From assembly GCA_020850595.1 (NCBI GenBank), contig JADZEK010000050.1, positions 1-64,000 on the forward strand: 64,000 nt of DNA, given 5' to 3'. How positions within the stretch are numbered: position 1 is the stretch's first letter; the number at the start of each line of letters is the position of its first letter. Source of the DNA: Anaerolineales bacterium (GTDB taxonomy: Bacteria > Chloroflexota > Anaerolineae > Anaerolineales > UBA6663). The notes beneath the pieces are model-generated. The model made no database searches. It saw only the letters and a program-made list of their open reading frames with translations, and was not told where the DNA came from. Of the stretch, positions 1-64,000 are shown piece by piece. The position numbers were made by a program, and so were the translations under genes.

Positions 1-125
1 GCCTGCTGCTTGAGCGCCAGCACCTTGGTGATCGCCGCCGTCAGCGTGGTCTTGCCGTGGTCAATGTGCCCAATCGTCCCCACGTTCAGGTGCGGCTTGC
101 TGCGGTCGAATTTCTCTTTTGCCAT
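1..125 (-). CDS. tuf: Elongation factor Tu, N-terminal part (cut by window edge)
   Basis: Reading the minus strand from an ATG at 125 gives a protein starting [17 protein letters not shown] and then the P-loop GHIDHGKT, the classic EF-Tu start. EF-Tu delivers aminoacyl-tRNA to the ribosome as a GTP complex. Only about 41 residues are inside the window; the remainder lies beyond position 1. It is the last visible gene of the rpsL-rpsG-fusA-tuf (str) operon, 78 bases after fusA. A purine-rich stretch precedes the ATG but there is no strong Shine-Dalgarno core. Identity is secure despite truncation. Confidence 0.95.
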
Positions 126-203
126 GTGTTCGTCTCGCTCTCTTCTTCCGGCTCAACCCCGGCGCGGCACAACGGCGGCGGCGGGCAGACATGACCAGAT
201 AAC

Positions 204-2300
204 TTAGCGCCGTCCTTTGGCCCCGCCGGCGTTGCCCTTCAGGGCTTCTTCGGCCAGGTTCTGCGGCAGCTGCTGATAGTGATGGAATTCCATGGTGTAC
301 ACGCCGCGCCCCTGGGTCATCGAGCGCAGTTCGGTGGCGTAGCCGAACATCTCGGCCAGCGGCACCTTGGCCCGGATGGCCTGGGTGTTCTGGCGCTGCT
401 CCATGCCTTCCACCGCGCCGCGCCGCGCCGACAGGTCGCCCAGCACGTCGCCCATGAACTCTTCGGGCACAACCACTTCGACGGCCATGATCGGCTCTTG
501 CAGCACCGCCCCGCCCTTGGCCATGCCTTCCTTGAAGGCCATCGAGCCGGCCGTCTTGAACGCCATTTCGTTCGAGTCGACGTCGTGCGATGAGCCGTCG
601 TACAGGCTCACGGCGATGTCGGTGACCGGGTAGCCGCCGACGATGCCGCTCTCGGCCGCTTCGCGGATGCCTTTTTCGGTGGGGTTGATGAATTCCTTCG
701 GGATTGCCCCGCCGACGATGTCATTGCTGAAGGTGATGCCGGAGCCGGGCACGCCGGGGGTCATGGCGATGACCACGTGGGCATACTGGCCGCGGCCGCC
801 GCTCTGCTTGGCGAACTTCAGGTCCACCTTGGGCACGGCGCGGGTGATGCTCTCGCGATAGGCTACCCGCGGTTTGCCCACGTTGGCCTGCACCCGAAAC
901 TCGCGCAGCATGCGGTCTACCAGCACCTCCAGGTGCAGTTCGCCCATGCCTTTGATGATGGTCTGGCCGGTGGTTTCGTCGCTCTGGACGTGGAAGGTGG
1001 GGTCTTCTTCGGCCAACTTGCGCAGGGCTTCGCCCATCTTCTCTTGATCCACGGAGGTCTTCGGCTCCACCGCCACCGAGATGACCGGGTCGGGGAAGGT
1101 AATGGCTTCGAGCACCAGCGGGTCGTCCATGTCGGTGAGGGTCTCGCCGGTGAAGGTGTCTTTGAGGGCCAGCACGGCGGCAATGTCGCCGGCTTCGACC
1201 TTCTCTACGTCTTCGCGGCGGTCGGCGTACATGCGGATCAGGCGGCCGATGCGCTCGCGCTTGTTCTTGTTCGAGTTGAGCACGGTGGTGCCCGTGCTGA
1301 TGGCGCCCGAGTAAACCCGGAAGTAGGCCAGCCGGCCGACGTAGGGGTCAGACACGATCTTGAAGACTAGCGCGGCCAGGGAGGCGGTGGGGTCGGCCGG
1401 GCGCGTTTCTTCGCTGCCGTCCGAAGGGCGCGTGCCTTTCACGGCCGGGATGTCGAGCGGCGAAGGCAGGTAATCCACCACAGCGTCGAGCATCGGCTGG
1501 ACGCCCTTATTGCGCAGCGACGAGCCGCAAAAAACGGCCGTGGCTTTGTTAGCCAGGATGGCCCGGCGCAGGGCGGCCTTCAGCTCGGCTTCGGTCAGCG
1601 TTTCGCCTTCCAGGTACTTGAGCGTCAGTTCATCGTCGGTTTCGGCGATGGCCTCCAGCATGGTGCTGCGGGCTTCGGCCACGGCCTCGGCCATGTCGGC
1701 GGGCACGTCGCCTTCTTCCATTTTCGTGCCCATGTCGTCCACCCACAGGATGGCTTTGTTCCGCAGCAGGTCAACCACGCCCTTGAAACCGGCTTCGGTT
1801 CCAATGGGCAGCTGCATGGGGATGGCCTTGGCGCCCAGGCGGTCGCGGATGGTTTGCAGTGAACGCAGGAAGTCGGCGCCGACCCGGTCCATCTTGTTAA
1901 TGAAGCAAATGCGCGGGACTTCATAGCGGTCGGCCTGGCGCCAGACGGTTTCGCTTTGCGGCTCTACGCCTTGGACGCCGTCGAACACGACCACGCCGCC
2001 GTCGAGCACGCGCAGCGAACGCTGCACCTCGACGGTGAAGTCAATGTGGCCGGGGGTGTCAATCAGATTGAAAAGGTGCCCCTTCCACTCGGCGGTGACG
2101 GCCGCCGAGACAATGGTGATGCCGCGCTCGCGCTCCTGCACCATCCAGTCGGTGACGGTTGTGCCTTCGTCTACCGACCCGATGCGGTGCGTCTTCCCGG
2201 TGTAGAAGAGCACCCGTTCGGTGGTGGTGGTTTTGCCGGCATCAATGTGAGCGATGATGCCGATATTGCGAACTTTCTCCAGCGGAAATTTCTCGGGCAT
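204..2300 (-). CDS. fusA: Elongation factor G
   Basis: 698-residue translational GTPase that drives ribosomal translocation and, with RRF, ribosome recycling. The G domain is at the N terminus, with P-loop GHIDAGKTT (about residues 17-25), switch [10 protein letters not shown] and the guanine-specificity motif NKMD. The remaining length covers domains II to V, which is full length for EF-G. The C terminus carries a short basic glycine-rich tail. It sits between rpsG and tuf in the usual str-operon order, with 81 bases to rpsG. No unusual substitution was noticed in the motifs read. The EF-G-like paralogues (fusA2/EF-G2) would not normally sit in this operon, so the standard translocase is the best call. 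Confidence 0.97.
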
Positions 2301-2381
2301 AGCAACTAACCGACGCGGATTATGCCTGGGACACCGTCAGCAGCGGGGGCTGGATGTATCCATCCACCCCGCCCCAACCAG

Positions 2382-2852
2382 CTACCAGCGATAATGGGCA
2401 AAGGCGCGGTTCGCCTCGGCCATTTTGTGCGTCTCTTCCTTTCGCTTGACAGCCGCGCCGGTGTTGTTCGCGGCGTCGAGCAGCTCGTTGGCCATTTTCT
2501 CGGCCATGGACTTTCCGGCGCGGGTGCGGGCCGCGGCCAGCAGCCAGCGCATGGCTAGCGCCAGGCGGCGGTCAGACGCTACTTCCACCGGCACCTGGTA
2601 GGTGGCGCCGCCCACGCGGCGCGGCTTGACTTCGATCAGCGGTGAAACGTTTTTCAACGCCTGATCGAACACTTCCATCGGCTCGCGCTTGGCGCGCTCG
2701 CCGAGCAAATCCAGCGAGTCATACATCACCGTGGTGGCGACGCTCTTCTTGCCGTCGCGCATCATGCGGTTGATGAATTCCTGCACCACCGGGCTGTGAT
2801 ACTTCGCGTCAGCCGGGGTTACCCGTTTGGCAGGCCGTGTGCGTCGTGACAT
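2382..2852 (-). CDS. rpsG: 30S ribosomal protein S7
   Basis: 156-residue S7, the primary 16S rRNA-binding protein that nucleates the 30S head. It begins [10 protein letters not shown] and contains the conserved blocks [21 protein letters not shown] and [10 protein letters not shown]; it ends in HYRW. I chose the ATG at 2852 over the in-frame TTG at 2855 because an AGGAG box (2860-2864) lies 7 bases upstream of the ATG. It lies 96 bases after rpsL in the same operon. In E. coli S7 represses the str operon through the rpsL-rpsG spacer; whether that holds here cannot be told from sequence alone. Confidence 0.97.
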
Positions 2853-2948
2853 CAATCAACTCCTAGTGCCAGTTTCGATCTGCGCAGGCGTGATAACGGG
2901 CCGCCGGGCTGTGAACGACCAACCCATTGACCCGTTAATTAGCCCGAA

Positions 2949-3392
2949 TTACTTCTTGGCGGGGGCCGCCGCGCCGGCTTTGGGCCGCTTGCCGCCGTAC
3001 TTCGAGCGGCTCTGGCGGCGGGCCTCGACGCCGGTGGTGTCGAGTGTGCCGCGCACAATGTGGTAGCGCACGCCCGGCAGGTCTTTGACACGGCCGCCGC
3101 GCACCAGCACCACCGAGTGCTCTTGTAGCGAGTGCCCTTCGCCCGGAATGTAGGCTGTCACTTCCAGCCCGTTGCTAAGGCGCACGCGGGCCACCTTGCG
3201 CAGCGCCGAGTTCGGCTTCTTGGGGGTCTGGGTGCGGACCACGGTGCACACCCCGCGCTTCTGCGGCGCGCCCTTGGGCTGCTGGGTGCGCTTCTGCTTG
3301 GCGATGTTCAGGGTGTACTGGAGCGCGGGGGCCTTGCTCTTGACCTTCTTGGCCTTGCGCCCTTTGCGGACGAGTTGATTAATAGTAGGCAC
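2949..3392 (-). CDS. rpsL: 30S ribosomal protein S12
   Basis: 147-residue S12, the decoding-centre protein. The signature [17 protein letters not shown] and the loop [18 protein letters not shown] are present, with the lysines whose mutation gives streptomycin resistance in other bacteria in their wild-type state. The usual S12 is about 124-140 residues; here a short Ala/Lys/Pro-rich C-terminal tail extends it. The start is a GTG at 3392, preceded by AGGAG about 10 bases upstream; an overlapping ATG in the leader is out of frame. It is the first gene of the str operon, which has its own promoter (3610-3639), separate from rpoB. Confidence 0.97.
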
Positions 3393-3453
3393 GCTCGTTC
3401 ATCTCCTGCATACACACAGCCATTGGTTTTGAATGCGGTGGGCGCCGCTCATC

Positions 3454-3473
3454 CGGCGCGGAAACCCGCGCCG
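3454..3473 (-). promoter_or_regulatory. Leader hairpin 2 of the str operon
   Basis: An 8-bp perfect stem (CGGCGCGG at 3454-3461 with CCGCGCCG at 3466-3473) closes a four-base loop, about 60 bases before the rpsL start. No U-tract follows on either strand, so it is not a plain intrinsic terminator. It may be a structural or regulatory element of the str leader; its function is unknown. Confidence 0.45.
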
Positions 3474-3509
3474 CGCGCGCTAGAACTGCGCGTGTGTTTG
3501 GCACTAAGG

Positions 3510-3539
3510 GAGGCCACCGTATTAGTCTCCGGTGGCCTC
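3510..3539 (-). promoter_or_regulatory. Leader hairpin 1 of the str operon
   Basis: A perfect 10-bp inverted repeat, GAGGCCACCG (3510-3519) with CGGTGGCCTC (3530-3539), encloses a 10-base loop. It lies between the str promoter (3610-3639) and rpsL. There is no U-run after the stem. It could be a binding site for an autoregulatory ribosomal protein, an attenuator or an RNA-stability element; this is inference. Confidence 0.5.
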
Positions 3540-3609
3540 ACCCTGGACTATCCGTATTCAACTCGCGGGGGCCAGATGCCTCCGCGGCCTGATATGCTCA
3601 AGGACGGTC

Positions 3610-3639
3610 AGTTTACCATACGGTTTGTGCGGCTGTCAA
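3610..3639 (-). promoter_or_regulatory. Promoter of the str operon (rpsL-rpsG-fusA-tuf)
   Basis: On the minus strand a perfect -35 box TTGACA (3634-3639) is followed after 18 bases by TAAACT (3610-3615), close to TATAAT. It lies downstream of the rpoB terminator and upstream of the two leader hairpins, so the str operon appears to be transcribed independently of rpoB with a leader of roughly 210 bases. Confidence 0.7.
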
Positions 3640-3721
3640 GGCTATGCGCCGCGCTTCGGCCGGAATTCATGGCGCTTCTGTGCTATTGTTCCGTCCTTCT
3701 CAAGCCGCGCCGGCCCCAGGC

Positions 3722-3758
3722 AAAAAAGGGGGCCGGCGCTGTGATGGCGGCCGGCCCC
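3722..3758 (-). terminator. Strong intrinsic terminator of rpoB
   Basis: On the minus strand a 9-bp GC stem, GGGGCCGGC paired with GCCGGCCCC, has a 12-base loop and is followed by CTTTTTT. It begins 27 bases after the rpoB stop codon. It has the form of a textbook Rho-independent terminator and separates rpoB from the str operon. Confidence 0.9.
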
Positions 3759-3784
3759 GGAAGCGCTCGCGGTGGGCGCCGGCT

Positions 3785-7684
<3,900 letters not shown>

Positions 7685-7772
7685 TCTCAAACTCCCGGCC
7701 CCGCTGGTCGAGGCCTGCTAGAGAGTACCGCGATGGGTACGACAAAGCCGGGGGGCTTTTTGCGAAGTGGTT

Positions 7773-7801
7773 ATTATATGCGTTGGCGCGTTGGCCGTCA
7801 A
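7773..7801 (-). promoter_or_regulatory. Proximal promoter of rpoB
   Basis: On the minus strand TTGACG (7796-7801), a 17-base spacer and a perfect TATAAT (7773-7778) form a near-consensus housekeeping promoter, about 90 bases upstream of the rpoB start codon. The leader that follows contains a small GGCTTT/AAAGCC hairpin (about 7744-7759). Confidence 0.85.
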
Positions 7802-7833
7802 TGGGCAATTTGCGCTGGACAGCAAAACAGCCG

Positions 7834-7889
7834 GGACCAAACCGACCAGCGGCCTGCCCATTGCGGGCGGCCCTAGTCGGCCGGGGTCC
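7834..7889. promoter_or_regulatory. Nested inverted repeats in the upstream rpoB leader
   Basis: Three nested complementary pairs lie in order: GGACC (7834-7838) with GGTCC (7885-7889), CCGAC (7842-7846) with GTCGG (7876-7880), and GGCC (7851-7854) with GGCC (7869-7872). A transcript from the distal promoter (7956-7964) would carry this structure; one from the proximal promoter would not. Role unknown. The 7802-7991 stretch otherwise shows no gene. Confidence 0.4.
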
Positions 7890-7955
7890 GGCCGAGTGTG
7901 GGTTTATGACGTTCCCGTTAGCGCCGCCACCCTCTCGGTCGCCACGGATGGGGCG

Positions 7956-7964
7956 ATTATAGCA
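7956..7964 (-). promoter_or_regulatory. Distal extended -10 promoter candidate for rpoB
   Basis: On the minus strand the sequence TGC-TATAAT is a consensus extended -10 element, about 275 bases upstream of the rpoB start. No good -35 is seen. It would give a long structured leader. Confidence 0.45.
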
Positions 7965-7991
7965 CAGCCGCGCCGGTTCTGCCTAGCGGCG

Positions 7992-8432
7992 CTAGAGTTG
8001 CGCCGGCTCCGGCCCTAGCGCCGACGCGGGGGCGGGCACGCGCGCCTTGCCCCAGGGCATGGCGCGCGCGCCGGCCCGCGCCGTGCGGTAGGTGACCAGC
8101 CCCAGGCCCAGCAGCGCCACCGCCCCGCTGATGCCGGCAATCCATAGCCGGCGCTGTTCTTTCTCACGCCGGCGCGTTGCTTCGGCGGCCGGCGCGGCCA
8201 GGTCGAGCTGGGCGCGCAGATCGGCGGCGAAGCCGAGGCGCGGCGCGACCGCCGGCATGGCGGCGTGCAGCCGCCGGGCCAGGTCCATCAGCCCCGCCAG
8301 GTCGCCCTGCTCCGGCTCGGCGCTTGTCGCCAGCAGTTCGGCGCTGCGGTCTACCCCGGCCAGCAGCCCGGTCACGTGCCGGCTTAGTAGTTCCGCGCTT
8401 TCCTCGGGTTCAGTCGTGTGCGGCCCAGCCAT
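7992..8432 (-). CDS. Small single-pass membrane protein, unknown function
   Basis: 146 residues. The N-terminal ~90 residues are acidic and alanine/leucine-rich, probably helical (DLARRLHAAMPAVAPRL and similar). A basic segment RRREKEQRRL then precedes one transmembrane helix (IAGISGAVALLGLGLVTY, about residues 97-114), and a short Pro/Ala-rich tail follows. The pattern suggests a helical domain anchored by one helix. I do not recognise a family. It starts 5 bases after the degV stop, with AGGA 4 bases before its ATG, so it is the last gene of the sigma-degV operon. Codon use matches the neighbours. Confidence 0.7.
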   Translation of the reverse strand: MAGPHTTEPEESAELLSRHVTGLLAGVDRSAELLATSAEPEQGDLAGLMDLARRLHAAMPAVAPRLGFAADLRAQLDLAAPAAEATRRREKEQRRLWIAGISGAVALLGLGLVTYRTARAGARAMPWGKARVPAPASALGPEPAQL

Positions 8433-8437
8433 GGTTC

Positions 8438-9292
8438 CTACCCTTCAACGTAATAAGCCAGGCCGACCGTGCCCGGCCCGGTGTGGGTGGCCACCGTGGG
8501 GCTGGCCTCGGCCATGACGCCTTCCACGGCGTTCAGGCGCTCCTTGGCGGCGGCTAAGACGCCGGCCGCCTCGGCGGCTGCGGCGGCATGGATGGTGGCC
8601 AGATGCACCTTGCCGCGCCCAGCCGTCTGCTCGGCGATGATGTCGAGCACGCGGTCGAGCGCCTTTTTCTTCGAGCGCACGCGCTCGACCGGCTCCACGC
8701 GCCCGTCGCGCAGCTCTAGGATGGGCTTCATATCCAGCAGCCCACCCAGAAACGCCTGCGCGCCGCCAATGCGCCCGCCGCGCCGCAGGTATTCGAGTGT
8801 TTCCACGGTGAACACCAACCCCACCCGCGGGATAGCCGCTTTGGCCGCCGCGACCACCTCGGCCAGCGGCTGGCCGGCCTCGGCCGCCCGCGCCGCTGCG
8901 AGCAGCACGAAGCCGAGCGCCATGGCGGTCGCGTTTGAGTCAATGACGGTGATGTCTTTGTCGGGCAGCATGGCCCGCGCCTGCTCGGCCGCGGAGAAGG
9001 TCCCCGAGAGCTTGTGCGAAAGATGAATGCCGATGACGTGCGGGGCGGCCTCGGCCGCCTTGGCGTAGTGGTCGCGGAATTCGCCAATCGAGGCCACGGC
9101 CGTCGTCGGCTGCACAGGGTCGGTCTTCAGGCGCTCGAAGAACTCGCTCGACGAGATGTCCACGCCGTCGCGGTAGGCTTTGGTGCCCCAGTTGACCACG
9201 TTGGGCACGACGGTGATGGCGTATTGCTCCACGAGGTCTTTGGGCAGATACGCGGTGGAGTCGGTGACGAAGGCGACGGCGCGCTGGCTCAT
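8438..9292 (-). CDS. DegV family fatty-acid-binding protein
   Basis: 284 residues with the two-domain DegV fold. The N-terminal motif VAFVTDSTAYLP, the DGVDIS segment, a TTAVAS-type loop, IHLSHKLSGTFSAA and the LEYLRRGGRIG segment are family hallmarks. DegV/FakB proteins bind a fatty acid and, in Firmicutes, present it to the FakA kinase for phosphorylation. No fakA-like kinase is in the window, so the exact role here is open. The ATG at 9292 overlaps the stop of the upstream sigma factor by 4 bases, which implies translational coupling. Confidence 0.9.
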   Translation of the reverse strand: MSQRAVAFVTDSTAYLPKDLVEQYAITVVPNVVNWGTKAYRDGVDISSSEFFERLKTDPVQPTTAVASIGEFRDHYAKAAEAAPHVIGIHLSHKLSGTFSAAEQARAMLPDKDITVIDSNATAMALGFVLLAAARAAEAGQPLAEVVAAAKAAIPRVGLVFTVETLEYLRRGGRIGGAQAFLGGLLDMKPILELRDGRVEPVERVRSKKKALDRVLDIIAEQTAGRGKVHLATIHAAAAAEAAGVLAAAKERLNAVEGVMAEASPTVATHTGPGTVGLAYYVEG

Positions 9293-9951
9293 GCTGGCTC
9301 CTTGACTGAGGGGGAAGAAGGTGAGTGTGGGTGCGCGCCGGTGTGTGGCGGCGCGGTAGGTTTTGTCAGGTCATTCCGCAAAACCAGCAGCGTGCGGTGA
9401 AACAGGCTCTTCACGGCGCCTTCGCTCCGGTTGAGCACCTGCCCAATCTCGGCGTTAGAGAGGCGTTCGACAAACTTCAGCACCAGCAATTGCTGGCGCT
9501 CGGGTGACAGCCGCCGGACGGCCGCCAGCAGCCGGTCCTGCTCCTCGCGTGTCTCGACGGCCAGTTCGGGCGCCTCGGTGCGCAGCGCCTGCCAATCTTG
9601 GCGGGCCGCTTCGTGCAACGGCAACAACTGCCGGCGGCCCTGGTCGCGGTGCCAGTTGGCCACCAGGTTGTGGGCGATGCGGTACAGCCAGGCCGAAAAC
9701 GGCAGCCCGCGCGAGGTGTAGCGGTCTAGGCTCACCAGCGCGCGCTGGAATACTTTGGCGGTCAGGTCCTCGGCGTCATGCACGTTGCCGGTGCGGTAGT
9801 ACACATAGTTATAAATTTTCTGCACGTAGCGCTCATAGAGCGCCCCAAACGCCTGCGGATTGGTCTTGGCCTGCGCGACCAGCCCGGCCTCGTCCTCAAA
9901 ATCAGCCAACCGCTCCGTCCCTACTGGCGCAGGATGTATCTCGTAAAACAC
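9289..9951 (-). CDS. ECF-type RNA polymerase sigma factor
   Basis: 220 residues. Region 2 (FGALYERYVQKIYNYVYYRTGNVHDAEDLTAKVF) and region 4 (LSPERQQLLVLKFVERLSNAEIGQVLNRSEGAVKSLFHR, with a helix-turn-helix) are clear, joined by a linker without region 3, which is the ECF (sigma-70 family group 4) layout. The start is GTG at 9951 with AGGAG about 6 bases upstream. The next gene is degV rather than an anti-sigma factor; no anti-sigma gene is near. A TATACT -10 candidate lies upstream (9995-10000) with the heptad repeat occupying the -35 zone. Regulation is therefore unclear. Confidence 0.9.
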   Translation of the reverse strand: MFYEIHPAPVGTERLADFEDEAGLVAQAKTNPQAFGALYERYVQKIYNYVYYRTGNVHDAEDLTAKVFQRALVSLDRYTSRGLPFSAWLYRIAHNLVANWHRDQGRRQLLPLHEAARQDWQALRTEAPELAVETREEQDRLLAAVRRLSPERQQLLVLKFVERLSNAEIGQVLNRSEGAVKSLFHRTLLVLRNDLTKPTAPPHTGAHPHSPSSPSVKEPA

Positions 9952-9994
9952 CCGCGGCTCCTAAAAGTTGCGGCCTGCCCCCTTTCAGCCACGC

Positions 9995-10000
9995 AGTATA
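9995..10000 (-). promoter_or_regulatory. Candidate -10 element upstream of the sigma factor gene
   Basis: TATACT on the minus strand, about 45 bases before the GTG start. No TTGACA-like -35 is present; the -35 position falls in the start of the 7-bp-periodic repeat. An alternative-sigma or activator-dependent promoter is possible. Confidence 0.35.
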
Positions 10001-10014
10001 GCGTAGATCGAAAA

Positions 10015-10153
10015 TCGGAGGTCGGAGGCGAGAAGTGGGAGGTGAGAGGTGGGAGGGTCGCGGCTGGGAACGTGGGCGCTTGGCTGGCCGAGCTTAACCC
10101 TTCTCCAACCTCTTACCTCTCACCTCTTACCTCTGATCTCCACCCTCCAACCT
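10015..10153. repeat. Degenerate 7-bp-periodic repeat, two arms in inverted orientation
   Basis: The left arm (about 10015-10060) is purine-rich, a run of 7-mers such as TCGGAGG, TGGGAGG, TGAGAGG. The right arm (about 10096-10153) is the pyrimidine-rich complement type: AACCTCT, TACCTCT, CACCTCT, TACCTCT. A non-repeat centre of about 35 bases separates the arms, so the region could fold into a long imperfect hairpin. It lies between the divergent sigma gene and the secreted-protein gene. Related heptad tracts occur at 26754-26815 and 42158-42206. Confidence 0.75.
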
Positions 10154-10168
10154 GCGCTCACGCCTCCG

Positions 10169-10197
10169 TTGACGCTCCCTATCCCGCATGTTATAGT
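10169..10197 (+). promoter_or_regulatory. Promoter of the secreted-protein gene at 10207
   Basis: TTGACG (10169-10174), a 17-base spacer and TATAGT (10192-10197). Only 9 bases separate the -10 box from the ATG, so the mRNA would be leaderless or nearly so. The -35 hexamer is the same as in the rpoB promoter. Confidence 0.75.
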
Positions 10198-10206
10198 CAC
10201 CCCGCC

Positions 10207-10908
10207 ATGGTCGTCAAAAAGGGGCTAATCGGGCTGGCAGCGCTGCTGCTAGCGCTCGCGGCGCTCGGTCGGGGCGTTCTGCCCCGCGCCTATGCGCAAG
10301 ACCAGGGTGTTGCTATTGTCACCTCGCCGCTGGAGGGCGCGCTGCTCAGCGGGCTGGTGCCCATCACGGGCAGCGCCACCCACCCGCAGTTCACGCGCTA
10401 CGAGTTGGCCTTTGGCTATAGCCCCAACCCGACTGACACCTGGTTCTCGCTCCAGGCGCCCGCCACCAGCCAGGTTATCAACGAGGTCTTGGGCCTGTGG
10501 GACACCACCAAGATCACCGACGGCCAATACGTGCTCCGGCTGCGAGTCTTCTATGGCGAGGGTGCCTACCTGGAGACCTTTGTGGCGAATGTGCAGGTGC
10601 AGAACAGCACCCCGGCCGCGCCAACCGACCTGCCCGCTACGGCCGGCCCCACGCCGACCGAGACGCCCGCGCCGACCGCCACGACCCCGCTCATTGAGCT
10701 GCCGCCCACGGCTACCACCGCCCCGGCCGCCGGCGGCGGCGCTGGGCCGAACGACGACGGCGGCGCGCTTATTAACGTGCCGGCCGGGCGCATCAACGTG
10801 GAGATGATCGGCGCGGCCTTTCTCGACGGTGTGCGCCTGACGGCCATTGCGTTTCTGATCCTGGGCGCTTACGCCGGCCTGCGGGCCCTCTTGCGCTGGC
10901 GGCGCTGA
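10207..10908 (+). CDS. Secreted, C-terminally anchored protein of unknown function
   Basis: 233 residues. An N-terminal signal peptide (MVVKKGLIGLAALLLALAAL, likely cleavage near AYAQ) is followed by a beta-rich domain of about 100 residues with the phrase SPLEGALLSGLVPITGSA, typical of Ig-like surface domains. A Pro/Thr linker (about residues 138-175) follows, then a hydrophobic C-terminal helix (IAFLILGAYAGLRALL) and a basic end. The layout suggests an extracellular domain held to the membrane by a single helix. The start was set by the signal peptide and the promoter just upstream; the reading frame remains open further 5' but without coding character. No enzyme motif is seen. Confidence 0.8.
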   Translation: MVVKKGLIGLAALLLALAALGRGVLPRAYAQDQGVAIVTSPLEGALLSGLVPITGSATHPQFTRYELAFGYSPNPTDTWFSLQAPATSQVINEVLGLWDTTKITDGQYVLRLRVFYGEGAYLETFVANVQVQNSTPAAPTDLPATAGPTPTETPAPTATTPLIELPPTATTAPAAGGGAGPNDDGGALINVPAGRINVEMIGAAFLDGVRLTAIAFLILGAYAGLRALLRWRR

Positions 10909-11098
10909 CACTCCGATCTCCGGCGTTGGCCGGCCCGGCGGCCTACGTTCGGGCACGAAAACGCCGGCGTGGATGGGCCGGCCCGGCCGCCCGGGGCGCG
11001 GGCTGTCACAAACGGATTTCGTCCGGCCTGGAGCCGGGCATAGGGCTGGTCGCCGCGACGAGCCCGCGCTAACTTTTAACCGATTTGGTCAGAGGACG

Positions 11099-11689
11099 AT
11101 GCCGCCTGAACGCCACCTGCTGGTGGGCCTGGGGAACCCCGGCCGCGAATACCGCCTGAACCGCCACAACGTCGGCTTCTTGCTGCTCGACCGGCTGGTG
11201 GAAAAGCACAGGCTGCTGGGCTTCACCAAGCGCCAGGGCAAGGCCCTTATCACTTCGGGCGTCATCGCAGGTGTGCCGGTGGTGCTCGCCAAGCCGCAGA
11301 CCTATATGAACCTTTCGGGCGAGGCCGTGAGCGCCCTGGTGCGCTTCTATCAAACGCCGCTCGAGCGCCTGCTGATCAGCTTTGACGAGATTGACCTGCC
11401 GCTCGGCACACTGCGGCTGCGGCCGGAGGGCGGCTCGGCCGGTCACAACGGCATGCGGTCCATCATCGAACAACTGGGCACTGAGCAGTTCCCGCGGTTG
11501 CGCCTGGGCATTGGGCGGCCACCGGGCGTCAAGGCTGCCGCCGGGTACGTCCTGAGGGATTTTCGCGGCGAGGATCTGGAAATCATCACCCTCACCCTTG
11601 ACCGCGCCGCCGACGCCGTCGAGTGTTTCTTGCGCGAGGGCCTGACGACCGCCATGAACCGCTACAACGGGGCGGCCGAGCAGCCATGA
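11099..11689 (+). CDS. pth: Peptidyl-tRNA hydrolase
   Basis: 196 residues. The enzyme cleaves peptidyl-tRNA released by stalled ribosomes. Family motifs are in order: LVGLGNPG (about residues 8-15), catalytic His in RHNVGF (His23), KPQTYMNLSG, the DEIDLPLG segment with the catalytic-site Asp, and GGSAGHNGMRS. The length is normal. The ATG at 11099 has AGAGGA just upstream; the frame is open further 5' but only this start gives a family-like N terminus. The stop overlaps the mfd start (ATGA), so the two are translationally coupled. Confidence 0.95.
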   Translation: MPPERHLLVGLGNPGREYRLNRHNVGFLLLDRLVEKHRLLGFTKRQGKALITSGVIAGVPVVLAKPQTYMNLSGEAVSALVRFYQTPLERLLISFDEIDLPLGTLRLRPEGGSAGHNGMRSIIEQLGTEQFPRLRLGIGRPPGVKAAAGYVLRDFRGEDLEIITLTLDRAADAVECFLREGLTTAMNRYNGAAEQP

Positions 11690-14600
11690 ACCTGGCCGGT
11701 CTGCTGGAACCCGTGGGTCGCCTGCCGGAATATCAGGCTGCCCTGGCCGCGCTGCGGCGCGCTGCGCCGAGCGCGCCGGGCTTCGCGCTGCGCCTGCCGC
11801 GGGCCGCCCGTACCCCGGTGGCGGCGGCCCTCAGCCACGACCAACCCGGTCCGACGCTCATCATCGCCGCGCGCACCGACCGCGCCGCCACTGTAGCCGA
11901 GGAGTTGGCCGCCTGGGCGCCGGGCGCGCGCGTGCTCACCTTCAACGAGCCTAACCCACTCTTCTACGAGTACGGCGCCTGGGGCCCGCGCACCATTTAC
12001 GCCCGCCTAAACGTGCTGGCGGCGCTCACCGGCGCGGACCACGCGCCCGAGGCGCCGCTCATCGTCGTCGCCTCGGCCCGGGCGCTGATGTCGCGCACGC
12101 TGCCCCGCCGCGATTTTGCCGCTAACACGCGCAGCCTCCAGCCCGGCCAGCCGCTGCGCGTCGAGAAGACGCTGGAGGCCTGGCTCGGCGCGGGTTACAA
12201 CAGCGCCACCATCGTGGTCGAGCCGGGCCAGTTCGCTCGGCGCGGCGGCATTATTGACATCTTCCCCTTCGCGGCTGCGCTGCCCGCGCGCATTGAACTC
12301 TTTGGCGACGAGATTGACACCCTGCGCCAGTTCGACCCGGCCAGCCAGCGCTCCGGCGGCCAGTTGGCGAGCCTGACCATCACGCCCGCGCGCGAGGCGC
12401 TGCCGCGCTATTGGGATCCGGCCTGGTCGGTGGAGGCTGCGGCGGGCGAAGAAGAGGCCGCCGCGGCGGGCGGCAGGCCGGCCATCCCCAACCTGGAGTT
12501 CTACCTGCCACGCATGGTGGCCCCAGCCGGGCTGCTGGAGTACTTGCCGGAGCGCGCCCTGGTGCTGGTGGACGATTGGCGCGAACTGGCCGCCACGATT
12601 GAGGAGCTGGAAGAGCAGGCCGTCGCGCTGCGGGCCGAGCAGATGGCGGCCGGGCTGGTCCATGCGGACGACCCGCTGCCTTACCACCCCTGGGCCGAGG
12701 TGCAGGACGAACTGGCAAGCCTGACCCCGGCCCCGGTGGTGCTGGCCGCGCCGGATGACGAGACGCAACCGGTGATTGACCTGGGCGCGCGCTTCCATCC
12801 CGGCCCACGCTTCGGCGGCCAGCTCAAGCACCTGCTCGACCAACTGGAGAGCCTGCACCGCAGCGCCGACCGCACCATTGTGGTCACCCGCCAGAGCCAG
12901 CGCCTGGCCGAATTGTGGAGTGAACAGCACCCTTACCTGCCCCCGGCCGACAGTGTGACCGACCTGCCGCCGCGCGGGGAGATCATGTTCGTGCCCGGCG
13001 CGCTGGCCGACGGCTGGCGGCTCGACCTGCCCCAGCCGCCCGAAGGCGGGCCGGCCGAGGCGCTGCACCTGCTCACCGACGCCGAAATCTTCGGCTGGGC
13101 GCGGCCGGATGCGGTGCGCGCCCGCCGCCGCGCCCGCCCGGCCGCCCGCTCACCCGAGGCCAACTTCGCCGACCTGAGCGCCGGTGACTACGTCGTTCAC
13201 ATGGATTTCGGCATTGGGTGCTTTCGCGGGCTGGTCACGCGCGCCATCGAAGGGCTGGAGCGCGAGTATTTGCTGCTGGAGTACGACCAGGGCGATGAGC
13301 TGTACGTCCCCATCCACCAGGCCGACCGGCTGACGCGCTACATCGGCGTGGACGAGAACCACGCCCCGAGCCTTTCGCGCCTCGGCTCGGCGGACTGGAT
13401 CACGGCCAAGAGCCGCACCCAGGTGGCCGTGGAGGCCGTGGCCCAAGACCTACTGGCGCTGTACGCCAAGCGCGCCGCCGTGGGCGGCCACGCCGCCGGG
13501 ACCGATACGGTCTGGCAGGCCGAGCTGGAGGCCTCGTTTCCGTATGTGGAGACCGACGACCAACTGCGCGCCATTCGCGAGGTCAAGGCCGATATGGAGA
13601 GCGGGCGCCCGATGGACCGGCTGATCTGCGGCGACGTGGGTTACGGCAAGACGGAGGTCGCCCTGCGCGCTGCCTTCAAGGCCGTCATGGACGGCAGCCA
13701 GGTGGCCGTGCTGGTGCCCACCACCGTGCTGGCGCAGCAGCATTTGCACACCTTCCAGGCCCGCCTGGCGCCCTACCCCGCCCGCGTTGAGATGCTCTCG
13801 CGCTTCCGCACCCGCGCCGAAGCCGACGCCATCATCGCCGAGCTGGCCGAGGGCAAAATTGATATCGTCATCGGCACGCACCGGCTGGTGCAAAAGGATG
13901 TGGTCTTCAAGAACCTAGGGCTGGTGATCATTGACGAGGAGCAGCGCTTCGGCGTGACGCACAAGGAGTATTTCAAAAAGCTGCGCACCGAGGTGGACGT
14001 GCTCACGCTGACCGCCACCCCCATCCCGCGCACGCTGTACCTGTCGCTGACCGGCGTGCGCGACATTTCCACCATCAACACCCCGCCGGAGGAACGCCTG
14101 CCGGTCATCACCCACACCGGGCCTTTCAACGAGCGGCTGGTGCGCCAGGCCATCCTGCGCGAGTTGGACCGCGACGGCCAGGTCTTCTTCGTCCACAACC
14201 GGGTGCAGTCTATCGGCGTCATTCGCAACAAGCTAGAGAGCATCGTGCCGGAGGCGCGCCTGGGCATCGGCCACGGCCAGATGGACGAGCACGAACTGGC
14301 GCGCGTGATGGATGCGTTCACCGCGGGCGAGATTGACGTGCTGCTGTGCACCTCGATTATTGAGAGCGGCCTGGACATCCCCAACGCCAACACCCTGATC
14401 GTGGATCGCGCCGACACCTTTGGCCTGGCCCAGCTCTACCAACTGCGCGGGCGCGTTGGGCGCGGCGCGGCGCGCGCCTATGCCTTCTTCTTCACCGACC
14501 GCGCCAACCGCCCCACCCAAGAAGGCTACCAGCGCCTGGAAACTCTGGCCGAGCAGACCGACCTGGGCGCGGGCTATGGCATCGCCATGCGCGACCTGGA

Positions 14601-15255
14601 AATGCGCGGCGCGGGCGATATTTTGGGCGTGCGCCAGCACGGGCACATCGCCGCCGTCGGTTTTCACCTGTACACGCAACTGCTGGGCAACGCCGTGCGC
14701 CGCCTCAAAGCGCAGACCGGGCTGAACGGCGCGCCGCTCGCCGCCACGACCGGGCAGGCCTCCGACGAGCTGGCCGGCGAACTTGCGACGCTCATGAGCA
14801 GCGCCATGGCCGTAGACCTGCCCATCGCCGCTTCGCTCCCCGCGGCTTATATCGCCGACCGCGATCTGCGGCTGCGCATCTACCGCCGGCTGGCGCACAC
14901 GCGCGCCGAAGCGCTCCTGGCCGAGGCGGCGCAGGAATTGGCCGAGCGCTTTGGACCGCTGCCCGAGCCGGCCGAAAACCTGTTGTATCAGCTGCGGGTG
15001 AAAATCCTGGCGACCAGGGCGGGCGTCAGCGCCATCGGCAGCGAGAACGGCCAGATCGTCCTCACCACCCAGCCGGTGGGCGAGGTAGACCAGGCCTACC
15101 TGGGCCTGCAGCTTGGCCCCGGCGCGCGCGTCAGCAAGAACAAGGTCTGGCTGGGCCGCGCCGCCAACCCCCGCGCTCCCGACGCCCCCTGGCGCGCACA
15201 ACTCCTCGAAGTGCTGCGCCAGATGGCCCGGCTGGCCCGCCCCGAAGCGGCCTAA
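11686..15255 (+). CDS. mfd: Transcription-repair coupling factor
   Basis: 1189 residues. Mfd removes RNA polymerase stalled at DNA damage and recruits UvrA. The UvrB-homology region is N-terminal. The RNA-polymerase-interacting domain (about residues 490-560, LSAGDYVVHMDFGIGCFRG) is CarD-like. The superfamily 2 translocase has Walker A GDVGYGKTE (about 645-653) and Walker B DEEQ (about 750), with the PIPRTLYLSLTGVRDIS block, the helicase C domain (TSIIESGLDIPNANTLIVDRAD, QLRGRVGR) and a C-terminal TRCF domain. The ATG at 11686 overlaps the pth stop by 4 bases. pth-mfd is a common bacterial gene order. Confidence 0.97.
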   Translation: MNLAGLLEPVGRLPEYQAALAALRRAAPSAPGFALRLPRAARTPVAAALSHDQPGPTLIIAARTDRAATVAEELAAWAPGARVLTFNEPNPLFYEYGAWGPRTIYARLNVLAALTGADHAPEAPLIVVASARALMSRTLPRRDFAANTRSLQPGQPLRVEKTLEAWLGAGYNSATIVVEPGQFARRGGIIDIFPFAAALPARIELFGDEIDTLRQFDPASQRSGGQLASLTITPAREALPRYWDPAWSVEAAAGEEEAAAAGGRPAIPNLEFYLPRMVAPAGLLEYLPERALVLVDDWRELAATIEELEEQAVALRAEQMAAGLVHADDPLPYHPWAEVQDELASLTPAPVVLAAPDDETQPVIDLGARFHPGPRFGGQLKHLLDQLESLHRSADRTIVVTRQSQRLAELWSEQHPYLPPADSVTDLPPRGEIMFVPGALADGWRLDLPQPPEGGPAEALHLLTDAEIFGWARPDAVRARRRARPAARSPEANFADLSAGDYVVHMDFGIGCFRGLVTRAIEGLEREYLLLEYDQGDELYVPIHQADRLTRYIGVDENHAPSLSRLGSADWITAKSRTQVAVEAVAQDLLALYAKRAAVGGHAAGTDTVWQAELEASFPYVETDDQLRAIREVKADMESGRPMDRLICGDVGYGKTEVALRAAFKAVMDGSQVAVLVPTTVLAQQHLHTFQARLAPYPARVEMLSRFRTRAEADAIIAELAEGKIDIVIGTHRLVQKDVVFKNLGLVIIDEEQRFGVTHKEYFKKLRTEVDVLTLTATPIPRTLYLSLTGVRDISTINTPPEERLPVITHTGPFNERLVRQAILRELDRDGQVFFVHNRVQSIGVIRNKLESIVPEARLGIGHGQMDEHELARVMDAFTAGEIDVLLCTSIIESGLDIPNANTLIVDRADTFGLAQLYQLRGRVGRGAARAYAFFFTDRANRPTQEGYQRLETLAEQTDLGAGYGIAMRDLEMRGAGDILGVRQHGHIAAVGFHLYTQLLGNAVRRLKAQTGLNGAPLAATTGQASDELAGELATLMSSAMAVDLPIAASLPAAYIADRDLRLRIYRRLAHTRAEALLAEAAQELAERFGPLPEPAENLLYQLRVKILATRAGVSAIGSENGQIVLTTQPVGEVDQAYLGLQLGPGARVSKNKVWLGRAANPRAPDAPWRAQLLEVLRQMARLARPEAA

Positions 15256-15273
15256 GGAGTCCTTTCAGAATAA

Positions 15274-15315
15274 CCTGTCGGATTTTTCATCGGCGCGCCG
15301 GCACGATCCGATAGG
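15274..15315. repeat. Imperfect inverted repeat between convergent genes
   Basis: CCTGTCGGAT (15274-15283) pairs with ATCCGATAGG (15306-15315) with one G-U wobble; the loop holds the palindrome CGGCGCGCCG. It lies between mfd (plus) and the dehydrogenase gene (minus), the right place for a bidirectional transcription end, but no U-run follows on either strand. The rest of 15256-15409 shows no gene. Confidence 0.4.
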
Positions 15316-15409
15316 CGATCAGGTCTCGGCTGCGGCCTTGAGCTATTTCGATCACAATTCGTGCTCATGCGCGGCCCCGCATTCGTGTCCAGGCGTGGCA
15401 AGCATGCTC

Positions 15410-16234
15410 TTACTGCTTCAGCTCCTCCCGGCGCTCCGGCAGGGTAAACCGCCGCACCGTCACCCAGTCCACCAGCCCCGGCCACAGCTGATTCACCCAT
15501 GCGCTGAACCGAAACGGCCAGGGGATGACCAGCTCTGCGCGCGGCCGCCGCACCAGCCCCACCACGGCCTCGCCCACCTGCTCCGCCGTCAGCCGCATCC
15601 AGGCGGGCGTCGTCGTCCGCGTCTTGCGCTTGATCCCGGCATGGCCGGCGAATTCGGTCGGCACCCCGCCGGGATAGATGGCCGACACCCGGATGCCCCA
15701 GGGAGCCGCCTCGCGCCGCAGCGCCTCGCTGAACCCGCGCACCGCGAACTTGCCGGCCGCATAGACCGAATAGGTCGGCGTCCCGACCAGCCCGGCCACG
15801 GACGCCATGTTGATGATGTGCCCGCCGCGCTGGGCCATCATCAGCGGCAGCACCTGGCGCGTGGTCTGGATGACTCCCAGCACGTTCACCGCCAACTGAG
15901 CGGCGATGTCCTGCACCGGGTCGAGCTGCTCCAGCCAGTTCAGCCGGCCAAACCCAGCGTTGTTGAAGAGCACGTCCACCCGCCCAAAGCGCGCCTGCGC
16001 CGCCGCCACCAACGCCTGAATGTCGGCCAGCTTGCTCAGGTCGGCCGTCACCGGCAGCGCTTCGGCGCTCGTGCCGAGGGCCTCTATCTCCCGGGCGACG
16101 GCTTCCAGCCGGTCGCGCCGCCGGGCCGCCAGGACCAGCTTGGCCCCCGCCCGCCCGAACGCCAGCGCCGTGGCCGCCCCAATGCCCGAGGAGGCCCCCG
16201 TCACGACGACGACCTGATTACGCGGATCAGTCAT
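15410..16234 (-). CDS. Short-chain dehydrogenase/reductase
   Basis: 274-residue classical SDR, an NAD(P)H-dependent oxidoreductase of unknown substrate. The cofactor motif TGASSGIG (residues 12-19), NNAG (91-94), the catalytic Ser145 in NMASVAG and the Tyr158-x3-Lys162 pair in YAAGK are all present. The basic residues RRR at about 38-40 after the second beta strand suggest NADP(H). After about residue 200 the C-terminal region differs from standard fatty-acid reductases (FabG) and includes a Trp/Pro-rich segment. The ATG at 16234 is preceded by GGGAGG at 5 bases; a TTG 18 bases upstream is unlikely. It lies 26 bases from the end of the divergent region of the kinase gene. Confidence 0.9.
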   Translation of the reverse strand: MTDPRNQVVVVTGASSGIGAATALAFGRAGAKLVLAARRRDRLEAVAREIEALGTSAEALPVTADLSKLADIQALVAAAQARFGRVDVLFNNAGFGRLNWLEQLDPVQDIAAQLAVNVLGVIQTTRQVLPLMMAQRGGHIINMASVAGLVGTPTYSVYAAGKFAVRGFSEALRREAAPWGIRVSAIYPGGVPTEFAGHAGIKRKTRTTTPAWMRLTAEQVGEAVVGLVRRPRAELVIPWPFRFSAWVNQLWPGLVDWVTVRRFTLPERREELKQ

Positions 16235-16260
16235 GCTGACCTCCCAGCTCAATTGTCGCG

Positions 16261-19200
16261 CTAAGGCTGATCGGTGACCGGCAGGACGAAGTAAAAGGTA
16301 GACCCCACGCCCTCGACGCTCTCGACGCCGATGCGCCCGCCGTGCACTTCCACAATGAGCTTACAAATCGCCAGGCCCAGCCCAATGCCGCCGCGCCGCC
16401 GCCGCGCCGAGCCATCCACCTGGTAAAACCGGTCGAAGACGCGCTCCTTCACCGCGGGCGGGATGCCGATGCCGGTGTCGCTCACTTCCACGCGCACCCC
16501 CTCGCCCTCCAGCCGCATGACCAGGCGGATCGTCCCAGCGGCGGGCGTGAATTTCAGCGCGTTGCCCAGCAGGTTGTCGAACACCTGGCTCAGCCGCAGC
16601 GCGTCGCCGCGCACCAGCACCGGGTTGGCGGGCAAGGCTGTCTCGACCGTCACCCCGGCTTCCTGCGCCAGGGCCGCCATGCCGGCGATGGCCGCCGCCC
16701 CCAGCCGCGCCAGGTCGAGGGGCGCGCGCGCAATCGTCGCCGGGGTGACGGCCTGCAGGGTGATGATGTCGCTGACTAGCCGCACGAGCAGATCGGTCTT
16801 ATCGCGCACGACGCTCAGGCTGCGCTGCTGTTCGGGCAGCAGCGGCCCCAGGTCGCCGCTGAGCAGCAGGTCTACATAGCTCTTTAGGAAAGTCAGCGGC
16901 GTGCGCAGTTCGTGCGAGATGTTTTGGACCATCTCATCCTTCAAGTGGTCCATCTCGGCCAGCTCGTTGTAGGTGGCTTGCAGACGTTCGGCGCGGTCGC
17001 GCAGCCGCTCATACAGCTCAGCCGTCTCAATGGCCACCGCCGCCTGGGCCGCGAAGCTCGACAGCAGGTCAAAGTCGTGCGGGGTAAATTCGCGTTCGCC
17101 TTCGCGGTAAACCGCCACGACGCCGGTCAGGCTGTCCCCCAGCTTGAGCGGGACGACCATCAGGCATTCGGGCGTCACCGGCGTGCCGGGGATCACCTTA
17201 GCCCGCGGGTGCTGGTCGGCGCGGTTGAACACCTGCCCCACGCCCGTCTGCGCCACATAGCCCACCAGCCCCTCGCCCACCACTACGCGGTCGGCCAGCG
17301 TCTCTTCCGCATACAATTCATCCAGCGCCACAATCGGGATCAGCGTGCTGCGGTCCGCGTTGAACTGGTAGACCGTGGCCGAATCGCCGCCGACCAAATC
17401 GCGCGCGTGCAGGATGATGGCCTCCAGGCGCGGCCGCAGTTCCAGCGTGCTGGTGACGGCCAGCGTGGTTGTCAGCAGGGCCGTCACCTCGGCGGCGCGC
17501 TGCCGCGCTTCGTCAAACAGCCGGGCATTGTCCAGCGCCACGGCAATCTGGCCGGAGATGGCCTCCAGCGTGGCGACTTCGTCCGGCACGGCCCGGCTCA
17601 TCTGGTTCACCTGCACCGCCAGCACGCCGAGCGTGCGGCCGTGCGCCACCAGCGGCACCACCACCTCGCTCAGCGCCGCCGGCGCGGTGCCGGCCGGCAG
17701 GGGCGGATCGGCCGCCGTCACGGGCACGTGGCGCGGTTGGGCCTCGCGCGCCACCCACTCGACGACGCCCAACCCATCGAGCGGGAAGCGCCGCTCGGGG
17801 TACACCCGCCCGCGCCGCTCGTCGAGCCGCGCTCCAAAGACGATCTCGCTGCCGGCAATCAGCCCCAGTTGGGCGCGGTAGTAGCCGAACGCGCCTTCCA
17901 GCCGGTGGCAGACCTGCGCCACCAGCGCGTCGGCATCGAGAATGCCGGCGATGTCGCGGCCGATTTCGTTCACCAGCCGCATCTGCTCGCCGTGGCGGCG
18001 GGCGGCGGTGTAGAGGCGGGCGTTCTCCAGAGCCGAGGCGGCGCTGGTCGCCAGCACCTGTGCCAGGTTGATCTCAGCCTCGCTAAAGCGCCGATCGTGG
18101 CGGCTTTCCCACAGTTCCACGTAGCCCAGCGCCCGCCCCTGCCGCATCAGCGGCACCACCAGCGTCGCCTGCGCCCCATACGCCAGCAGGTGCTCGCGCT
18201 CCGCGGCGGGGATAGCGGCATTGCTCAGGGCAATCACGATCGGTTTGCCCGTCGTGAACGCGTGCAGCGCCATTGGGAACTGCGTGACCGGGTAAGTGAC
18301 GTACAAATCCGACAGGCGCTCCAGCGGCGCGGCAGCGGGGCTGTAGTATTCAGCTACGACCGTCGCCACCTCGCCCGCCAGCTCAACCACGTAGGCGCTG
18401 CTCACTTCCAGCGCCTGCCCCATATGCGTCACGATCGCCGTCAGCACCGGGTGCAGGTCGAGGCTGGCCGAGGCGGCCTGCTGCACCCGCGCCAACTGGT
18501 CCAGGTCGTGCGCCTGCCGCTCGGCTTGGTCGCGCAGTTGAGCATTCTCGATCAGCGCGGCCAGCAGCCGCACAACGCCCGTCAGCAGGGCCTCGTCGGC
18601 GTCGGTAAAGGCGTTGGCCGCGTAACTCTCGGCATCTAGCGCGCCCATCAAATGCTTGCCGACCCGCAATGGCACCACCAATTCGGACTGGACATCTGGT
18701 TCGCCGGCCCAGTAGTCGGGGTGGCCGCGCACCACGCCCACCCGCACTACGCGGTCCTGGCGCAGCGCCAGCCCCACCAGCCCCTGCGTAATGGGCAGCG
18801 CCTGGGGCCACGCGCCGGCCTGCCGCCCACGCACATAACTCGGGTGGGGGAAATAGTGTTGGCCGCTTGGGTCGAGCAGCGCTACCCCCAGGGTGTCATA
18901 GGGCAGGCGCGCATGCAGCACTTGGGTGGCGCGCGCCAGCACCTCGTCCAGGCTGCCCGCGGCCACCGTCGCCAGCGCGATGTCGTGCAAGATGGTCAGG
19001 TGGGTCAACTGCTGCTGGGCCGCGCTCTCGGCTTCTGCCGCCGCCAGCGCTTCGGCGCGGGCGCCGGCCAGCGCCGCCAGCAGGTCGGCCCGCGCCTGGG
19101 CGTCGGCCGCCTGGGCCTCGACCGCCACCAGCGCGCCCTGTGCGGCGCCTCGCCAGCGCAGAGCGGCGGCCGTCCGGCGGGGTCCACCGCCGGAGCCGTT

Positions 19201-19467
19201 GGGGCGCTCCGCTGGAGTAGTGCCGGCCCACACGGCCGCTTGCCTCGCCGCCGGGCGCCATTCGGGATGACCCGCGCACTCACCGGCCTCGGCGGCGCAC
19301 ACCAGCGCCTCCGGGCCGCCTGGGCTGGGTTGGTACACGGCCGCATAGGGCGCCGCCAACAGCCGTGCTGCCTGGCCGGCCAGTTGTTGCAGCAAGGCCG
19401 GCAGGTTGGCCGCGGCGCTGAGGTCCGCGACGGTTTGCGTCAGGGGGTCAAGGAGCTGAGTGGTCAC
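16261..19467 (-). CDS. Soluble multi-GAF sensor histidine kinase
   Basis: 1068 residues. Five tandem GAF-like sensory domains are visible: a degenerate first one (about 20-140), then about 160-315, 330-485, 495-660 and 665-820. A short coiled-coil linker leads to the HisKA helix with H-box QNISHELRTPL (His near residue 853). The HATPase domain follows, with N-box FDNLLGNALKF, G1 SDTGIGIPP, F-box RVFDRFYQ and G2 GIGLGLAICK. No signal peptide or membrane helix is seen, so it should act in the cytoplasm on small ligands, redox or light signals. No response regulator is adjacent. The start is GTG at 19467. The same strand and a modest gap place it after lon, but probably as a separate unit. Confidence 0.93.
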   Translation of the reverse strand: MTTQLLDPLTQTVADLSAAANLPALLQQLAGQAARLLAAPYAAVYQPSPGGPEALVCAAEAGECAGHPEWRPAARQAAVWAGTTPAERPNGSGGGPRRTAAALRWRGAAQGALVAVEAQAADAQARADLLAALAGARAEALAAAEAESAAQQQLTHLTILHDIALATVAAGSLDEVLARATQVLHARLPYDTLGVALLDPSGQHYFPHPSYVRGRQAGAWPQALPITQGLVGLALRQDRVVRVGVVRGHPDYWAGEPDVQSELVVPLRVGKHLMGALDAESYAANAFTDADEALLTGVVRLLAALIENAQLRDQAERQAHDLDQLARVQQAASASLDLHPVLTAIVTHMGQALEVSSAYVVELAGEVATVVAEYYSPAAAPLERLSDLYVTYPVTQFPMALHAFTTGKPIVIALSNAAIPAAEREHLLAYGAQATLVVPLMRQGRALGYVELWESRHDRRFSEAEINLAQVLATSAASALENARLYTAARRHGEQMRLVNEIGRDIAGILDADALVAQVCHRLEGAFGYYRAQLGLIAGSEIVFGARLDERRGRVYPERRFPLDGLGVVEWVAREAQPRHVPVTAADPPLPAGTAPAALSEVVVPLVAHGRTLGVLAVQVNQMSRAVPDEVATLEAISGQIAVALDNARLFDEARQRAAEVTALLTTTLAVTSTLELRPRLEAIILHARDLVGGDSATVYQFNADRSTLIPIVALDELYAEETLADRVVVGEGLVGYVAQTGVGQVFNRADQHPRAKVIPGTPVTPECLMVVPLKLGDSLTGVVAVYREGEREFTPHDFDLLSSFAAQAAVAIETAELYERLRDRAERLQATYNELAEMDHLKDEMVQNISHELRTPLTFLKSYVDLLLSGDLGPLLPEQQRSLSVVRDKTDLLVRLVSDIITLQAVTPATIARAPLDLARLGAAAIAGMAALAQEAGVTVETALPANPVLVRGDALRLSQVFDNLLGNALKFTPAAGTIRLVMRLEGEGVRVEVSDTGIGIPPAVKERVFDRFYQVDGSARRRRGGIGLGLAICKLIVEVHGGRIGVESVEGVGSTFYFVLPVTDQP

Positions 19468-19551
19468 GACTTGCTGCGCGCAGGGCGGCCCGCGCTATTC
19501 CAGAAACCCGAGCGCCGCCCGCCGACCAGGCAGGGGCGGGTGCGCGGATGC

Positions 19552-22118
<2,567 letters not shown>

Positions 22119-22122
<4 letters not shown>

Positions 22123-23531
22123 AGTGACACCCGCTCTCCGCCGCCCGGCCGCGGGGCGCGCCGCGCTTCCAGTTCGTGCCAGGCGGTCGTCACTTCGGCC
22201 ACCACGAACAGGCTCCCGGCCGCCAGCACCACGTCCTCCGGCCCAGCCGCTGCCAAGGCTCGCGCCAGCGCTGCCTCCACGCTCGCCGCCGTCTCCACCG
22301 GCACGCCGGCCGGGCGTGCCAGGGCGGCCAGCGCCTCAGGCTCCAGCGCGCGGGGGTGCACCGCCTGTGTCAGGATGACCTGGATGACGCCGACGGCCGG
22401 CGCCAGCAGTTCGGCCAGCATCCCGGCCACGTCTTTGTCGGAAGACGCGCCGAAGATCAACCGCACGGGCTGATGCGGGAAGTACTCGCGCACGGTGGCC
22501 GCCAGCCGCCGGGCCGAGTCGGCGTTGTGCGCCCCATCCACCACCACATACGGCGCGCGCCGCAAGACTTCGAACCGCCCGGGCCACACGACCTGCCGAA
22601 ACCCAGCCGCCAGAGCGCCGGCCGTCAAAGGCAGCCCAGCCCGGCGGGCGGCTTGCAGGGCGGCGTAAGCCAACGTGGCATTTTCCACCTGGTGCCGGCC
22701 CAGCAGCGGCAGCTCTAACTGCGTTGGCCGCCACGCCACCGCATGGCCTGCGGCGCGCAGCGCGTTCAACTGCCGCTGCTCCTCCTCTGACCACACCTCA
22801 TAGCGCTGCATCTCCAGCGAGTGCTGGAGGGCGCGGTGGTGCCAATCGCGGCCGACCGACTCCAGCGGCGCGCCGCGCTCGGCGGCGATCTGCTCCAGCG
22901 CGGCCAGCGCCTCGGGCGGCTGGGCCGCCGTCACCACCGGCACGCCGGGCTTGATGATGCCGCCCTTTTCCGTGGCGATCTCGGCCAGCGTGTTGCCCAG
23001 CAGGTAAGTATGATCAAAGCTGAGGGACGAGATGACCGACACCAGCGGTTCGACCACATTGGTCGCGTCCAACCGCCCGCCCAGGCCCACCTCCATCACG
23101 GCGACGTCCACGTTCTGACGGGCGAAGTAGACGAACGCCAGCGCGGTCGAAAGCTCGAAGGTGGTCACGCCGGGGTGGTGGGGCGCCAGCGCCTGAAACT
23201 CGCTGACGATTTCGGCCAGCGCGCCACGCGGGATGTACGTGCCATTTACTTGCACACGCTCGCAGAAGTCGTTCAGGTGCGGCGAGGTGTAAAAGCCGGT
23301 GCGGTAGCCGCCCGCCCGCAGGGCGCTGGCGCACAACGCCGCCACCGAGCCTTTGCCCTTGGTGCCGGCCACGTGAATCACGGGGTAACGCCGCTGCGGA
23401 TCACCCAGCGCGCGCACGAACCCGACCATGCGCGCCAGGCTGAACACCTCGGGCGAATATTTCTCCGCCCGCACCTGGCCGTAGTCAACAAAACTGTAGA
23501 GGAAGTCGAGCGCTTCGTCGTACGTAAGCAT
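22119..23531 (-). CDS. folC: Bifunctional folylpolyglutamate synthase / dihydrofolate synthase
   Basis: 470 residues of the Mur-ligase-like FPGS family, which adds glutamates to folates and can join dihydropteroate to glutamate. The P-loop HVAGTKGKGS (about 57-66), the folate/ATP segment TGFYTSPHL, the EVGLGGRLDATN motif and SFDHTYLLGNTLAEIATEKGGI are present. The C-terminal domain carries VVDGAHNADS. The ATG at 23531 was chosen because the protein then starts MLTYDEALDFLYS, as in relatives; upstream sequence does not look coding. A -10-like box six bases before the ATG suggests a leaderless mRNA. It overlaps lon by 4 bases. Confidence 0.95.
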
Positions 23532-23537
23532 CCGGCA

Positions 23538-23546
23538 ATGGTAGCA
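23538..23546 (-). promoter_or_regulatory. Candidate extended -10 promoter of folC-lon
   Basis: TGC-TACCAT on the minus strand, with exactly six bases between the box and the folC ATG. No clear -35. If used, the transcript would start at or next to the ATG. Confidence 0.4.
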
Positions 23547-23579
23547 CAAGCCTGGATGAATGGAAAACACGGGCCGCGT

Positions 23580-23608
23580 TTGAACGTTTCTTCCGTTTCT
23601 GGTAGAGT
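23580..23608 (+). promoter_or_regulatory. Promoter of the secreted SPNxDG protein gene
   Basis: TTGAAC (23580-23585), a 17-base spacer and TAGAGT (23603-23608), 13 bases before the ATG at 23622. The expected leader is only about seven bases. It is divergent from folC. Confidence 0.65.
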
Positions 23609-23621
23609 ACCGCCGGCTCCT

Positions 23622-24911
23622 ATGAACCGTTCTCGCCTGCTGTCCATTGTTATCGCACTGGCGCTCGTGGCGGCCGCCCTGGCGGGCGCCTGGGCGGTAC
23701 TCCGCCCGGCCGGCCCGCCGCTGGTGGCCGCCGCGCTCGACCGGCCCGCCCTCAGCCCCAACGCCGACGGCGACGACGACGTGGCCCACCTCAGCTATAC
23801 CCTGCGCCGCCCCGCCTCGGTCTCCATCTATTTTCAAGACGCGGCCGAGCAGCGCTTCTACTTCCGGCAGGACAAGGCCCGCGACGCCGGGGAGTACCAG
23901 GTGGAGTTTGCCGGCGTGGTGGACGCCTTTAGCCTGCCGACCGATAACTTCGCGGACTTCAGCGGCCGGGTGCTGCGCCGCGGGCTGCCCAACGGCCAGT
24001 ACACGTGGCACGTCGCCGCCACCGATGCCGCGGGGGCGACCAACGAACTCAGTGGCGCGCTGACCATCTCAGGGGCCGATGCGGCGCTGCCACTCATCGT
24101 CAACTTCGGCGTCAGCCCCACGCTGTTCAGCCCCAACCGTGACGGCATTGACGACCGCGCCACCATCACCCTGGCGCTCACCAAAGACATTGCGCCCGAT
24201 GGTCTGCGCGTCTACCTGATCGCGCCCGACGGCACGCAACTCTCCATCGAAGAGCAACCCGGCAACCGCCAACCCGGCCAGGCCGGCCTGCACAGCTTCG
24301 ACTATGACGCCGGCATAGACCAGGGCCTGACCCCGCCGGCCGACGGCGCCTACACGGTGCTGGCCGAGGCTGAAGACGCGCTCGGCCAGCGCGTGCAGGT
24401 GACGACGCAGCTGGCCATTGCCCACGGCGGCCTGCCGCGGGCCGAGATCGTGCTGGGCGAAGTGCGTTGGTCCGCGTCCAGCGTCGTCGTCGGCCATTTC
24501 TTGACCTTCACGCTGGTCGTCGAAAACTACGGCACCGCCCCGCTGCGCACCACCGGCCCCGCGCCGGGCTACGTCTACGCCTCCATGCTCACCAATTCCA
24601 ACGCCCTGGGGGCATACGAGGAATCGGGCGCGTGGCGCATCGGCCTGATGTGCCAGACCTGCAAGAGCGACTACCCCTGGCGCTGGGCGCTCGGCTCGCC
24701 CGAGAGCCTAACCCTCATCCGCGACTCGAACGACCGGCCGCAGTACTACCTGATGCCCGGCCAAACGGCCGTGGTCACCGGCGGGGTCGCGCTTGATGAA
24801 GTTGTGCCCAGTCTCAATCCGCAGTATTTTTGGGCCGGCCTGATCCATGAGAACGTGGCCGTCGTCAACAACCGCATCGGCCAGAATCTCGTGACGATTC
24901 TGGCTCCGTAA
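23622..24911 (+). CDS. Secreted protein with two SPNxDG-type beta domains
   Basis: 429 residues. An N-terminal signal/anchor helix (LLSIVIALALVAAALAGAWAV) is followed by two similar domains that each open with the same calcium-binding-like motif: ALSPNADGDDDV (about residues 44-55) and LFSPNRDGIDDR (about 168-179). This motif is seen in FlgD-Ig-like and CHU-type C-terminal surface domains. A third part (about 280-429) contains a Cys pair (MCQTCKSDYPW) and no recognised catalytic motif. The protein is probably extracellular. It may work with the downstream glycosyltransferases only by chance of position; a 36-base gap separates it from them. Confidence 0.8.
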   Translation: MNRSRLLSIVIALALVAAALAGAWAVLRPAGPPLVAAALDRPALSPNADGDDDVAHLSYTLRRPASVSIYFQDAAEQRFYFRQDKARDAGEYQVEFAGVVDAFSLPTDNFADFSGRVLRRGLPNGQYTWHVAATDAAGATNELSGALTISGADAALPLIVNFGVSPTLFSPNRDGIDDRATITLALTKDIAPDGLRVYLIAPDGTQLSIEEQPGNRQPGQAGLHSFDYDAGIDQGLTPPADGAYTVLAEAEDALGQRVQVTTQLAIAHGGLPRAEIVLGEVRWSASSVVVGHFLTFTLVVENYGTAPLRTTGPAPGYVYASMLTNSNALGAYEESGAWRIGLMCQTCKSDYPWRWALGSPESLTLIRDSNDRPQYYLMPGQTAVVTGGVALDEVVPSLNPQYFWAGLIHENVAVVNNRIGQNLVTILAP

Positions 24912-24947
24912 GCGCAAGCAGCGCCTGCCGCCGCCCGAGAGACCCGT

Positions 24948-25913
24948 ATGGACCTCGGCCTCGTCATCGTCAACTGGAATGTGCGCGACCTGCTGGCCGC
25001 CTGCCTGGACTCGGTCTACCTCGACCTGGCCCAGAGCAGCAGCGACATCTCGGCGGTGGTCTGCGTGGTAGACAACGGCTCGCAGGACGGCTCGGCCGCC
25101 ATGCTCCGCAAGCAGTTCCCGCGCACGCTGCTGATCGAGGCCGAAAACCGCGGCATGGGCGCGGGCAACAACCTCGGTTGGCAGGCCCTCCAGGCCCAGG
25201 TTGACCCGGCGGCCTTCCTGATCCTCAACCCCGATACGCTCGTGCGCCCCGGCGCGCTGCGCCAGTTGGTGAGCTTCTTGCGCGCCCACCCGCGCGCCGG
25301 GGTGGCCGCTCCCAAGCTGGTCAATCCCGACGGGTCGCTCCAGCACACCGCCTTCCATTTCCCCGGCTTGACCCAGGCGGCGCTCGACCTGTTCCCGCTG
25401 CCCGGCCGCCTGGCTCGCCTGATGAACTCGCCCCTCAACGGCCGCTATCCTGCCTTCCGTTACTCGGGCGGGCCGTTCCGCGTGGACCACACGCTTGGCG
25501 CCGCTTTCGCTGTGCGCGCCGCCGCCGCACGCGAAGTGGGCCTGTTCGATGAGACGTTTCACATGTACTGCGAGGAGATTGATTGGCACTGGCGTCTGGC
25601 CCGCGCCGGGTGGGAGCGCTGGGTGGTGCCCGCCGCCGAGGTGATGCATTACGGCGGCCAGAGCACCGCGCAGATCAAGCTCGACGCGCTGCGCAAGCTG
25701 TGGATCAGCCGCCGCCGCCTGTACTACCGCTATCACAACCCGGCCCTCAACGCGGTGCTGAGCGTCTTGGTGCAAACCGCCATGCGCCGCCGCATCCGCG
25801 CGAATTTTCGCGCCAGCCAGCGCGGGCGCCTGGCCGCCGCCGACCGCGCCGAGCAGAACCTGGCCCTGACGGACATCATCCAGGTCTGGCAGCGCCGCCG
25901 CCCGCCGGTTTAG
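24948..25913 (+). CDS. GT2 family glycosyltransferase (rhamnosyltransferase-like)
   Basis: 321 residues. GT-A fold: MDLGLVIVNWNVRDLL at the N terminus, VVDNGSQDGSA (about 39-49), ENRGMGAGNN and the metal/nucleotide-binding ILNPDT (about 86-91), then the acceptor-side motif FDETFHMYCEEIDWHWR. This set is typical of the WcaA/WbbL-like rhamnosyltransferase group that builds cell-surface glycans from NDP-sugars in the cytoplasm. No membrane helix is seen. It is followed by a second GT2 gene 27 bases later. The sugar specificity cannot be assigned. Confidence 0.9.
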   Translation: MDLGLVIVNWNVRDLLAACLDSVYLDLAQSSSDISAVVCVVDNGSQDGSAAMLRKQFPRTLLIEAENRGMGAGNNLGWQALQAQVDPAAFLILNPDTLVRPGALRQLVSFLRAHPRAGVAAPKLVNPDGSLQHTAFHFPGLTQAALDLFPLPGRLARLMNSPLNGRYPAFRYSGGPFRVDHTLGAAFAVRAAAAREVGLFDETFHMYCEEIDWHWRLARAGWERWVVPAAEVMHYGGQSTAQIKLDALRKLWISRRRLYYRYHNPALNAVLSVLVQTAMRRRIRANFRASQRGRLAAADRAEQNLALTDIIQVWQRRRPPV

Positions 25914-25931
25914 GGCGGGCGACAGCCCGCC
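25914..25931. repeat. Hairpin between the two GT2 genes
   Basis: GGCGGGC (25914-25920) and GCCCGCC (25925-25931) form a 7-bp GC stem with a four-base loop, immediately after the stop codon of the first GT2 gene and 9 bases before the second start. It is REP-like in form but no further copy was found by eye. Confidence 0.4.
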
Positions 25932-25940
25932 GCGCCCGCT

Positions 25941-26708
25941 ATGCCGCCCAGCCTGACTGCCATCGTCCTCACCTACAACGAGGCGCGGCACCTGCCCGAT
26001 TGCCTGGCCTCCCTGGCCTGGGCACCGGCCGTGCTCGTCTTCGACTCCTTCAGCACGGACGCCACTGTCGCGCTCGCCGAGGCGGGGGGCGCGACGGTCC
26101 TTCAGCGCCGGTTTGACAATTACGCCGGGCAGCGCGACGCCGCCCTGGCCGCGGTTGACAGCGAGTGGGTGCTCTTCGTGGACGCCGACGAGCGCGTGCC
26201 CCCCGCCCTGGCTGCGGAAATACTGGGGGTACTGGGCCAACCCACGCCCGGCTGGTGGCTGCCGCGCCATAACTATCTGTTCGGGCGGCTCACCCTGCAC
26301 GCCGGTTGGTATCCCGATTACCAACTGCGCCTGGTGCGCCGCGCCCTGGCCCGCTACGACGCGGCGCGCCCGGTGCACGAGCTAATCGTGCTCGACAGCC
26401 CCGTGCCCACGGGCCGCCTGACTCACCCGCTGACCCATCTGAATTATGACGGCGTGCCGGAGTTCGTCGCCAAGCAGCGCGCCTACGCCCGCTATGACGC
26501 CGGGCGGCTCCTGGCCGAGGGCCGCCGCGCCCGCCCGCACAACTTCGTCCTGCAGCCGCTGCGCCAGTTTTATTGGCGCTTCGTCACGCTGGGCGGCTGG
26601 CGCGCGGGCTTCCACGGCCTGCGCCTCAGCCTGCTCATGGCCTACTTCGAGCTGCAAACATACCGCGAGTTGGCCCGCCTCCAATCTGCTTCGCCGCCTA
26701 CGCCTTAA
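25941..26708 (+). CDS. GT2 family glycosyltransferase (WaaE/KdtX-like)
   Basis: 255 residues. The N-terminal LTAIVLTYNEARHLPDCLASL, the VFDSFSTDAT segment and the DxD motif in LFVDADERVP identify a GT-A family 2 enzyme; the block YPDYQLRLVRR ... PVHE matches the lipopolysaccharide-core glucosyltransferase (WaaE/KdtX) group. It uses an NDP-sugar in the cytoplasm; the acceptor is unknown. The C-terminal part has two amphipathic or weakly hydrophobic stretches that could contact the membrane. It is co-directional with and close to the upstream GT2 gene, so they probably form an operon. Confidence 0.88.
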   Translation: MPPSLTAIVLTYNEARHLPDCLASLAWAPAVLVFDSFSTDATVALAEAGGATVLQRRFDNYAGQRDAALAAVDSEWVLFVDADERVPPALAAEILGVLGQPTPGWWLPRHNYLFGRLTLHAGWYPDYQLRLVRRALARYDAARPVHELIVLDSPVPTGRLTHPLTHLNYDGVPEFVAKQRAYARYDAGRLLAEGRRARPHNFVLQPLRQFYWRFVTLGGWRAGFHGLRLSLLMAYFELQTYRELARLQSASPPTP

Positions 26709-26710
26709 AC

Positions 26711-26732
26711 AAAAAAGCGGCGCGCTCGCCGC
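26711..26732 (-). terminator. Intrinsic terminator on the minus strand, antisense side
   Basis: On the minus strand GCGGCG-AGCG-CGCCGC is followed at once by TTTTTTG. A minus-strand transcript running on past the phosphatase gene (27376-27858) and antisense through the HNH gene would end here. On the plus strand the A-run precedes the stem, so it may weakly serve the GT2 gene that ends at 26708. Confidence 0.6.
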
Positions 26733-26740
26733 CATTGAGT

Positions 26741-26815
26741 CCCCCCCCCAGGCCGCCTCTCACCTCCAACCTTTCACTTCTCCCCTCTTCCTCTCACCAA
26801 TTTCTCTTTCTCAAT
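26741..26815. repeat. Poly-C run and degenerate heptad tract, second locus
   Basis: A run of about nine C residues is followed by a pyrimidine tract with 7-bp spacing: CGCCTCT, CACCTCC, AACCTTT, CACTTCT, CCCCTCT, then more degenerate units. It resembles the right arm of the repeat at 10015-10153. It lies in the 151-base gap before the HNH gene and runs up to its promoter. Confidence 0.6.
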
Positions 26816-26827
26816 TCGCCCGTTCAG

Positions 26828-26836
26828 TGCTAGAAT
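26828..26836 (+). promoter_or_regulatory. Extended -10 promoter of the HNH gene
   Basis: TGC-TAGAAT at 26828-26836, 23 bases before the ATG at 26860. The -35 position holds TTCTCA, a poor match, as is common for extended -10 promoters. Confidence 0.5.
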
Positions 26837-26859
26837 TCACGGCGTTGAGTGAATACCGT

Positions 26860-27363
26860 ATGAATGAACCGGTATTAGTGCTAAACGCCAATTTCGAGCC
26901 GCTCAATGTCTGCGATACCCGCCGCGCGCTGGGCCTGATCATCACCGGCAAGGCCGAGATGGTCGCCAACGGCCGCGGGTACGTGCACACAGCGCGGCAA
27001 AATTACCCCTGCCCCTCTGTCATCCGCCTGGAGAGCATGGTGCGGCGGCCGCGCCCCCGCGTCAAGCTAACCAAGCGCGAGATCTTCCGGCGCGACAATT
27101 ACACCTGTCAATACTGCGGCCGGCAGGTCACCCACCTGACTATTGACCACGTTGAGCCGCGCCACCGCGGCGGCGGGCACAGTTGGAACAACCTCGTCGC
27201 GGCTTGCCAACAGTGCAACCGGCACAAAGGCGGGCGTTCGGCCATTGAAGCCAACATGCACCTGCGCCGCAACCCGGCCGAGCCGGCCGCCACGGCCGCC
27301 TACTTGTTCGGCCGTCACCTCTCCGACAACGCCGACTGGGCCAAGTACATAGACGGCTGGTAA
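26860..27363 (+). CDS. HNH endonuclease family protein
   Basis: 167 residues. The C-terminal half carries a zinc-stabilised HNH (beta-beta-alpha-metal) domain: CxxC at Cys83/Cys86 (YTCQYCG), the catalytic-site IDHVEPRHRGG with Asp96-His97, the central Asn in SWNN, and the second CxxC at Cys116/Cys119 (CQQCNRHK). The N-terminal part (VLVLNANFEPLNVCDTRRAL) is the region found in stand-alone HNH proteins widely conserved in Chloroflexota, Actinobacteria and Cyanobacteria. The cellular role is unknown. The ATG at 26860 gives the family-like N terminus. It is convergent with the phosphatase gene, with 12 bases between stop codons. Confidence 0.9.
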   Translation: MNEPVLVLNANFEPLNVCDTRRALGLIITGKAEMVANGRGYVHTARQNYPCPSVIRLESMVRRPRPRVKLTKREIFRRDNYTCQYCGRQVTHLTIDHVEPRHRGGGHSWNNLVAACQQCNRHKGGRSAIEANMHLRRNPAEPAATAAYLFGRHLSDNADWAKYIDGW

Positions 27364-27375
27364 GCCGAGCAGTGA

Positions 27376-27858
27376 TTAGCCGGCTCTTAAGTTGGCCGGC
27401 CCCAGCCGCGCTGCCAGGCGCGGCCCGGCGCGTTCCACCAGATCGCGCAACTCGGCCACCATCTCCTCATATCCGCGCCGCGGCCCGCCATACGGGTCGG
27501 CCACATCATAGTTGTAGCCCGCCACGCTGCTGAAGGGCACAATCCGGTCGGCCAGCCGCGGGAATTCGGCTCGCAGCGCCTCGCACTGCGAGCGGGTCAT
27601 GCACAGCACCACGTCGGCCTCGGCTACCAGGTTGCCATCTACCCGGCGGGACTGGTGCTCGCCCAGATCAAGCCCCTGCGCGGCCAGCACCTCGCGCGAG
27701 TAGGTGGAGGCGGGCGCCCCCGCTTCGGCCCACGTCCCGGCTGAGCGCACGCGCCATTCGCCGGGCAGCCCCTGCCGCCGCACCCAATCGGCGAACAGCG
27801 CCGCCGCCGCCGGCGACCGGCAGATGTTGGCCGTGCAGACAAACAAGACGGTTGGCAT
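27376..27858 (-). CDS. Low-molecular-weight protein tyrosine phosphatase
   Basis: 160 residues. The signature loop CTANICRS starts at Cys8 (Cys8-x5-Arg14) at the extreme N terminus, and the general-acid Asp121 lies in VADPYGGP. In YwlE-type arginine phosphatases the loop residue at position 12 is Thr; here it is Ile, as in true tyrosine phosphatases, so tyrosine specificity is favoured. Such enzymes often regulate polysaccharide synthesis through bacterial tyrosine kinases; no such kinase gene is in the window. Its start lies two bases after the stop of the upstream nucleotidyltransferase-like gene, so the pair is cotranscribed. Confidence 0.9.
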   Translation of the reverse strand: MPTVLFVCTANICRSPAAAALFADWVRRQGLPGEWRVRSAGTWAEAGAPASTYSREVLAAQGLDLGEHQSRRVDGNLVAEADVVLCMTRSQCEALRAEFPRLADRIVPFSSVAGYNYDVADPYGGPRRGYEEMVAELRDLVERAGPRLAARLGPANLRAG

Positions 27859-27860
27859 CC

Positions 27861-29003
27861 TCAGCCCTCACGCGGTTCATCGGGCGGGGTCAGGCGTCCG
27901 GCGTGGGCCGCCTCGACCAGCCCATATAGGTCGCCCGCCACCACGCCGTGCCCGCCCAGCACCACCGGCAGCGGCGCGGCCAGTGCGGCCTCGGTCAAGG
28001 CCCGCAGGAATGGGTCGGCCACCTCATCGGGCCGGCCCAGGTCGGAGGCGTAGCGGTCGGCCGCCGACGGCCAGGCCCCGGCGTGCGCTAGCGCCACGCG
28101 AGTGTCAAAGAACACGGCCGCCGTCAGGGTGCTCAGTTCGGCGAAGAAGGCGCGCGGCCCCAGCCGCAGCAACTGAGCGCCGACGAGCGATTTTACCTGA
28201 CCGGCCGCCAGCCGGCCACTGGCCGACATGCCGCGCTCTTCCGCGAATACGCGCAGCCAGGCCTGTGTGTTGGCCTCCACGTGGGCCCATACGCCCGACG
28301 CCACCCGCCCGATCAGGGCTGCCTGCCCGCCCGGCCGGAACAACTCACGCCCCGCGGCATACCAGCGCCCCAGGTCATGCGGGTTGGCTCGCAGGTAGGC
28401 GCTCAGCGCCGGGCCGGCCCCGCCGTGCAGCGCCAGCAGGAGCGCATCGGCGGGTGTGTCTACGTCCAACCGGGTTGCCGCGCTGGGGGGCAGCGCGGTC
28501 ACGCGCACGCCCGCTTCCGTCTTGAGCACCCAGCCCAGCGCGTTGTCGGTGGGCAGGCGGTCGGGCCGCGCCGCCACCGCCGCCGCGCAGTTGCCGACCA
28601 GCCAGTCGGTTGAGTGCAGATTGTTCACCACGGCGCGCGGCCCGTCGGCGGCCGTGACCGTCGTTAGCGCCTCGGTTAGCGTCGCGGCGGGCAGCAGCGG
28701 CACACTGCCGGCCCCCAGGTATAGGTGCGCCCGGCCGGGGTAACGCGCCAGCAGGCCGGCCAGCCGCGCGCCAAACTGGAAGCGTTCTCCCGGTTTGTCC
28801 ACGTCCCACGTCACGGGCCAATCGGCGTGCGCGGCCGCCAGCGCCGCTTCAGAGGTCGCCAGCACCACGCGCTCGGCCCCGGCTGCCAGGGCCAGGCGCG
28901 CGGCGTCTAGCGCGGCCGCGTGGCGCGCGCCGGCCACCCACGCCGCGGCGGGCGAGGCGCCTTCCGGCCCAAGCAAGATCAGCGCGGTGATGGCGTTCGA
29001 CAT
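27861..29003 (-). CDS. Nucleotidyltransferase-like (GT-A fold) protein, function unknown
   Basis: 380 residues. The N terminus MSNAITALILLGPEG, a later segment GRAHLYLGAGSVPLLPA and a C-terminal VNNLHSTDWLVGNC ... RLDVDTPADALLLAL resemble the MobA/CofC type of NTP transferases, but no classic GxxxRxG...K signature is obvious, so the call is tentative. The last third (VVLGGHGVVAGDLYGLVE) is of unknown nature. I chose the ATG at 29003; the frame is open to 29057 but that stretch is the palindrome and not coding-like. There is no clear Shine-Dalgarno: the palindrome ends five bases before the ATG. Confidence 0.6.
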   Translation of the reverse strand: MSNAITALILLGPEGASPAAAWVAGARHAAALDAARLALAAGAERVVLATSEAALAAAHADWPVTWDVDKPGERFQFGARLAGLLARYPGRAHLYLGAGSVPLLPAATLTEALTTVTAADGPRAVVNNLHSTDWLVGNCAAAVAARPDRLPTDNALGWVLKTEAGVRVTALPPSAATRLDVDTPADALLLALHGGAGPALSAYLRANPHDLGRWYAAGRELFRPGGQAALIGRVASGVWAHVEANTQAWLRVFAEERGMSASGRLAAGQVKSLVGAQLLRLGPRAFFAELSTLTAAVFFDTRVALAHAGAWPSAADRYASDLGRPDEVADPFLRALTEAALAAPLPVVLGGHGVVAGDLYGLVEAAHAGRLTPPDEPREG

Positions 29004-29008
29004 ATATG

Positions 29009-29048
29009 GCACGGTGGGGAACGGCCGGCCGGCCGTTCCCCACCGTGC
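29009..29048. repeat. Perfect 40-bp palindrome
   Basis: Bases 29009-29028 (GCACGGTGGGGAACGGCCGG) and 29029-29048 are exact reverse complements with no spacer. It lies between hpf and the nucleotidyltransferase-like gene, ending five bases before the latter's ATG. As RNA it would form a hairpin of close to 20 bp; as DNA it could extrude a cruciform. No U-run follows on the minus strand (CATATATG follows), so it is not a standard terminator. Confidence 0.9.
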
Positions 29049-29060
29049 AGCCTCCAATCC

Positions 29061-29083
29061 GTCTCAGTCAGTCTCAGTCAGTC
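29061..29083. repeat. Short tandem repeat
   Basis: Two exact copies of the 10-mer GTCTCAGTCA followed by GTC, in the same spacer as the 40-bp palindrome. Confidence 0.7.
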
Positions 29084-29087
29084 GGAA

Positions 29088-29103
29088 GGGCCGGCGCCGG
29101 CCC
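29088..29103. repeat. 16-bp palindrome just after hpf
   Basis: GGGCCGGCGCCGGCCC is self-complementary over its entire length and begins four bases after the hpf stop codon (minus strand). TTCC follows on that strand, so it may act as a weak terminator or RNA-end stabiliser for hpf. Confidence 0.5.
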
Positions 29104-29107
29104 GGCC

Positions 29108-29692
29108 TTAGCCGATCTCTGGCTCGATCAGGCCGTAGTTGCCGTCGTTGCGCCGGTAGAGGACGTTGATGCGGTTGGTGTCCGCATTGTAGAACACAAA
29201 GAAGCTGGTGTGCCCCAGCAGCTGCATTTGCTCCAGGGCCTCTTCCTCGTTCATCGGCGTCATGGCGAAGCGCTTGCGGCGCACCACCACGCCCGCCGGT
29301 TCGGCGGCTTCGGCCGGTTCGGCCTCGTCTTCCTCTTCCATCTCGGCGACCGCCACCGCTTCCAGCCCGCCATCGGCGCTGCGGTTGAGCCAGCGCTTGC
29401 CCTTGTAGCGCCTGATCTGGCGCTGCATCTTGTCCAGCACCGCGTCCACCGCGGCGTATGGCTCGGCGCTGCGCTCCTCGGCGCGCAGCACCACCCCGCG
29501 CATGTGCACCGTCAACTGCGCCACCCACCGATCCATGGCCGACCGGGCGCTGCGCGCCTCCGCCACGTCCACGCGCGCCTCGGTCAGACTTGGCAGGTAG
29601 CGATCGAGCCGGCTGACCTTCTTCTCGATATACTCTTGCAAACTGCCCGATATATTAGTATCGCGGGCGAAGATCTGGACTGCGACCGTCAT
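29108..29692 (-). CDS. hpf: Ribosome hibernation promoting factor, long form
   Basis: 194 residues. The N-terminal S30AE domain (about 1-100: MTVAVQIFARDTNISGSLQEYI ... LDRYLPSLTEARVDVAEAR) binds the 30S decoding region. An acidic Glu/Ala linker (about 118-133) leads to the C-terminal dimerisation domain (about 138-194: VVRRKRFAMTPMNEEEALEQMQLLGHTSFFVF ... NDGNYGLIEPEI), which in long HPF drives 100S ribosome dimers. The ATG at 29692 has GGGGAGG 5 bases upstream. A hairpin (29714-29742) lies in the leader between comF and this gene. Two palindromes follow the gene. Confidence 0.93.
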   Translation of the reverse strand: MTVAVQIFARDTNISGSLQEYIEKKVSRLDRYLPSLTEARVDVAEARSARSAMDRWVAQLTVHMRGVVLRAEERSAEPYAAVDAVLDKMQRQIRRYKGKRWLNRSADGGLEAVAVAEMEEEDEAEPAEAAEPAGVVVRRKRFAMTPMNEEEALEQMQLLGHTSFFVFYNADTNRINVLYRRNDGNYGLIEPEIG

Positions 29693-29713
29693 GGTTACCT
29701 CCCCGAGTGTGAG

Positions 29714-29742
29714 GCCCGGCGCTCGGTCACGCGGCGCCGGGC
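29714..29742 (-). promoter_or_regulatory. Hairpin in the hpf leader
   Basis: GCCCGGCGC (29714-29722) and GCGCCGGGC (29734-29742) form a 9-bp stem with an 11-base loop, between the comF stop and the hpf ribosome-binding site. No U-run follows. It may mark an RNA processing site or attenuator; this is inference. Confidence 0.4.
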
Positions 29743-29759
29743 GCTTCCGATAAGTGTGC

Positions 29760-30578
29760 CTACGCGGGAGCTGAGGACGGCGCGGCCCGGGCGCGGTCAC
29801 GCGCCCACAGCGCGCCCGAATACGGGGCGCGAGCCAGCGTCAGTCCCCAGACCGCTTGCGCTCCACCGGCCAAGAGCGCCGCTGCGCACGCCGCCAAGGT
29901 TGCGCCGGTCGTGCACACATCGTCCACCAAGAGAATGGTGCGGCCGGCCGGCGGGGAGCCTTCGACCGCGAAGGCCCCGGCCATGTTCGCGTGGCGCTGC
30001 TCGGCGTTAAGCCGCACCTGCGGCGGTGTGTGCCGCACCCGCCGCACGCCGCGGGTTGTAAACGGCAGCCCGCGCAGCTCGGCGAAGGCGCGCGCCAGCA
30101 GCGCCGCCTGGTTGTAGCCCCGCTCGGCCAGCCGCTCGGCCGAGAGCGGCACCGGCACGACCAGGCCGGCCGGCACGTCGGCCAGCGTGGCCGAACGCGC
30201 CAGGCGCTCGCCCAGCGTGTCGGCCAGGATGACATCATGCTTGTATTTGAAACGATGGAGCGCTTGTTGCAGCGGCCCCTGGAAGAACGCCGCCGAACGC
30301 AGCCCCGCCAGCGGCGCAATGGAGCGTCGGCCCCCCAGGCAGACGCGGCATGCCGGCCCGCTGCCGCGCAGCAGCGGGTAGCCGCAGAGCGCGCACAGCG
30401 GCCGGGCCAGGTCTTGGATTGTTGACTGACACGCGCTGCACAACCGCGCGCCCGGCCGACCGCAGCCGGCGCAGTGGGGGGGGAAAACGATGTCAACCCC
30501 GGCCCAGGCGAGCTGTCGCGCCCAGAAGCGCCACGGGCGGCGAATGGAAACTGGCCGGTTGGGCACAGCCATCGCCAT
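29760..30578 (-). CDS. comF: ComF-family amidophosphoribosyltransferase-like protein
   Basis: 272 residues. Two zinc-ribbon-like Cys pairs lie near the N terminus (CAGC / CSAC, then CALCG / CRVC). The phosphoribosyltransferase domain has the PRPP-binding loop ILLVDDVCTTGATL and the RGYNQAALLARAFAE block. ComF proteins are linked to DNA uptake and recombination in competent bacteria; the biochemical role is not settled. Here it follows the tad operon (104-base gap) and precedes hpf, an order seen in other bacteria for comF and hpf. The ATG at 30578 (second Met at 30572) was favoured because of GGTGAGG upstream. Confidence 0.88.
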   Translation of the reverse strand: MAMAVPNRPVSIRRPWRFWARQLAWAGVDIVFPPHCAGCGRPGARLCSACQSTIQDLARPLCALCGYPLLRGSGPACRVCLGGRRSIAPLAGLRSAAFFQGPLQQALHRFKYKHDVILADTLGERLARSATLADVPAGLVVPVPLSAERLAERGYNQAALLARAFAELRGLPFTTRGVRRVRHTPPQVRLNAEQRHANMAGAFAVEGSPPAGRTILLVDDVCTTGATLAACAAALLAGGAQAVWGLTLARAPYSGALWARDRARAAPSSAPA

Positions 30579-30682
30579 GCAGGACCTCACCTCGCTGGCC
30601 GGCGCGACCCGGTGCGCGGGTGGCTGCCGGCGCGGGTCGGCGGCGCGCTGGTTGGCGCGCCACCGCCTGAATCTATTTTACC

Positions 30683-31654
30683 TCATCCTCCGCCAAACAC
30701 CGACTGAATGGCCGGCGAGTTGATGAGAATGAGCGCCGCCGGCCCAAGCAGCACCACGTAAATGGACGGGAAGATGAGAAAGACCATCGGGATCAGCATC
30801 TTCACCGGGGCCTCGTGAGCTTTCTTTTCGGCCCGCTGGCGGCGCTTAATGCGCATCTGGTCCGACTGAATGCGCAGCACCTTGCCCATGCTCACGCCTA
30901 GTTGGTCGGCCTGAATAATGGCCGCCACAAAGCTGGTCATGTCCGACACTTCCATGCGGTCGGCCATGTCGCGCAGCGCGTCGCGGCGCAGTTTGCCCAG
31001 CCGCACCTCCTGAATGACCCGCTCAAACGCCAGCGAGAGGTCATTTTCCCACTTCTCGGACACTTTCGACATCGCCTGGTCAAAGCCCAGGCCCGCTTCC
31101 ACGCAGACTGTCAGCAGGTCGAGCGCGTCGGGCATGGCTTTGATGATCAGGTTTTGGCGGCGCGTAATCCGGCTGCGCAGCAGCATGACCGGCAGCATGA
31201 AGCCGATGAGCGCGCCGCCCCCCGCGAAGGCCAACGCCTTGATGGTGCCGGTGCGGATCGAGAGGAACGAATCGCGCGGGGCCAGGAAGGTCACCAGTAA
31301 GATGAGGCCGCCCAGGCCGAGTGTGGCGACAATGCGGATCGCCCAGAAAATGGTCGGGTCTAGCCCGCGGGGATTACCGGCCAGGTCGAGTTGGTGCTGG
31401 ACCGATTCGAGGGAGGCTTGCGGCGTGAAGCGCGAGGCGAAGGCCCCCAACCGGCGCATAAACGGAATGAGCACGCGCTCGCTGAACGGCTGACTAAGCT
31501 CGATTTCCTCCAGCGTCAGCGGCCGTTCGCGCGTCGAGAAATCGGCCAGGCGGGCTTGTAGCGGGTCGGCGTTCTGCGGCGAGCGCAGCCCGACGATGAT
31601 CAGCACGATGGCGATGACGACGACGACGCCAACGCCGATCAGTATCTGGGGCAT
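30683..31654 (-). CDS. tadC: Tad pilus membrane platform protein TadC (type II secretion F family)
   Basis: 323 residues. A T2SSF domain with the conserved segment DALDLLTVCVEAGLGFDQAMSKV (about 175-197) and hydrophobic helices at the N terminus (GVGVVVVIAIVLIIVGL), in the middle and at the C terminus. TadC forms the inner-membrane platform with TadB on which CpaF ATP hydrolysis drives pilin assembly. It lies nine bases after tadB, and it is the last tad gene before comF. Length and layout are standard. Confidence 0.9.
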   Translation of the reverse strand: MPQILIGVGVVVVIAIVLIIVGLRSPQNADPLQARLADFSTRERPLTLEEIELSQPFSERVLIPFMRRLGAFASRFTPQASLESVQHQLDLAGNPRGLDPTIFWAIRIVATLGLGGLILLVTFLAPRDSFLSIRTGTIKALAFAGGGALIGFMLPVMLLRSRITRRQNLIIKAMPDALDLLTVCVEAGLGFDQAMSKVSEKWENDLSLAFERVIQEVRLGKLRRDALRDMADRMEVSDMTSFVAAIIQADQLGVSMGKVLRIQSDQMRIKRRQRAEKKAHEAPVKMLIPMVFLIFPSIYVVLLGPAALILINSPAIQSVFGGG

Positions 31655-31663
31655 GGCGGCCTC

Positions 31664-32656
31664 CTAGACCTCGATATCCACGATCTTCTGCACGATCGCG
31701 AAACCGATGGCGATGAAGGCCAGGGCCGTCACCATCATGGCAATGCCGCACACCGGCAGCCCGAACACAATGGGCGGGCCGAACATGGTGTTCATGTAGC
31801 TGGGGTTGATGATCCACAAGAAGATGGCCAGGCCGATGGGCAGCAGCGAGATGACCCAGGCGGTGATCTGGCCCTGCGCCGTCAGCGTGGCGATTTCGCC
31901 CTTGATGCGCACGCGCTCGCGGATGGTGTGGCTGATGGTGTCGAGGATTTCGGCCAGGTTGCCGCCGACCTCGCGCTGGACGTTGATGGCCGTGACCACG
32001 AAGTCTAGGTCGGCGCTGGGCACGCGCCGGGTGAGGTTAGATAGCGCCGCCTCTTGCGGAATGCCCAGTTGAACTTCCTGCACCACTCGGTGAAACTCTA
32101 CGGAAATCGGCGGCGGCAGTTCGCGCCCGACGGACTCGAGCGCCTGCATGGCGCTGTAGCCGGCGCGCAGGCCGTTCACCACCAGGTTGAGCATGTCGCC
32201 CAATTGATTATCGAAATCGCGCAGGCGCTTGGCCTTGCGATAGCCGATATAGAAGCGCGGCAGCAGCAGGCTGCCGGCCGCGGCCAGGATGCCCGGAATG
32301 ACCGACTGGCCGGTCAGGAACCAGCCCAGCGCGAAGAACCCGGCCGCCAGCAGAACGTGCAGGCCCAGGTATTCGGCCACGTTCAGCTTGACATCGGCGC
32401 GCGCCAGGTCGCGCTGAATGTTGTCGGCGAACCCCCGGCCCATCAGCACGCGGTTGATGGCAAGGGAGAACTGGCTCGGCCCGCGCTCGCCGGCGGCCGG
32501 CTCCACCGGGGCGATCACAATCTGCCCCGACTGGGTGATCTGGCCCAGGCGTTCTTCCACTACGGTGCGCCGGCGTTCCAGCACCAGGAATACGCCGATG
32601 ACCAGCAGATTCATGATGCCGATGCCGATCACGATCAACCACGAGATGGTCGTCAT
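31664..32656 (-). CDS. tadB: Tad pilus membrane platform protein TadB (type II secretion F family)
   Basis: 330 residues. It starts with a membrane helix (ISWLIVIGIGIMNLLVIGVFLV) and has the T2SSF domain with NQLGDMLNLVVNGLRAGYSAMQALE and PLAIFLW-type C-terminal helices. It pairs with TadC as a heteromeric platform. Gene order cpaF-tadB-tadC matches Tad clusters elsewhere. There is no overlap with cpaF; the gap is 39 bases. Confidence 0.9.
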   Translation of the reverse strand: MTTISWLIVIGIGIMNLLVIGVFLVLERRRTVVEERLGQITQSGQIVIAPVEPAAGERGPSQFSLAINRVLMGRGFADNIQRDLARADVKLNVAEYLGLHVLLAAGFFALGWFLTGQSVIPGILAAAGSLLLPRFYIGYRKAKRLRDFDNQLGDMLNLVVNGLRAGYSAMQALESVGRELPPPISVEFHRVVQEVQLGIPQEAALSNLTRRVPSADLDFVVTAINVQREVGGNLAEILDTISHTIRERVRIKGEIATLTAQGQITAWVISLLPIGLAIFLWIINPSYMNTMFGPPIVFGLPVCGIAMMVTALAFIAIGFAIVQKIVDIEV

Positions 32657-32695
32657 GCCCTGCCTCCTGCGCCGCCGCGGCCGGATGCGGCCGGT

Positions 32696-34150
<1,455 letters not shown>

Positions 34151-34189
34151 ATACCGTCCTGGGTGTGCTCGCCCGCCCGGTTACCGGTC

Positions 34190-35464
34190 CTAGCGCCGCG
34201 CAAACAAGCTCGACTGTTTGGCGGGCGCTTTGCGCCCCTTGTCGTCTGCCGCGGGCGCGGTTTCCTTCGGGTTGAAGTCATCCTTCAACCGCTGCGCCAG
34301 CTCGAAGATCCCCGGCACCGGCGCCAACTGGCGCGCGTTGGGGCTTAAGATGAACGGCACGCCGGAGTTGATTGAAGCGAGCACGGTCTTGTCGTCCAGC
34401 AGGATCTGCCCGCGCACCGTGTGCTTGAGGGTCTCCTCGACGTTGGCGGCGGTGATGCCGCCGCGCCGATCCACGCGATTGAGGATGAGCAGCATCTTCT
34501 CCGGCGGGAACTCCAGTTTCTCAATCAGGTCAAAGAACTTCTTGATGTTCGCCAGCGACGGGATGTCGGGCGTGGCCACCAGCACCACCCGGTCGGCCAC
34601 GTCGAAGACCGTGAGTTCCACATCGCGCAGCACCGAGGCCGTGTCCACCAAGATATAGTCATAGTACTCGCGCAGGCTCTCCAGCACCTTCTTCAACTGC
34701 CCGGCGCCGACCAGTTCGGCGTCTTCGGGCGTGGGCGGCGCCAGCAGCACCTTCACGCCCGAGGCGGTGTGGTTGGTCAGCACGCTTTGCAGCCATTCTT
34801 CGTCAATCTCGTCGGCGCGCTCTGTCAGGCTGACCAGGTTGAACTTACCTTGCAGGTTCAAGAACACGCCTACATCGCCGAACTGGATGTTGGCGTCCAC
34901 GACCATGACCTTGTTGTCGCCGCTCTTCAGGGCCATGGCCAGGTTGGTCACCAGGGTGGTGCAGCCCGCCCCGCCTTTGGGGCTGAACACGGCAATCACT
35001 TTGCCGCCGCGGCCGCGCGCCCCGCCGCCCGGCCCGCTCAGCGCGGGCTGGCTGGCCAACAGGGCCTCGCGCTGGCGGCTCATCTCGCCCAACCGCCGGA
35101 TGGTGTTGATCATCTCGTCGGCGGGGGGCGGTTTGGAGAGGAAGTCGCGCGCCCCGGCCAGCATGGCCCGCCGCAGGTAATCGGTGTCGCTCTGCACCGA
35201 CACGATCACAATCTGGGCGATGGGCACTTCCTTGGTGATGATCTCGGTGGCCTGAATACCGTCCATATCGGGCATGTTGATGTCCATCAAGACCACGTTC
35301 GGCTTGGTCTCTTTGGCCAGCGCGATGCCCTCGCGGCCGGTGCGGGCCATGCCCACGACGTCAATGTCCGACTCAAATTGCAGCAGCTTGCGGATGTTCT
35401 CGCGCGTCTCGGCGAAGTCATCCACAATCAGCACCCGAATATGGGCGGCGGCGTTATTGGCCAT
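34190..35464 (-). CDS. tadZ: Response-regulator-TadZ/CpaE fusion ATPase
   Basis: 424 residues. Residues 9-125 form a receiver domain with an acidic pair (Asp15, Asp16), phospho-acceptor Asp61 in VVLMDINMPDMDG, Ser89 and Lys111 in SKPP; all the residues needed for phosphorylation are present. Residues 155-400 form a ParA/MinD-like ATPase whose Walker A is AVFSPKGGAGCTT: the first Lys is kept but the usual GKT/S Lys is Cys168. TadZ/CpaE proteins place the pilus machine at the cell pole. It lies in the tad operon after cpaB, separated by a stem-loop. A neighbouring kinase could phosphorylate it; this is inference. Confidence 0.9.
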   Translation of the reverse strand: MANNAAAHIRVLIVDDFAETRENIRKLLQFESDIDVVGMARTGREGIALAKETKPNVVLMDINMPDMDGIQATEIITKEVPIAQIVIVSVQSDTDYLRRAMLAGARDFLSKPPPADEMINTIRRLGEMSRQREALLASQPALSGPGGGARGRGGKVIAVFSPKGGAGCTTLVTNLAMALKSGDNKVMVVDANIQFGDVGVFLNLQGKFNLVSLTERADEIDEEWLQSVLTNHTASGVKVLLAPPTPEDAELVGAGQLKKVLESLREYYDYILVDTASVLRDVELTVFDVADRVVLVATPDIPSLANIKKFFDLIEKLEFPPEKMLLILNRVDRRGGITAANVEETLKHTVRGQILLDDKTVLASINSGVPFILSPNARQLAPVPGIFELAQRLKDDFNPKETAPAADDKGRKAPAKQSSLFARR

Positions 35465-35529
35465 AACCTGCTCTGCGTCCTCGTCTGCCCGAACTCAGCG
35501 GTGTGGGCCTGGGCCTCTGAAACCGGCAC

Positions 35530-35562
35530 AGCCTCTTGGCGGCGCGTGGCCGCCAAGAGGCT
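35530..35562. promoter_or_regulatory. Strong hairpin between cpaB and tadZ
   Basis: AGCCTCTTGGCGGC (35530-35543) and its exact complement (35549-35562) make a 14-bp stem with a five-base loop. On the plus strand TTTCT follows; on the minus (coding) strand TGTGCC follows, so on the coding strand it is not a clear terminator. It may limit read-through from cpaB, protect an RNA end or terminate antisense RNA. Confidence 0.6.
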
Positions 35563-35598
35563 TTCTGATCCAGCCAGCGCGTCGGCCGCTCGAGAAAC

Positions 35599-36708
35599 TT
35601 ACGGCCCCACCCCGTAGTTGAGCTTGGCGGGCAGCGCGATGTTGAAGCGCTCGAACATATATTGCAGGGTCACGCTCTCCGTGTCTACCTGCGACGTGTC
35701 CCCAGCCGAGCGCAGCGCCAAGGTCACCACCACGGCCGCCGGGTATTTCTCGACGATGCGGTTGATGTAGTTGAGCAGCAGCGCGTCTTGCGGCGACACC
35801 ACCAGGGTGATCAGGTCGGGCACGGGCGTGGGCGGCACGGCCGTCGGCGGCGCCTGGGTGATCTCGGGGTTGGGTGTGTCGGTCGGGTAGATCACTTCCG
35901 GCTCTTGCGGGCCGAACTCGCCGACGCGCAGCACGAGCGCATCTTGAATGATGCCCTGGGTGACCAAGCGCGGCCGCTGCGTCTCCGAGGGGATGACGTA
36001 GAAGTCCTCGCTGGTGTTCACGCCCGCTTCGCCGCGTCCGACGATGGTGGGCACGTGCGCCCCGCCGCTGTTCACTACGGCCACCGTGCTGGGGGCGATC
36101 GGCAGGGTCGCATCCGGGTTGGGCGGCGAGAGCACCGTGCTCAGGTTGGGCAGCAGGGTCTGAAAGCTCTGGTCAATATCCACGATCGCCCACGACACGA
36201 TCACATTGACGTGGTCGCCGTCTTTGACGCCGTAGGCCACGCCGTTGTTGCGGTTGTAGGGAATCGAGATGGCCACGAAGCCGGGCGGAATGCGCGCGGC
36301 TGCGTCGGAGCCGGCCGGCGACAACTGCAGCAGGCTCTCGACGATCATGGTCGAGAAGATCGGCTCGCCGCGGGCGATGGTGAAGCGCGCGCGCGTGCCG
36401 ACCACCTGGGCCGGGTCGGTGATGGCCGACGGCGGCACGATGCTGGTCGGCCAGGGCACGGCGATGATCGCTTCGGTCGGGATGACGACCCCGCGCTCCA
36501 GCGTCTGCCCGGCCGCGATGATTTGCAGGAACTGCTCTGGCGTGGCCGTCACCGGCACCGCCGTCGCGTCCTGCCCGTTCTGCGGTGCGTTGGTCGGCTG
36601 CTGCTGGCCAAACAGGCCGCCCTGGCTGAACTGGAAGGCCAGGAAGATGCCCGCCGCGCTCAACACCAGCAGCAACGCTATCAAGAGTAGAAAGCGTCCC
36701 CGTCGCAT
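35599..36708 (-). CDS. cpaB: CpaB/RcpC-like Flp pilus assembly protein
   Basis: 369 residues. An N-terminal membrane helix (FLLLIALLLVLSAAGIFLAF) precedes a long extracytoplasmic part. A SAF-type region follows (ARFTIARGEPIFSTMIV, about residues 118-134). Then comes GFVAISIPYNRNNGVAYGVKDGDHVNVIVSWAI, the CpaB hallmark. A Pro/Thr-rich stretch (about 285-305) leads to a C-terminal domain. In Gram-negative Tad systems CpaB works in the periplasm with the secretin CpaC; no secretin gene is present here. The start ATG has GGAGG four bases upstream. It is the first gene of the tad operon, with a promoter at 36745-36772. Confidence 0.85.
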   Translation of the reverse strand: MRRGRFLLLIALLLVLSAAGIFLAFQFSQGGLFGQQQPTNAPQNGQDATAVPVTATPEQFLQIIAAGQTLERGVVIPTEAIIAVPWPTSIVPPSAITDPAQVVGTRARFTIARGEPIFSTMIVESLLQLSPAGSDAAARIPPGFVAISIPYNRNNGVAYGVKDGDHVNVIVSWAIVDIDQSFQTLLPNLSTVLSPPNPDATLPIAPSTVAVVNSGGAHVPTIVGRGEAGVNTSEDFYVIPSETQRPRLVTQGIIQDALVLRVGEFGPQEPEVIYPTDTPNPEITQAPPTAVPPTPVPDLITLVVSPQDALLLNYINRIVEKYPAAVVVTLALRSAGDTSQVDTESVTLQYMFERFNIALPAKLNYGVGP

Positions 36709-36744
36709 AAACCCTCCTCGCGGTCGCCCTCGTGGGCCAAGCGA

Positions 36745-36772
36745 ATACTACTGCCTGCGAATGAAAAGTCAA
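36745..36772 (-). promoter_or_regulatory. Promoter of the tad operon
   Basis: TTGACT (36767-36772), a 16-base spacer and TAGTAT (36745-36750) on the minus strand, about 37 bases before the cpaB start. It separates the tad operon from the kinase gene that ends at 36816. Confidence 0.55.
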
Positions 36773-36815
36773 GTCGCGCGCCCGCCGTCGCGGGCCGGCG
36801 ACCTAGCTACCTGGT

Positions 36816-37862
36816 TTAGTCCCCGGCCCGCGCCCCGGCGGGCACTTCCAGCACAATGCGCGTGCCCTGCCCGGCGTGGCTGTCAATCTGAAACAGGCCG
36901 GCCAACAGGTCCATGCGCTCGCGCAGCGTGGATAAGCCGCTGACCTTGTTCTTGCTGTTCGCCAGCGTCTGCGGGTCGAAGCCCTTGCCGTTGTCCTCGG
37001 CCACCACCCGCACCCGGTGCGTGTCGAAATCGAGTGAGAGGCGCGCCTGGGTGGCCTGCGCATGCAGCCGGGTGTTGGCCAACAGTTCCTGAATGGCGCG
37101 GAAGACCACCGCTTCGCGCGCCGCGTCCATGCGATAGTCGGCCCCGGTCACCGTGACGGTGACCTGGAGGCCGGTTTTCTCCTTAAACGCATCTACATAT
37201 CGCCGCACGGTCGGCACCAGCCCCAGGTCATCCAGCATCATCGGGCGCAGGTCGAAGATGAAGTCACGCACCTTCTGAAACGTCGTGGTGGCCGAGGTTT
37301 TCAGGCTCTGCAGCTCGGTGCGCGCCCGCTCGGCGTCAATGTCGAACAGGCGCATGGCGATCTCGGTTTGCAGGATGAAGTTCGACAGCGCCTGGGCCGG
37401 GCCGTCGTGGATTTGCCGCGACAGCCGCTGCCGCTCGCCTTCTTGCGCTTCCACGATCCGCACGATCACCGAGGTGCCGTCGCCTTCGGCCTTGGCCGGC
37501 TCCAGGGCTTGCAAGCTCGTCAGGGTGTGTTGCAAGTGGCTTGCCAAACGCTCCAAATTGGCTTGTTCGCCCTGTAATTTCTCGAGTTGCCCGCGCATCG
37601 TAAACAGCCGCTGCTGCGCGTCGGCCGCCGCCTCGTAGGCCGTCTTAAGGTCGGCGCGCGAGATATTCTCCAGGTTGCCCTGAATCTGGCGCAGGTGCGC
37701 GGCGATGGCGGCATTGCGCTGGGCCAGCTTTTCGACCTCGCCTCGGCTCTGGTCAATCATCCGGTTCAACTCGCGCAGGTCTTGCTGGGCGCGCCCGTAC
37801 TCCTGCTCGGTATAGGCGGTCAGTTCCGCAATGGGGTCTACAACGGCGCCGGCCTGTGCCAT
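36816..37862 (-). CDS. DegS/NarX-type cytoplasmic sensor histidine kinase
   Basis: 348 residues. The first ~130 are a long charged coiled coil (heptads such as QRLFTMRGQLEKLQGEQANLERL) with no membrane helix. The HisKA_3 domain has ERQRLSRQIHDGPAQALSN with phospho-acceptor His152, followed by the FIFDLRPMMLDDLGL segment (about 210-224). The HATPase domain has QELLANTRLHAQA and DNGKGFDP. This is the DegS layout; it should phosphorylate the LuxR-type regulator encoded just upstream in the same operon, 15 bases away. The C-terminal domain is complete. Its signal is unknown. Confidence 0.9.
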   Translation of the reverse strand: MAQAGAVVDPIAELTAYTEQEYGRAQQDLRELNRMIDQSRGEVEKLAQRNAAIAAHLRQIQGNLENISRADLKTAYEAAADAQQRLFTMRGQLEKLQGEQANLERLASHLQHTLTSLQALEPAKAEGDGTSVIVRIVEAQEGERQRLSRQIHDGPAQALSNFILQTEIAMRLFDIDAERARTELQSLKTSATTTFQKVRDFIFDLRPMMLDDLGLVPTVRRYVDAFKEKTGLQVTVTVTGADYRMDAAREAVVFRAIQELLANTRLHAQATQARLSLDFDTHRVRVVAEDNGKGFDPQTLANSKNKVSGLSTLRERMDLLAGLFQIDSHAGQGTRIVLEVPAGARAGD

Positions 37863-37877
37863 TTCGCGTAGTCCTCG

Positions 37878-38561
37878 TTAGTCTTGCAGCCGCACCCAGC
37901 CGCGCCGCAGCGCATACACGGCCGCCTGGGTCCGGTCTTCTACTTTCAGCTTGTGCAGGATGGCCGTCATGTGGTTCTTCACCGTCTGATGGCTGATCCC
38001 CAGCGAGAGCGCGATCTCTTTGTTGCTCAGGCCACGCGTCACGAACTGCAAGATTTCCATTTCGCGCGGCGAGAGCGGCGAAAAGGCCTCGCGGTTGTCA
38101 TCTACATACGGCCGCCCGGCCTGCTCCACATTGCTGTCAAGCCAGGCTTGCAGCCCTTCACGGTCAAACACATGATCATCCACCACAAAGTGGCCTTGCA
38201 CCACTTGCCGGATGACTTGCACCAGCTTGCCCGGCGGCACATCCTTGGGGCAATAAGCCGACCCGCCCGCCCGAAATGCGTGCAGCACCTGCTCGGCGTC
38301 ATCGTAGGCCGTCAGCATGACCACCGCCGCCAGGTTGCGCTCCACGCGCAGTTGCCGGGTGACTTGCAGGCCGTTGATGCCCGGCAGGTTAATATCTAGT
38401 ATGAGCGCGTGGGGCTGCAGGGCGCGCATCAGATCTAGCGCTTCCTGCCCGTTCGCGCCCTCTCCCACGACCTCAAAATCCGGCTCATTGCGCAGTAGGT
38501 CTCGTAGCCCTTGCCGAAACAAGGGGTGATCGTCCACTACGAGGATGCTCGTTTTGTCCAT
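37878..38561 (-). CDS. LuxR/NarL-family response regulator (DegU-like)
   Basis: 227 residues. Receiver domain with Asp10-Asp11, Asp56 in LILDINLPG and Lys in PKDVPPGK; it keeps the residues needed for phosphorylation. The C-terminal domain (LSPREMEILQFVTRGLSNKEIALSLGISHQTVKNHMTAI, about 160-205) is a GerE/LuxR helix-turn-helix. It pairs with the downstream DegS-like kinase. The ATG at 38561 (GTG at 38564 directly before it) has GGTGG upstream. A promoter (38613-38641) and GTACTA repeats, a possible autoregulatory site, lie upstream. Because it neighbours the tad operon it may control pilus genes; this is inference. Confidence 0.93.
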   Translation of the reverse strand: MDKTSILVVDDHPLFRQGLRDLLRNEPDFEVVGEGANGQEALDLMRALQPHALILDINLPGINGLQVTRQLRVERNLAAVVMLTAYDDAEQVLHAFRAGGSAYCPKDVPPGKLVQVIRQVVQGHFVVDDHVFDREGLQAWLDSNVEQAGRPYVDDNREAFSPLSPREMEILQFVTRGLSNKEIALSLGISHQTVKNHMTAILHKLKVEDRTQAAVYALRRGWVRLQD

Positions 38562-38612
38562 CACGCCACCAAATCTCTGTTGTCCGGGCGGTTAGCGTCC
38601 ATTTGCGCCCGG

Positions 38613-38641
38613 AGTATAGCACCGGCCCTAACCAAGCGCAA
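38613..38641 (-). promoter_or_regulatory. Promoter of the response regulator-kinase operon
   Basis: TTGCGC (38636-38641), a 17-base spacer and TATACT (38613-38618) on the minus strand, about 50 bases before the start codon. The -35 match is moderate, fitting an activator-assisted promoter. Confidence 0.6.
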
Positions 38642-38646
38642 ACCGG

Positions 38647-38720
38647 GTACTAACAGAGTACTAGGCCGCCTGCCCCCTGATTCAGGGCGCGCCGGCGGGC
38701 CGGGCCGGTACTAGTACTAC
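38647..38720. promoter_or_regulatory. GTACTA repeats upstream of the regulator promoter
   Basis: GTACTA occurs at 38647-38652, 38658-38663, 38708-38713 and 38714-38719; the last pair includes the perfect palindrome GTACTAGTAC (38708-38717), and AGTACT at 38657-38662 is also a palindrome. The first pair ends only about six bases upstream of the -35 box. The layout suggests an operator, possibly for the encoded regulator itself. Confidence 0.4.
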
Positions 38721-38745
38721 GCGCCCGCTGACCCTTCCCTGGGCC

Positions 38746-40239
38746 TTACCGCCCGCCCCAGCGGTAGACGACCATATTCTCGCCGCCCGCCGCGGGGCCA
38801 GCCACGCCGCCGCTGGTGTACACTACTTCGGCGCGCGCCGTCAATTGCGGGTACCATCCTGGAAAAGTCATCAGGTAGTCCGCGCCCGAGGCGTCGAGCC
38901 ATGCGGCCAGCTTTGCCTCGGCGCGCATGATCGGAATGACTTCCGGCGTTACCAGCCCCGCCAGGTCGAGCACCGGCCGCTCGCCAAAGTAACCCAGCGC
39001 GCCGATGTCATGCGCGGCAATCACCGCATCGTCTTCGGTGTTCAGGGCAATCCACTTGGCTGTGCGCACCATTTCGGTCTGAATGATCTGCACGTCCTGC
39101 GCGTAGGCTCGCGCCCCGAGCACCCAGAACGCCAGCGCCACTGCGCCTACCACGACCACCCAGGCACGGCCGGCCACGCGCCGCCAGGGCCGCCGGCTGT
39201 CGAGCCGCACCCAGCCCCCCAACCCGGCTGCGCCGACCGCCACCAGCACCGGCACCGTCGGCATCAGGTACCGGCCATGCTGATACGTCACCGGCAGCCG
39301 CAGAGCGTAGGCCCCAACCAGGGCCGCCACCCACACCAGCGCCAGCGCCGCCACCCAAGGGCGCTCGGGCCGCGGGCCTGGCAGGGCAGCGCGCCGCGGC
39401 GTTGGCTCGCGACGGTCAAAGAACACCAGCACCAGCCCCGGGGCGAGCACGGCCGTCACGCCGATGAAGGGCTGAACCGCCAACTGCGCCAGGCGCGTGG
39501 GCAGCGGGGTTTGCAGCAGCGCCGCGTATTCCGCTTGTTTGGCGTAGAGCGTGTTGGGCCACGCGCTACCGCCCACCAGCCAGTTGAAGCCCAGGTACGC
39601 CAGCACCAACCCGACGGCCACCAGCCCATTGAGCCAGAAGCGCGGCCAACGCCGCTCGCCGGGGACGAGCCAGCACAGCGGCAGCAGCGCCGGCAGCAGC
39701 AGGCCGTCGGGCCGCACCCACACGGCTAGCCCGGCGGCCAGCCCCGGCAGCGCCCAACGCGACCGCGGACCGCCGGCCAGCACCATCAGCGCCAGCGCCG
39801 CCATCAGCAGAGTTTCCATGCCGGAAGCGGCCGACCACACCGTGTGCCACTCGGCCACCACCAGCAGCCCCGCCGCCCAGGCCGCCGCGCGCGCCCGCGG
39901 CCGCAGCGCCAACACCAGTTGGTGCGCCAGCCAGGCCGTTGCCGCTAGCGTCAGCATCCCCAGGCCATAGGTCCACAGCAGCGGGTCGGCCCGCCACCAG
40001 TAGCCCAGCGCCAGCACCGCCGTCCACAACGGCGCAGTGGATCCGGCCGAGGGCTGGCCGGGCGCGAACGCAAATTCGCCGCGCCAGCCCAGGCTGCGCG
40101 CATAGACCTGATGAATCCAGGCGTCGTCGAGGGGGAAGCCCACCTCGCCCGCCTGCCGGCTGAACGCCACGTACAGGCCCGCCGACAGCACGGCCAGCGC
40201 CAGGTAGACCATCCAGGCTTGGGGTTGCCAGCGCGTCAC
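38746..40239 (-). CDS. Polytopic GT-C-like glycosyltransferase, DDA family
   Basis: 497 residues with about ten hydrophobic helices. The first periplasmic loop carries the acidic pair PLDDAWIHQVYARSL (about residues 36-50), the expected metal/lipid-phosphosugar site of GT-C enzymes. SGMET and VRPDG follow, then a C-terminal soluble part with AAHDIGALGYFGERPVLDLAGLVTPE. The gene at 53060 shares all these motifs, so they are paralogues. GT-C enzymes use polyprenyl-phosphate sugars at the outer face of the membrane. It overlaps the upstream membrane gene by 4 bases. The sugar and acceptor are unknown. Confidence 0.8.
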   Translation of the reverse strand: MTRWQPQAWMVYLALAVLSAGLYVAFSRQAGEVGFPLDDAWIHQVYARSLGWRGEFAFAPGQPSAGSTAPLWTAVLALGYWWRADPLLWTYGLGMLTLAATAWLAHQLVLALRPRARAAAWAAGLLVVAEWHTVWSAASGMETLLMAALALMVLAGGPRSRWALPGLAAGLAVWVRPDGLLLPALLPLCWLVPGERRWPRFWLNGLVAVGLVLAYLGFNWLVGGSAWPNTLYAKQAEYAALLQTPLPTRLAQLAVQPFIGVTAVLAPGLVLVFFDRREPTPRRAALPGPRPERPWVAALALVWVAALVGAYALRLPVTYQHGRYLMPTVPVLVAVGAAGLGGWVRLDSRRPWRRVAGRAWVVVVGAVALAFWVLGARAYAQDVQIIQTEMVRTAKWIALNTEDDAVIAAHDIGALGYFGERPVLDLAGLVTPEVIPIMRAEAKLAAWLDASGADYLMTFPGWYPQLTARAEVVYTSGGVAGPAAGGENMVVYRWGGR

Positions 40240-41894
40240 GGTTCGGTCATTCGCTCCAACACGTACAGCGGGACGCCGCCGCCGCCGTCCAGCGTGGCCC
40301 GCAGCGTTAACGCCGGGTCACCCTCCGGCGCGCCGTACAGCGCCTCCAGTTCCGCTGGGTGATTGGCTTCCAGGATCAGCCAGCGCGATCCAAAGCGCTG
40401 CATGGCGGCGAGCACGGCCGTGGCGCCGCCGCTCGCGTCGCTCGCGTCGCTCGGGATCACGATGGCGGCCTGCCCCGTCTGGTAGTACCACCCCGGTGGA
40501 TTGTTAACCGTCACCACGGGGCGCACGTCAGCGGCCGTCAGCCGGCCCGCAGCCGCATAGCCCGCGTCACGTCCCGCCCAGCCGGGCAGGCGCGGCACGG
40601 TCAGCAGGGCGGCCAGCGCCACGCTCGCGGCCACGAGCAACCCTGTGAACACCGGGCGCGAACGCTCGGGCCGCCAGTGCTTCCGCCGCCGCGCCGCGCC
40701 TTCCACGGCCGCGTCCAGCCCGGCCGCCATCACCGCCCAGCCGGCCGGCAGGAGCGCCACGCTGGAGTGGAAGAACCCGCCGCGCTCCCCGGGCAAGGTG
40801 AACACGAACGTCATCAGCGTGAACAGCGCCAGCGCATACAGGCCGGTCAGTTGCAGCAGCGGGTGCCGCCGCAGCCGCCAGGCCCCCCAGACGAGCAGCG
40901 GCAACCCGACCAGGTTGGTCTGCACCGCCGCGAACGAGGCCGCGTTGGTTTGCAGCGCCGCCCACTTGCGCGCCACGATCGCCGCCCATCCCGCCGCGAA
41001 GTACCGGGCCGCGGTCAGTTGCGCCGGGTTGAGCGTAAACAGTTCGTTGTAGTCCAGCAGCCAGGCCGTGCGCAGCCCGCCCGGGGGCAGCGGCGCGCCC
41101 GTCACCAACACGTTGCGGGCGAACCACGGCCCCAGCACCAGCAGGTAGCCCGTCACCAACATGACGGGCGGCCCCAGCCACTCGCGCGCGGGCGGCCCGC
41201 GCCAAGTGCGCCAATGGGCGGCGGCCCACCATAGGCCAATGACACCCGCCAGCAGCGCGCCATCGGCCCGGGTCAGGTGCGCCAACCCGGCCGCCACGCC
41301 CGCCGCGAACAGCCAGCGCCCGGCCCCAGCCCGCGCTTGCCCGGCCCGCCAGGCCGCCAGCAGCGCGCCCGACGCCGCCAGCCCAAACAGGGCGAACGCT
41401 TCGGTCGTCGGCCAATAGATCAGATAGTACGGGCTGAACAGCGTTAGCAGCGCGGCCGCCCAGCCATGCCGCCGGTTGCCCGTCAGCGCCTGCGCCACCG
41501 CATAGGCCAGCAGGGGCAGCCCGGCCGCCAGGGCAATGAACGGCGCCTGCGCCGCGCGAAACAGCGCCGCGTGTTCGAGCGGGCCGGCGGCCGCCTCCGC
41601 CAGCGCCATGAACGGCGCGGCCACCAGCGCGGGCAGCGGCATCCAATACAGGTGGCTCGGCCAGCGGTGCGCCGCGTCGGCCTCCGGCGTTGTCACGGCC
41701 AGGTAGTTCCATAGGTACGGCTCAGTGAAGCCCTCTCCGTGCGCCAACTGCACCGCGCTGTCGAAGTAGTAATAGGCATCGGTGTAACCGGGGTTCGTCA
41801 CCCAGCGCGCCACGACCAGGTTCACTGCCAGCCCGAGCACGAACAGCAGCACCAGGTCGCGCCGCGCATCAGCCCGCGGCCCCGTCGCTTTCAT
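40236..41894 (-). CDS. Polytopic GT39-like membrane protein, probable glycosyltransferase
   Basis: 552 residues from the ATG at 41894 (a GTG at 41927 is an alternative; a TAGAAT -10-like box overlaps that GTG, which argues for the later ATG). About ten membrane helices. The first extracytoplasmic loop has a TDAYYYFDSAVQLAHGEGF motif (about residues 38-56 from the ATG) with Asp near the site of other GT-C enzymes. The C-terminal domain of about 110 residues is soluble. It is the first gene of a two-gene operon with the DDA-family gene. Function is likely transfer of a sugar from a lipid carrier to a surface glycan or protein. Confidence 0.75.
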   Translation of the reverse strand: MKATGPRADARRDLVLLFVLGLAVNLVVARWVTNPGYTDAYYYFDSAVQLAHGEGFTEPYLWNYLAVTTPEADAAHRWPSHLYWMPLPALVAAPFMALAEAAAGPLEHAALFRAAQAPFIALAAGLPLLAYAVAQALTGNRRHGWAAALLTLFSPYYLIYWPTTEAFALFGLAASGALLAAWRAGQARAGAGRWLFAAGVAAGLAHLTRADGALLAGVIGLWWAAAHWRTWRGPPAREWLGPPVMLVTGYLLVLGPWFARNVLVTGAPLPPGGLRTAWLLDYNELFTLNPAQLTAARYFAAGWAAIVARKWAALQTNAASFAAVQTNLVGLPLLVWGAWRLRRHPLLQLTGLYALALFTLMTFVFTLPGERGGFFHSSVALLPAGWAVMAAGLDAAVEGAARRRKHWRPERSRPVFTGLLVAASVALAALLTVPRLPGWAGRDAGYAAAGRLTAADVRPVVTVNNPPGWYYQTGQAAIVIPSDASDASGGATAVLAAMQRFGSRWLILEANHPAELEALYGAPEGDPALTLRATLDGGGGVPLYVLERMTEP

Positions 41895-42157
41895 TGACAC
41901 CGAGCCAATCCTAACCACAACGGGCACATTCTAACCTGTTCCTAACTAAAGGGAATCCCCCAACGGAGTCATGCCTGTCCCAAATTGGCGCTTGTTGATG
42001 TCACAGTTTCTTTTCAGACTCATCGTATGCTCCTGAGCATGCATGCCCGTACCCGTTTATCGGCGCCGCCGGCCCGACCGCTCGGGTTGCCCGCCAGCCG
42101 CGCCGTCGCTCGCCTGGTAGCCGGGCGGACGCTGATGAAGAACGTCCGGCCGCGCCC

Positions 42158-42206
42158 CCTCCGACCTCGACCCTCTGACCTCTGACATCCGACCTCTACC
42201 CGCTAT
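42158..42206. repeat. Degenerate heptad tract, third locus
   Basis: Pyrimidine-rich 7-mers CCGACCT, CGACCCT, CTGACCT, CTGACAT, CCGACCT, CTACCCG run up to the stop codon region of the gene at 42196. They resemble the repeats at 10096-10153 and 26754-26815. The remaining spacer (41928-42157) is visibly less GC-rich in part and shows no gene. Confidence 0.6.
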
Positions 42207-43461
42207 CGTCCAGCCCCCGCCACAATCCCGCGCCTAGCTCCACCGCCCAGCCCACGAACAGTAGCGTCCGCAAAGGCACCGTGATCCAATAGCCCCACGC
42301 CAGCCCGCGCGCGAGCAAGATCGGCCACTCCAAAAAGCTCACCGCCGCCAGCGCCAGCGCCAACAGCAGGCCCTGGCGGTTGGGCTGCACCAGCAGGATG
42401 AGGGGCACGAGCATCTGCTGCCACTGCGGGCTCCAGCCCTTCGACCACAGCACAAACACCGCCCAGGTGAACGCGAACAGCGCCACCAGTTGTGCGTCGC
42501 TCAGCCCGCCGCTGCGCCGCGCCCGCCTCCACACGCGCAGCCACACCGCGCCGAAAGGCACGCCAAACACGCCGAGCGTCAGCCAGCCGGGCGCACGGCT
42601 CGGCGCGTGCTGCCAGCGCGTCGCCCAGGCCAGGTCGAAGTGCTGGCTCAGTGGCCCGAAGTTGCCGGTGATGGGCCGGCCCGCCGCGTCTTGCACGTTG
42701 CCGTCGAGCAGCGCCCACACGGTGGCATACGAACTCTTGGCTCCCTGAGCCGCCAGCGAGGCAGTGACCACGCTGGGCGCTCTAACATAGAAGGGCAGCA
42801 ACCCCGCCACTGCCACGCCTGCCGCCGCGAGAGTGAGCGCCACGCCGCGCTTGGGCGGGCGGGCCGCCCAGGCCGCGGGCAGCAGCAGCACCGGCACCAA
42901 TTTGGTCAGCGTCCCCAGGCCCACCGCCGCCCCTGCCCCCAGGTCGCGCCCCTCCAGCAGCAGGCACAGGCCCAACAGCATCCAGAACGTGGTCAGCCCG
43001 TCGAACGTCCACCAGCCCAAGATCAGCGGCGCAGGCAGCAGGGCGTACACCAGGGCCAGCCAACCCGCCGCCGTCGCGCCGTGCAGCCTGCGCCCCAGGC
43101 GGTAGACCAGCGCCAGGCTGCCCAGGTCGGCCAGCAGCAGCGCCAGCGTCAGCCCATAGGCATACGTGTGAAACGGCGGCAAGGCCCCCCGCCCCACCAC
43201 CGCCAGCACTGCGATGGAGAGGTACGGAAAGATCGGCGGGAACTCGTACCAGTAGTCGAGCAGCGGCAGGCACGGCCCCGCCCCGGCCGGGCAATGGCCC
43301 GCTACGCTCCACGCCGCCAGGTTGTAGTAATGCTGAAAGTCGCCATAGCGGAACAGCGCATCGGCGGGCAGCACCGCCAGCAGCCCCAGCCGCAGCGCCA
43401 GGAACAGCAGCGTCACGGTGCCAAACGTGGGTTGCACGAAGGTTGCGGGTTTGGTCGGCAT
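42196..43461 (-). CDS. Polytopic membrane protein, GT-C-like (PIG-M/GT87-like)
   Basis: 421 residues, about ten membrane helices. The start is set at the ATG at 43461 (MPTKPATFVQ), four bases after the upstream stop. The N-terminal loop holds YGDFQHYYNLAAWSV with an Asp near residue 41, the expected catalytic acid of mannosyltransferase-type GT-C enzymes. A long extracytoplasmic loop contains WYEFPPIFPYLS; a later WSKGWSPQWQQMLVPLILL recalls the alpha-mannosyltransferase (GT87/PimE-like) group. It is the last gene of the seven-gene minus-strand operon that starts at 53039. Confidence 0.7.
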   Translation of the reverse strand: MPTKPATFVQPTFGTVTLLFLALRLGLLAVLPADALFRYGDFQHYYNLAAWSVAGHCPAGAGPCLPLLDYWYEFPPIFPYLSIAVLAVVGRGALPPFHTYAYGLTLALLLADLGSLALVYRLGRRLHGATAAGWLALVYALLPAPLILGWWTFDGLTTFWMLLGLCLLLEGRDLGAGAAVGLGTLTKLVPVLLLPAAWAARPPKRGVALTLAAAGVAVAGLLPFYVRAPSVVTASLAAQGAKSSYATVWALLDGNVQDAAGRPITGNFGPLSQHFDLAWATRWQHAPSRAPGWLTLGVFGVPFGAVWLRVWRRARRSGGLSDAQLVALFAFTWAVFVLWSKGWSPQWQQMLVPLILLVQPNRQGLLLALALAAVSFLEWPILLARGLAWGYWITVPLRTLLFVGWAVELGAGLWRGLDDSG

Positions 43462-43465
43462 AGCT

Positions 43466-44743
43466 TCAGGGTAACGGGAGGGCCGCGCCGGTCGCGTCGA
43501 GCCGGCGGTCGCGGGCCTCGGCCGCTGGTACCAGCCAACGCCGCCCAAAGAGCAGCGCCAGCCCCAGCGCCACCGGCCAGGGGAAGAAGAGGATGGACTG
43601 CTCCTGGTTGCCGACCACCGTGGCCAGGTGCAGCCACCACTGGCCCACCAGCGCCACGGCCATCACGCCCGCCATCAGCCACCGCCCGGCGCGCCCGTGC
43701 CCGTCCAGCAGCGCGAACACCCACAAGATCGGCACCAGTTGAAGCACATAGTTGGTCGTGGCCGAACGCGGCACGATCAGGTTCGAGACCACCAGCGTCA
43801 CACCCAGCGCCCAAAAGAACTCGGCTCGGCTCTCTGGCCGCCGCGCCAGCGCCAGCCACCACGCCCACAGCAGCCAGCCCAGGCACAGCGCCGTGAGTGT
43901 CCACTCGCCCGGCACGCCGAGGCGGGGCACCCACTCGTGCGTCAGGACCCACACCGGACTTTGCCCCACCGTGTAGCCGGGGTACTGCGCCACACGCGCC
44001 GCGAAGTCGCCCAGCCACGAGGGCAGCGCCGCGAAGCTCGCCGCGCACAGCGCCGCCAGCAGTCCCACAAAACCGGCCACGAAGCGCCAGCGCCGCCGGG
44101 CAATCGCCCACAGCAGCAGGTAGGGCACCACCAGGAACACCAGCGTGGGCTTGACCGTCGCCAGCACCAGCGCCATGCCGGCCGCGGCGTTTCGCCCGCG
44201 CGCCAACAGCCAGAGCGCGCCGGCCAGCGAGAGGAAGCCCAGGATCGCCACCTGCCCCAAGATCACCCCACGCGACTGCGGGTAATCGAGCAGCGCCCAG
44301 GCGACCACCAGCGCCAGCCCGCCTAAGGTGGGCCGCCAGCGCAAGACGTTCAGCGTCAGCGCCACGCCCACCACCACCGCCGCTTGCAGCAGCGTCATGA
44401 AGATCGCGCGCGCCACGGCGTAGTCGAAGAGGATAAACGGCCCGAACACCATCACCGAGTAGAAAGGATAGGTCAGCCGCTGCAGGTCTTCACCCGGCCG
44501 CGCCGCCCGCCCATAAACGGCCTGCTGCGTGTACAGCGTGGCTGCATCTGAATAGGGGTTTAGCCCAAGCTTGAAGTACGCGGTGAAGGCGGTATAACGC
44601 GCCAGGAAGTCGTTGCCCCCCGGCACCGGCCTGGTGAAGTATTGCCAGGTGGCCCAGGTGTAGGCCGCCACCGCCACCGCCAGCAGCGCCGCCGCGATGA
44701 TGTTGGCGGTGCGCCGGTCAAGCCGCTGCGTTAACGAGGTCAT
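43466..44743 (-). CDS. GT87-family (DUF2029-like) membrane mannosyltransferase
   Basis: 425 residues. The ATG at 44743 overlaps the upstream stop by 4 bases (ATGA), which decides the start over an ORF that opens 21 bases earlier. About nine membrane helices. The first loop has the GT87 hallmark GGNDFLARYTAFTAYFKLGLNPYSD (about residues 42-66), with a catalytic Asp and an NPY motif. PimE, a member, uses polyprenyl-phosphate-mannose. The C-terminal tail is short and cytoplasmic or extracytoplasmic. It sits between the ligase-TPR gene and the GT-C-like gene in one operon. Confidence 0.85.
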   Translation of the reverse strand: MTSLTQRLDRRTANIIAAALLAVAVAAYTWATWQYFTRPVPGGNDFLARYTAFTAYFKLGLNPYSDAATLYTQQAVYGRAARPGEDLQRLTYPFYSVMVFGPFILFDYAVARAIFMTLLQAAVVVGVALTLNVLRWRPTLGGLALVVAWALLDYPQSRGVILGQVAILGFLSLAGALWLLARGRNAAAGMALVLATVKPTLVFLVVPYLLLWAIARRRWRFVAGFVGLLAALCAASFAALPSWLGDFAARVAQYPGYTVGQSPVWVLTHEWVPRLGVPGEWTLTALCLGWLLWAWWLALARRPESRAEFFWALGVTLVVSNLIVPRSATTNYVLQLVPILWVFALLDGHGRAGRWLMAGVMAVALVGQWWLHLATVVGNQEQSILFFPWPVALGLALLFGRRWLVPAAEARDRRLDATGAALPLP

Positions 44744-47199
44744 TGATCCACTTCCGTTGGACACGCGCCGGCCCCCGCTCGCGCCGTCGCCGCCGGCGAG
44801 TCTGGCGCGGCGGCCAGCGCGCGACAGTACCAGGCCTGCGCTTCATCGCCGCTGCTCAGGTCGCCCAGCGCCAGCAGCGCGGCGACCGCCTCGGCGTCGT
44901 AGTGTATGGCCTCCATCCCCGGCAGCAGGTCGGCGGCCAGGCTGGCGCGGTTGAACACATACCAACCGTAATCCGATTGACCATACTGCCCCACGCCAAA
45001 GGAGGTGGTGGCATCCAATAGATTAAGCCCGGCCTCGTACTCAGCGCGCGCTCCGGCCGAGTCGCCCGTGGCCGCCAGCACGCGCCCCAGCCCAAAACGC
45101 AGCCGCGCCGTCGTCTGCCCAGTCAATCCCGGCAGATACAGCGCCGTCCGGATAGCGCGCTCGGCCTCGACATAGCGCACGGCCTCGCCTTGCCCTACGA
45201 TTGCCAGCGCCAGCCCCAGGTAGCCGCCCGGCGCATCGCCGGTGGCCGCGGGCGCGAACAGAGCCATAGCGTGCGCGTAGTCTCCAGCTTGCAGCGCCGC
45301 CCAACCCTCATCCGAACCGCCCACCGGCTGCCAGGGCGTCGGGTTGCCCTGTTGCCAATCCGCCAGCGCCCACCGGCGCAGAGGCGTCGCCCGGAAGAAG
45401 TAAGCCGTGGCCCAGTCCGGCCGCAGCGTCAGGGCGGTAGCGTAGGCCTGCGCCGCGTCTGCGTCGCGCCCGGCCGCCTCATACAGGTGAGCCAGCGTGG
45501 CCACGAACGCCGGGGCGCGCGGGGCCGATGCGACCGCGCGCTCCAGCGCCGCGAGGCCGCCCGCCTGGTCGCCCGCCGCCCAGCGCAGCAGGCCGACATT
45601 GGCCCAGTTCGTCGCCAATGCCGGCTCCAGCGCCAGGCCGCGCCCGTAAGCCGCCAGCGCGGCCGCTAGTTCAGCCTCATCGCGCACCGCGCCGTCGGCC
45701 GCCAGCGCCGCTTGCCCGTGCGCGAACCCGGCTTGCAGCGCATAGAAGGCTTCGCGAGGGTCACGCGCCGCGGCCGTGTCCAGATCACGCGCCGCCGCGG
45801 GCCAGTCGCCCAGGTTGCCCGCCAACACGCCCGCATCGGCCGGCGCGTAGGCCCAGCCCGCCCAGCTCAGCGCCGCGGTGACGCCCACATAGCCCGCCGC
45901 AAGCACCCCGCCGCCCACGCGCCCCCACCCCGCCTTACGTGCCGGCGCCTCGTCCGCCGCGACCAACCCCGCCAGAGTCACCATGAGCACCACGATGGCC
46001 GGAAAGGTCTGCGGCGTGTCGAACAGGCTCGTCACGCCCAGCCCGGCGAGCGCCGCTAGATAGCCAGACAGCCACACCCGCGCCTGGCCCGCCGTGGTCT
46101 GCCAGCGCCGCCACGCCAGCCACGCGCCCGCGGCCAGGAGCGCCAGAAGCGCCGCCGCGCCCAACAGCCCGGCCTCGGCCGTGGTGTTCAGGTAGACGTT
46201 GTGCGCGTGCGCCAGCAGCACCTCCGGCGGCACCGAGTAGGCTGCGATGAAGGCCGTGCCGAATGTAAACGGCCCTGCGCCGGTAAGAGGATCAGCCCGC
46301 AGCATCCCCAGCGCCACGCTCCAAATGTAGTCGCGGCCCGCGTGGGTCGGATGTTGCGCCTGCCGGTAGAGCGCATACGCGCCGATGAGGATAACGATGA
46401 GCAGCGCGACCGCGGCCGCGCCGATCATCAGCGGCCGCCGCCGCACGCCGCGCCACGCCGCCGCGACCGTGGCGCGCCGGTCGAGGACCGTCAACAGCGC
46501 CAGCACCGCCAGCGCCGCGGCTGACCCTAGCCACCCGCTGCGCGAGGAGGTATAGAACACCAGCACCGCCGCCGCCAGCGCCCAGGCCGGCGCGATGAAG
46601 CGCGCCGCCCACCCGCGCGCGGCCAGCGCCGCCGCCAGCGCCAGCGGCAGCAGCAACGCGAAGAACGCCGCCACAAAGTTGGGGTGTCCCAGGAACGCGC
46701 GCAGCCGCAGCGTGGCGGGCGGCAGCAGCGCCCGGCCGTCAATGGCCCACCAGTCCGCGAACCAGCGCTCCAACTCCCACGCGCCAAAAAACAGGATGAA
46801 CGTCGCGGCAAACAGCATGGCCTTGACGAACAAGCTCGCGGGCCAGCCGGCGCGCCGCAGGTCTACCACGAGGTAATAGATCAAGACATACAGCGCCAGC
46901 AGCGCCGTCGCGCCAAAGCTGCGGCGCGGGTCCACTGAGGCTGCACTCGCCACCAGATAGGCCGCCAGCAGCGCCAGCAGCGGCAGGTCTAGCGCCGTCG
47001 CCGGCAAGGGCCGCCGCTTCAGCCAACGCCAGGCGAGCCACGCCGCGCCCACCAGCGCAATCAGCGCGGTGGTGGTGACGTTGAGCCGGTAGAGCACCAA
47101 CCCGTTGAACGTGCCGCCCAGCAGCACCACATAGGCCAGCGCCAAAAACAGCGCCGCCTCTCGGAGCAGGTAGCCCCAGCGCACGGGCGCAGCCCTCAT
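44740..47199 (-). CDS. O-antigen-ligase-like membrane protein fused to a TPR tail
   Basis: 819 residues. The first ~460 residues span about 12 membrane helices with the WaaL/Wzy_C-type features: SRSGWLG (about 222-228) and, in the large loop, GAGPFTFGTAF and AHAHNVYLNTTAEAGLLG with the key His. The last ~340 residues are TPR-like helical repeats (ALAAYGRGLALEPALATNWANVGLLRWA and others). They end with two motifs shared with the paralogue at 55923: a TPLRRWALADWQ-type block (about 605-616) and YGxxxxxWYVxxR...DLLP (about 739-760). Ligases of this class transfer lipid-linked glycan to a lipid or protein acceptor. It overlaps both neighbours by 4 bases. Confidence 0.85.
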   Translation of the reverse strand: MRAAPVRWGYLLREAALFLALAYVVLLGGTFNGLVLYRLNVTTTALIALVGAAWLAWRWLKRRPLPATALDLPLLALLAAYLVASAASVDPRRSFGATALLALYVLIYYLVVDLRRAGWPASLFVKAMLFAATFILFFGAWELERWFADWWAIDGRALLPPATLRLRAFLGHPNFVAAFFALLLPLALAAALAARGWAARFIAPAWALAAAVLVFYTSSRSGWLGSAAALAVLALLTVLDRRATVAAAWRGVRRRPLMIGAAAVALLIVILIGAYALYRQAQHPTHAGRDYIWSVALGMLRADPLTGAGPFTFGTAFIAAYSVPPEVLLAHAHNVYLNTTAEAGLLGAAALLALLAAGAWLAWRRWQTTAGQARVWLSGYLAALAGLGVTSLFDTPQTFPAIVVLMVTLAGLVAADEAPARKAGWGRVGGGVLAAGYVGVTAALSWAGWAYAPADAGVLAGNLGDWPAAARDLDTAAARDPREAFYALQAGFAHGQAALAADGAVRDEAELAAALAAYGRGLALEPALATNWANVGLLRWAAGDQAGGLAALERAVASAPRAPAFVATLAHLYEAAGRDADAAQAYATALTLRPDWATAYFFRATPLRRWALADWQQGNPTPWQPVGGSDEGWAALQAGDYAHAMALFAPAATGDAPGGYLGLALAIVGQGEAVRYVEAERAIRTALYLPGLTGQTTARLRFGLGRVLAATGDSAGARAEYEAGLNLLDATTSFGVGQYGQSDYGWYVFNRASLAADLLPGMEAIHYDAEAVAALLALGDLSSGDEAQAWYCRALAAAPDSPAATARAGAGACPTEVDQ

Positions 47200-48695
47200 G
47201 GGGTCCCCATCAACCTATCACGCTGGTACACCGTCGCCATGTCGTCCGCGTAGAGCACGCGCCACGCGCCGCTCTGCGCCAGCCGCGCCGTCAGCGCGGA
47301 CTCGGTCTCGATGAGCACCAGGTTGATGCCGCGCTCATCGAGCAATTCGGCGTAGCCGGCGCGCCCCGCCGCCGTGGTCAGGTAGGCCGAGAGCAAGTCG
47401 TTTTCATACAGGTCGGTGCGGCCGTCTACGAACACCGGGTACTGTGGATACAGCGCCCAGAGCAGATAACCGCCCCAGTTGTACGAATTGAACAGCGGTC
47501 CGGGCGGCTGTTCCCGCTGCAAATACGCCACCGCGTCCACCGGCGACTGCCGCCGCAGGAGTTGGTCATTAGCCTTGGGCAGCGCCGCGTCCGCCACCTT
47601 GACCAGCACGGCCAGCGCCACCACGCTCAGCAGCGCCCAGTTCACCAGCGGCAGCCGGTTGGGCGCGGGTGAAGGGTCAAGCACCGCCGCTAACCGCGGC
47701 CGCCGCGCGCGCAACTCGGCCAGCGCCGCCGCCGTGTGCCGCGTGATGATGGGCGGCGCGAGCAGCGCCACGATGGAGATGTTGCGCCCGGCCAGCAGCG
47801 CCAGGAACGTGAACCCGCCAAAGAGCAGCAGGTCGGTCAGGTCGAGCCGCCGGCGGCCAAGCCCCACGGCGCCGAACGTGGCGAGCTGCAACCAGATGAA
47901 CACCTGCGCCGCCGGCAAGTGGAAGTTGGGCGACTGCCACTCTTGAATGTAGTCTTGCAGCACGCCGATGGAGACGGTCTGGAACGGAATGCCGTACAAG
48001 CGCAGCCCAAATGGGTTCACGGCCACCGCCGCGCCGCACGCCGCCGTCGTGAGGGCCAGCGCGCCGAGGCCGCGCCAGCCCAGCCCGTCAGTCTGCGCCG
48101 GGAACAGCATGCGGCCGGCAGCTTCCCCGGCCAGGGTCGCGCCCAACAGCAGAAAACCGATGGCAAAACCGCCGTGCAGGTTGGCCCACAGCAGCATGAG
48201 CGGCGGCAGTGTCCATAGATAGTTGCGCCCCGGCCGCCGATAGGCATGGAGCACATAGGCGAACACGCTCGCCAGCCCGAACGAGGCCAACTGCGGCCGC
48301 GCTGACCAGAAGACCGCCGAGGCAGCCGCTGCCAGCACCAGCGTGAAGGCTCGCAGGTAGGCGTTGCCCTCACACTGGAGGTAGACAAAGATGAAGGCGA
48401 CCGTCACCAGCGCGGCGGTGAGCATGTTCAGGCCCGCAAACCCGCCCGCCCGCCACACGAGCGCCAGCCCAATCTGCGACAGCCAGTTGACGTTGAGCCA
48501 GAAGGTCCCGTAACGGGTGGACGAGAACACGTCGCGTGTCAGTACCTGCCCATGCTCCAGCATCCACGCTCCGGCGCGCAAATGCCACCACGTGTCGGTG
48601 TCCACCGACGGCCGCGCCGCCATGGCAAAGATGCCCAGAAATACCAGCGCCACCGCCAGCCGCGGGAGAGTCAGCCAAGAGCGCATGTCAGTCAC
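47196..48695 (-). CDS. Polytopic membrane protein, DTDTWWHL family, unknown function
   Basis: 499 residues, about ten membrane helices. The first extracytoplasmic loop has SVDTDTWWHLRAGAWMLEHG (about 30-49) and a second has NPFGLRLYGIPF ... EWQSPNFH. The C-terminal soluble part carries GPLFNSYNWGGYLLW and VFVDGRTDLY. The adjacent gene at 48688 has the same plan, so the two are tandem paralogues. The Asp-rich first loop, as in GT-C transferases, makes a glycosyltransferase role plausible but unproven. Start: GTG at 48695 (8-base overlap) or ATG at 48686. Confidence 0.7.
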   Translation of the reverse strand: MTDMRSWLTLPRLAVALVFLGIFAMAARPSVDTDTWWHLRAGAWMLEHGQVLTRDVFSSTRYGTFWLNVNWLSQIGLALVWRAGGFAGLNMLTAALVTVAFIFVYLQCEGNAYLRAFTLVLAAAASAVFWSARPQLASFGLASVFAYVLHAYRRPGRNYLWTLPPLMLLWANLHGGFAIGFLLLGATLAGEAAGRMLFPAQTDGLGWRGLGALALTTAACGAAVAVNPFGLRLYGIPFQTVSIGVLQDYIQEWQSPNFHLPAAQVFIWLQLATFGAVGLGRRRLDLTDLLLFGGFTFLALLAGRNISIVALLAPPIITRHTAAALAELRARRPRLAAVLDPSPAPNRLPLVNWALLSVVALAVLVKVADAALPKANDQLLRRQSPVDAVAYLQREQPPGPLFNSYNWGGYLLWALYPQYPVFVDGRTDLYENDLLSAYLTTAAGRAGYAELLDERGINLVLIETESALTARLAQSGAWRVLYADDMATVYQRDRLMGTP

Positions 48696-50154
48696 GGGCC
48701 ACCACGACAGCCAGGTCGTCGGCGTGCCGCAGCGTCCAGCCGGGGGCGGCCTGGGCCAGCTCAGCCAGGGCCGTGCCGGTGGGCGCGACCACCACGCGGA
48801 GGTCGTACTGCTCCAGCACGTCCGCCCACTCCGGCCCGCCGCCCGCCAACTTCAGATAGTCTGCCACGAACGCAGGCGGGTACAGCGCGGCGCGGTCATC
48901 CACGAAGATTTGCTGGGCGGGCGCCAGCCGCCACGCCAGATAACCGCCCCACTCGTGCGAGTTGTAGAGCGGGCCGGGCAAATGCGCCTCGGCCAGGTAG
49001 TCGGCCGCCGCCACCGGCAGGCCGCGGGTGGCGGCGTCGTTCGCGGCTGCCGGGTCAAGCGCCCGCGCCAGGCGCACCGCCGCTACCCCGGCGGTCACCA
49101 GCACGGCCAGCCAGGCAGCGGCCGGCGCCAGCGGCCGCAGGCGCGCGAAAGCCCCCCGCCCACGTGCGAGCCACGGCTGCCGGCCGCTCCACCATGCGGC
49201 CAGCGCGGCTGCCCCGTGCCGGCTCAGCACCGGCGGCGTTACCAGCGCCAACAGCAGGACGTTCTGCCGCGCCACCAGGGTCAGATAGAGCGCCCCGCCG
49301 AGCAGCAGCCAGTCCGTCACCGGCAACGGCTGACCGCCCAGGCCCACCACCGCCAGCGTCGCCAGCCACAGCCCAATCAGCAGTTGCATCTCGCGCGCGT
49401 GAAAGTTGGGCGATTGCCACTCCGCCAGCCGGTCGCGCAGCGCCGAGGGGGTCAACGCTGACAGAGCCTCATGCCACACGCCCGGCCCATAGGGGTTGAG
49501 GAACGCCGCCGCCGCGCACACGCCCCCCACGAGGGCCAGGGTTCCCACTGCGCGCCAGGTCTGCTGCCCGAGCAGAGCGCGCAGCGCCTCGCCCGCCAGT
49601 GTCGCCCCGAGCAGGGCGAACCCCAGCGTGAAACCAACGTCGCAGTTGGCCCACAGCGCCATGAGCACCGGCAGCGCCCACGCGCCGCGCCCGCCCCGCT
49701 CGCGCCAGCGCTGCAAGACCAGCACAAAGGCCGCGCCCAACACCAGCGAGGCCAGCCCCGGCCAGGCGCTCGCCGTTAGCGCCGTGGCCGCGGCGCCCAG
49801 CAGCACCGCCCCAACGCGCACATACACCGGCCCGCTCGTCGCCGCGTACACCAGCGTGAACGCCGCCAGCGCGCTCACGACCGGCAGCCCATTCAGCCCG
49901 GCCGCGCCCCAGCGCTCGTAGACGATGTACAAGCCGATCTCGCTCAACCAGCCGGGCGAGCGCCACGCCTGTCCCGCGAAGTCGTGGGTGAATACGTCGG
50001 CGGCCGGCGCCTGCCCGTGCGCCGCTATCCACGCTCCGCTGTTCAGGTGGCTGAAGACGCGCGCATGGACCGCGCCATGCGCGGTGAAGGCCGCCAGGCC
50101 GCACAGCAGCAGAGCCACCGCTGGAAACACAAAGGGAGATGAAGATCGAGGCAT
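48688..50154 (-). CDS. Polytopic membrane protein, tandem paralogue of the gene at 47196
   Basis: 488 residues, about ten membrane helices. It shares with its neighbour NPYG ... EWQSPNFH, GPLYNSHEWGGYLAW and IFVDDRAALY. The acidic DTDTW loop of the neighbour is changed: this copy has HGAVHARVFSHLNSGAWIAAHG, with no acidic pair there, so it may be non-catalytic or use another residue. The ATG at 50154 is nine bases after the upstream stop. It belongs to the seven-gene operon. Function unknown; membrane scaffold or divergent transferase are both possible. Confidence 0.7.
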   Translation of the reverse strand: MPRSSSPFVFPAVALLLCGLAAFTAHGAVHARVFSHLNSGAWIAAHGQAPAADVFTHDFAGQAWRSPGWLSEIGLYIVYERWGAAGLNGLPVVSALAAFTLVYAATSGPVYVRVGAVLLGAAATALTASAWPGLASLVLGAAFVLVLQRWRERGGRGAWALPVLMALWANCDVGFTLGFALLGATLAGEALRALLGQQTWRAVGTLALVGGVCAAAAFLNPYGPGVWHEALSALTPSALRDRLAEWQSPNFHAREMQLLIGLWLATLAVVGLGGQPLPVTDWLLLGGALYLTLVARQNVLLLALVTPPVLSRHGAAALAAWWSGRQPWLARGRGAFARLRPLAPAAAWLAVLVTAGVAAVRLARALDPAAANDAATRGLPVAAADYLAEAHLPGPLYNSHEWGGYLAWRLAPAQQIFVDDRAALYPPAFVADYLKLAGGGPEWADVLEQYDLRVVVAPTGTALAELAQAAPGWTLRHADDLAVVVARD

Positions 50155-50163
50155 CTCGCGTCG

Positions 50164-51327
50164 TTAGCCGACAAAAAACCACAGCGCGTAGAGCGCGCTC
50201 AACCCGAGCAGCCCGGCGCTGCTGAATGTGAGATAGGCGAAACGCACGCGCCGCGTCTGCCGCGCCAGCCAGTCGCCCGCCGCGATGAAGGCGGGGAACA
50301 ACACCAGCACATAGCGCGCCAACGACTGCCAGGCAGCGGCCGTCAGGCTGTGCTTGCTCAGGTCAAACAGCAAATTGAGGCCGAAGTAGACCAGCCAGGC
50401 CCCGTTGCGCCAACGCGTCTGCCGGGCCATCACCAGCAACAGGCCGCCAAACACGATGGCGCTCGCCATGTCCAACACCGTCGGCAGGTCGGGCACGCGC
50501 AGCACCTGCGCCACGGCGTAGGACACCCCCCGCACCGGGTTCAGCAGTTCCACGCCGGAGTACGCGCGCAGCACCACGCCCATCGGCGGCCAGCCCTGCG
50601 CCTGCCGATAGACCAAGAAGGCCAGCCCGCCCCCTGCCGCCAGCGCCAGCCCCAGGCCCGCGCGCACCGCCAAGGCCGCCTTGCCGCCGGCCGCCCGCCA
50701 CTGAGTTACGGCCAGCCAGGCCAGGGCCGGCACGGTCAACAAACCTGGCCCGCGAGTCAAGGCCGCCAGGCCCGCCAGCGCCCCTGCCGCCGGCCAGCGC
50801 TCGCGCTCCGCCAGCACGAACGCCCACACTGTCAGGGCCAGGAACAGCGCTTCGGTGAACGGCGCCACCAGAAAGAGCGCCGTGGGGTAGACCGCCAGCG
50901 CCGTCGCCGCCCAGCGCCCCGCCGCCGGCCCGTAGTGGCGCTCGGCCAGCACGTGCACGCCCGCCAGCGCCGCCACCGCCGCCCCGGTGCTCACCAGCAA
51001 CCCGGCCGCCGTCACTGGCAACAGCTTCGCGGCCGCCCCCACCAGCGCCGGGTACAACGGATAGAACACCGTGTCGCCAACGCTTACGCCCGCATAGCCC
51101 ACGTCGGCCAGGGTCAGGTAATGTACGGCGTCCCACCGCACCCACATGTCGAGCGCCGCCTGCTGCCAGACGCTGCCCGCCCCAATGGGCAGGTAGGGCC
51201 GCAGCACCCACCACGCGCCCGCCAGCACCAGGCCTAGCGCCAGCCGCAGGCCGAGCACGCACAGCGCCGCCCACAGCCAGGCCGCCCACGGCCCCGCGCG
51301 TCCGTGGCGCGCCAGCCACGCTCTCAC
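50164..51327 (-). CDS. PIG-V-like membrane mannosyltransferase
   Basis: 387 residues, about eight membrane helices. The motif order WDAVHYLTLADVGY (about residues 64-77), FYPLYPALV and YPTALFLVAPFTEALFLALTVWAF is that of the GPI mannosyltransferase 2 (PIG-V) type, GT-C family. These enzymes use a polyprenyl/dolichyl-phosphate mannose donor. The GTG at 51327 overlaps the upstream stop by 4 bases. It is followed by the tandem paralogues. In bacteria such proteins act on surface lipid or protein glycans; the acceptor is not known here. Confidence 0.82.
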   Translation of the reverse strand: MRAWLARHGRAGPWAAWLWAALCVLGLRLALGLVLAGAWWVLRPYLPIGAGSVWQQAALDMWVRWDAVHYLTLADVGYAGVSVGDTVFYPLYPALVGAAAKLLPVTAAGLLVSTGAAVAALAGVHVLAERHYGPAAGRWAATALAVYPTALFLVAPFTEALFLALTVWAFVLAERERWPAAGALAGLAALTRGPGLLTVPALAWLAVTQWRAAGGKAALAVRAGLGLALAAGGGLAFLVYRQAQGWPPMGVVLRAYSGVELLNPVRGVSYAVAQVLRVPDLPTVLDMASAIVFGGLLLVMARQTRWRNGAWLVYFGLNLLFDLSKHSLTAAAWQSLARYVLVLFPAFIAAGDWLARQTRRVRFAYLTFSSAGLLGLSALYALWFFVG

Positions 51328-53039
51328 GGTTTGCAGCAGTCCGGTCCGAAGCTGAACTCATCCGGCGTCACGCGGCGCGACAGGCCATAGAAGACGTGAT
51401 AGTCACCGAACGCGCGCTCGGTGAAATCCACCCGCAGGCTGTGCAGCCCCGACCGAATCTGGCTGTCTAACTCGGGGTGCAGGGTGGTGATGTAGGCTAC
51501 GCGTGGGCTGGCGGCCACGGCCGCCTCGTAGGCGGGAATGCGGCTGTCGCGGTCGGTATAGCGGAAGTCCTCGTGGTACGGCAGCCGCGCCACGAATAGC
51601 AGATCTTCCTGGCTGGCAAAGGCCAGCGGGTACTCAACCCAATAATTGGTAAAGCCACGCGTCTCGCCCTGTGCCCGCAAGAATGCTATGAGCGCCGGCA
51701 GCGGCCGCGGGTCTACCCGCGCCACCGCATCAAACTGGGTCGTGAACCCAGGGGGGTAAGCCACGGCGGCCTGCACGTTGCCCCACCAGTAGAAGGCCAC
51801 CAGGCCTAGCGCCAGCAACTGCCCGAACCACTTGCGCCACACCGAGCGCCGCCCTTGCTGCCGCCGCCGCAGCCGGAACCAATGCAGCGTCTCGGCCATG
51901 AACAGCGCCACCGGCACGGTCAGCGGGAGGAAATAACGGCCGGAGGGGTCTGCGCCAAACGGCGAGAACACAAAGCCAAGAATGGTAAACAGCATGACGC
52001 CCGCCAACAGCCAGCGCCCCGGCGCGGCGGCGTCGCGCCGGGCGACCAGCCGCCGCAGCCCTACGCCCGTCGCGCCGATGTGCACGGCCAGCGCAAACGG
52101 CACCAGCGGCAGAGCCAGAAACGCGGCACCCCACGGCGGCCGCATCCCCCACACCACGGTTGGGCCAAACAACAGGAAGTTGAAGAGGTGGGCGAAAGCG
52201 GCGAAGACCAACACCGGTGACGAAGCGCCGCTGATCGCCGCGCCGGTTGTTTCCGCAAGGGTGAGGAGGCCATGGGTGGTGGTATACGCCAGCCACGGCG
52301 CCGCGCCCGCCGCCGCGCCCAGCCCGACCGCCAGGAGAATCCGTAGCAGCCGCGCCGACTGCCGCCCGGCCGCGATGGCGACGTAGATGAGCGCGGGCAG
52401 TGTGTAGGCCAGCGTGATCGGGAAAGTCCAAAACGCCAGCCCAGCCAACAGGCCAAACAGCGCCCAGCCCGCCCAGCCGCGCCCGCCCCGCCAGCGCCCG
52501 CCGGCGGCGGGCCGACCAATCGGCAGGTCGAGCGCTAGCCAGAGGAGCAAGTTGCCGAACAGCAGCGCTTCGCCATAGCCGCCCAGGGTCGCCGAGGTAT
52601 AGAGCGTGACCAGCACCGGGGGCACGACCATGAACAACACCGCCGCGCCCGCCAGCCATTGGCTGCGATAGATCTTCAACCCCAGCGCGTAGGTCGTCGC
52701 CACGGTGCCCAGGTACAGCGCCAACTGCACCAGCCGCATGGTCAACACCGTCTGGCCCAGCACGGCGAACGCCCCGGCTGTCAGCCAGGCGTCCAGGCTC
52801 CCCAGGTAGGCCTGCCCGTAAAAGAACACGGGCCGCTCGCCCTGCAAGATGTGCCGGGCCATCAACCCGACTACGGCTTCATCTGCGTTGAACGGCACGA
52901 CCCCCAGCCCTTCGAGGGTCAGCTTCAGCGCGGCGGCCAGCCCCAGGAGAGCCAGCAGCCGCCGCCAGTTCACCGCGCTTGAGGGGATTGCCCGTGTTTC
53001 AGCTATCATCATCGTTGGATATGCTGCCTGTTCTGACAC
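51324..53039 (-). CDS. Polytopic GT39-like glycosyltransferase
   Basis: 571 residues, about ten membrane helices. The first loop has VPFNADEAVVGLMARHILQGE (about 48-68), with an Asp-Glu pair typical of GT39/ArnT-like transferases, then FYGQAYLGSLDAWL. The C-terminal soluble segment ends near a Cys pair (PDCCKP). It is the first gene of the seven-gene minus operon. I kept the GTG at 53039 as start because a TATAGT box ends exactly six bases upstream; ATGs at 53012 and 53009 are alternatives. The acceptor is unknown. Confidence 0.8.
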   Translation of the reverse strand: MSEQAAYPTMMIAETRAIPSSAVNWRRLLALLGLAAALKLTLEGLGVVPFNADEAVVGLMARHILQGERPVFFYGQAYLGSLDAWLTAGAFAVLGQTVLTMRLVQLALYLGTVATTYALGLKIYRSQWLAGAAVLFMVVPPVLVTLYTSATLGGYGEALLFGNLLLWLALDLPIGRPAAGGRWRGGRGWAGWALFGLLAGLAFWTFPITLAYTLPALIYVAIAAGRQSARLLRILLAVGLGAAAGAAPWLAYTTTHGLLTLAETTGAAISGASSPVLVFAAFAHLFNFLLFGPTVVWGMRPPWGAAFLALPLVPFALAVHIGATGVGLRRLVARRDAAAPGRWLLAGVMLFTILGFVFSPFGADPSGRYFLPLTVPVALFMAETLHWFRLRRRQQGRRSVWRKWFGQLLALGLVAFYWWGNVQAAVAYPPGFTTQFDAVARVDPRPLPALIAFLRAQGETRGFTNYWVEYPLAFASQEDLLFVARLPYHEDFRYTDRDSRIPAYEAAVAASPRVAYITTLHPELDSQIRSGLHSLRVDFTERAFGDYHVFYGLSRRVTPDEFSFGPDCCKP

Positions 53040-53045
53040 GCGCCG

Positions 53046-53053
53046 ACTATAAT
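53046..53053. promoter_or_regulatory. Overlapping divergent -10 elements, leaderless pair
   Basis: The eight bases ACTATAAT hold TATAAT on the plus strand (53048-53053) and TATAGT on the minus strand (53046-53051). Each box has exactly six bases to a start codon: ATG at 53060 (plus) and GTG at 53039 (minus). RNA synthesis normally starts 6-7 bases past the -10, so both mRNAs would be leaderless. No -35 is clear on either side. Confidence 0.6.
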
Positions 53054-53059
53054 GCGCCC

Positions 53060-54601
53060 ATGCTCCTCACCGGCCGCCTGCGCCGCCTGGCACCTGAGTG
53101 GCCCGTGCTGGCTGTCGCGGCGCTGGCGATTGGGGCGCGCCTGCTGCCCACGCCCCGCACGATAGACGATGCCTTCATTACTTTCCGCTATGCGCGCAAC
53201 CTGGTCGCAGGGGCGGGCTTTGTCTACAACCTGGGTGAGCGCGTCCTCGGCACGACCACACCGCTCTATACACTGCTGCTGGCCGCGCTGGCCGGCCTGT
53301 CTGGCAGCGAGAATTATCCTTGGCTTGCGCTTTTGGTCAATTCACTGGCTGATGCCCTCACGTGTGGGCTGCTCGCCGCGCTGGGCCGGCGGCTAACCGG
53401 CCGGCGCGCGGTGGGCCTGGCTGCCGCGCTGCTGTGGGCGGTCGCACCAATGAGCGTCACCTTTGCCATCGGCGGCATGGAGACCTCCGTCTGCATCCTC
53501 GGCCTGACGGCGACGGCGTGGGCTTATCTCACCGGCCGCCCGCGCTGGACGGCGGCGGCGGCGGCGCTCACGCTCCTCACCCGCCCCGATGCGGCCTTGC
53601 TCATCGCGCCGCTGCTGCTCGATTGGGTCGCGCGCAGCCTGCGCGCCCGCGCCATCCCCTGGGCCGCGGTCGGTCTATTCGCGGGCGTGCTCGCGCCCTG
53701 GGTGATCTTTGCGGTGTTGTACTTCGGCTCGCCCTGGCCCCATTCCCTCGCGGCCAAGGCGCTGGCCTATCGCCTGCAGCCCACCGAAGCTGCTGTGCGC
53801 CTGCTCCAACATTACGGCACGCCCTTCTTTGAGGATGCGCTCTGCGGGCCGCGCTGGCCGCTGGTCGGCGTGACGCTCTACCTCGCGCTCAGCATCATCG
53901 GCGGGCTGGCCATGATCCGGCGCGAACCCCGCGCCTGGCTCGTGGCGCTTTACCCCTGGCTGTACGGCGTGGTGTTCGCCGCCGCCAATCCACTCATCTT
54001 TCGCTGGTACCTCGCGCCGCCCCTGCCCTTCTATTACCTGACGATCCTGGCCGGTCTCAACGCGCTGGCGCATGACCTGGCGCGCGCCCTCCGGCTGCCG
54101 GCTGGGGCGGCGCGCGCGGGCTGGGGCCTGCCGGCGCTGGCGGCCTGCGCCTTGCTCCTCAACGGCTGGACGCTGCGGCCCGATCATGGCCCACAGTCGC
54201 CCGCGCCCAAGATGGCCTGGCACCAGTTGGAGTTGTACTACACCCGCCTGGGGCAAGAACTGGCCCGGCGTGTCACGCCGCGTACCGTCATCGCCGCGGG
54301 CGACGTCGGCGCGCTGGGCTATTACTCCAACGCCCGCATTCTAGATACGGTCGGCCTCATGTCGCCCGAGGCCACGGCCTATTACCCGCTGCCCGCCGAC
54401 CAATACGTCATCAACTATGCCATGCCCGCGCAACTAATCCTCGCGGCCCGGCCAGACTTCGTGGTGCTGCTGGAAGTCTATGGGCGGCGCAGCCTGCTGC
54501 CCGACCCAGATTTTCAGGCCGCGTATGCGCTGGAGCAGACGGCGCCGACCGACATCTACGGCAGCCGCGGCCTGCTCGTCTATCACCGGCGCAGCCCATG
54601 A
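53060..54601 (+). CDS. Polytopic GT-C-like glycosyltransferase, DDA family
   Basis: 513 residues, about ten membrane helices. First loop TIDDAFITFRYARNLVAGAGF (about residues 34-54) with the acidic pair; GGMET, LLTRPDAALL and the C-terminal AAGDVGALGYYSNARILDTVGLMSPE follow. The paralogue at 38746 shares all of these. Relatives include arabinofuranosyl- and mannosyltransferases of GT-C type. The start is set by the promoter: ATG at 53060 lies six bases from TATAAT. It begins a three-gene plus operon with 4-base overlaps. Confidence 0.82.
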   Translation: MLLTGRLRRLAPEWPVLAVAALAIGARLLPTPRTIDDAFITFRYARNLVAGAGFVYNLGERVLGTTTPLYTLLLAALAGLSGSENYPWLALLVNSLADALTCGLLAALGRRLTGRRAVGLAAALLWAVAPMSVTFAIGGMETSVCILGLTATAWAYLTGRPRWTAAAAALTLLTRPDAALLIAPLLLDWVARSLRARAIPWAAVGLFAGVLAPWVIFAVLYFGSPWPHSLAAKALAYRLQPTEAAVRLLQHYGTPFFEDALCGPRWPLVGVTLYLALSIIGGLAMIRREPRAWLVALYPWLYGVVFAAANPLIFRWYLAPPLPFYYLTILAGLNALAHDLARALRLPAGAARAGWGLPALAACALLLNGWTLRPDHGPQSPAPKMAWHQLELYYTRLGQELARRVTPRTVIAAGDVGALGYYSNARILDTVGLMSPEATAYYPLPADQYVINYAMPAQLILAARPDFVVLLEVYGRRSLLPDPDFQAAYALEQTAPTDIYGSRGLLVYHRRSP

Positions 54602-55926
54602 GCCGCGCGCGCCTCGTGGCCTGGGCGGCGGTGTGGCTGGTGTGGGGCGGGTATGCCGCTGCGCTGGTGGTCACTCTGCCGGGGGTGCCCTTTCATCCTG
54701 ACGAGAGCACGCACCTCTATCTCAGCCGCGACTTTGACGTGCTCTTCTGGCAGCATGACCCCGCTGGAGTCACCTGGCAGGCCGCGCCGGCCGCGCCGGA
54801 AGTGCGCCGCTATCGCCTGCTGGAAGCGCCGCTCTCGCGCTACCTGATCGGCCTGAGCCGCATACTGTCCGGCCAACACGCCGTCTTGCCGGCGGCGGAT
54901 TGGAACTGGTCGGCCGATTGGGCCGCCAACCTGACCGCCGGCGCGGTGCCCAGCCCCCAACTGCTTCTCGCCGCCCGCTTGCCCGCCGCGCTGGCGACGG
55001 CAGCGGGGGCGGTGTTCGTGTTCGTCGTCGCGCGCCAGGGCGGCGGCTGGGGTGCGGGCCTCAGCGCGGCGGCGCTCTACTGCGCTAACGGGCTGCTCTG
55101 GCTGCACGGCCGGCGGGCCATGAGCGAGGGGCCGGCTGTGCTGACCGTGCTGGTGGCCGTGTGGGTCATGCTGCGCTGGGGCCGACGGGTTGTCTGCGTC
55201 GGCGCGGCGGTGGCCGTAGCTGCGGCGGCCAAGCTCACCGGCCTGGCCCTGCTGCCCGCCGGTCTGACGGCCGCCGCCCTTGCGCCGCCGCGTTCGTGGC
55301 GCGCGGCCTTGCGCCGGGCTGGTGTGGCCGCCCTGGCTTGCGCCGCCGCCGGCTGGCTCTTGAACCCCGCGCTGTGGGCGGCCCCCGCCCTGGGCCTGGC
55401 TGCCATGCAGGCGGCCCGCGCCGACTTGCTGGCCGCGCAGGTCAGCGCCTTGCAAGCGGCGGGCGGCCCAGTGCTGACCGGGCCGGCGGAGCGCCTGGCC
55501 GCGCTGATCTACCAGCTCTTCTTCGCCCCGCTCGCCTACTGGGAACTCCCCAACTATGCCGCGGCCACCGCCGCAGCCGAGGCAGCCTACCAGGCGCGGC
55601 CGTGGCTCACGCTCTTTCATGCCGCGCCCGCGACCGCCAACCTGGCCCCGGGCGGCCTGCTGCTGGCAATGGCGCTGTTCGGCGCGGCGCTCGCCGCCTG
55701 GCAGTTACGGCCGCGGGCCGCCGCGCTGCCCGCTGGGCGCCGCCGCGCTCTGCTCGTGCTCGGCGTCGCCACGGGAGGGTTGCTGGCCGCCCTGCTGTTG
55801 GCGCCCATCGGCTGGCAGCGCTACTATGTGCCGCTGCTGCCGCTGATCTGTGTTTGGGCCGGGCTGGGCGTGGCCGGCGCAGCGCGGCCCATTGTCGCTC
55901 ACCTGCCCCCTGATCAACGCCGATGA
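54598..55926 (+). CDS. GT39-like membrane glycosyltransferase (PMT-like)
   Basis: 442 residues with about nine membrane helices. The first loop has PFHPDESTHLYLSRDFDV (about 37-54), Asp-Glu as in PMT/ArnT enzymes. A later EAPLSRYLIGLSRILSG block is typical of the family. The C-terminal extension is short. It overlaps both the upstream DDA gene (ATGA) and the downstream ligase gene by 4 bases, so the three are coupled. Donor is probably a polyprenyl-phosphate sugar; acceptor unknown. Confidence 0.8.
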   Translation: MSRARLVAWAAVWLVWGGYAAALVVTLPGVPFHPDESTHLYLSRDFDVLFWQHDPAGVTWQAAPAAPEVRRYRLLEAPLSRYLIGLSRILSGQHAVLPAADWNWSADWAANLTAGAVPSPQLLLAARLPAALATAAGAVFVFVVARQGGGWGAGLSAAALYCANGLLWLHGRRAMSEGPAVLTVLVAVWVMLRWGRRVVCVGAAVAVAAAAKLTGLALLPAGLTAAALAPPRSWRAALRRAGVAALACAAAGWLLNPALWAAPALGLAAMQAARADLLAAQVSALQAAGGPVLTGPAERLAALIYQLFFAPLAYWELPNYAAATAAAEAAYQARPWLTLFHAAPATANLAPGGLLLAMALFGAALAAWQLRPRAAALPAGRRRALLVLGVATGGLLAALLLAPIGWQRYYVPLLPLICVWAGLGVAGAARPIVAHLPPDQRR

Positions 55927-58343
55927 ACCCGGCCGCCGCGCCCACCCGATTGCGTCTGCTTTCGCCAGAAGGCCTCCGCCTGCTGCAGTTGGCGCTGACG
56001 CTGCTGGCGGCGCTCTATCTGCTGTTCGCCGGGGGCACCTTCGACGCCACGCTGCGTTATCGCGTCAAGCTGCTCAACTTCGCGGCCGGCCTGGCGCTGG
56101 CGGGGGCCTGGCTCCTCCTGCGTCGGCGGCAGCGCCGGCCGCTGGCGGCCTCCGGCCTGGAGGGGCCGCTCGTGCTCTTGGCCGCCAGCCAATGGCTGGC
56201 GGTGGCGACCTCCCTCCGCCCACGGCTCAGCCTGGAGTGGGCCGCGGGCTTACTGGCCTGGGTCGTCGCCTTCTGGCTGCTGCATGATGTGCTCGCCCGC
56301 GGCTGGCCGCGCCGCTACGTCTGGCAGGCGCTGATTGTGCTGGCTGCGCTGCTGGCGGGCCACGGCGTGCTGGCCGCGGCGCAGTGGTATGCGGGCTGGC
56401 TCGCGCTGGGGCAGCTCCCGCCCGTCACCTTCCGCTACGCCGGCCTGCTCGGTCACGCCAACCTCACCGCCTGCCTGCTCAACCTGCTGCTCCCGGTGGT
56501 GCTCGGCCACCTGCTGACGGTCACCCGGCGCGCTGGGCAGGCGGCGCTCGCGGTGTTAGCCGCGGCCATGCTGCTGACCGAGTTCCTGACTTCCTCGCGC
56601 GCGGGCTGGCTGGCCTGCGCCGCCACGCTGGGTGTCTTCGCGTTGCTGTGGGCGCTGCGGGGAGACCTGCGCCGCTACTGGCCCACCTGGCGCGCGCGCT
56701 GGCAGTCGCTAGGCCGCGTGGGGCAGGCCGCCGCCGCCCTGGGCGCGCTGGCAGCCGCGGCCGCGGCGGGCGCGCTCCTCCTCCGCCAGTCGCAGCACAT
56801 CACCCACGGCAGCCTGTTTCAGTCTCGCCAGGAGTTTTGGGGCGCGGCCTGGGCACTGTTCCGGTTGCAGCCGCTCACCGGCGCTGGGCCGGACTTGTTC
56901 CCCTGGTATTACACCGCCACCACCTCGGTGCCGCCCGGCTTCCTCGCGCCACATGCTCATAGCCTCGTCCTCCAGGTCCTCAGCGGCAGCGGCCTGGTAG
57001 GTGTGGCGGCGTTGGGCTGGCTGGCGGCCGCCGCAGCCCTGCGCCTGGCGCGGCAGTGGCACGCCGGCGGACGAGAACTACCGGTCGCTGGGGCGCTGGC
57101 CGGGCTGGCGGGCTTTGGCGTGCAGCATCTCTTCGATTATCTCCTCGGCACGCCGCTCACCTGGTGGTTGGTCATCGGGCTGGCCGCCCTGGTGCCGGCC
57201 CCCGCCGCGCCCGCCACTGAGCCGTCCGCGCGCCGCTTGCCGCTGTGGCTGCCCGGCCTCTTCACCTTAGTCGCCGCCGGAGTATTTGCCTTCGGGCTGC
57301 GCGGGGAGGCCCTCAATGAGGCCGGGCTGTCGCTCGCCGCCCGGGGTGATTGGGCCACGGCTGCCGGCCGGTTCCAGGCCGCCGCCCAGGCCGACCCCGC
57401 GCTGAGCGTGTATGCTCAATCCGCGGCCTTCGCCTACACCCGCGCCGGCGAGGTTGACCGCGCGCTGCCGCTGTGGTTGGCGGCGGCGCAAGCGGACCCG
57501 TATTGGGCCGTGCTGCCTGCAACGGTCGCCGTGCTCGCGCACGACGCAAGCTCGCTGGCGGCCGCCCAGGCCCTGGCCCCCAACAGCGACCTGCTGGCGC
57601 TGAACGCCGGCGCGCTGGCCGAGGCGCAGGGCGATGCTGAGGCGGCGCGCGCCGCCTACCGGCGGGCGTTGGGCTTGCGCCCGAGCAGCGCCGCCGCGTT
57701 GTTCTGGCAGCAGACCAGCTTGCGCCGGGCCGCCGTGAGCGAGTGGCAAACAACTCAACCGCCAGATACGTCCGCGCTGGCGCAAGGGGAGGCCGCGCTC
57801 GTCAACGGCGCGGCGGCTGAGGCGCGCAGTTGGTTCGAGCAGGCCCGCGCCGCCAACCCGGCCGACAACCGGCCCTATGCCGGGCTGGCGCGCGCCGCGT
57901 GGCTGGCCGGCGACCTGGCCCAGGCCCAGGCCGACGTTGAAGTCGGACTGCGCATTCCGGTGGCGAACGCGGCCGAGACGCTGTCGCTGCGCCTGCTGGC
58001 GGGCGAGCTTGCGGCCGCGGCGGGCGACCGGGCCGCCGCCCTCGCCGCCTACACCACCGTCTTCAGCGCCGTGAATGACTACACCTGCCTCGGCCCGGGG
58101 ACATATGGCTACCCGCAGCGCAGCTGGTATGTCTACCACCGCGCCGCGCTGCCGAGCGACCTCGTGCCGCAATTCGCCCGCGCCGACATCACGGCCGCGA
58201 TGGACGCCGACTTCGCTCAGTTAGCGGAATGGTATCGGGCGGAAGGCGACGCTGCGGCGGCCTGCCTGATCTTGGGGCGCGTGGCCGTCGAGGCCCCGCA
58301 GTCCATCAGCGGGGCGGCGTGGCGCGCAACGTGCGCGCCCTAA
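55923..58343 (+). CDS. O-antigen-ligase-like membrane protein fused to a TPR tail (second copy)
   Basis: 806 residues. The N-terminal ~440 residues have about 12 membrane helices with SSRAGWL (about 220-226), GAGPDLFPWYY and PHAHSLVLQVLSGSGLVG; the motif keeps the His of ligases. The rest is TPR-like (AARAAYRRALGLRPSSAAALFW and others). The two C-terminal motifs TSLRRAAVSEWQ (about 598-609) and YGYPQRSWYVYHRAAL...DLVP (about 732-748) match the copy at 44740. Same architecture on opposite strand arms points to a duplication. It ends 4 bases into the convergent WecG-like gene. Confidence 0.85.
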   Translation: MNPAAAPTRLRLLSPEGLRLLQLALTLLAALYLLFAGGTFDATLRYRVKLLNFAAGLALAGAWLLLRRRQRRPLAASGLEGPLVLLAASQWLAVATSLRPRLSLEWAAGLLAWVVAFWLLHDVLARGWPRRYVWQALIVLAALLAGHGVLAAAQWYAGWLALGQLPPVTFRYAGLLGHANLTACLLNLLLPVVLGHLLTVTRRAGQAALAVLAAAMLLTEFLTSSRAGWLACAATLGVFALLWALRGDLRRYWPTWRARWQSLGRVGQAAAALGALAAAAAAGALLLRQSQHITHGSLFQSRQEFWGAAWALFRLQPLTGAGPDLFPWYYTATTSVPPGFLAPHAHSLVLQVLSGSGLVGVAALGWLAAAAALRLARQWHAGGRELPVAGALAGLAGFGVQHLFDYLLGTPLTWWLVIGLAALVPAPAAPATEPSARRLPLWLPGLFTLVAAGVFAFGLRGEALNEAGLSLAARGDWATAAGRFQAAAQADPALSVYAQSAAFAYTRAGEVDRALPLWLAAAQADPYWAVLPATVAVLAHDASSLAAAQALAPNSDLLALNAGALAEAQGDAEAARAAYRRALGLRPSSAAALFWQQTSLRRAAVSEWQTTQPPDTSALAQGEAALVNGAAAEARSWFEQARAANPADNRPYAGLARAAWLAGDLAQAQADVEVGLRIPVANAAETLSLRLLAGELAAAAGDRAAALAAYTTVFSAVNDYTCLGPGTYGYPQRSWYVYHRAALPSDLVPQFARADITAAMDADFAQLAEWYRAEGDAAAACLILGRVAVEAPQSISGAAWRATCAP

Positions 58344-59101
58344 TCGTAGCGCCGCAGGCCGCACAGTTGCAGGCCGAGGCGCCAGACAAACTTGGGGTTG
58401 TAGATCAGGTAGCGCCGCCACAAGCGGCCCGGGTGGCTGACGAGGCGGAAGAGCCATTCCAGGCCGCTGCGCTGCGCCCAGCGCGGGGCCTGGCGCTGGC
58501 GCCCGGTGAAGAAATCGAAGGCCGCCCCGACCCCCACCAGGAGCGGCGCGGCGAGGCGTGGGCGAAAGCGCGCCATCCACAGGTCTTGCTTGGGTGAGCC
58601 AAGCCCTACCCAGACCACCGCTGCGCCGGATGCATTGAGCTGTTCCACGAGCGCGGCATCTTCGGCGGCGCTCAACTCACGGTACGGCGGCGCGGCGGTC
58701 CCCGCCACCGCCAGGCCTGGAAAACGCTGTTGGAGGTTGGCCGCTAATGTTTCCGCCACGCCCGGGCCGCCTCCGAGATAAAACTGGGGCGTGCCGTGCT
58801 GGGCCGCCAGCGCGCTAAGCGCCAGCAGCAGGTCGGGACCATACACGCGCCCCACGTCGCGCGCCCCCAGCCGGCGCAGCGCCCACACCACCGGCATGCC
58901 ATCTGGGGTCACCCAGCGCGCGCCATTGAGCGCGGCGCGCACTTCGGGCCGTTCGTGGCCCTGCATCAGTGTGTACACCGGGCAGGTGCAGGCATAGGCG
59001 CGTTCGCCCGCCGCGACCGCCGCCTGCATTTCGGCCGCCGCCGCCGGCAAGTCAAAGGCCGTAACGCGCACGCCCAGCAGCGACAGGCGGGAGGCGGTCA
59101 T
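58340..59101 (-). CDS. WecG/TagA/CpsF-family glycosyltransferase
   Basis: 253 residues. The family signature is complete: a conserved Asp in VTPDGMPVVWALRRLG (about 65-80), GGGPGVAETLAANL, then VWVGLGSPKQDLWM and GVGAAFDFFTGRQRQAPRW. These enzymes (WecG, TagA, CpsF) transfer ManNAc, ManNAcA or other sugars to a prenyl-diphosphate-linked acceptor at the inner face. ATG at 59101 overlaps the GT4 stop by 4 bases. Together they likely build an early part of a lipid-linked repeat unit. Confidence 0.92.
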   Translation of the reverse strand: MTASRLSLLGVRVTAFDLPAAAAEMQAAVAAGERAYACTCPVYTLMQGHERPEVRAALNGARWVTPDGMPVVWALRRLGARDVGRVYGPDLLLALSALAAQHGTPQFYLGGGPGVAETLAANLQQRFPGLAVAGTAAPPYRELSAAEDAALVEQLNASGAAVVWVGLGSPKQDLWMARFRPRLAAPLLVGVGAAFDFFTGRQRQAPRWAQRSGLEWLFRLVSHPGRLWRRYLIYNPKFVWRLGLQLCGLRRYD

Positions 59102-60291
59102 AACCCGCCCGCCAGCGCCCGGGCATAGGCCGCCTCGGTCAGCGCGGCCAGGCGCTCCCAGGTATAGCGTTCGGCGACCTTGCGCCGGCCCGCCGCGCCC
59201 AACGCCGCCGCCCGCTCGGGGTGCGCCAGCAACTCGCCCAGCTTATCGGCCAGGTCACCCGCGCCGGCCTGCACCAGCAAACCATCCACGCCGTCGCTCA
59301 CCACCTGCCGCACGGCCGGGATGTCGGCCGCGATCACCGGCTTGCCCAGGCTCCAGGCCTCAGTGTACACCCCGCCAAAGCTCTCCTGGGTGGAGGGCAC
59401 GCACAGCAGCGTGCAGGCGGCTAGCGCATCGGTCTTGGTCTGCACGTCCACCCGGTCCCATTCCACCACGCGCGCGTCGTTCACCCGCGCAAACAGCCGG
59501 CGCGAGTATGGCGTGCGCGGCCCCACGAACACAAAGCGGGTTTCCGGCCGGCGCTGCCACACGATCGGCGCGGCGGCCAGCAGCGCGGCCAGGCCCTTGT
59601 AGGCGTACTTCTGCCCGAGAAACAGCACCACCGGGTCAGCGCCCCAGCCGTGTTCCCGGCGCAGGCGGTCGCCGTCGGCGGCGTCCGCCAGCACCGGGCC
59701 GATGCCCGTCACCTGCACGCGCTGTGGGGCCACCCCCAGGCTCACGAGCGTATCGCGTTCGGCCTCGGTCAGCGCGATCACCGCGTCTGCCTGCCGATAG
59801 AGCCGGTGGTAATAACGATGCCGCCAGCCCCCCCAGCGCGGGTGATGCACGGGGGTCAGCACAAACGGGACGCCGCGCGCACGGGCGAGCTGATACGAAG
59901 CGTAGCTCAACCCTTCACGCCCGATACGGCAGTTGTGGATCAGGTCAGCCGCCGCGGCGTGGGGCGCCATGACGGCCTGCAACTCGGCGGCGATGCGGCG
60001 CAGCGCCGGCCCTTGCAGGGCGAAATAACTCCAGACCCACGGCCGCAGCCGGCGGCGCGCCTCTGGCGTCAGCGTCAGGCGCTGCACCGGCACACCGTCC
60101 ACGACATACGCCTGCGCCTGGCGGGGCGCGTCGAGCGTCGTCCCGCGCAGCCAATCGGTGCGCTGCTCGTCCCACTGCGTCACCACCTGCACCGCGTGCC
60201 GCCGGGCAAGGCTCTGCGCCAGTTGGTGCATGTGGATTTGCGCCCCGCCCACCGAAGGGGGGTAGGCCGTTAAGATAAGCAGCAGGTTCAT
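59098..60291 (-). CDS. GT4-family glycosyltransferase
   Basis: 397 residues, GT-B fold. The N-terminal domain starts MNLLLILTAYPPSVGGAQIHMHQLAQSL, the typical GT4 opening with the GGxx...H motif. The C-terminal Rossmann domain has VLFLGQKYAYKG, FVFVGPRTPYS, and ESFGGVYTEAWSLGKPVIAADIPA with the E-x7-E nucleotide-sugar site, then GVDGLLV. It is a cytoplasmic enzyme of surface glycan synthesis. The ATG at 60291 was chosen because this N terminus is family-like; no strong ribosome-binding site precedes it. It is the first gene of a two-gene minus operon with the WecG-like gene. Confidence 0.9.
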   Translation of the reverse strand: MNLLLILTAYPPSVGGAQIHMHQLAQSLARRHAVQVVTQWDEQRTDWLRGTTLDAPRQAQAYVVDGVPVQRLTLTPEARRRLRPWVWSYFALQGPALRRIAAELQAVMAPHAAAADLIHNCRIGREGLSYASYQLARARGVPFVLTPVHHPRWGGWRHRYYHRLYRQADAVIALTEAERDTLVSLGVAPQRVQVTGIGPVLADAADGDRLRREHGWGADPVVLFLGQKYAYKGLAALLAAAPIVWQRRPETRFVFVGPRTPYSRRLFARVNDARVVEWDRVDVQTKTDALAACTLLCVPSTQESFGGVYTEAWSLGKPVIAADIPAVRQVVSDGVDGLLVQAGAGDLADKLGELLAHPERAAALGAAGRRKVAERYTWERLAALTEAAYARALAGGL

Positions 60292-60365
60292 GCGGGGTGG
60301 TCGCCAGCGGCGGCGCGCCGGAAGCACGAGTGAGGCATAGCGTCTGCGACGTGACGGACTCTGTA

Positions 60366-60371
60366 TATAAT
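60366..60371 (+). promoter_or_regulatory. TATAAT element in the divergent region 60292-60458
   Basis: TATAAT on the plus strand, with TATATA/TATACA-like boxes also readable on the minus strand in the same place. A small hairpin GAAGC-TTT-GCTTC (60376-60388) follows. It may drive both the GT2 gene at 60459 and the GT4 gene. No good -35 was found. Confidence 0.4.
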
Positions 60372-60458
60372 GAGGCGAAGCTTTGCTTCCGCCAATTCCC
60401 ATGCCGGCCTGGAGCGCGACTGCAACTGACTGTTGGTCCCTACTGAGCGCCAGTTACG

Positions 60459-61532
60459 GTGTATCCAGCTACCCTGAATTCCCTCGCCAGGCGTGAAACG
60501 CCGGACCACCCGGACCGGACCGCGCCACTTCCACCAGCCGCCGCCTTCGCCGCCCGTTACCCGGCCCCGAAGCATTTACCCCGGCTACTCCGTTCCGACC
60601 CAGATTTGCCCCTGATCAGCATTATTACCCCCTCGTTCAATCAGGGGCGGTTTATCCGCCAAACCATCGAGAGTATTCTCGGTCAACAGTATCCTAATTT
60701 GGAGCTGTGGGTGATTGACGGCGGAAGCACCGACGAAACCCTCAGCCATCTTCGCCAGTTCGAGACCGATCAGCGCTTTAACTGGTTAAGCGAACCCGAT
60801 CACGGCCAAAGTGATGCCATCAATAAGGGGTTGGCGCGGTGCCAGGGTGAGTTGTGCGCCTGGATCAACTCGGATGACCTGCTGCTGCCCGAAGCTTTGC
60901 TGAGCCTGGCAACCGCCTGGCAAGCCGGCCCTCGGCCAATGATACTATACGGCCTGGCCCGGCATATTGATGAAAACGGGCTTGACCTGGGTTACTGCGC
61001 TGCTCAATCAGCGCAAATGTCTTTGGAGAAGTTGTTGTGGGCGGGTAAGCATGTTTTGATCCAGCCGGCCACCTTCGTCCCCACCGAAGCTTTCCGCAGC
61101 GTCGGGGGCGTAGACCCGGCCTATCACTACGCTTTCGACCTAGACCTCTGGCTCAAACTGGCCGAGCAGTTGCCGCTGCAATTCGTACCGCACGATCTCG
61201 CCCTCTACCGGCTTCATGCCACGTCTAAAACCGTTGCGTCGGCGCCCCGCTTCATCGGGGAGTTTCGCGCGATTCTGGAGGCCGCGGCAGCCCGGGGGGC
61301 CTTGCCTGCCCGCCAGGCCCGTGGCCGGGCAGAACTGTACGGGATGCGCACCTACCTCATGCCCGATACGCTGAACTGGGCAGCGGCGCTCCGGCACCTG
61401 TGGGCGGCGCTGCGCCATGACGCTCGTTGCCTGCCGGAGGCCGTGTTGATCTTCCTTAAGGCCGTGGTTCGCTTGGTAATTGGCGAGCGCCGCTGGGAAC
61501 AGGCGCGGCTGGCTAAGGCGCGATTGGGCTGA
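60459..61532 (+). CDS. GT2-family glycosyltransferase
   Basis: 357 residues from a GTG at 60459; the GT-A core begins near residue 50. It has LISIITPSFNQGRFIRQTIESIL (about 52-74), WVIDGGSTDETL, SDAINKGLARCQGELCAWINSDD (the DxD site) and, on the acceptor side, PATFVPTEAF ... YHYAFDLDLWLKLAEQLPL. The C-terminal ~60 residues have an amphipathic segment that may touch the membrane. It is divergent from the GT4 gene and convergent with the next GT2 gene. The two GT2 genes here are clearly related in sequence (INSDD, GGSTD). Confidence 0.88.
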   Translation: MYPATLNSLARRETPDHPDRTAPLPPAAAFAARYPAPKHLPRLLRSDPDLPLISIITPSFNQGRFIRQTIESILGQQYPNLELWVIDGGSTDETLSHLRQFETDQRFNWLSEPDHGQSDAINKGLARCQGELCAWINSDDLLLPEALLSLATAWQAGPRPMILYGLARHIDENGLDLGYCAAQSAQMSLEKLLWAGKHVLIQPATFVPTEAFRSVGGVDPAYHYAFDLDLWLKLAEQLPLQFVPHDLALYRLHATSKTVASAPRFIGEFRAILEAAAARGALPARQARGRAELYGMRTYLMPDTLNWAAALRHLWAALRHDARCLPEAVLIFLKAVVRLVIGERRWEQARLAKARLG

Positions 61533-61578
61533 ATAGAGACACTGCCGATTGGGTCGGTGAACCCGGTTCCAAGACCAG

Positions 61579-62442
61579 CTACTCCAGCAGCCAGGTGGCC
61601 TGCTGAAAATCGTAACGACAGTAGCGGGGCCGGTAAGCCCGAGGCAGATACCGCTGCAACTTCCCCGGCAAGCGCCGCGCCAGTTGTACGCGAAAGAAGG
61701 ACTCCACCCGCGAATAGGGCCGGCCGCCGTAAGCGCGCAAGGCGTGCTCAGCCTCGCTCGTATAGACTTCCATATAGTTAGCCGTCTTTTGAGCGGCATG
61801 TCTACGAAAACCGCCCAGAATGGTGGTCACGCTGTAAAGCTCGGCGTGCTGCATGAAGGCCGTCCACAGGGCAAAATCACCCGCCAGCTTATACCGACCA
61901 TCAATGCGGCCCCCCGCGCGCTCCCACAGCGACCGGCGCCAAAAGGTCGACTCTTGCTGTATCCACTGATTCGCATACCAGGCGCGGCCGGGCAGATTCT
62001 CGCCGCGCATGAAACCGCTGCGCGTACAGCCAAAAGCCCGCCAGCACCCCACGGCCCGGCCGCGTTCGTCCCAGACCAATGGAAACAGCGAGGTCATCCA
62101 CTCAATTTGCGGAAACCGCGTGAATAGCTCGGCCACGAGCGGGAGCGCGCCGGCGACAAACTTGTCGTCCGAATTGATCCAGGCCATGATCTCGCCCTGG
62201 CTGTGTGTGAAGCCCTCATTAATTGCTTCGTACTGTCCGCCGTCGGGGCCGCTTGTCCAATAGGCCAGCCGATCCGCATAGCGCCGAATGATTTCCACGC
62301 TGCCATCGGTGGAACCGCCATCCATGATGACATAGTCGAGCCGAGGATAGTTCTGGTCGAGCACGGATTGAATCGTCTCTTCCAGGAAGGCGGCCTGATT
62401 GAACGACGGCGTGACAATGGTGATGGATGGCAATTCAGGCAT
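61579..62442 (-). CDS. GT2-family glycosyltransferase
   Basis: 287 residues. Core SITIVTPSFNQAAFLEETIQSVL, IMDGGSTDGSV, QYEAINEGFTHSQGEIMAWINSDDKF, and an acceptor segment QESTFWRRSLWERAGGRID ... LAGDFALWTAF. This is the same subgroup as the gene at 60459, probably using an NDP-hexose in the cytoplasm. ATG at 62442 is preceded by GGGGGTG 8 bases upstream; a GTG at 62454 that would overlap the upstream gene is less likely. It follows the GT4 gene by four bases. Confidence 0.88.
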   Translation of the reverse strand: MPELPSITIVTPSFNQAAFLEETIQSVLDQNYPRLDYVIMDGGSTDGSVEIIRRYADRLAYWTSGPDGGQYEAINEGFTHSQGEIMAWINSDDKFVAGALPLVAELFTRFPQIEWMTSLFPLVWDERGRAVGCWRAFGCTRSGFMRGENLPGRAWYANQWIQQESTFWRRSLWERAGGRIDGRYKLAGDFALWTAFMQHAELYSVTTILGGFRRHAAQKTANYMEVYTSEAEHALRAYGGRPYSRVESFFRVQLARRLPGKLQRYLPRAYRPRYCRYDFQQATWLLE

Positions 62443-63787
62443 GACTGGGAGCACCCCCGGCGGCCGTGCGTGCCAGAGCTTCTTGATACCAGGTCAGGTA
62501 AGCGTCGGCTTGCTGCGCCCCATCGTACAACCGGTGGGCCTTCGCCGCCGCCGCCCGCCCAAAACCGGCTCGCTGATCAGCGTCGCCCAGGAGCCGCAGC
62601 ACGCCGGCCGCCAGCTCGGCTGCGTTAGCCGGGGCGATCAGATATCCATCAACGCCTTCCGAGACTTGTTCAGGGATGCCGCCGACCCGCGTTGCCACCA
62701 CGGGGGTGCCACACGCCAGGGCTTCGAGGACCGAATTGGGGAAAGTGTCGGCATGGGCTGAATGCACATAGACATCCGCCGCCTGGTAGTAGGCCGCCAC
62801 CACCGCGGGGTCGGCCTGAAAAGGCACGAACGTCAAGGTGGCTCGGCCCAGCTTTTCCGCCGGGCCGGCGTCACCCAGTGCCAATAAGTGCACGGGGCGG
62901 TCTAGCTCGGCCGCCGCGACTTGCTCCAGGGCCTGGCGCAGGGTGGCATAGTCTTTCCAGCGATTAAGCTGAATGTGATTGGCAGTGAACAGCAGGATCA
63001 GCGCGTCGGCCGGCAATCCCAAGCGGCTCCGGGCCGCGGCGCGGTCGCCTGGGCGAAATCTACACAGGTCGAGGCCGTTAGGGATCACGCGGGCCTCGAC
63101 GATACCTGGCGCGAGCATGGATTGTTCCACCCGGTGCATCAGCCACGAGCAGGGCGTGGCCACATAGAGGCGGCTGTGCGCATACCAGTCGCGTTTGGCG
63201 CGCCAGTTGTTGGCCGTGTGGTCACGGGGTATGGCCGGGGGAATGCTGAGGTCCGGGCATTGGCCGCAGCCTGACTGCCAGCGCTGGCAGCCGAAGGAAT
63301 GCGCACAGTGCCCGCTCAGCAGCCAGGCATCATGCAGGGTGAGGAACAGGGGCGCCTGCCGGCTAAGGGCCGGCAGAGCGGCGAGATCAAAATAGCCGCC
63401 GTGCAAGTTGTGGGCATGGAGAATGGCCGGGTGCTCGGGGGCGCTGGTGAGCAGGTGCCAACTACCACGGAACGCAAGGACTTCCTGTCCCCGTCGCCTG
63501 GCCGTCTGACGCCCTGGATCGGCTAACGACTGGGCCAGGCTGACGACCCGCCCCCGCCCGCGAAAGTGGGCGCTCCGCGCCCAATCGGCCACGGTCCACC
63601 AGAAGCGCGGCCAGCCCCATGGCCCAACGCCGTTTCTGATCTGAAATACGCCTGGGTCCACCCCACGCTGCGTACCGACCGCCAGCCGCGCCGTGTGGCC
63701 GCGCGCCCGATACCCACGGTGCAACTGCATCGCAACGGCCTCGGCCCCGCCGGCGACATCATAGGTCGCGACCTGCAAGATGTTCAT
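62435..63787 (-). CDS. GT4-family glycosyltransferase
   Basis: 450 residues, GT-B fold. N-terminal MNILQVATYDVAGGAEAVAMQL and the acceptor-side HAHNLHGGYFDLAALP ... LTLHDAWLLSGHC. A Cys-rich patch CAHSFGCQRWQSGCGQCPDLS (about 160-180) may bind zinc. The C-terminal domain has VIPNGLDL, VYVHSAHADTFPNSVLEALACGTPVVATRVGGIPEQ and GVDGYLI. WcaC-like in pattern, with the Cys-rich HCxHSxxCxxW motif common in that subgroup. It is part of the same minus-strand operon as the downstream GT2 gene. Confidence 0.9.
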   Translation of the reverse strand: MNILQVATYDVAGGAEAVAMQLHRGYRARGHTARLAVGTQRGVDPGVFQIRNGVGPWGWPRFWWTVADWARSAHFRGRGRVVSLAQSLADPGRQTARRRGQEVLAFRGSWHLLTSAPEHPAILHAHNLHGGYFDLAALPALSRQAPLFLTLHDAWLLSGHCAHSFGCQRWQSGCGQCPDLSIPPAIPRDHTANNWRAKRDWYAHSRLYVATPCSWLMHRVEQSMLAPGIVEARVIPNGLDLCRFRPGDRAAARSRLGLPADALILLFTANHIQLNRWKDYATLRQALEQVAAAELDRPVHLLALGDAGPAEKLGRATLTFVPFQADPAVVAAYYQAADVYVHSAHADTFPNSVLEALACGTPVVATRVGGIPEQVSEGVDGYLIAPANAAELAAGVLRLLGDADQRAGFGRAAAAKAHRLYDGAQQADAYLTWYQEALARTAAGGAPSHA

Positions 63788-63826
63788 CGCCTGATAGACT
63801 TCTGGGGCTGTTGGTTGCCGTCGCAG

Positions 63827-64000
63827 CTATGCGCCGGCGCCAGCAAACCAGGCTGCCAGCGTCCGCGCGAATTGTTCCCCAGACCAGTCGCGCACTACCA
63901 TGCGTGGGAGTTGTAGCCGCGGCGTGCCGGCCCACACCAGATCTTGGCGAGTGGTACAGGCCGCCGCGACGCCGGCCTCTTCTAACAGGCGGCATGTGTC
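63827..64000 (-). CDS. C-terminal end of a gene cut by the window edge
   Basis: The minus frame from 64000 to a TAG at 63827-63829 is open for 57 residues and ends VVRDWSGEQFARTLAAWFAGAGA. This style of C-terminal helix is common at the end of glycosyltransferases, and the gene lies 39 bases upstream of the GT4 gene on the same strand, so it is probably another transferase or surface-glycan gene. The main part of the gene is outside the window, so the product is unknown. An ORF from 63995 in another frame is considered a shadow. Confidence 0.5.
   Translation of the reverse strand, partial: DTCRLLEEAGVAAACTTRQDLVWAGTPRLQLPRMVVRDWSGEQFARTLAAWFAGAGA

Follow-up and report, generated by a model that had tools for sequence, protein, structure and literature searches.

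A conserved Anaerolineae array of GT-C-like membrane enzymes tied to a DegS-like kinase and, usually, to a Tad pilus locus

The window analyzed here, a 64,000-nucleotide stretch of DNA from an Anaerolineales bacterium, carries a dense run of 12 polytopic membrane-protein genes at positions 38746-58343. The core of this array (g1, g2, and g4, often joined by g6, g9, and g10) is conserved through the whole order, and the block is not a local one. On balance, we favor reading the array as this genome's version of a conserved Anaerolineae extracytoplasmic glycan-assembly locus that is tied to a DegS-like histidine kinase and co-inherited with the Flp/Tad pilus. What is new is the context, i.e., the linkage of the array to the kinase and, usually, to the Tad locus. 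The Tad cluster itself is already published; we came across no account of the linked GT-C/kinase block among the open-access papers searched.

The initial annotation, made from the sequence alone, had counted ten polytopic proteins in this run. The array is real, but its members number twelve, two of them Wzy_C proteins and the other ten GT-C or GT-C-like enzymes (Table 1). Similarly, the GT87-like enzyme that it named is borne out by Pfam, but as two genes, g3 and g4. With the listed TTG start, g3 would share 83 bp with g4; its real start therefore probably lies inside the frame. No structured RNA or tRNA was found in the window. Contamination of the source metagenome-assembled genome is 9.6%.

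Table 1. Genes of the array and of the adjoining regulatory and Tad locus, with window coordinates
Gene	Position	Strand	Assignment and evidence
tadC	30683..31654	-	PF00482
tadB	31664..32656	-	PF00482
tadA/cpaF ATPase	32696..34150	-	PF00437; best NCBIfam model TIGR03819 (TadA), slightly under cut-off
tadZ/cpaE-like	34190..35464	-	Receiver and AAA_31 domains
cpaB	35599..36708	-	PF16976, PF08666; TIGR03177 just under cut-off
DegS-like histidine kinase (HK)	36816..37862	-	PF07730; PF05384 (DegS), E=2e-9
LuxR/NarL-type response regulator	37878..38564	-	PF00072, PF00196
g1	38746..40239	-	Core GT-C, FPLDDAWIH family; adjoins regulator genes
g2	40236..41927	-	Core PMT-family GT-C; PF02366, 25.3 bits (cut-off 22.7)
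g3	42196..43548	-	GT87 enzyme; PF09594, 41.9 bits (cut-off 25)
g4	43466..44764	-	Core GT87 enzyme; PF09594, 46.2 bits
g5	44740..47199	-	Accessory; Wzy_C (O-antigen ligase-like) plus TPR; PF04932, 70.2 bits, TPR matches
g6	47196..48695	-	GT-C with intact DxD motif (DTDTW)
g7	48688..50154	-	g6 paralogue; acidic motif lost
g8	50164..51327	-	Accessory; polytopic GT-C-like; PIG-V-like motifs by eye
g9	51324..53039	-	Polytopic, GT39-like (motifs by eye); frequent core member
g10	53060..54601	+	AftB-like GT-C; divergent from g9
g11	54598..55926	+	Polytopic, GT39-like (motifs by eye)
g12	55923..58343	+	Accessory; second Wzy_C protein; PF04932, 48.3 bits

The assignment of g1 and g6 rests on structure. 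Neither belongs to a Pfam family, and their AlphaFold2 models (pLDDT 91 and 92, respectively) are GT-C-superfamily folds. Specifically, Foldseek matches g1 to oligosaccharyltransferase STT3, ArnT, and AftB, and g6 to STT3, DPY19, ArnT, and AftA (probability 1.00, E 2e-8 to 1e-4, TMq about 0.5-0.6). The first extracytoplasmic loop carries conserved aspartates in both families: D38 and D39 of g1 are invariant across 38 sequences, and, in the g6 family, D34 is kept in 64 of 64 relatives and D32 in 56. For both g6 and g1, Foldseek ranks the STT3/PglB/AglB oligosaccharyltransferases highest (E about 1e-8 to 1e-7), but neither protein has a PF02516 match in a whole-genome search. A canonical STT3 oligosaccharyltransferase was rejected: PF02516 has no match at the array or in any other gene of the window, and its best score genome-wide is 15.2 bits against a cut-off of 24.5. 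For g10, the evidence is a match to the AftB structure (PDB 9dlf, E=2.3e-5 over residues 29-236) and one to the AftB equivalog model NF041481 (E=7e-8) that, at 30.9 bits, lies far under the cut-off of 1050. The PIG-V-like label of g8 and the GT39-like label of g9 and g11 reflect motifs seen by eye; at E<=5 Pfam returns neither PIG-V (PF04188) for g8 nor any family supporting the GT39-like label for g9 and g11. An NCBIfam match of g8, to NF046093, is weak and far under the cut-off.

Three paralogous pairs had been proposed within the array, and blastp bears out all of them: g6/g7 (42% identity, E=1.7e-92), g5/g12 (34%, E=1.4e-52, with the C-terminal half of g12 aligning to that of g5), and g1/g10 (30%, E=6e-9). 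All three are old, with NG86 dS values of 0.9-1.0. Two of the pairs do lie in opposite orientation, but a mirror-image block duplication or inversion around 53.05 kb is rejected because g1 and g10 each hold a conserved place of their own in relatives and dS is about 1 for every pair. Indeed, g9 is present in 13 of 17 relatives' loci with g10, and in 10 of these the two genes point away from each other. The ligase tree has few rows and no resolved branching. At 53.05 kb, where the initial annotation had placed a promoter, no sigma-70 consensus site was found. The start codons of g9 and g10 are separated by 20 bp, and a lone TATAAT at 53048-53053, 6 bp ahead of the g10 ATG, could be a g10 promoter, perhaps a leaderless one.

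The g6/g7 pair was first described as sharing a DTDTW motif, but only g6 has it. At that position, g7 reads HARVFSH, with H in place of D32 and R in place of D34, and it is the sole one among 66 family members to lack both aspartates. Further changes in g7 are R133W, H174D, R304Q, and D428A. These substitutions make g7 a probable pseudoenzyme or partner subunit. In the family tree, it groups only broadly with g6 and the f4 clade, on a long branch (1.75).

Downstream of g1 lie genes encoding a LuxR-type response regulator and the DegS-like kinase, followed by cpaB, tadZ, tadA, tadB, and tadC in that order, the arrangement of a Tad/Flp locus. This linkage, the strongest fact about the array, had gone unremarked in the initial annotation. 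The DegS sensor domain, HisKA_3, and the LuxR-type regulator are those expected of a DegS/DegU-type pair. The Tad genes match the Anaerolinales Tad/Flp cluster described previously (pilA/flp, cpaB, cpaE/tadZ, cpaF/tadA, tadB, tadC; Xia et al. 2016, PMC4877987), except that the window copy lacks a pilin gene between the kinase gene and cpaB. The Flp pilin sits there in most relatives, and pattern scans of the window found none, including beside cpaB. A term search of PMC4877987 finds glycosyltransferases unmentioned, whereas here a linked kinase and GT-C block is present.

The gene-order comparison in relatives that the initial annotation had proposed shows the g1-g2-g4 core to be conserved. 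Linkage of g1 to the kinase gene holds in 59 of 59 loci with enough flanking sequence; g2 adjoins g1 in 68/70, g4 lies within 8 kb of g1 in 48/51, g9 lies within 10 kb of it in 18/45, tadA is linked in 41/53, and the response regulator adjoins g1 in 51/70 and is missing near it in 19/70. Where both partners are on one contig, the gap from g1 to the kinase is at most 2.6 kb (41/41 genomes) and that from tadA to the kinase at most 3.3 kb (33/33). Across 61 genomes, 45 have both the kinase and g1, three the kinase only, none g1 only, and 13 neither, an association whose p-value is inflated by kinship among the genomes; window-type TadA has an almost identical presence/absence pattern. A control neighbor, wecG, is kept near g10 in only 2 of 10. 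Orthologues of g9 are 37-52% identical in many loci, those of g11 stand beside g10/g9 in several relatives, and g8 is rare. Cultured strains carry the GT-C locus.

Could the arrangement be only an ancestral gene run, in which GT-C genes piled up beside an old degSU-like/tad/comF/hpf segment with no common pathway? GT-C genes are plentiful (29 PMT_2 matches in the source genome), and the complement lying between g4 and g2 differs widely among relatives, whose further inserts match PMT_2, GT87, or YfhO. Moreover, the conserved segment includes comF and an HPF gene, well conserved beside tadC and probably unrelated housekeeping genes, so gene order alone is no proof of shared function. However, the g1, g2, and g4 orthologues hold their order at 40-50% protein identity, the kinase-g1 linkage survives where tad has separated, and stop codons that run into the next start codon point to cotranscription. 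We consider such a run very improbable.

A second alternative is the arrangement suggested initially: a self-contained surface polysaccharide system with the two Wzy_C ligases at its center and the enzyme pairs working in parallel. Both ligase-like proteins are as described, since the PF04932 scores of g5 and g12 lie above the cut-off (31.7 bits), and the next genes on the contig form a polysaccharide cluster (wecG, a WbaP-type transferase, an ABC-2 exporter, and a Wzx-like flippase). The many transmembrane helices of g5 and g12 also recall O-antigen ligase/PglL-type Wzy_C proteins, from which they differ in a TPR-type C-terminal region and in being peripheral to the conserved locus. The ligases are, in fact, among its least conserved parts: most loci that keep the core have none, a g5/g12-type ligase occurs in 3 of 112 loci, and g5 relatives occur in only 13 of 61 genomes. 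In a near relative (G004), g9 is followed directly by g5, and no g12 lies between g11 and wecG. Additionally, the loss of the motif from g7 means that g6 and g7 are not two equal enzymes. The folds and families observed are in keeping with GT-C enzymes that assemble a surface glycan outside the membrane, but a central place for the ligases does not fit their distribution, and we judge the ligase-centered version quite unlikely.

A third possibility is that the substrate of the array is the Tad pilus itself, with glycans added to the Flp pilin or minor pilins. The precedent is TfpW, a GT-C enzyme that adds D-arabinofuranose polymers to Pseudomonas aeruginosa type IV pilin (PMC11841053; PMC11127046). 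By description, the link between a GT-C enzyme and a type IV-like pilus is common to the two cases, as is a possible pentofuranose donor pathway; they differ in the many GT-C genes here and in the pilus, which is Tad rather than T4a. A decaprenyl-phosphate phosphoribosyltransferase, the polyprenyl-phosphate pentose donor enzyme, is encoded on another contig of the genome and, with AftB-like g10, lends some indirect support to an arabinose-type sugar. For the mannose-type sugars that were also suggested initially, the analysis covered the GT87 and PMT family names. The GT-C fold, the g10-AftB sequence match, and this enzyme are likewise reminiscent of mycobacterial AftB/AftA with DPPR synthase, although g10 scores too low to be called AftB, a terminal beta-1,2-arabinofuranosyltransferase. 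The three-component extracytoplasmic pentofuranose systems (GT136, PMC11127046) follow the same logic of a polyprenyl-phosphoribose synthase plus GT-C, but here the synthase gene is unlinked.

Also consistent with pilus glycosylation, most relatives have the array, kinase gene, flp, and cpaB-tadZABC in a single stretch, and the kinase, g1, and window-type TadA share a phyletic pattern. Against it, in the Anaerolineaceae loci checked, the Tad locus is elsewhere while the kinase, g1, and g2 stay together; relatives' Flp pilin, at about 48 residues, is poor in Ser and Thr; and ten GT-C genes are many for a single pilin. Nor are GT-C genes general Tad companions: 15 of the 17 second-type Tad loci viewed have no such neighbors, and the two that do, G030 and G054, belong to one genus. 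The open-access papers searched gave nothing direct on glycosyltransferases with a Chloroflexi Tad pilus or on Tad/Flp pilin glycosylation. By analogy, direct pilus glycosylation is conceivable but unlikely. Distinctly improbable, in our estimation, is a bolder version: a GT-C system of Anaerolineae, controlled by the kinase and dedicated to decorating the Tad pilus, or the surface layer anchoring it, with polyprenyl-linked pentoses, and diversified among lineages by GT-C swaps and added inactive partners such as g7.

Our preferred reading remains a glycan-assembly locus co-inherited with the pilus. The core GT-C enzymes would work on the external side of the cytoplasmic membrane, where polyprenyl-phosphate carriers would supply the sugars used to lengthen or branch a surface glycan. 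The neighboring DegS-like kinase, together with the response regulator in loci that have one, would probably govern expression. Lineage-specific GT-C genes between the core genes would vary the glycan. In the source genome, the two added Wzy_C proteins would either polymerize this glycan or pass it on to an acceptor, and duplication of a g6-type gene would have produced g7, which could at most assist. Because a single type of Flp/Tad locus is inherited together with the core, glycan and pilus probably belong to one surface program, presumably serving cell aggregation and adhesion. Tad pili have been proposed as the factor behind Anaerolinales aggregation, and pilus-based aggregation has been invoked to explain why Anaerolineae are prevalent in digesters (PMC4877987).

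Little is understood of the Chloroflexota outer envelope. Cells stain Gram-negative, clear outer-membrane pathways are lacking, and the layers have been suggested to be polysaccharide or protein (PMC13319060). Given that the block is kept order-wide beside one sensor gene and, usually, an adhesive-pilus locus, its probable product is a surface coat of sugars under regulation. Linked to one kinase and usually also to a pilus, this conserved GT-C locus provides named genes with which the identity of that surface glycan can be tested.

The source MAG (5.8 Mb, 99% complete, 9.6% contaminated), whose contig C50 supplies the window as its first 64,000 bases, carries a dense array of polytopic membrane protein genes. 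The initial annotation had recognized this array and counted ten members; there are twelve, named g1 to g12. The nine from g1 to g9 occupy the minus strand (transcribed from g9 to g1), the other three, g10 to g12, the plus strand. Most adjacent genes overlap by 4–83 bp; the gaps are 268 bp (g2–g3), 9 bp (g7–g8), and 20 bp (the divergent g9 and g10 starts). A perfect TATAAT lies 6 bp ahead of the ATG of g10, and no spaced −35 match accompanies it; as a consensus match only, it could fit leaderless transcription. Directly downstream, g1 is followed by a response regulator gene of LuxR type and the gene for a DegS-like kinase; cpaB, tadZ, tadA, tadB, and tadC come next, and past tadC lie two more genes, one ComF-like and one encoding a ribosome hibernation factor (HPF) domain. 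In Bacillus, degSU, comF, and the hpf gene likewise share one region, and the grouping is possibly an old gene neighborhood. On the array's other side begin wecG and more glycosyltransferases; further along the contig, a polysaccharide cluster encodes a WbaP-type sugar transferase, an ABC-2 exporter, and a Wzx-like flippase.

Coordinates of features in the window and in related loci
Feature	Position	Strand
Grouped kinase, regulator, ComF-like, and HPF-domain genes	29108-38564	
cpaB–kinase gap	36709-36815	
DegS-like kinase	36816-37862	minus
LuxR-type regulator	37878-38564	minus
Array, g1 to g12	38746-58343	both
g7	48688-50154	minus
TATAAT and g10 start	53048-53062	
Phosphoribosyltransferase	L154 1150-2109 (G000:C160, about 97.3 kb)	
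DTDTW-family genes beside second-type Tad	L047 and L168 (G030:C8, 119.9-136 kb); G054:C18, 62-75 kb	
Tandem TadA-type ATPase genes	L178 and L179 (G012:C98, G025:C8)	

Gene order was compared across relatives' neighborhoods and 80 named genome records. Most of the record titles read Anaerolineae, Anaerolineales, or just Chloroflexi/Chloroflexota, and one record each is titled Thermoflexales, Ardenticatenales, and Candidatus Aquidulcis; four records are from cultured strains (Anaerolinea thermolimosa, Longilinea arvoryzae, Ornatilinea apprima, and Leptolinea tardivitalis). The repeated order is g10, g9, g6, variable GT-C genes, g4, variable GT-C genes, g2, g1, regulator, kinase, Flp pilin, cpaB, tadZABC, comF, hpf. 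Among loci with enough flank, the neighbors include the kinase (59/59), g2 (68/70), g4 (48/51), and tadA (41/53) and, within a 10-kb flank, g6 (24/45), g9 (18/45), and g10 (6/45). In whole genomes with both genes on one contig, g1 lies within 2.6 kb of the kinase (41/41) and tadA within 3.3 kb of it (33/33). Kinase and g1 occur together in 45 of 61 genomes, the kinase alone in 3, g1 alone in none, and neither in 13, the same 13 from which this TadA type is missing; the co-occurrence p-values take no account of relatedness and should not be read literally. As a control, the proximity of wecG to g10 was examined and is retained in 2/10 loci. In a phylum-wide sample, 34 of 121 genomes have kinase relatives and 14 have g1, 12 of these (the window's own included) from one order. 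Our best reading, somewhat better than an even bet, is that the conserved GT-C core serves regulated extracytoplasmic assembly of a surface glycan and is co-inherited with an adhesion pilus. That the array is merely an ancestral run of genes is the least likely reading. In Anaerolinea loci L086, L091, and L136, g10-, g9-, and g6-type genes share one strand, with g10 not divergent, and the g6-type genes fall in a separate clade of the family tree.

The initial annotation had proposed a system centered on two ligases, g5 and g12. It suggested comparing gene order in relatives; the core order recurs there, mostly without these ligases: g5 relatives occur in 13/61 genomes, and a g5/g12-type gene in only 3/112 relatives' loci holding g1 or g6. 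Thus, the ligases are lineage additions and cannot be key to the system, making a ligase-centered one quite improbable.

Pfam places g2 in PMT, g3 and g4 in GT87, and g5 and g12 in Wzy_C; no above-threshold family was found for the remaining seven array genes. By sequence comparison, g10 is AftB-like. AlphaFold2 models of g6 and g1 (pLDDT 92 and 91), built with inputs from the window and related loci only, match the solved GT-C enzymes STT3 subunits, DPY19, ArnT, AftA, and AftB. Because TMq is 0.5–0.6, the models support GT-C superfamily membership and pin down no particular enzyme.

The paralogous pairs are real (g6/g7, 42% identity; g5/g12, 34%; g1/g10, 30%), but g6/g7 is unequal, as g7 lacks the DxD motif. 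With dS of ~1 for each, a dating limited by saturation, no pair is recent. A single inverted duplication as their source is ruled out: in relatives, g10 adjoins g9 (mostly divergently) and g1 adjoins the regulators. Specifically, g7 has lost both DxD aspartates, the sole row of 66 without both, and R133, H174, R304, and D428, invariant or nearly so among 64 relatives. Its frame is open, its GC3 (0.88) resembles that of its neighbors, and it overlaps g6 by 8 bp; thus, it is not obviously decaying. By inference, g7 is best read as an inactive partner of g6, a candidate pseudoenzyme. In the nearest relative, G004, g5 directly follows g9, with no g6, g7, or g8 between.

Could the array instead glycosylate the pilus? 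In 12 of 53 loci with enough flank, the Tad genes are missing from their place after the kinase. Ten genomes, all from such loci, were searched for TadA, and nine carry it elsewhere (62–75% identical). The separated Tad loci read (Longilinea, Anaerolinea, and Ornatilinea) keep hpf in three cases and comF in two, with no array genes nearby. Thus, two units can be told apart: the GT-C core with the kinase, and Tad with comF/hpf. By simple transmembrane count, 15 of 17 second-type Tad loci viewed have no GT-C neighbors; the exceptions, G030 and G054, belong to one genus and have DTDTW (g6-family) genes within a few kb. The array's kinase link is therefore firmer than its pilus link, and pilin glycosylation, which we consider unlikely, is not ranked first. 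The cpaB–kinase gap encodes a 48-residue Flp in most relatives; the window's 107-bp gap has no Flp pilin, and this genome's pilin was not found in the stretches examined. The G030 and G054 DTDTW-family genes stand without g1 or the kinase, and two further loci carry TadA-type ATPase genes in tandem.

Regarding the sugar donor, one protein, on contig C160, exceeds the curated cutoff for decaprenyl-phosphate phosphoribosyltransferase (258.5 vs. 234 bits) and resembles the solved enzyme (E=2.6e-42). A PMT_2-type GT-C gene lies ~7 kb away on that contig. Polyprenyl-linked pentofuranose may in principle be available to the genome, a lead only, because the gene sits on a different contig from the array and may stem from contamination. 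Polyprenyl-linked pentofuranose has precedents in mycobacterial arabinan, in GT136 systems, and in TfpW, which acts on P. aeruginosa pili (PMC11127046, PMC11841053).

The Anaerolinales Tad cluster has been published (PMC4877987), as have Tad genes and pili of other Chloroflexota (PMC7332563, PMC13319060); no paper on a linked kinase and GT-C block was found among the open-access papers searched. GT-C glycan loci are common; the kinase-linked, usually pilus-linked form is apparently undescribed. The core would assemble a surface glycan outside the cytoplasm, under regulation.
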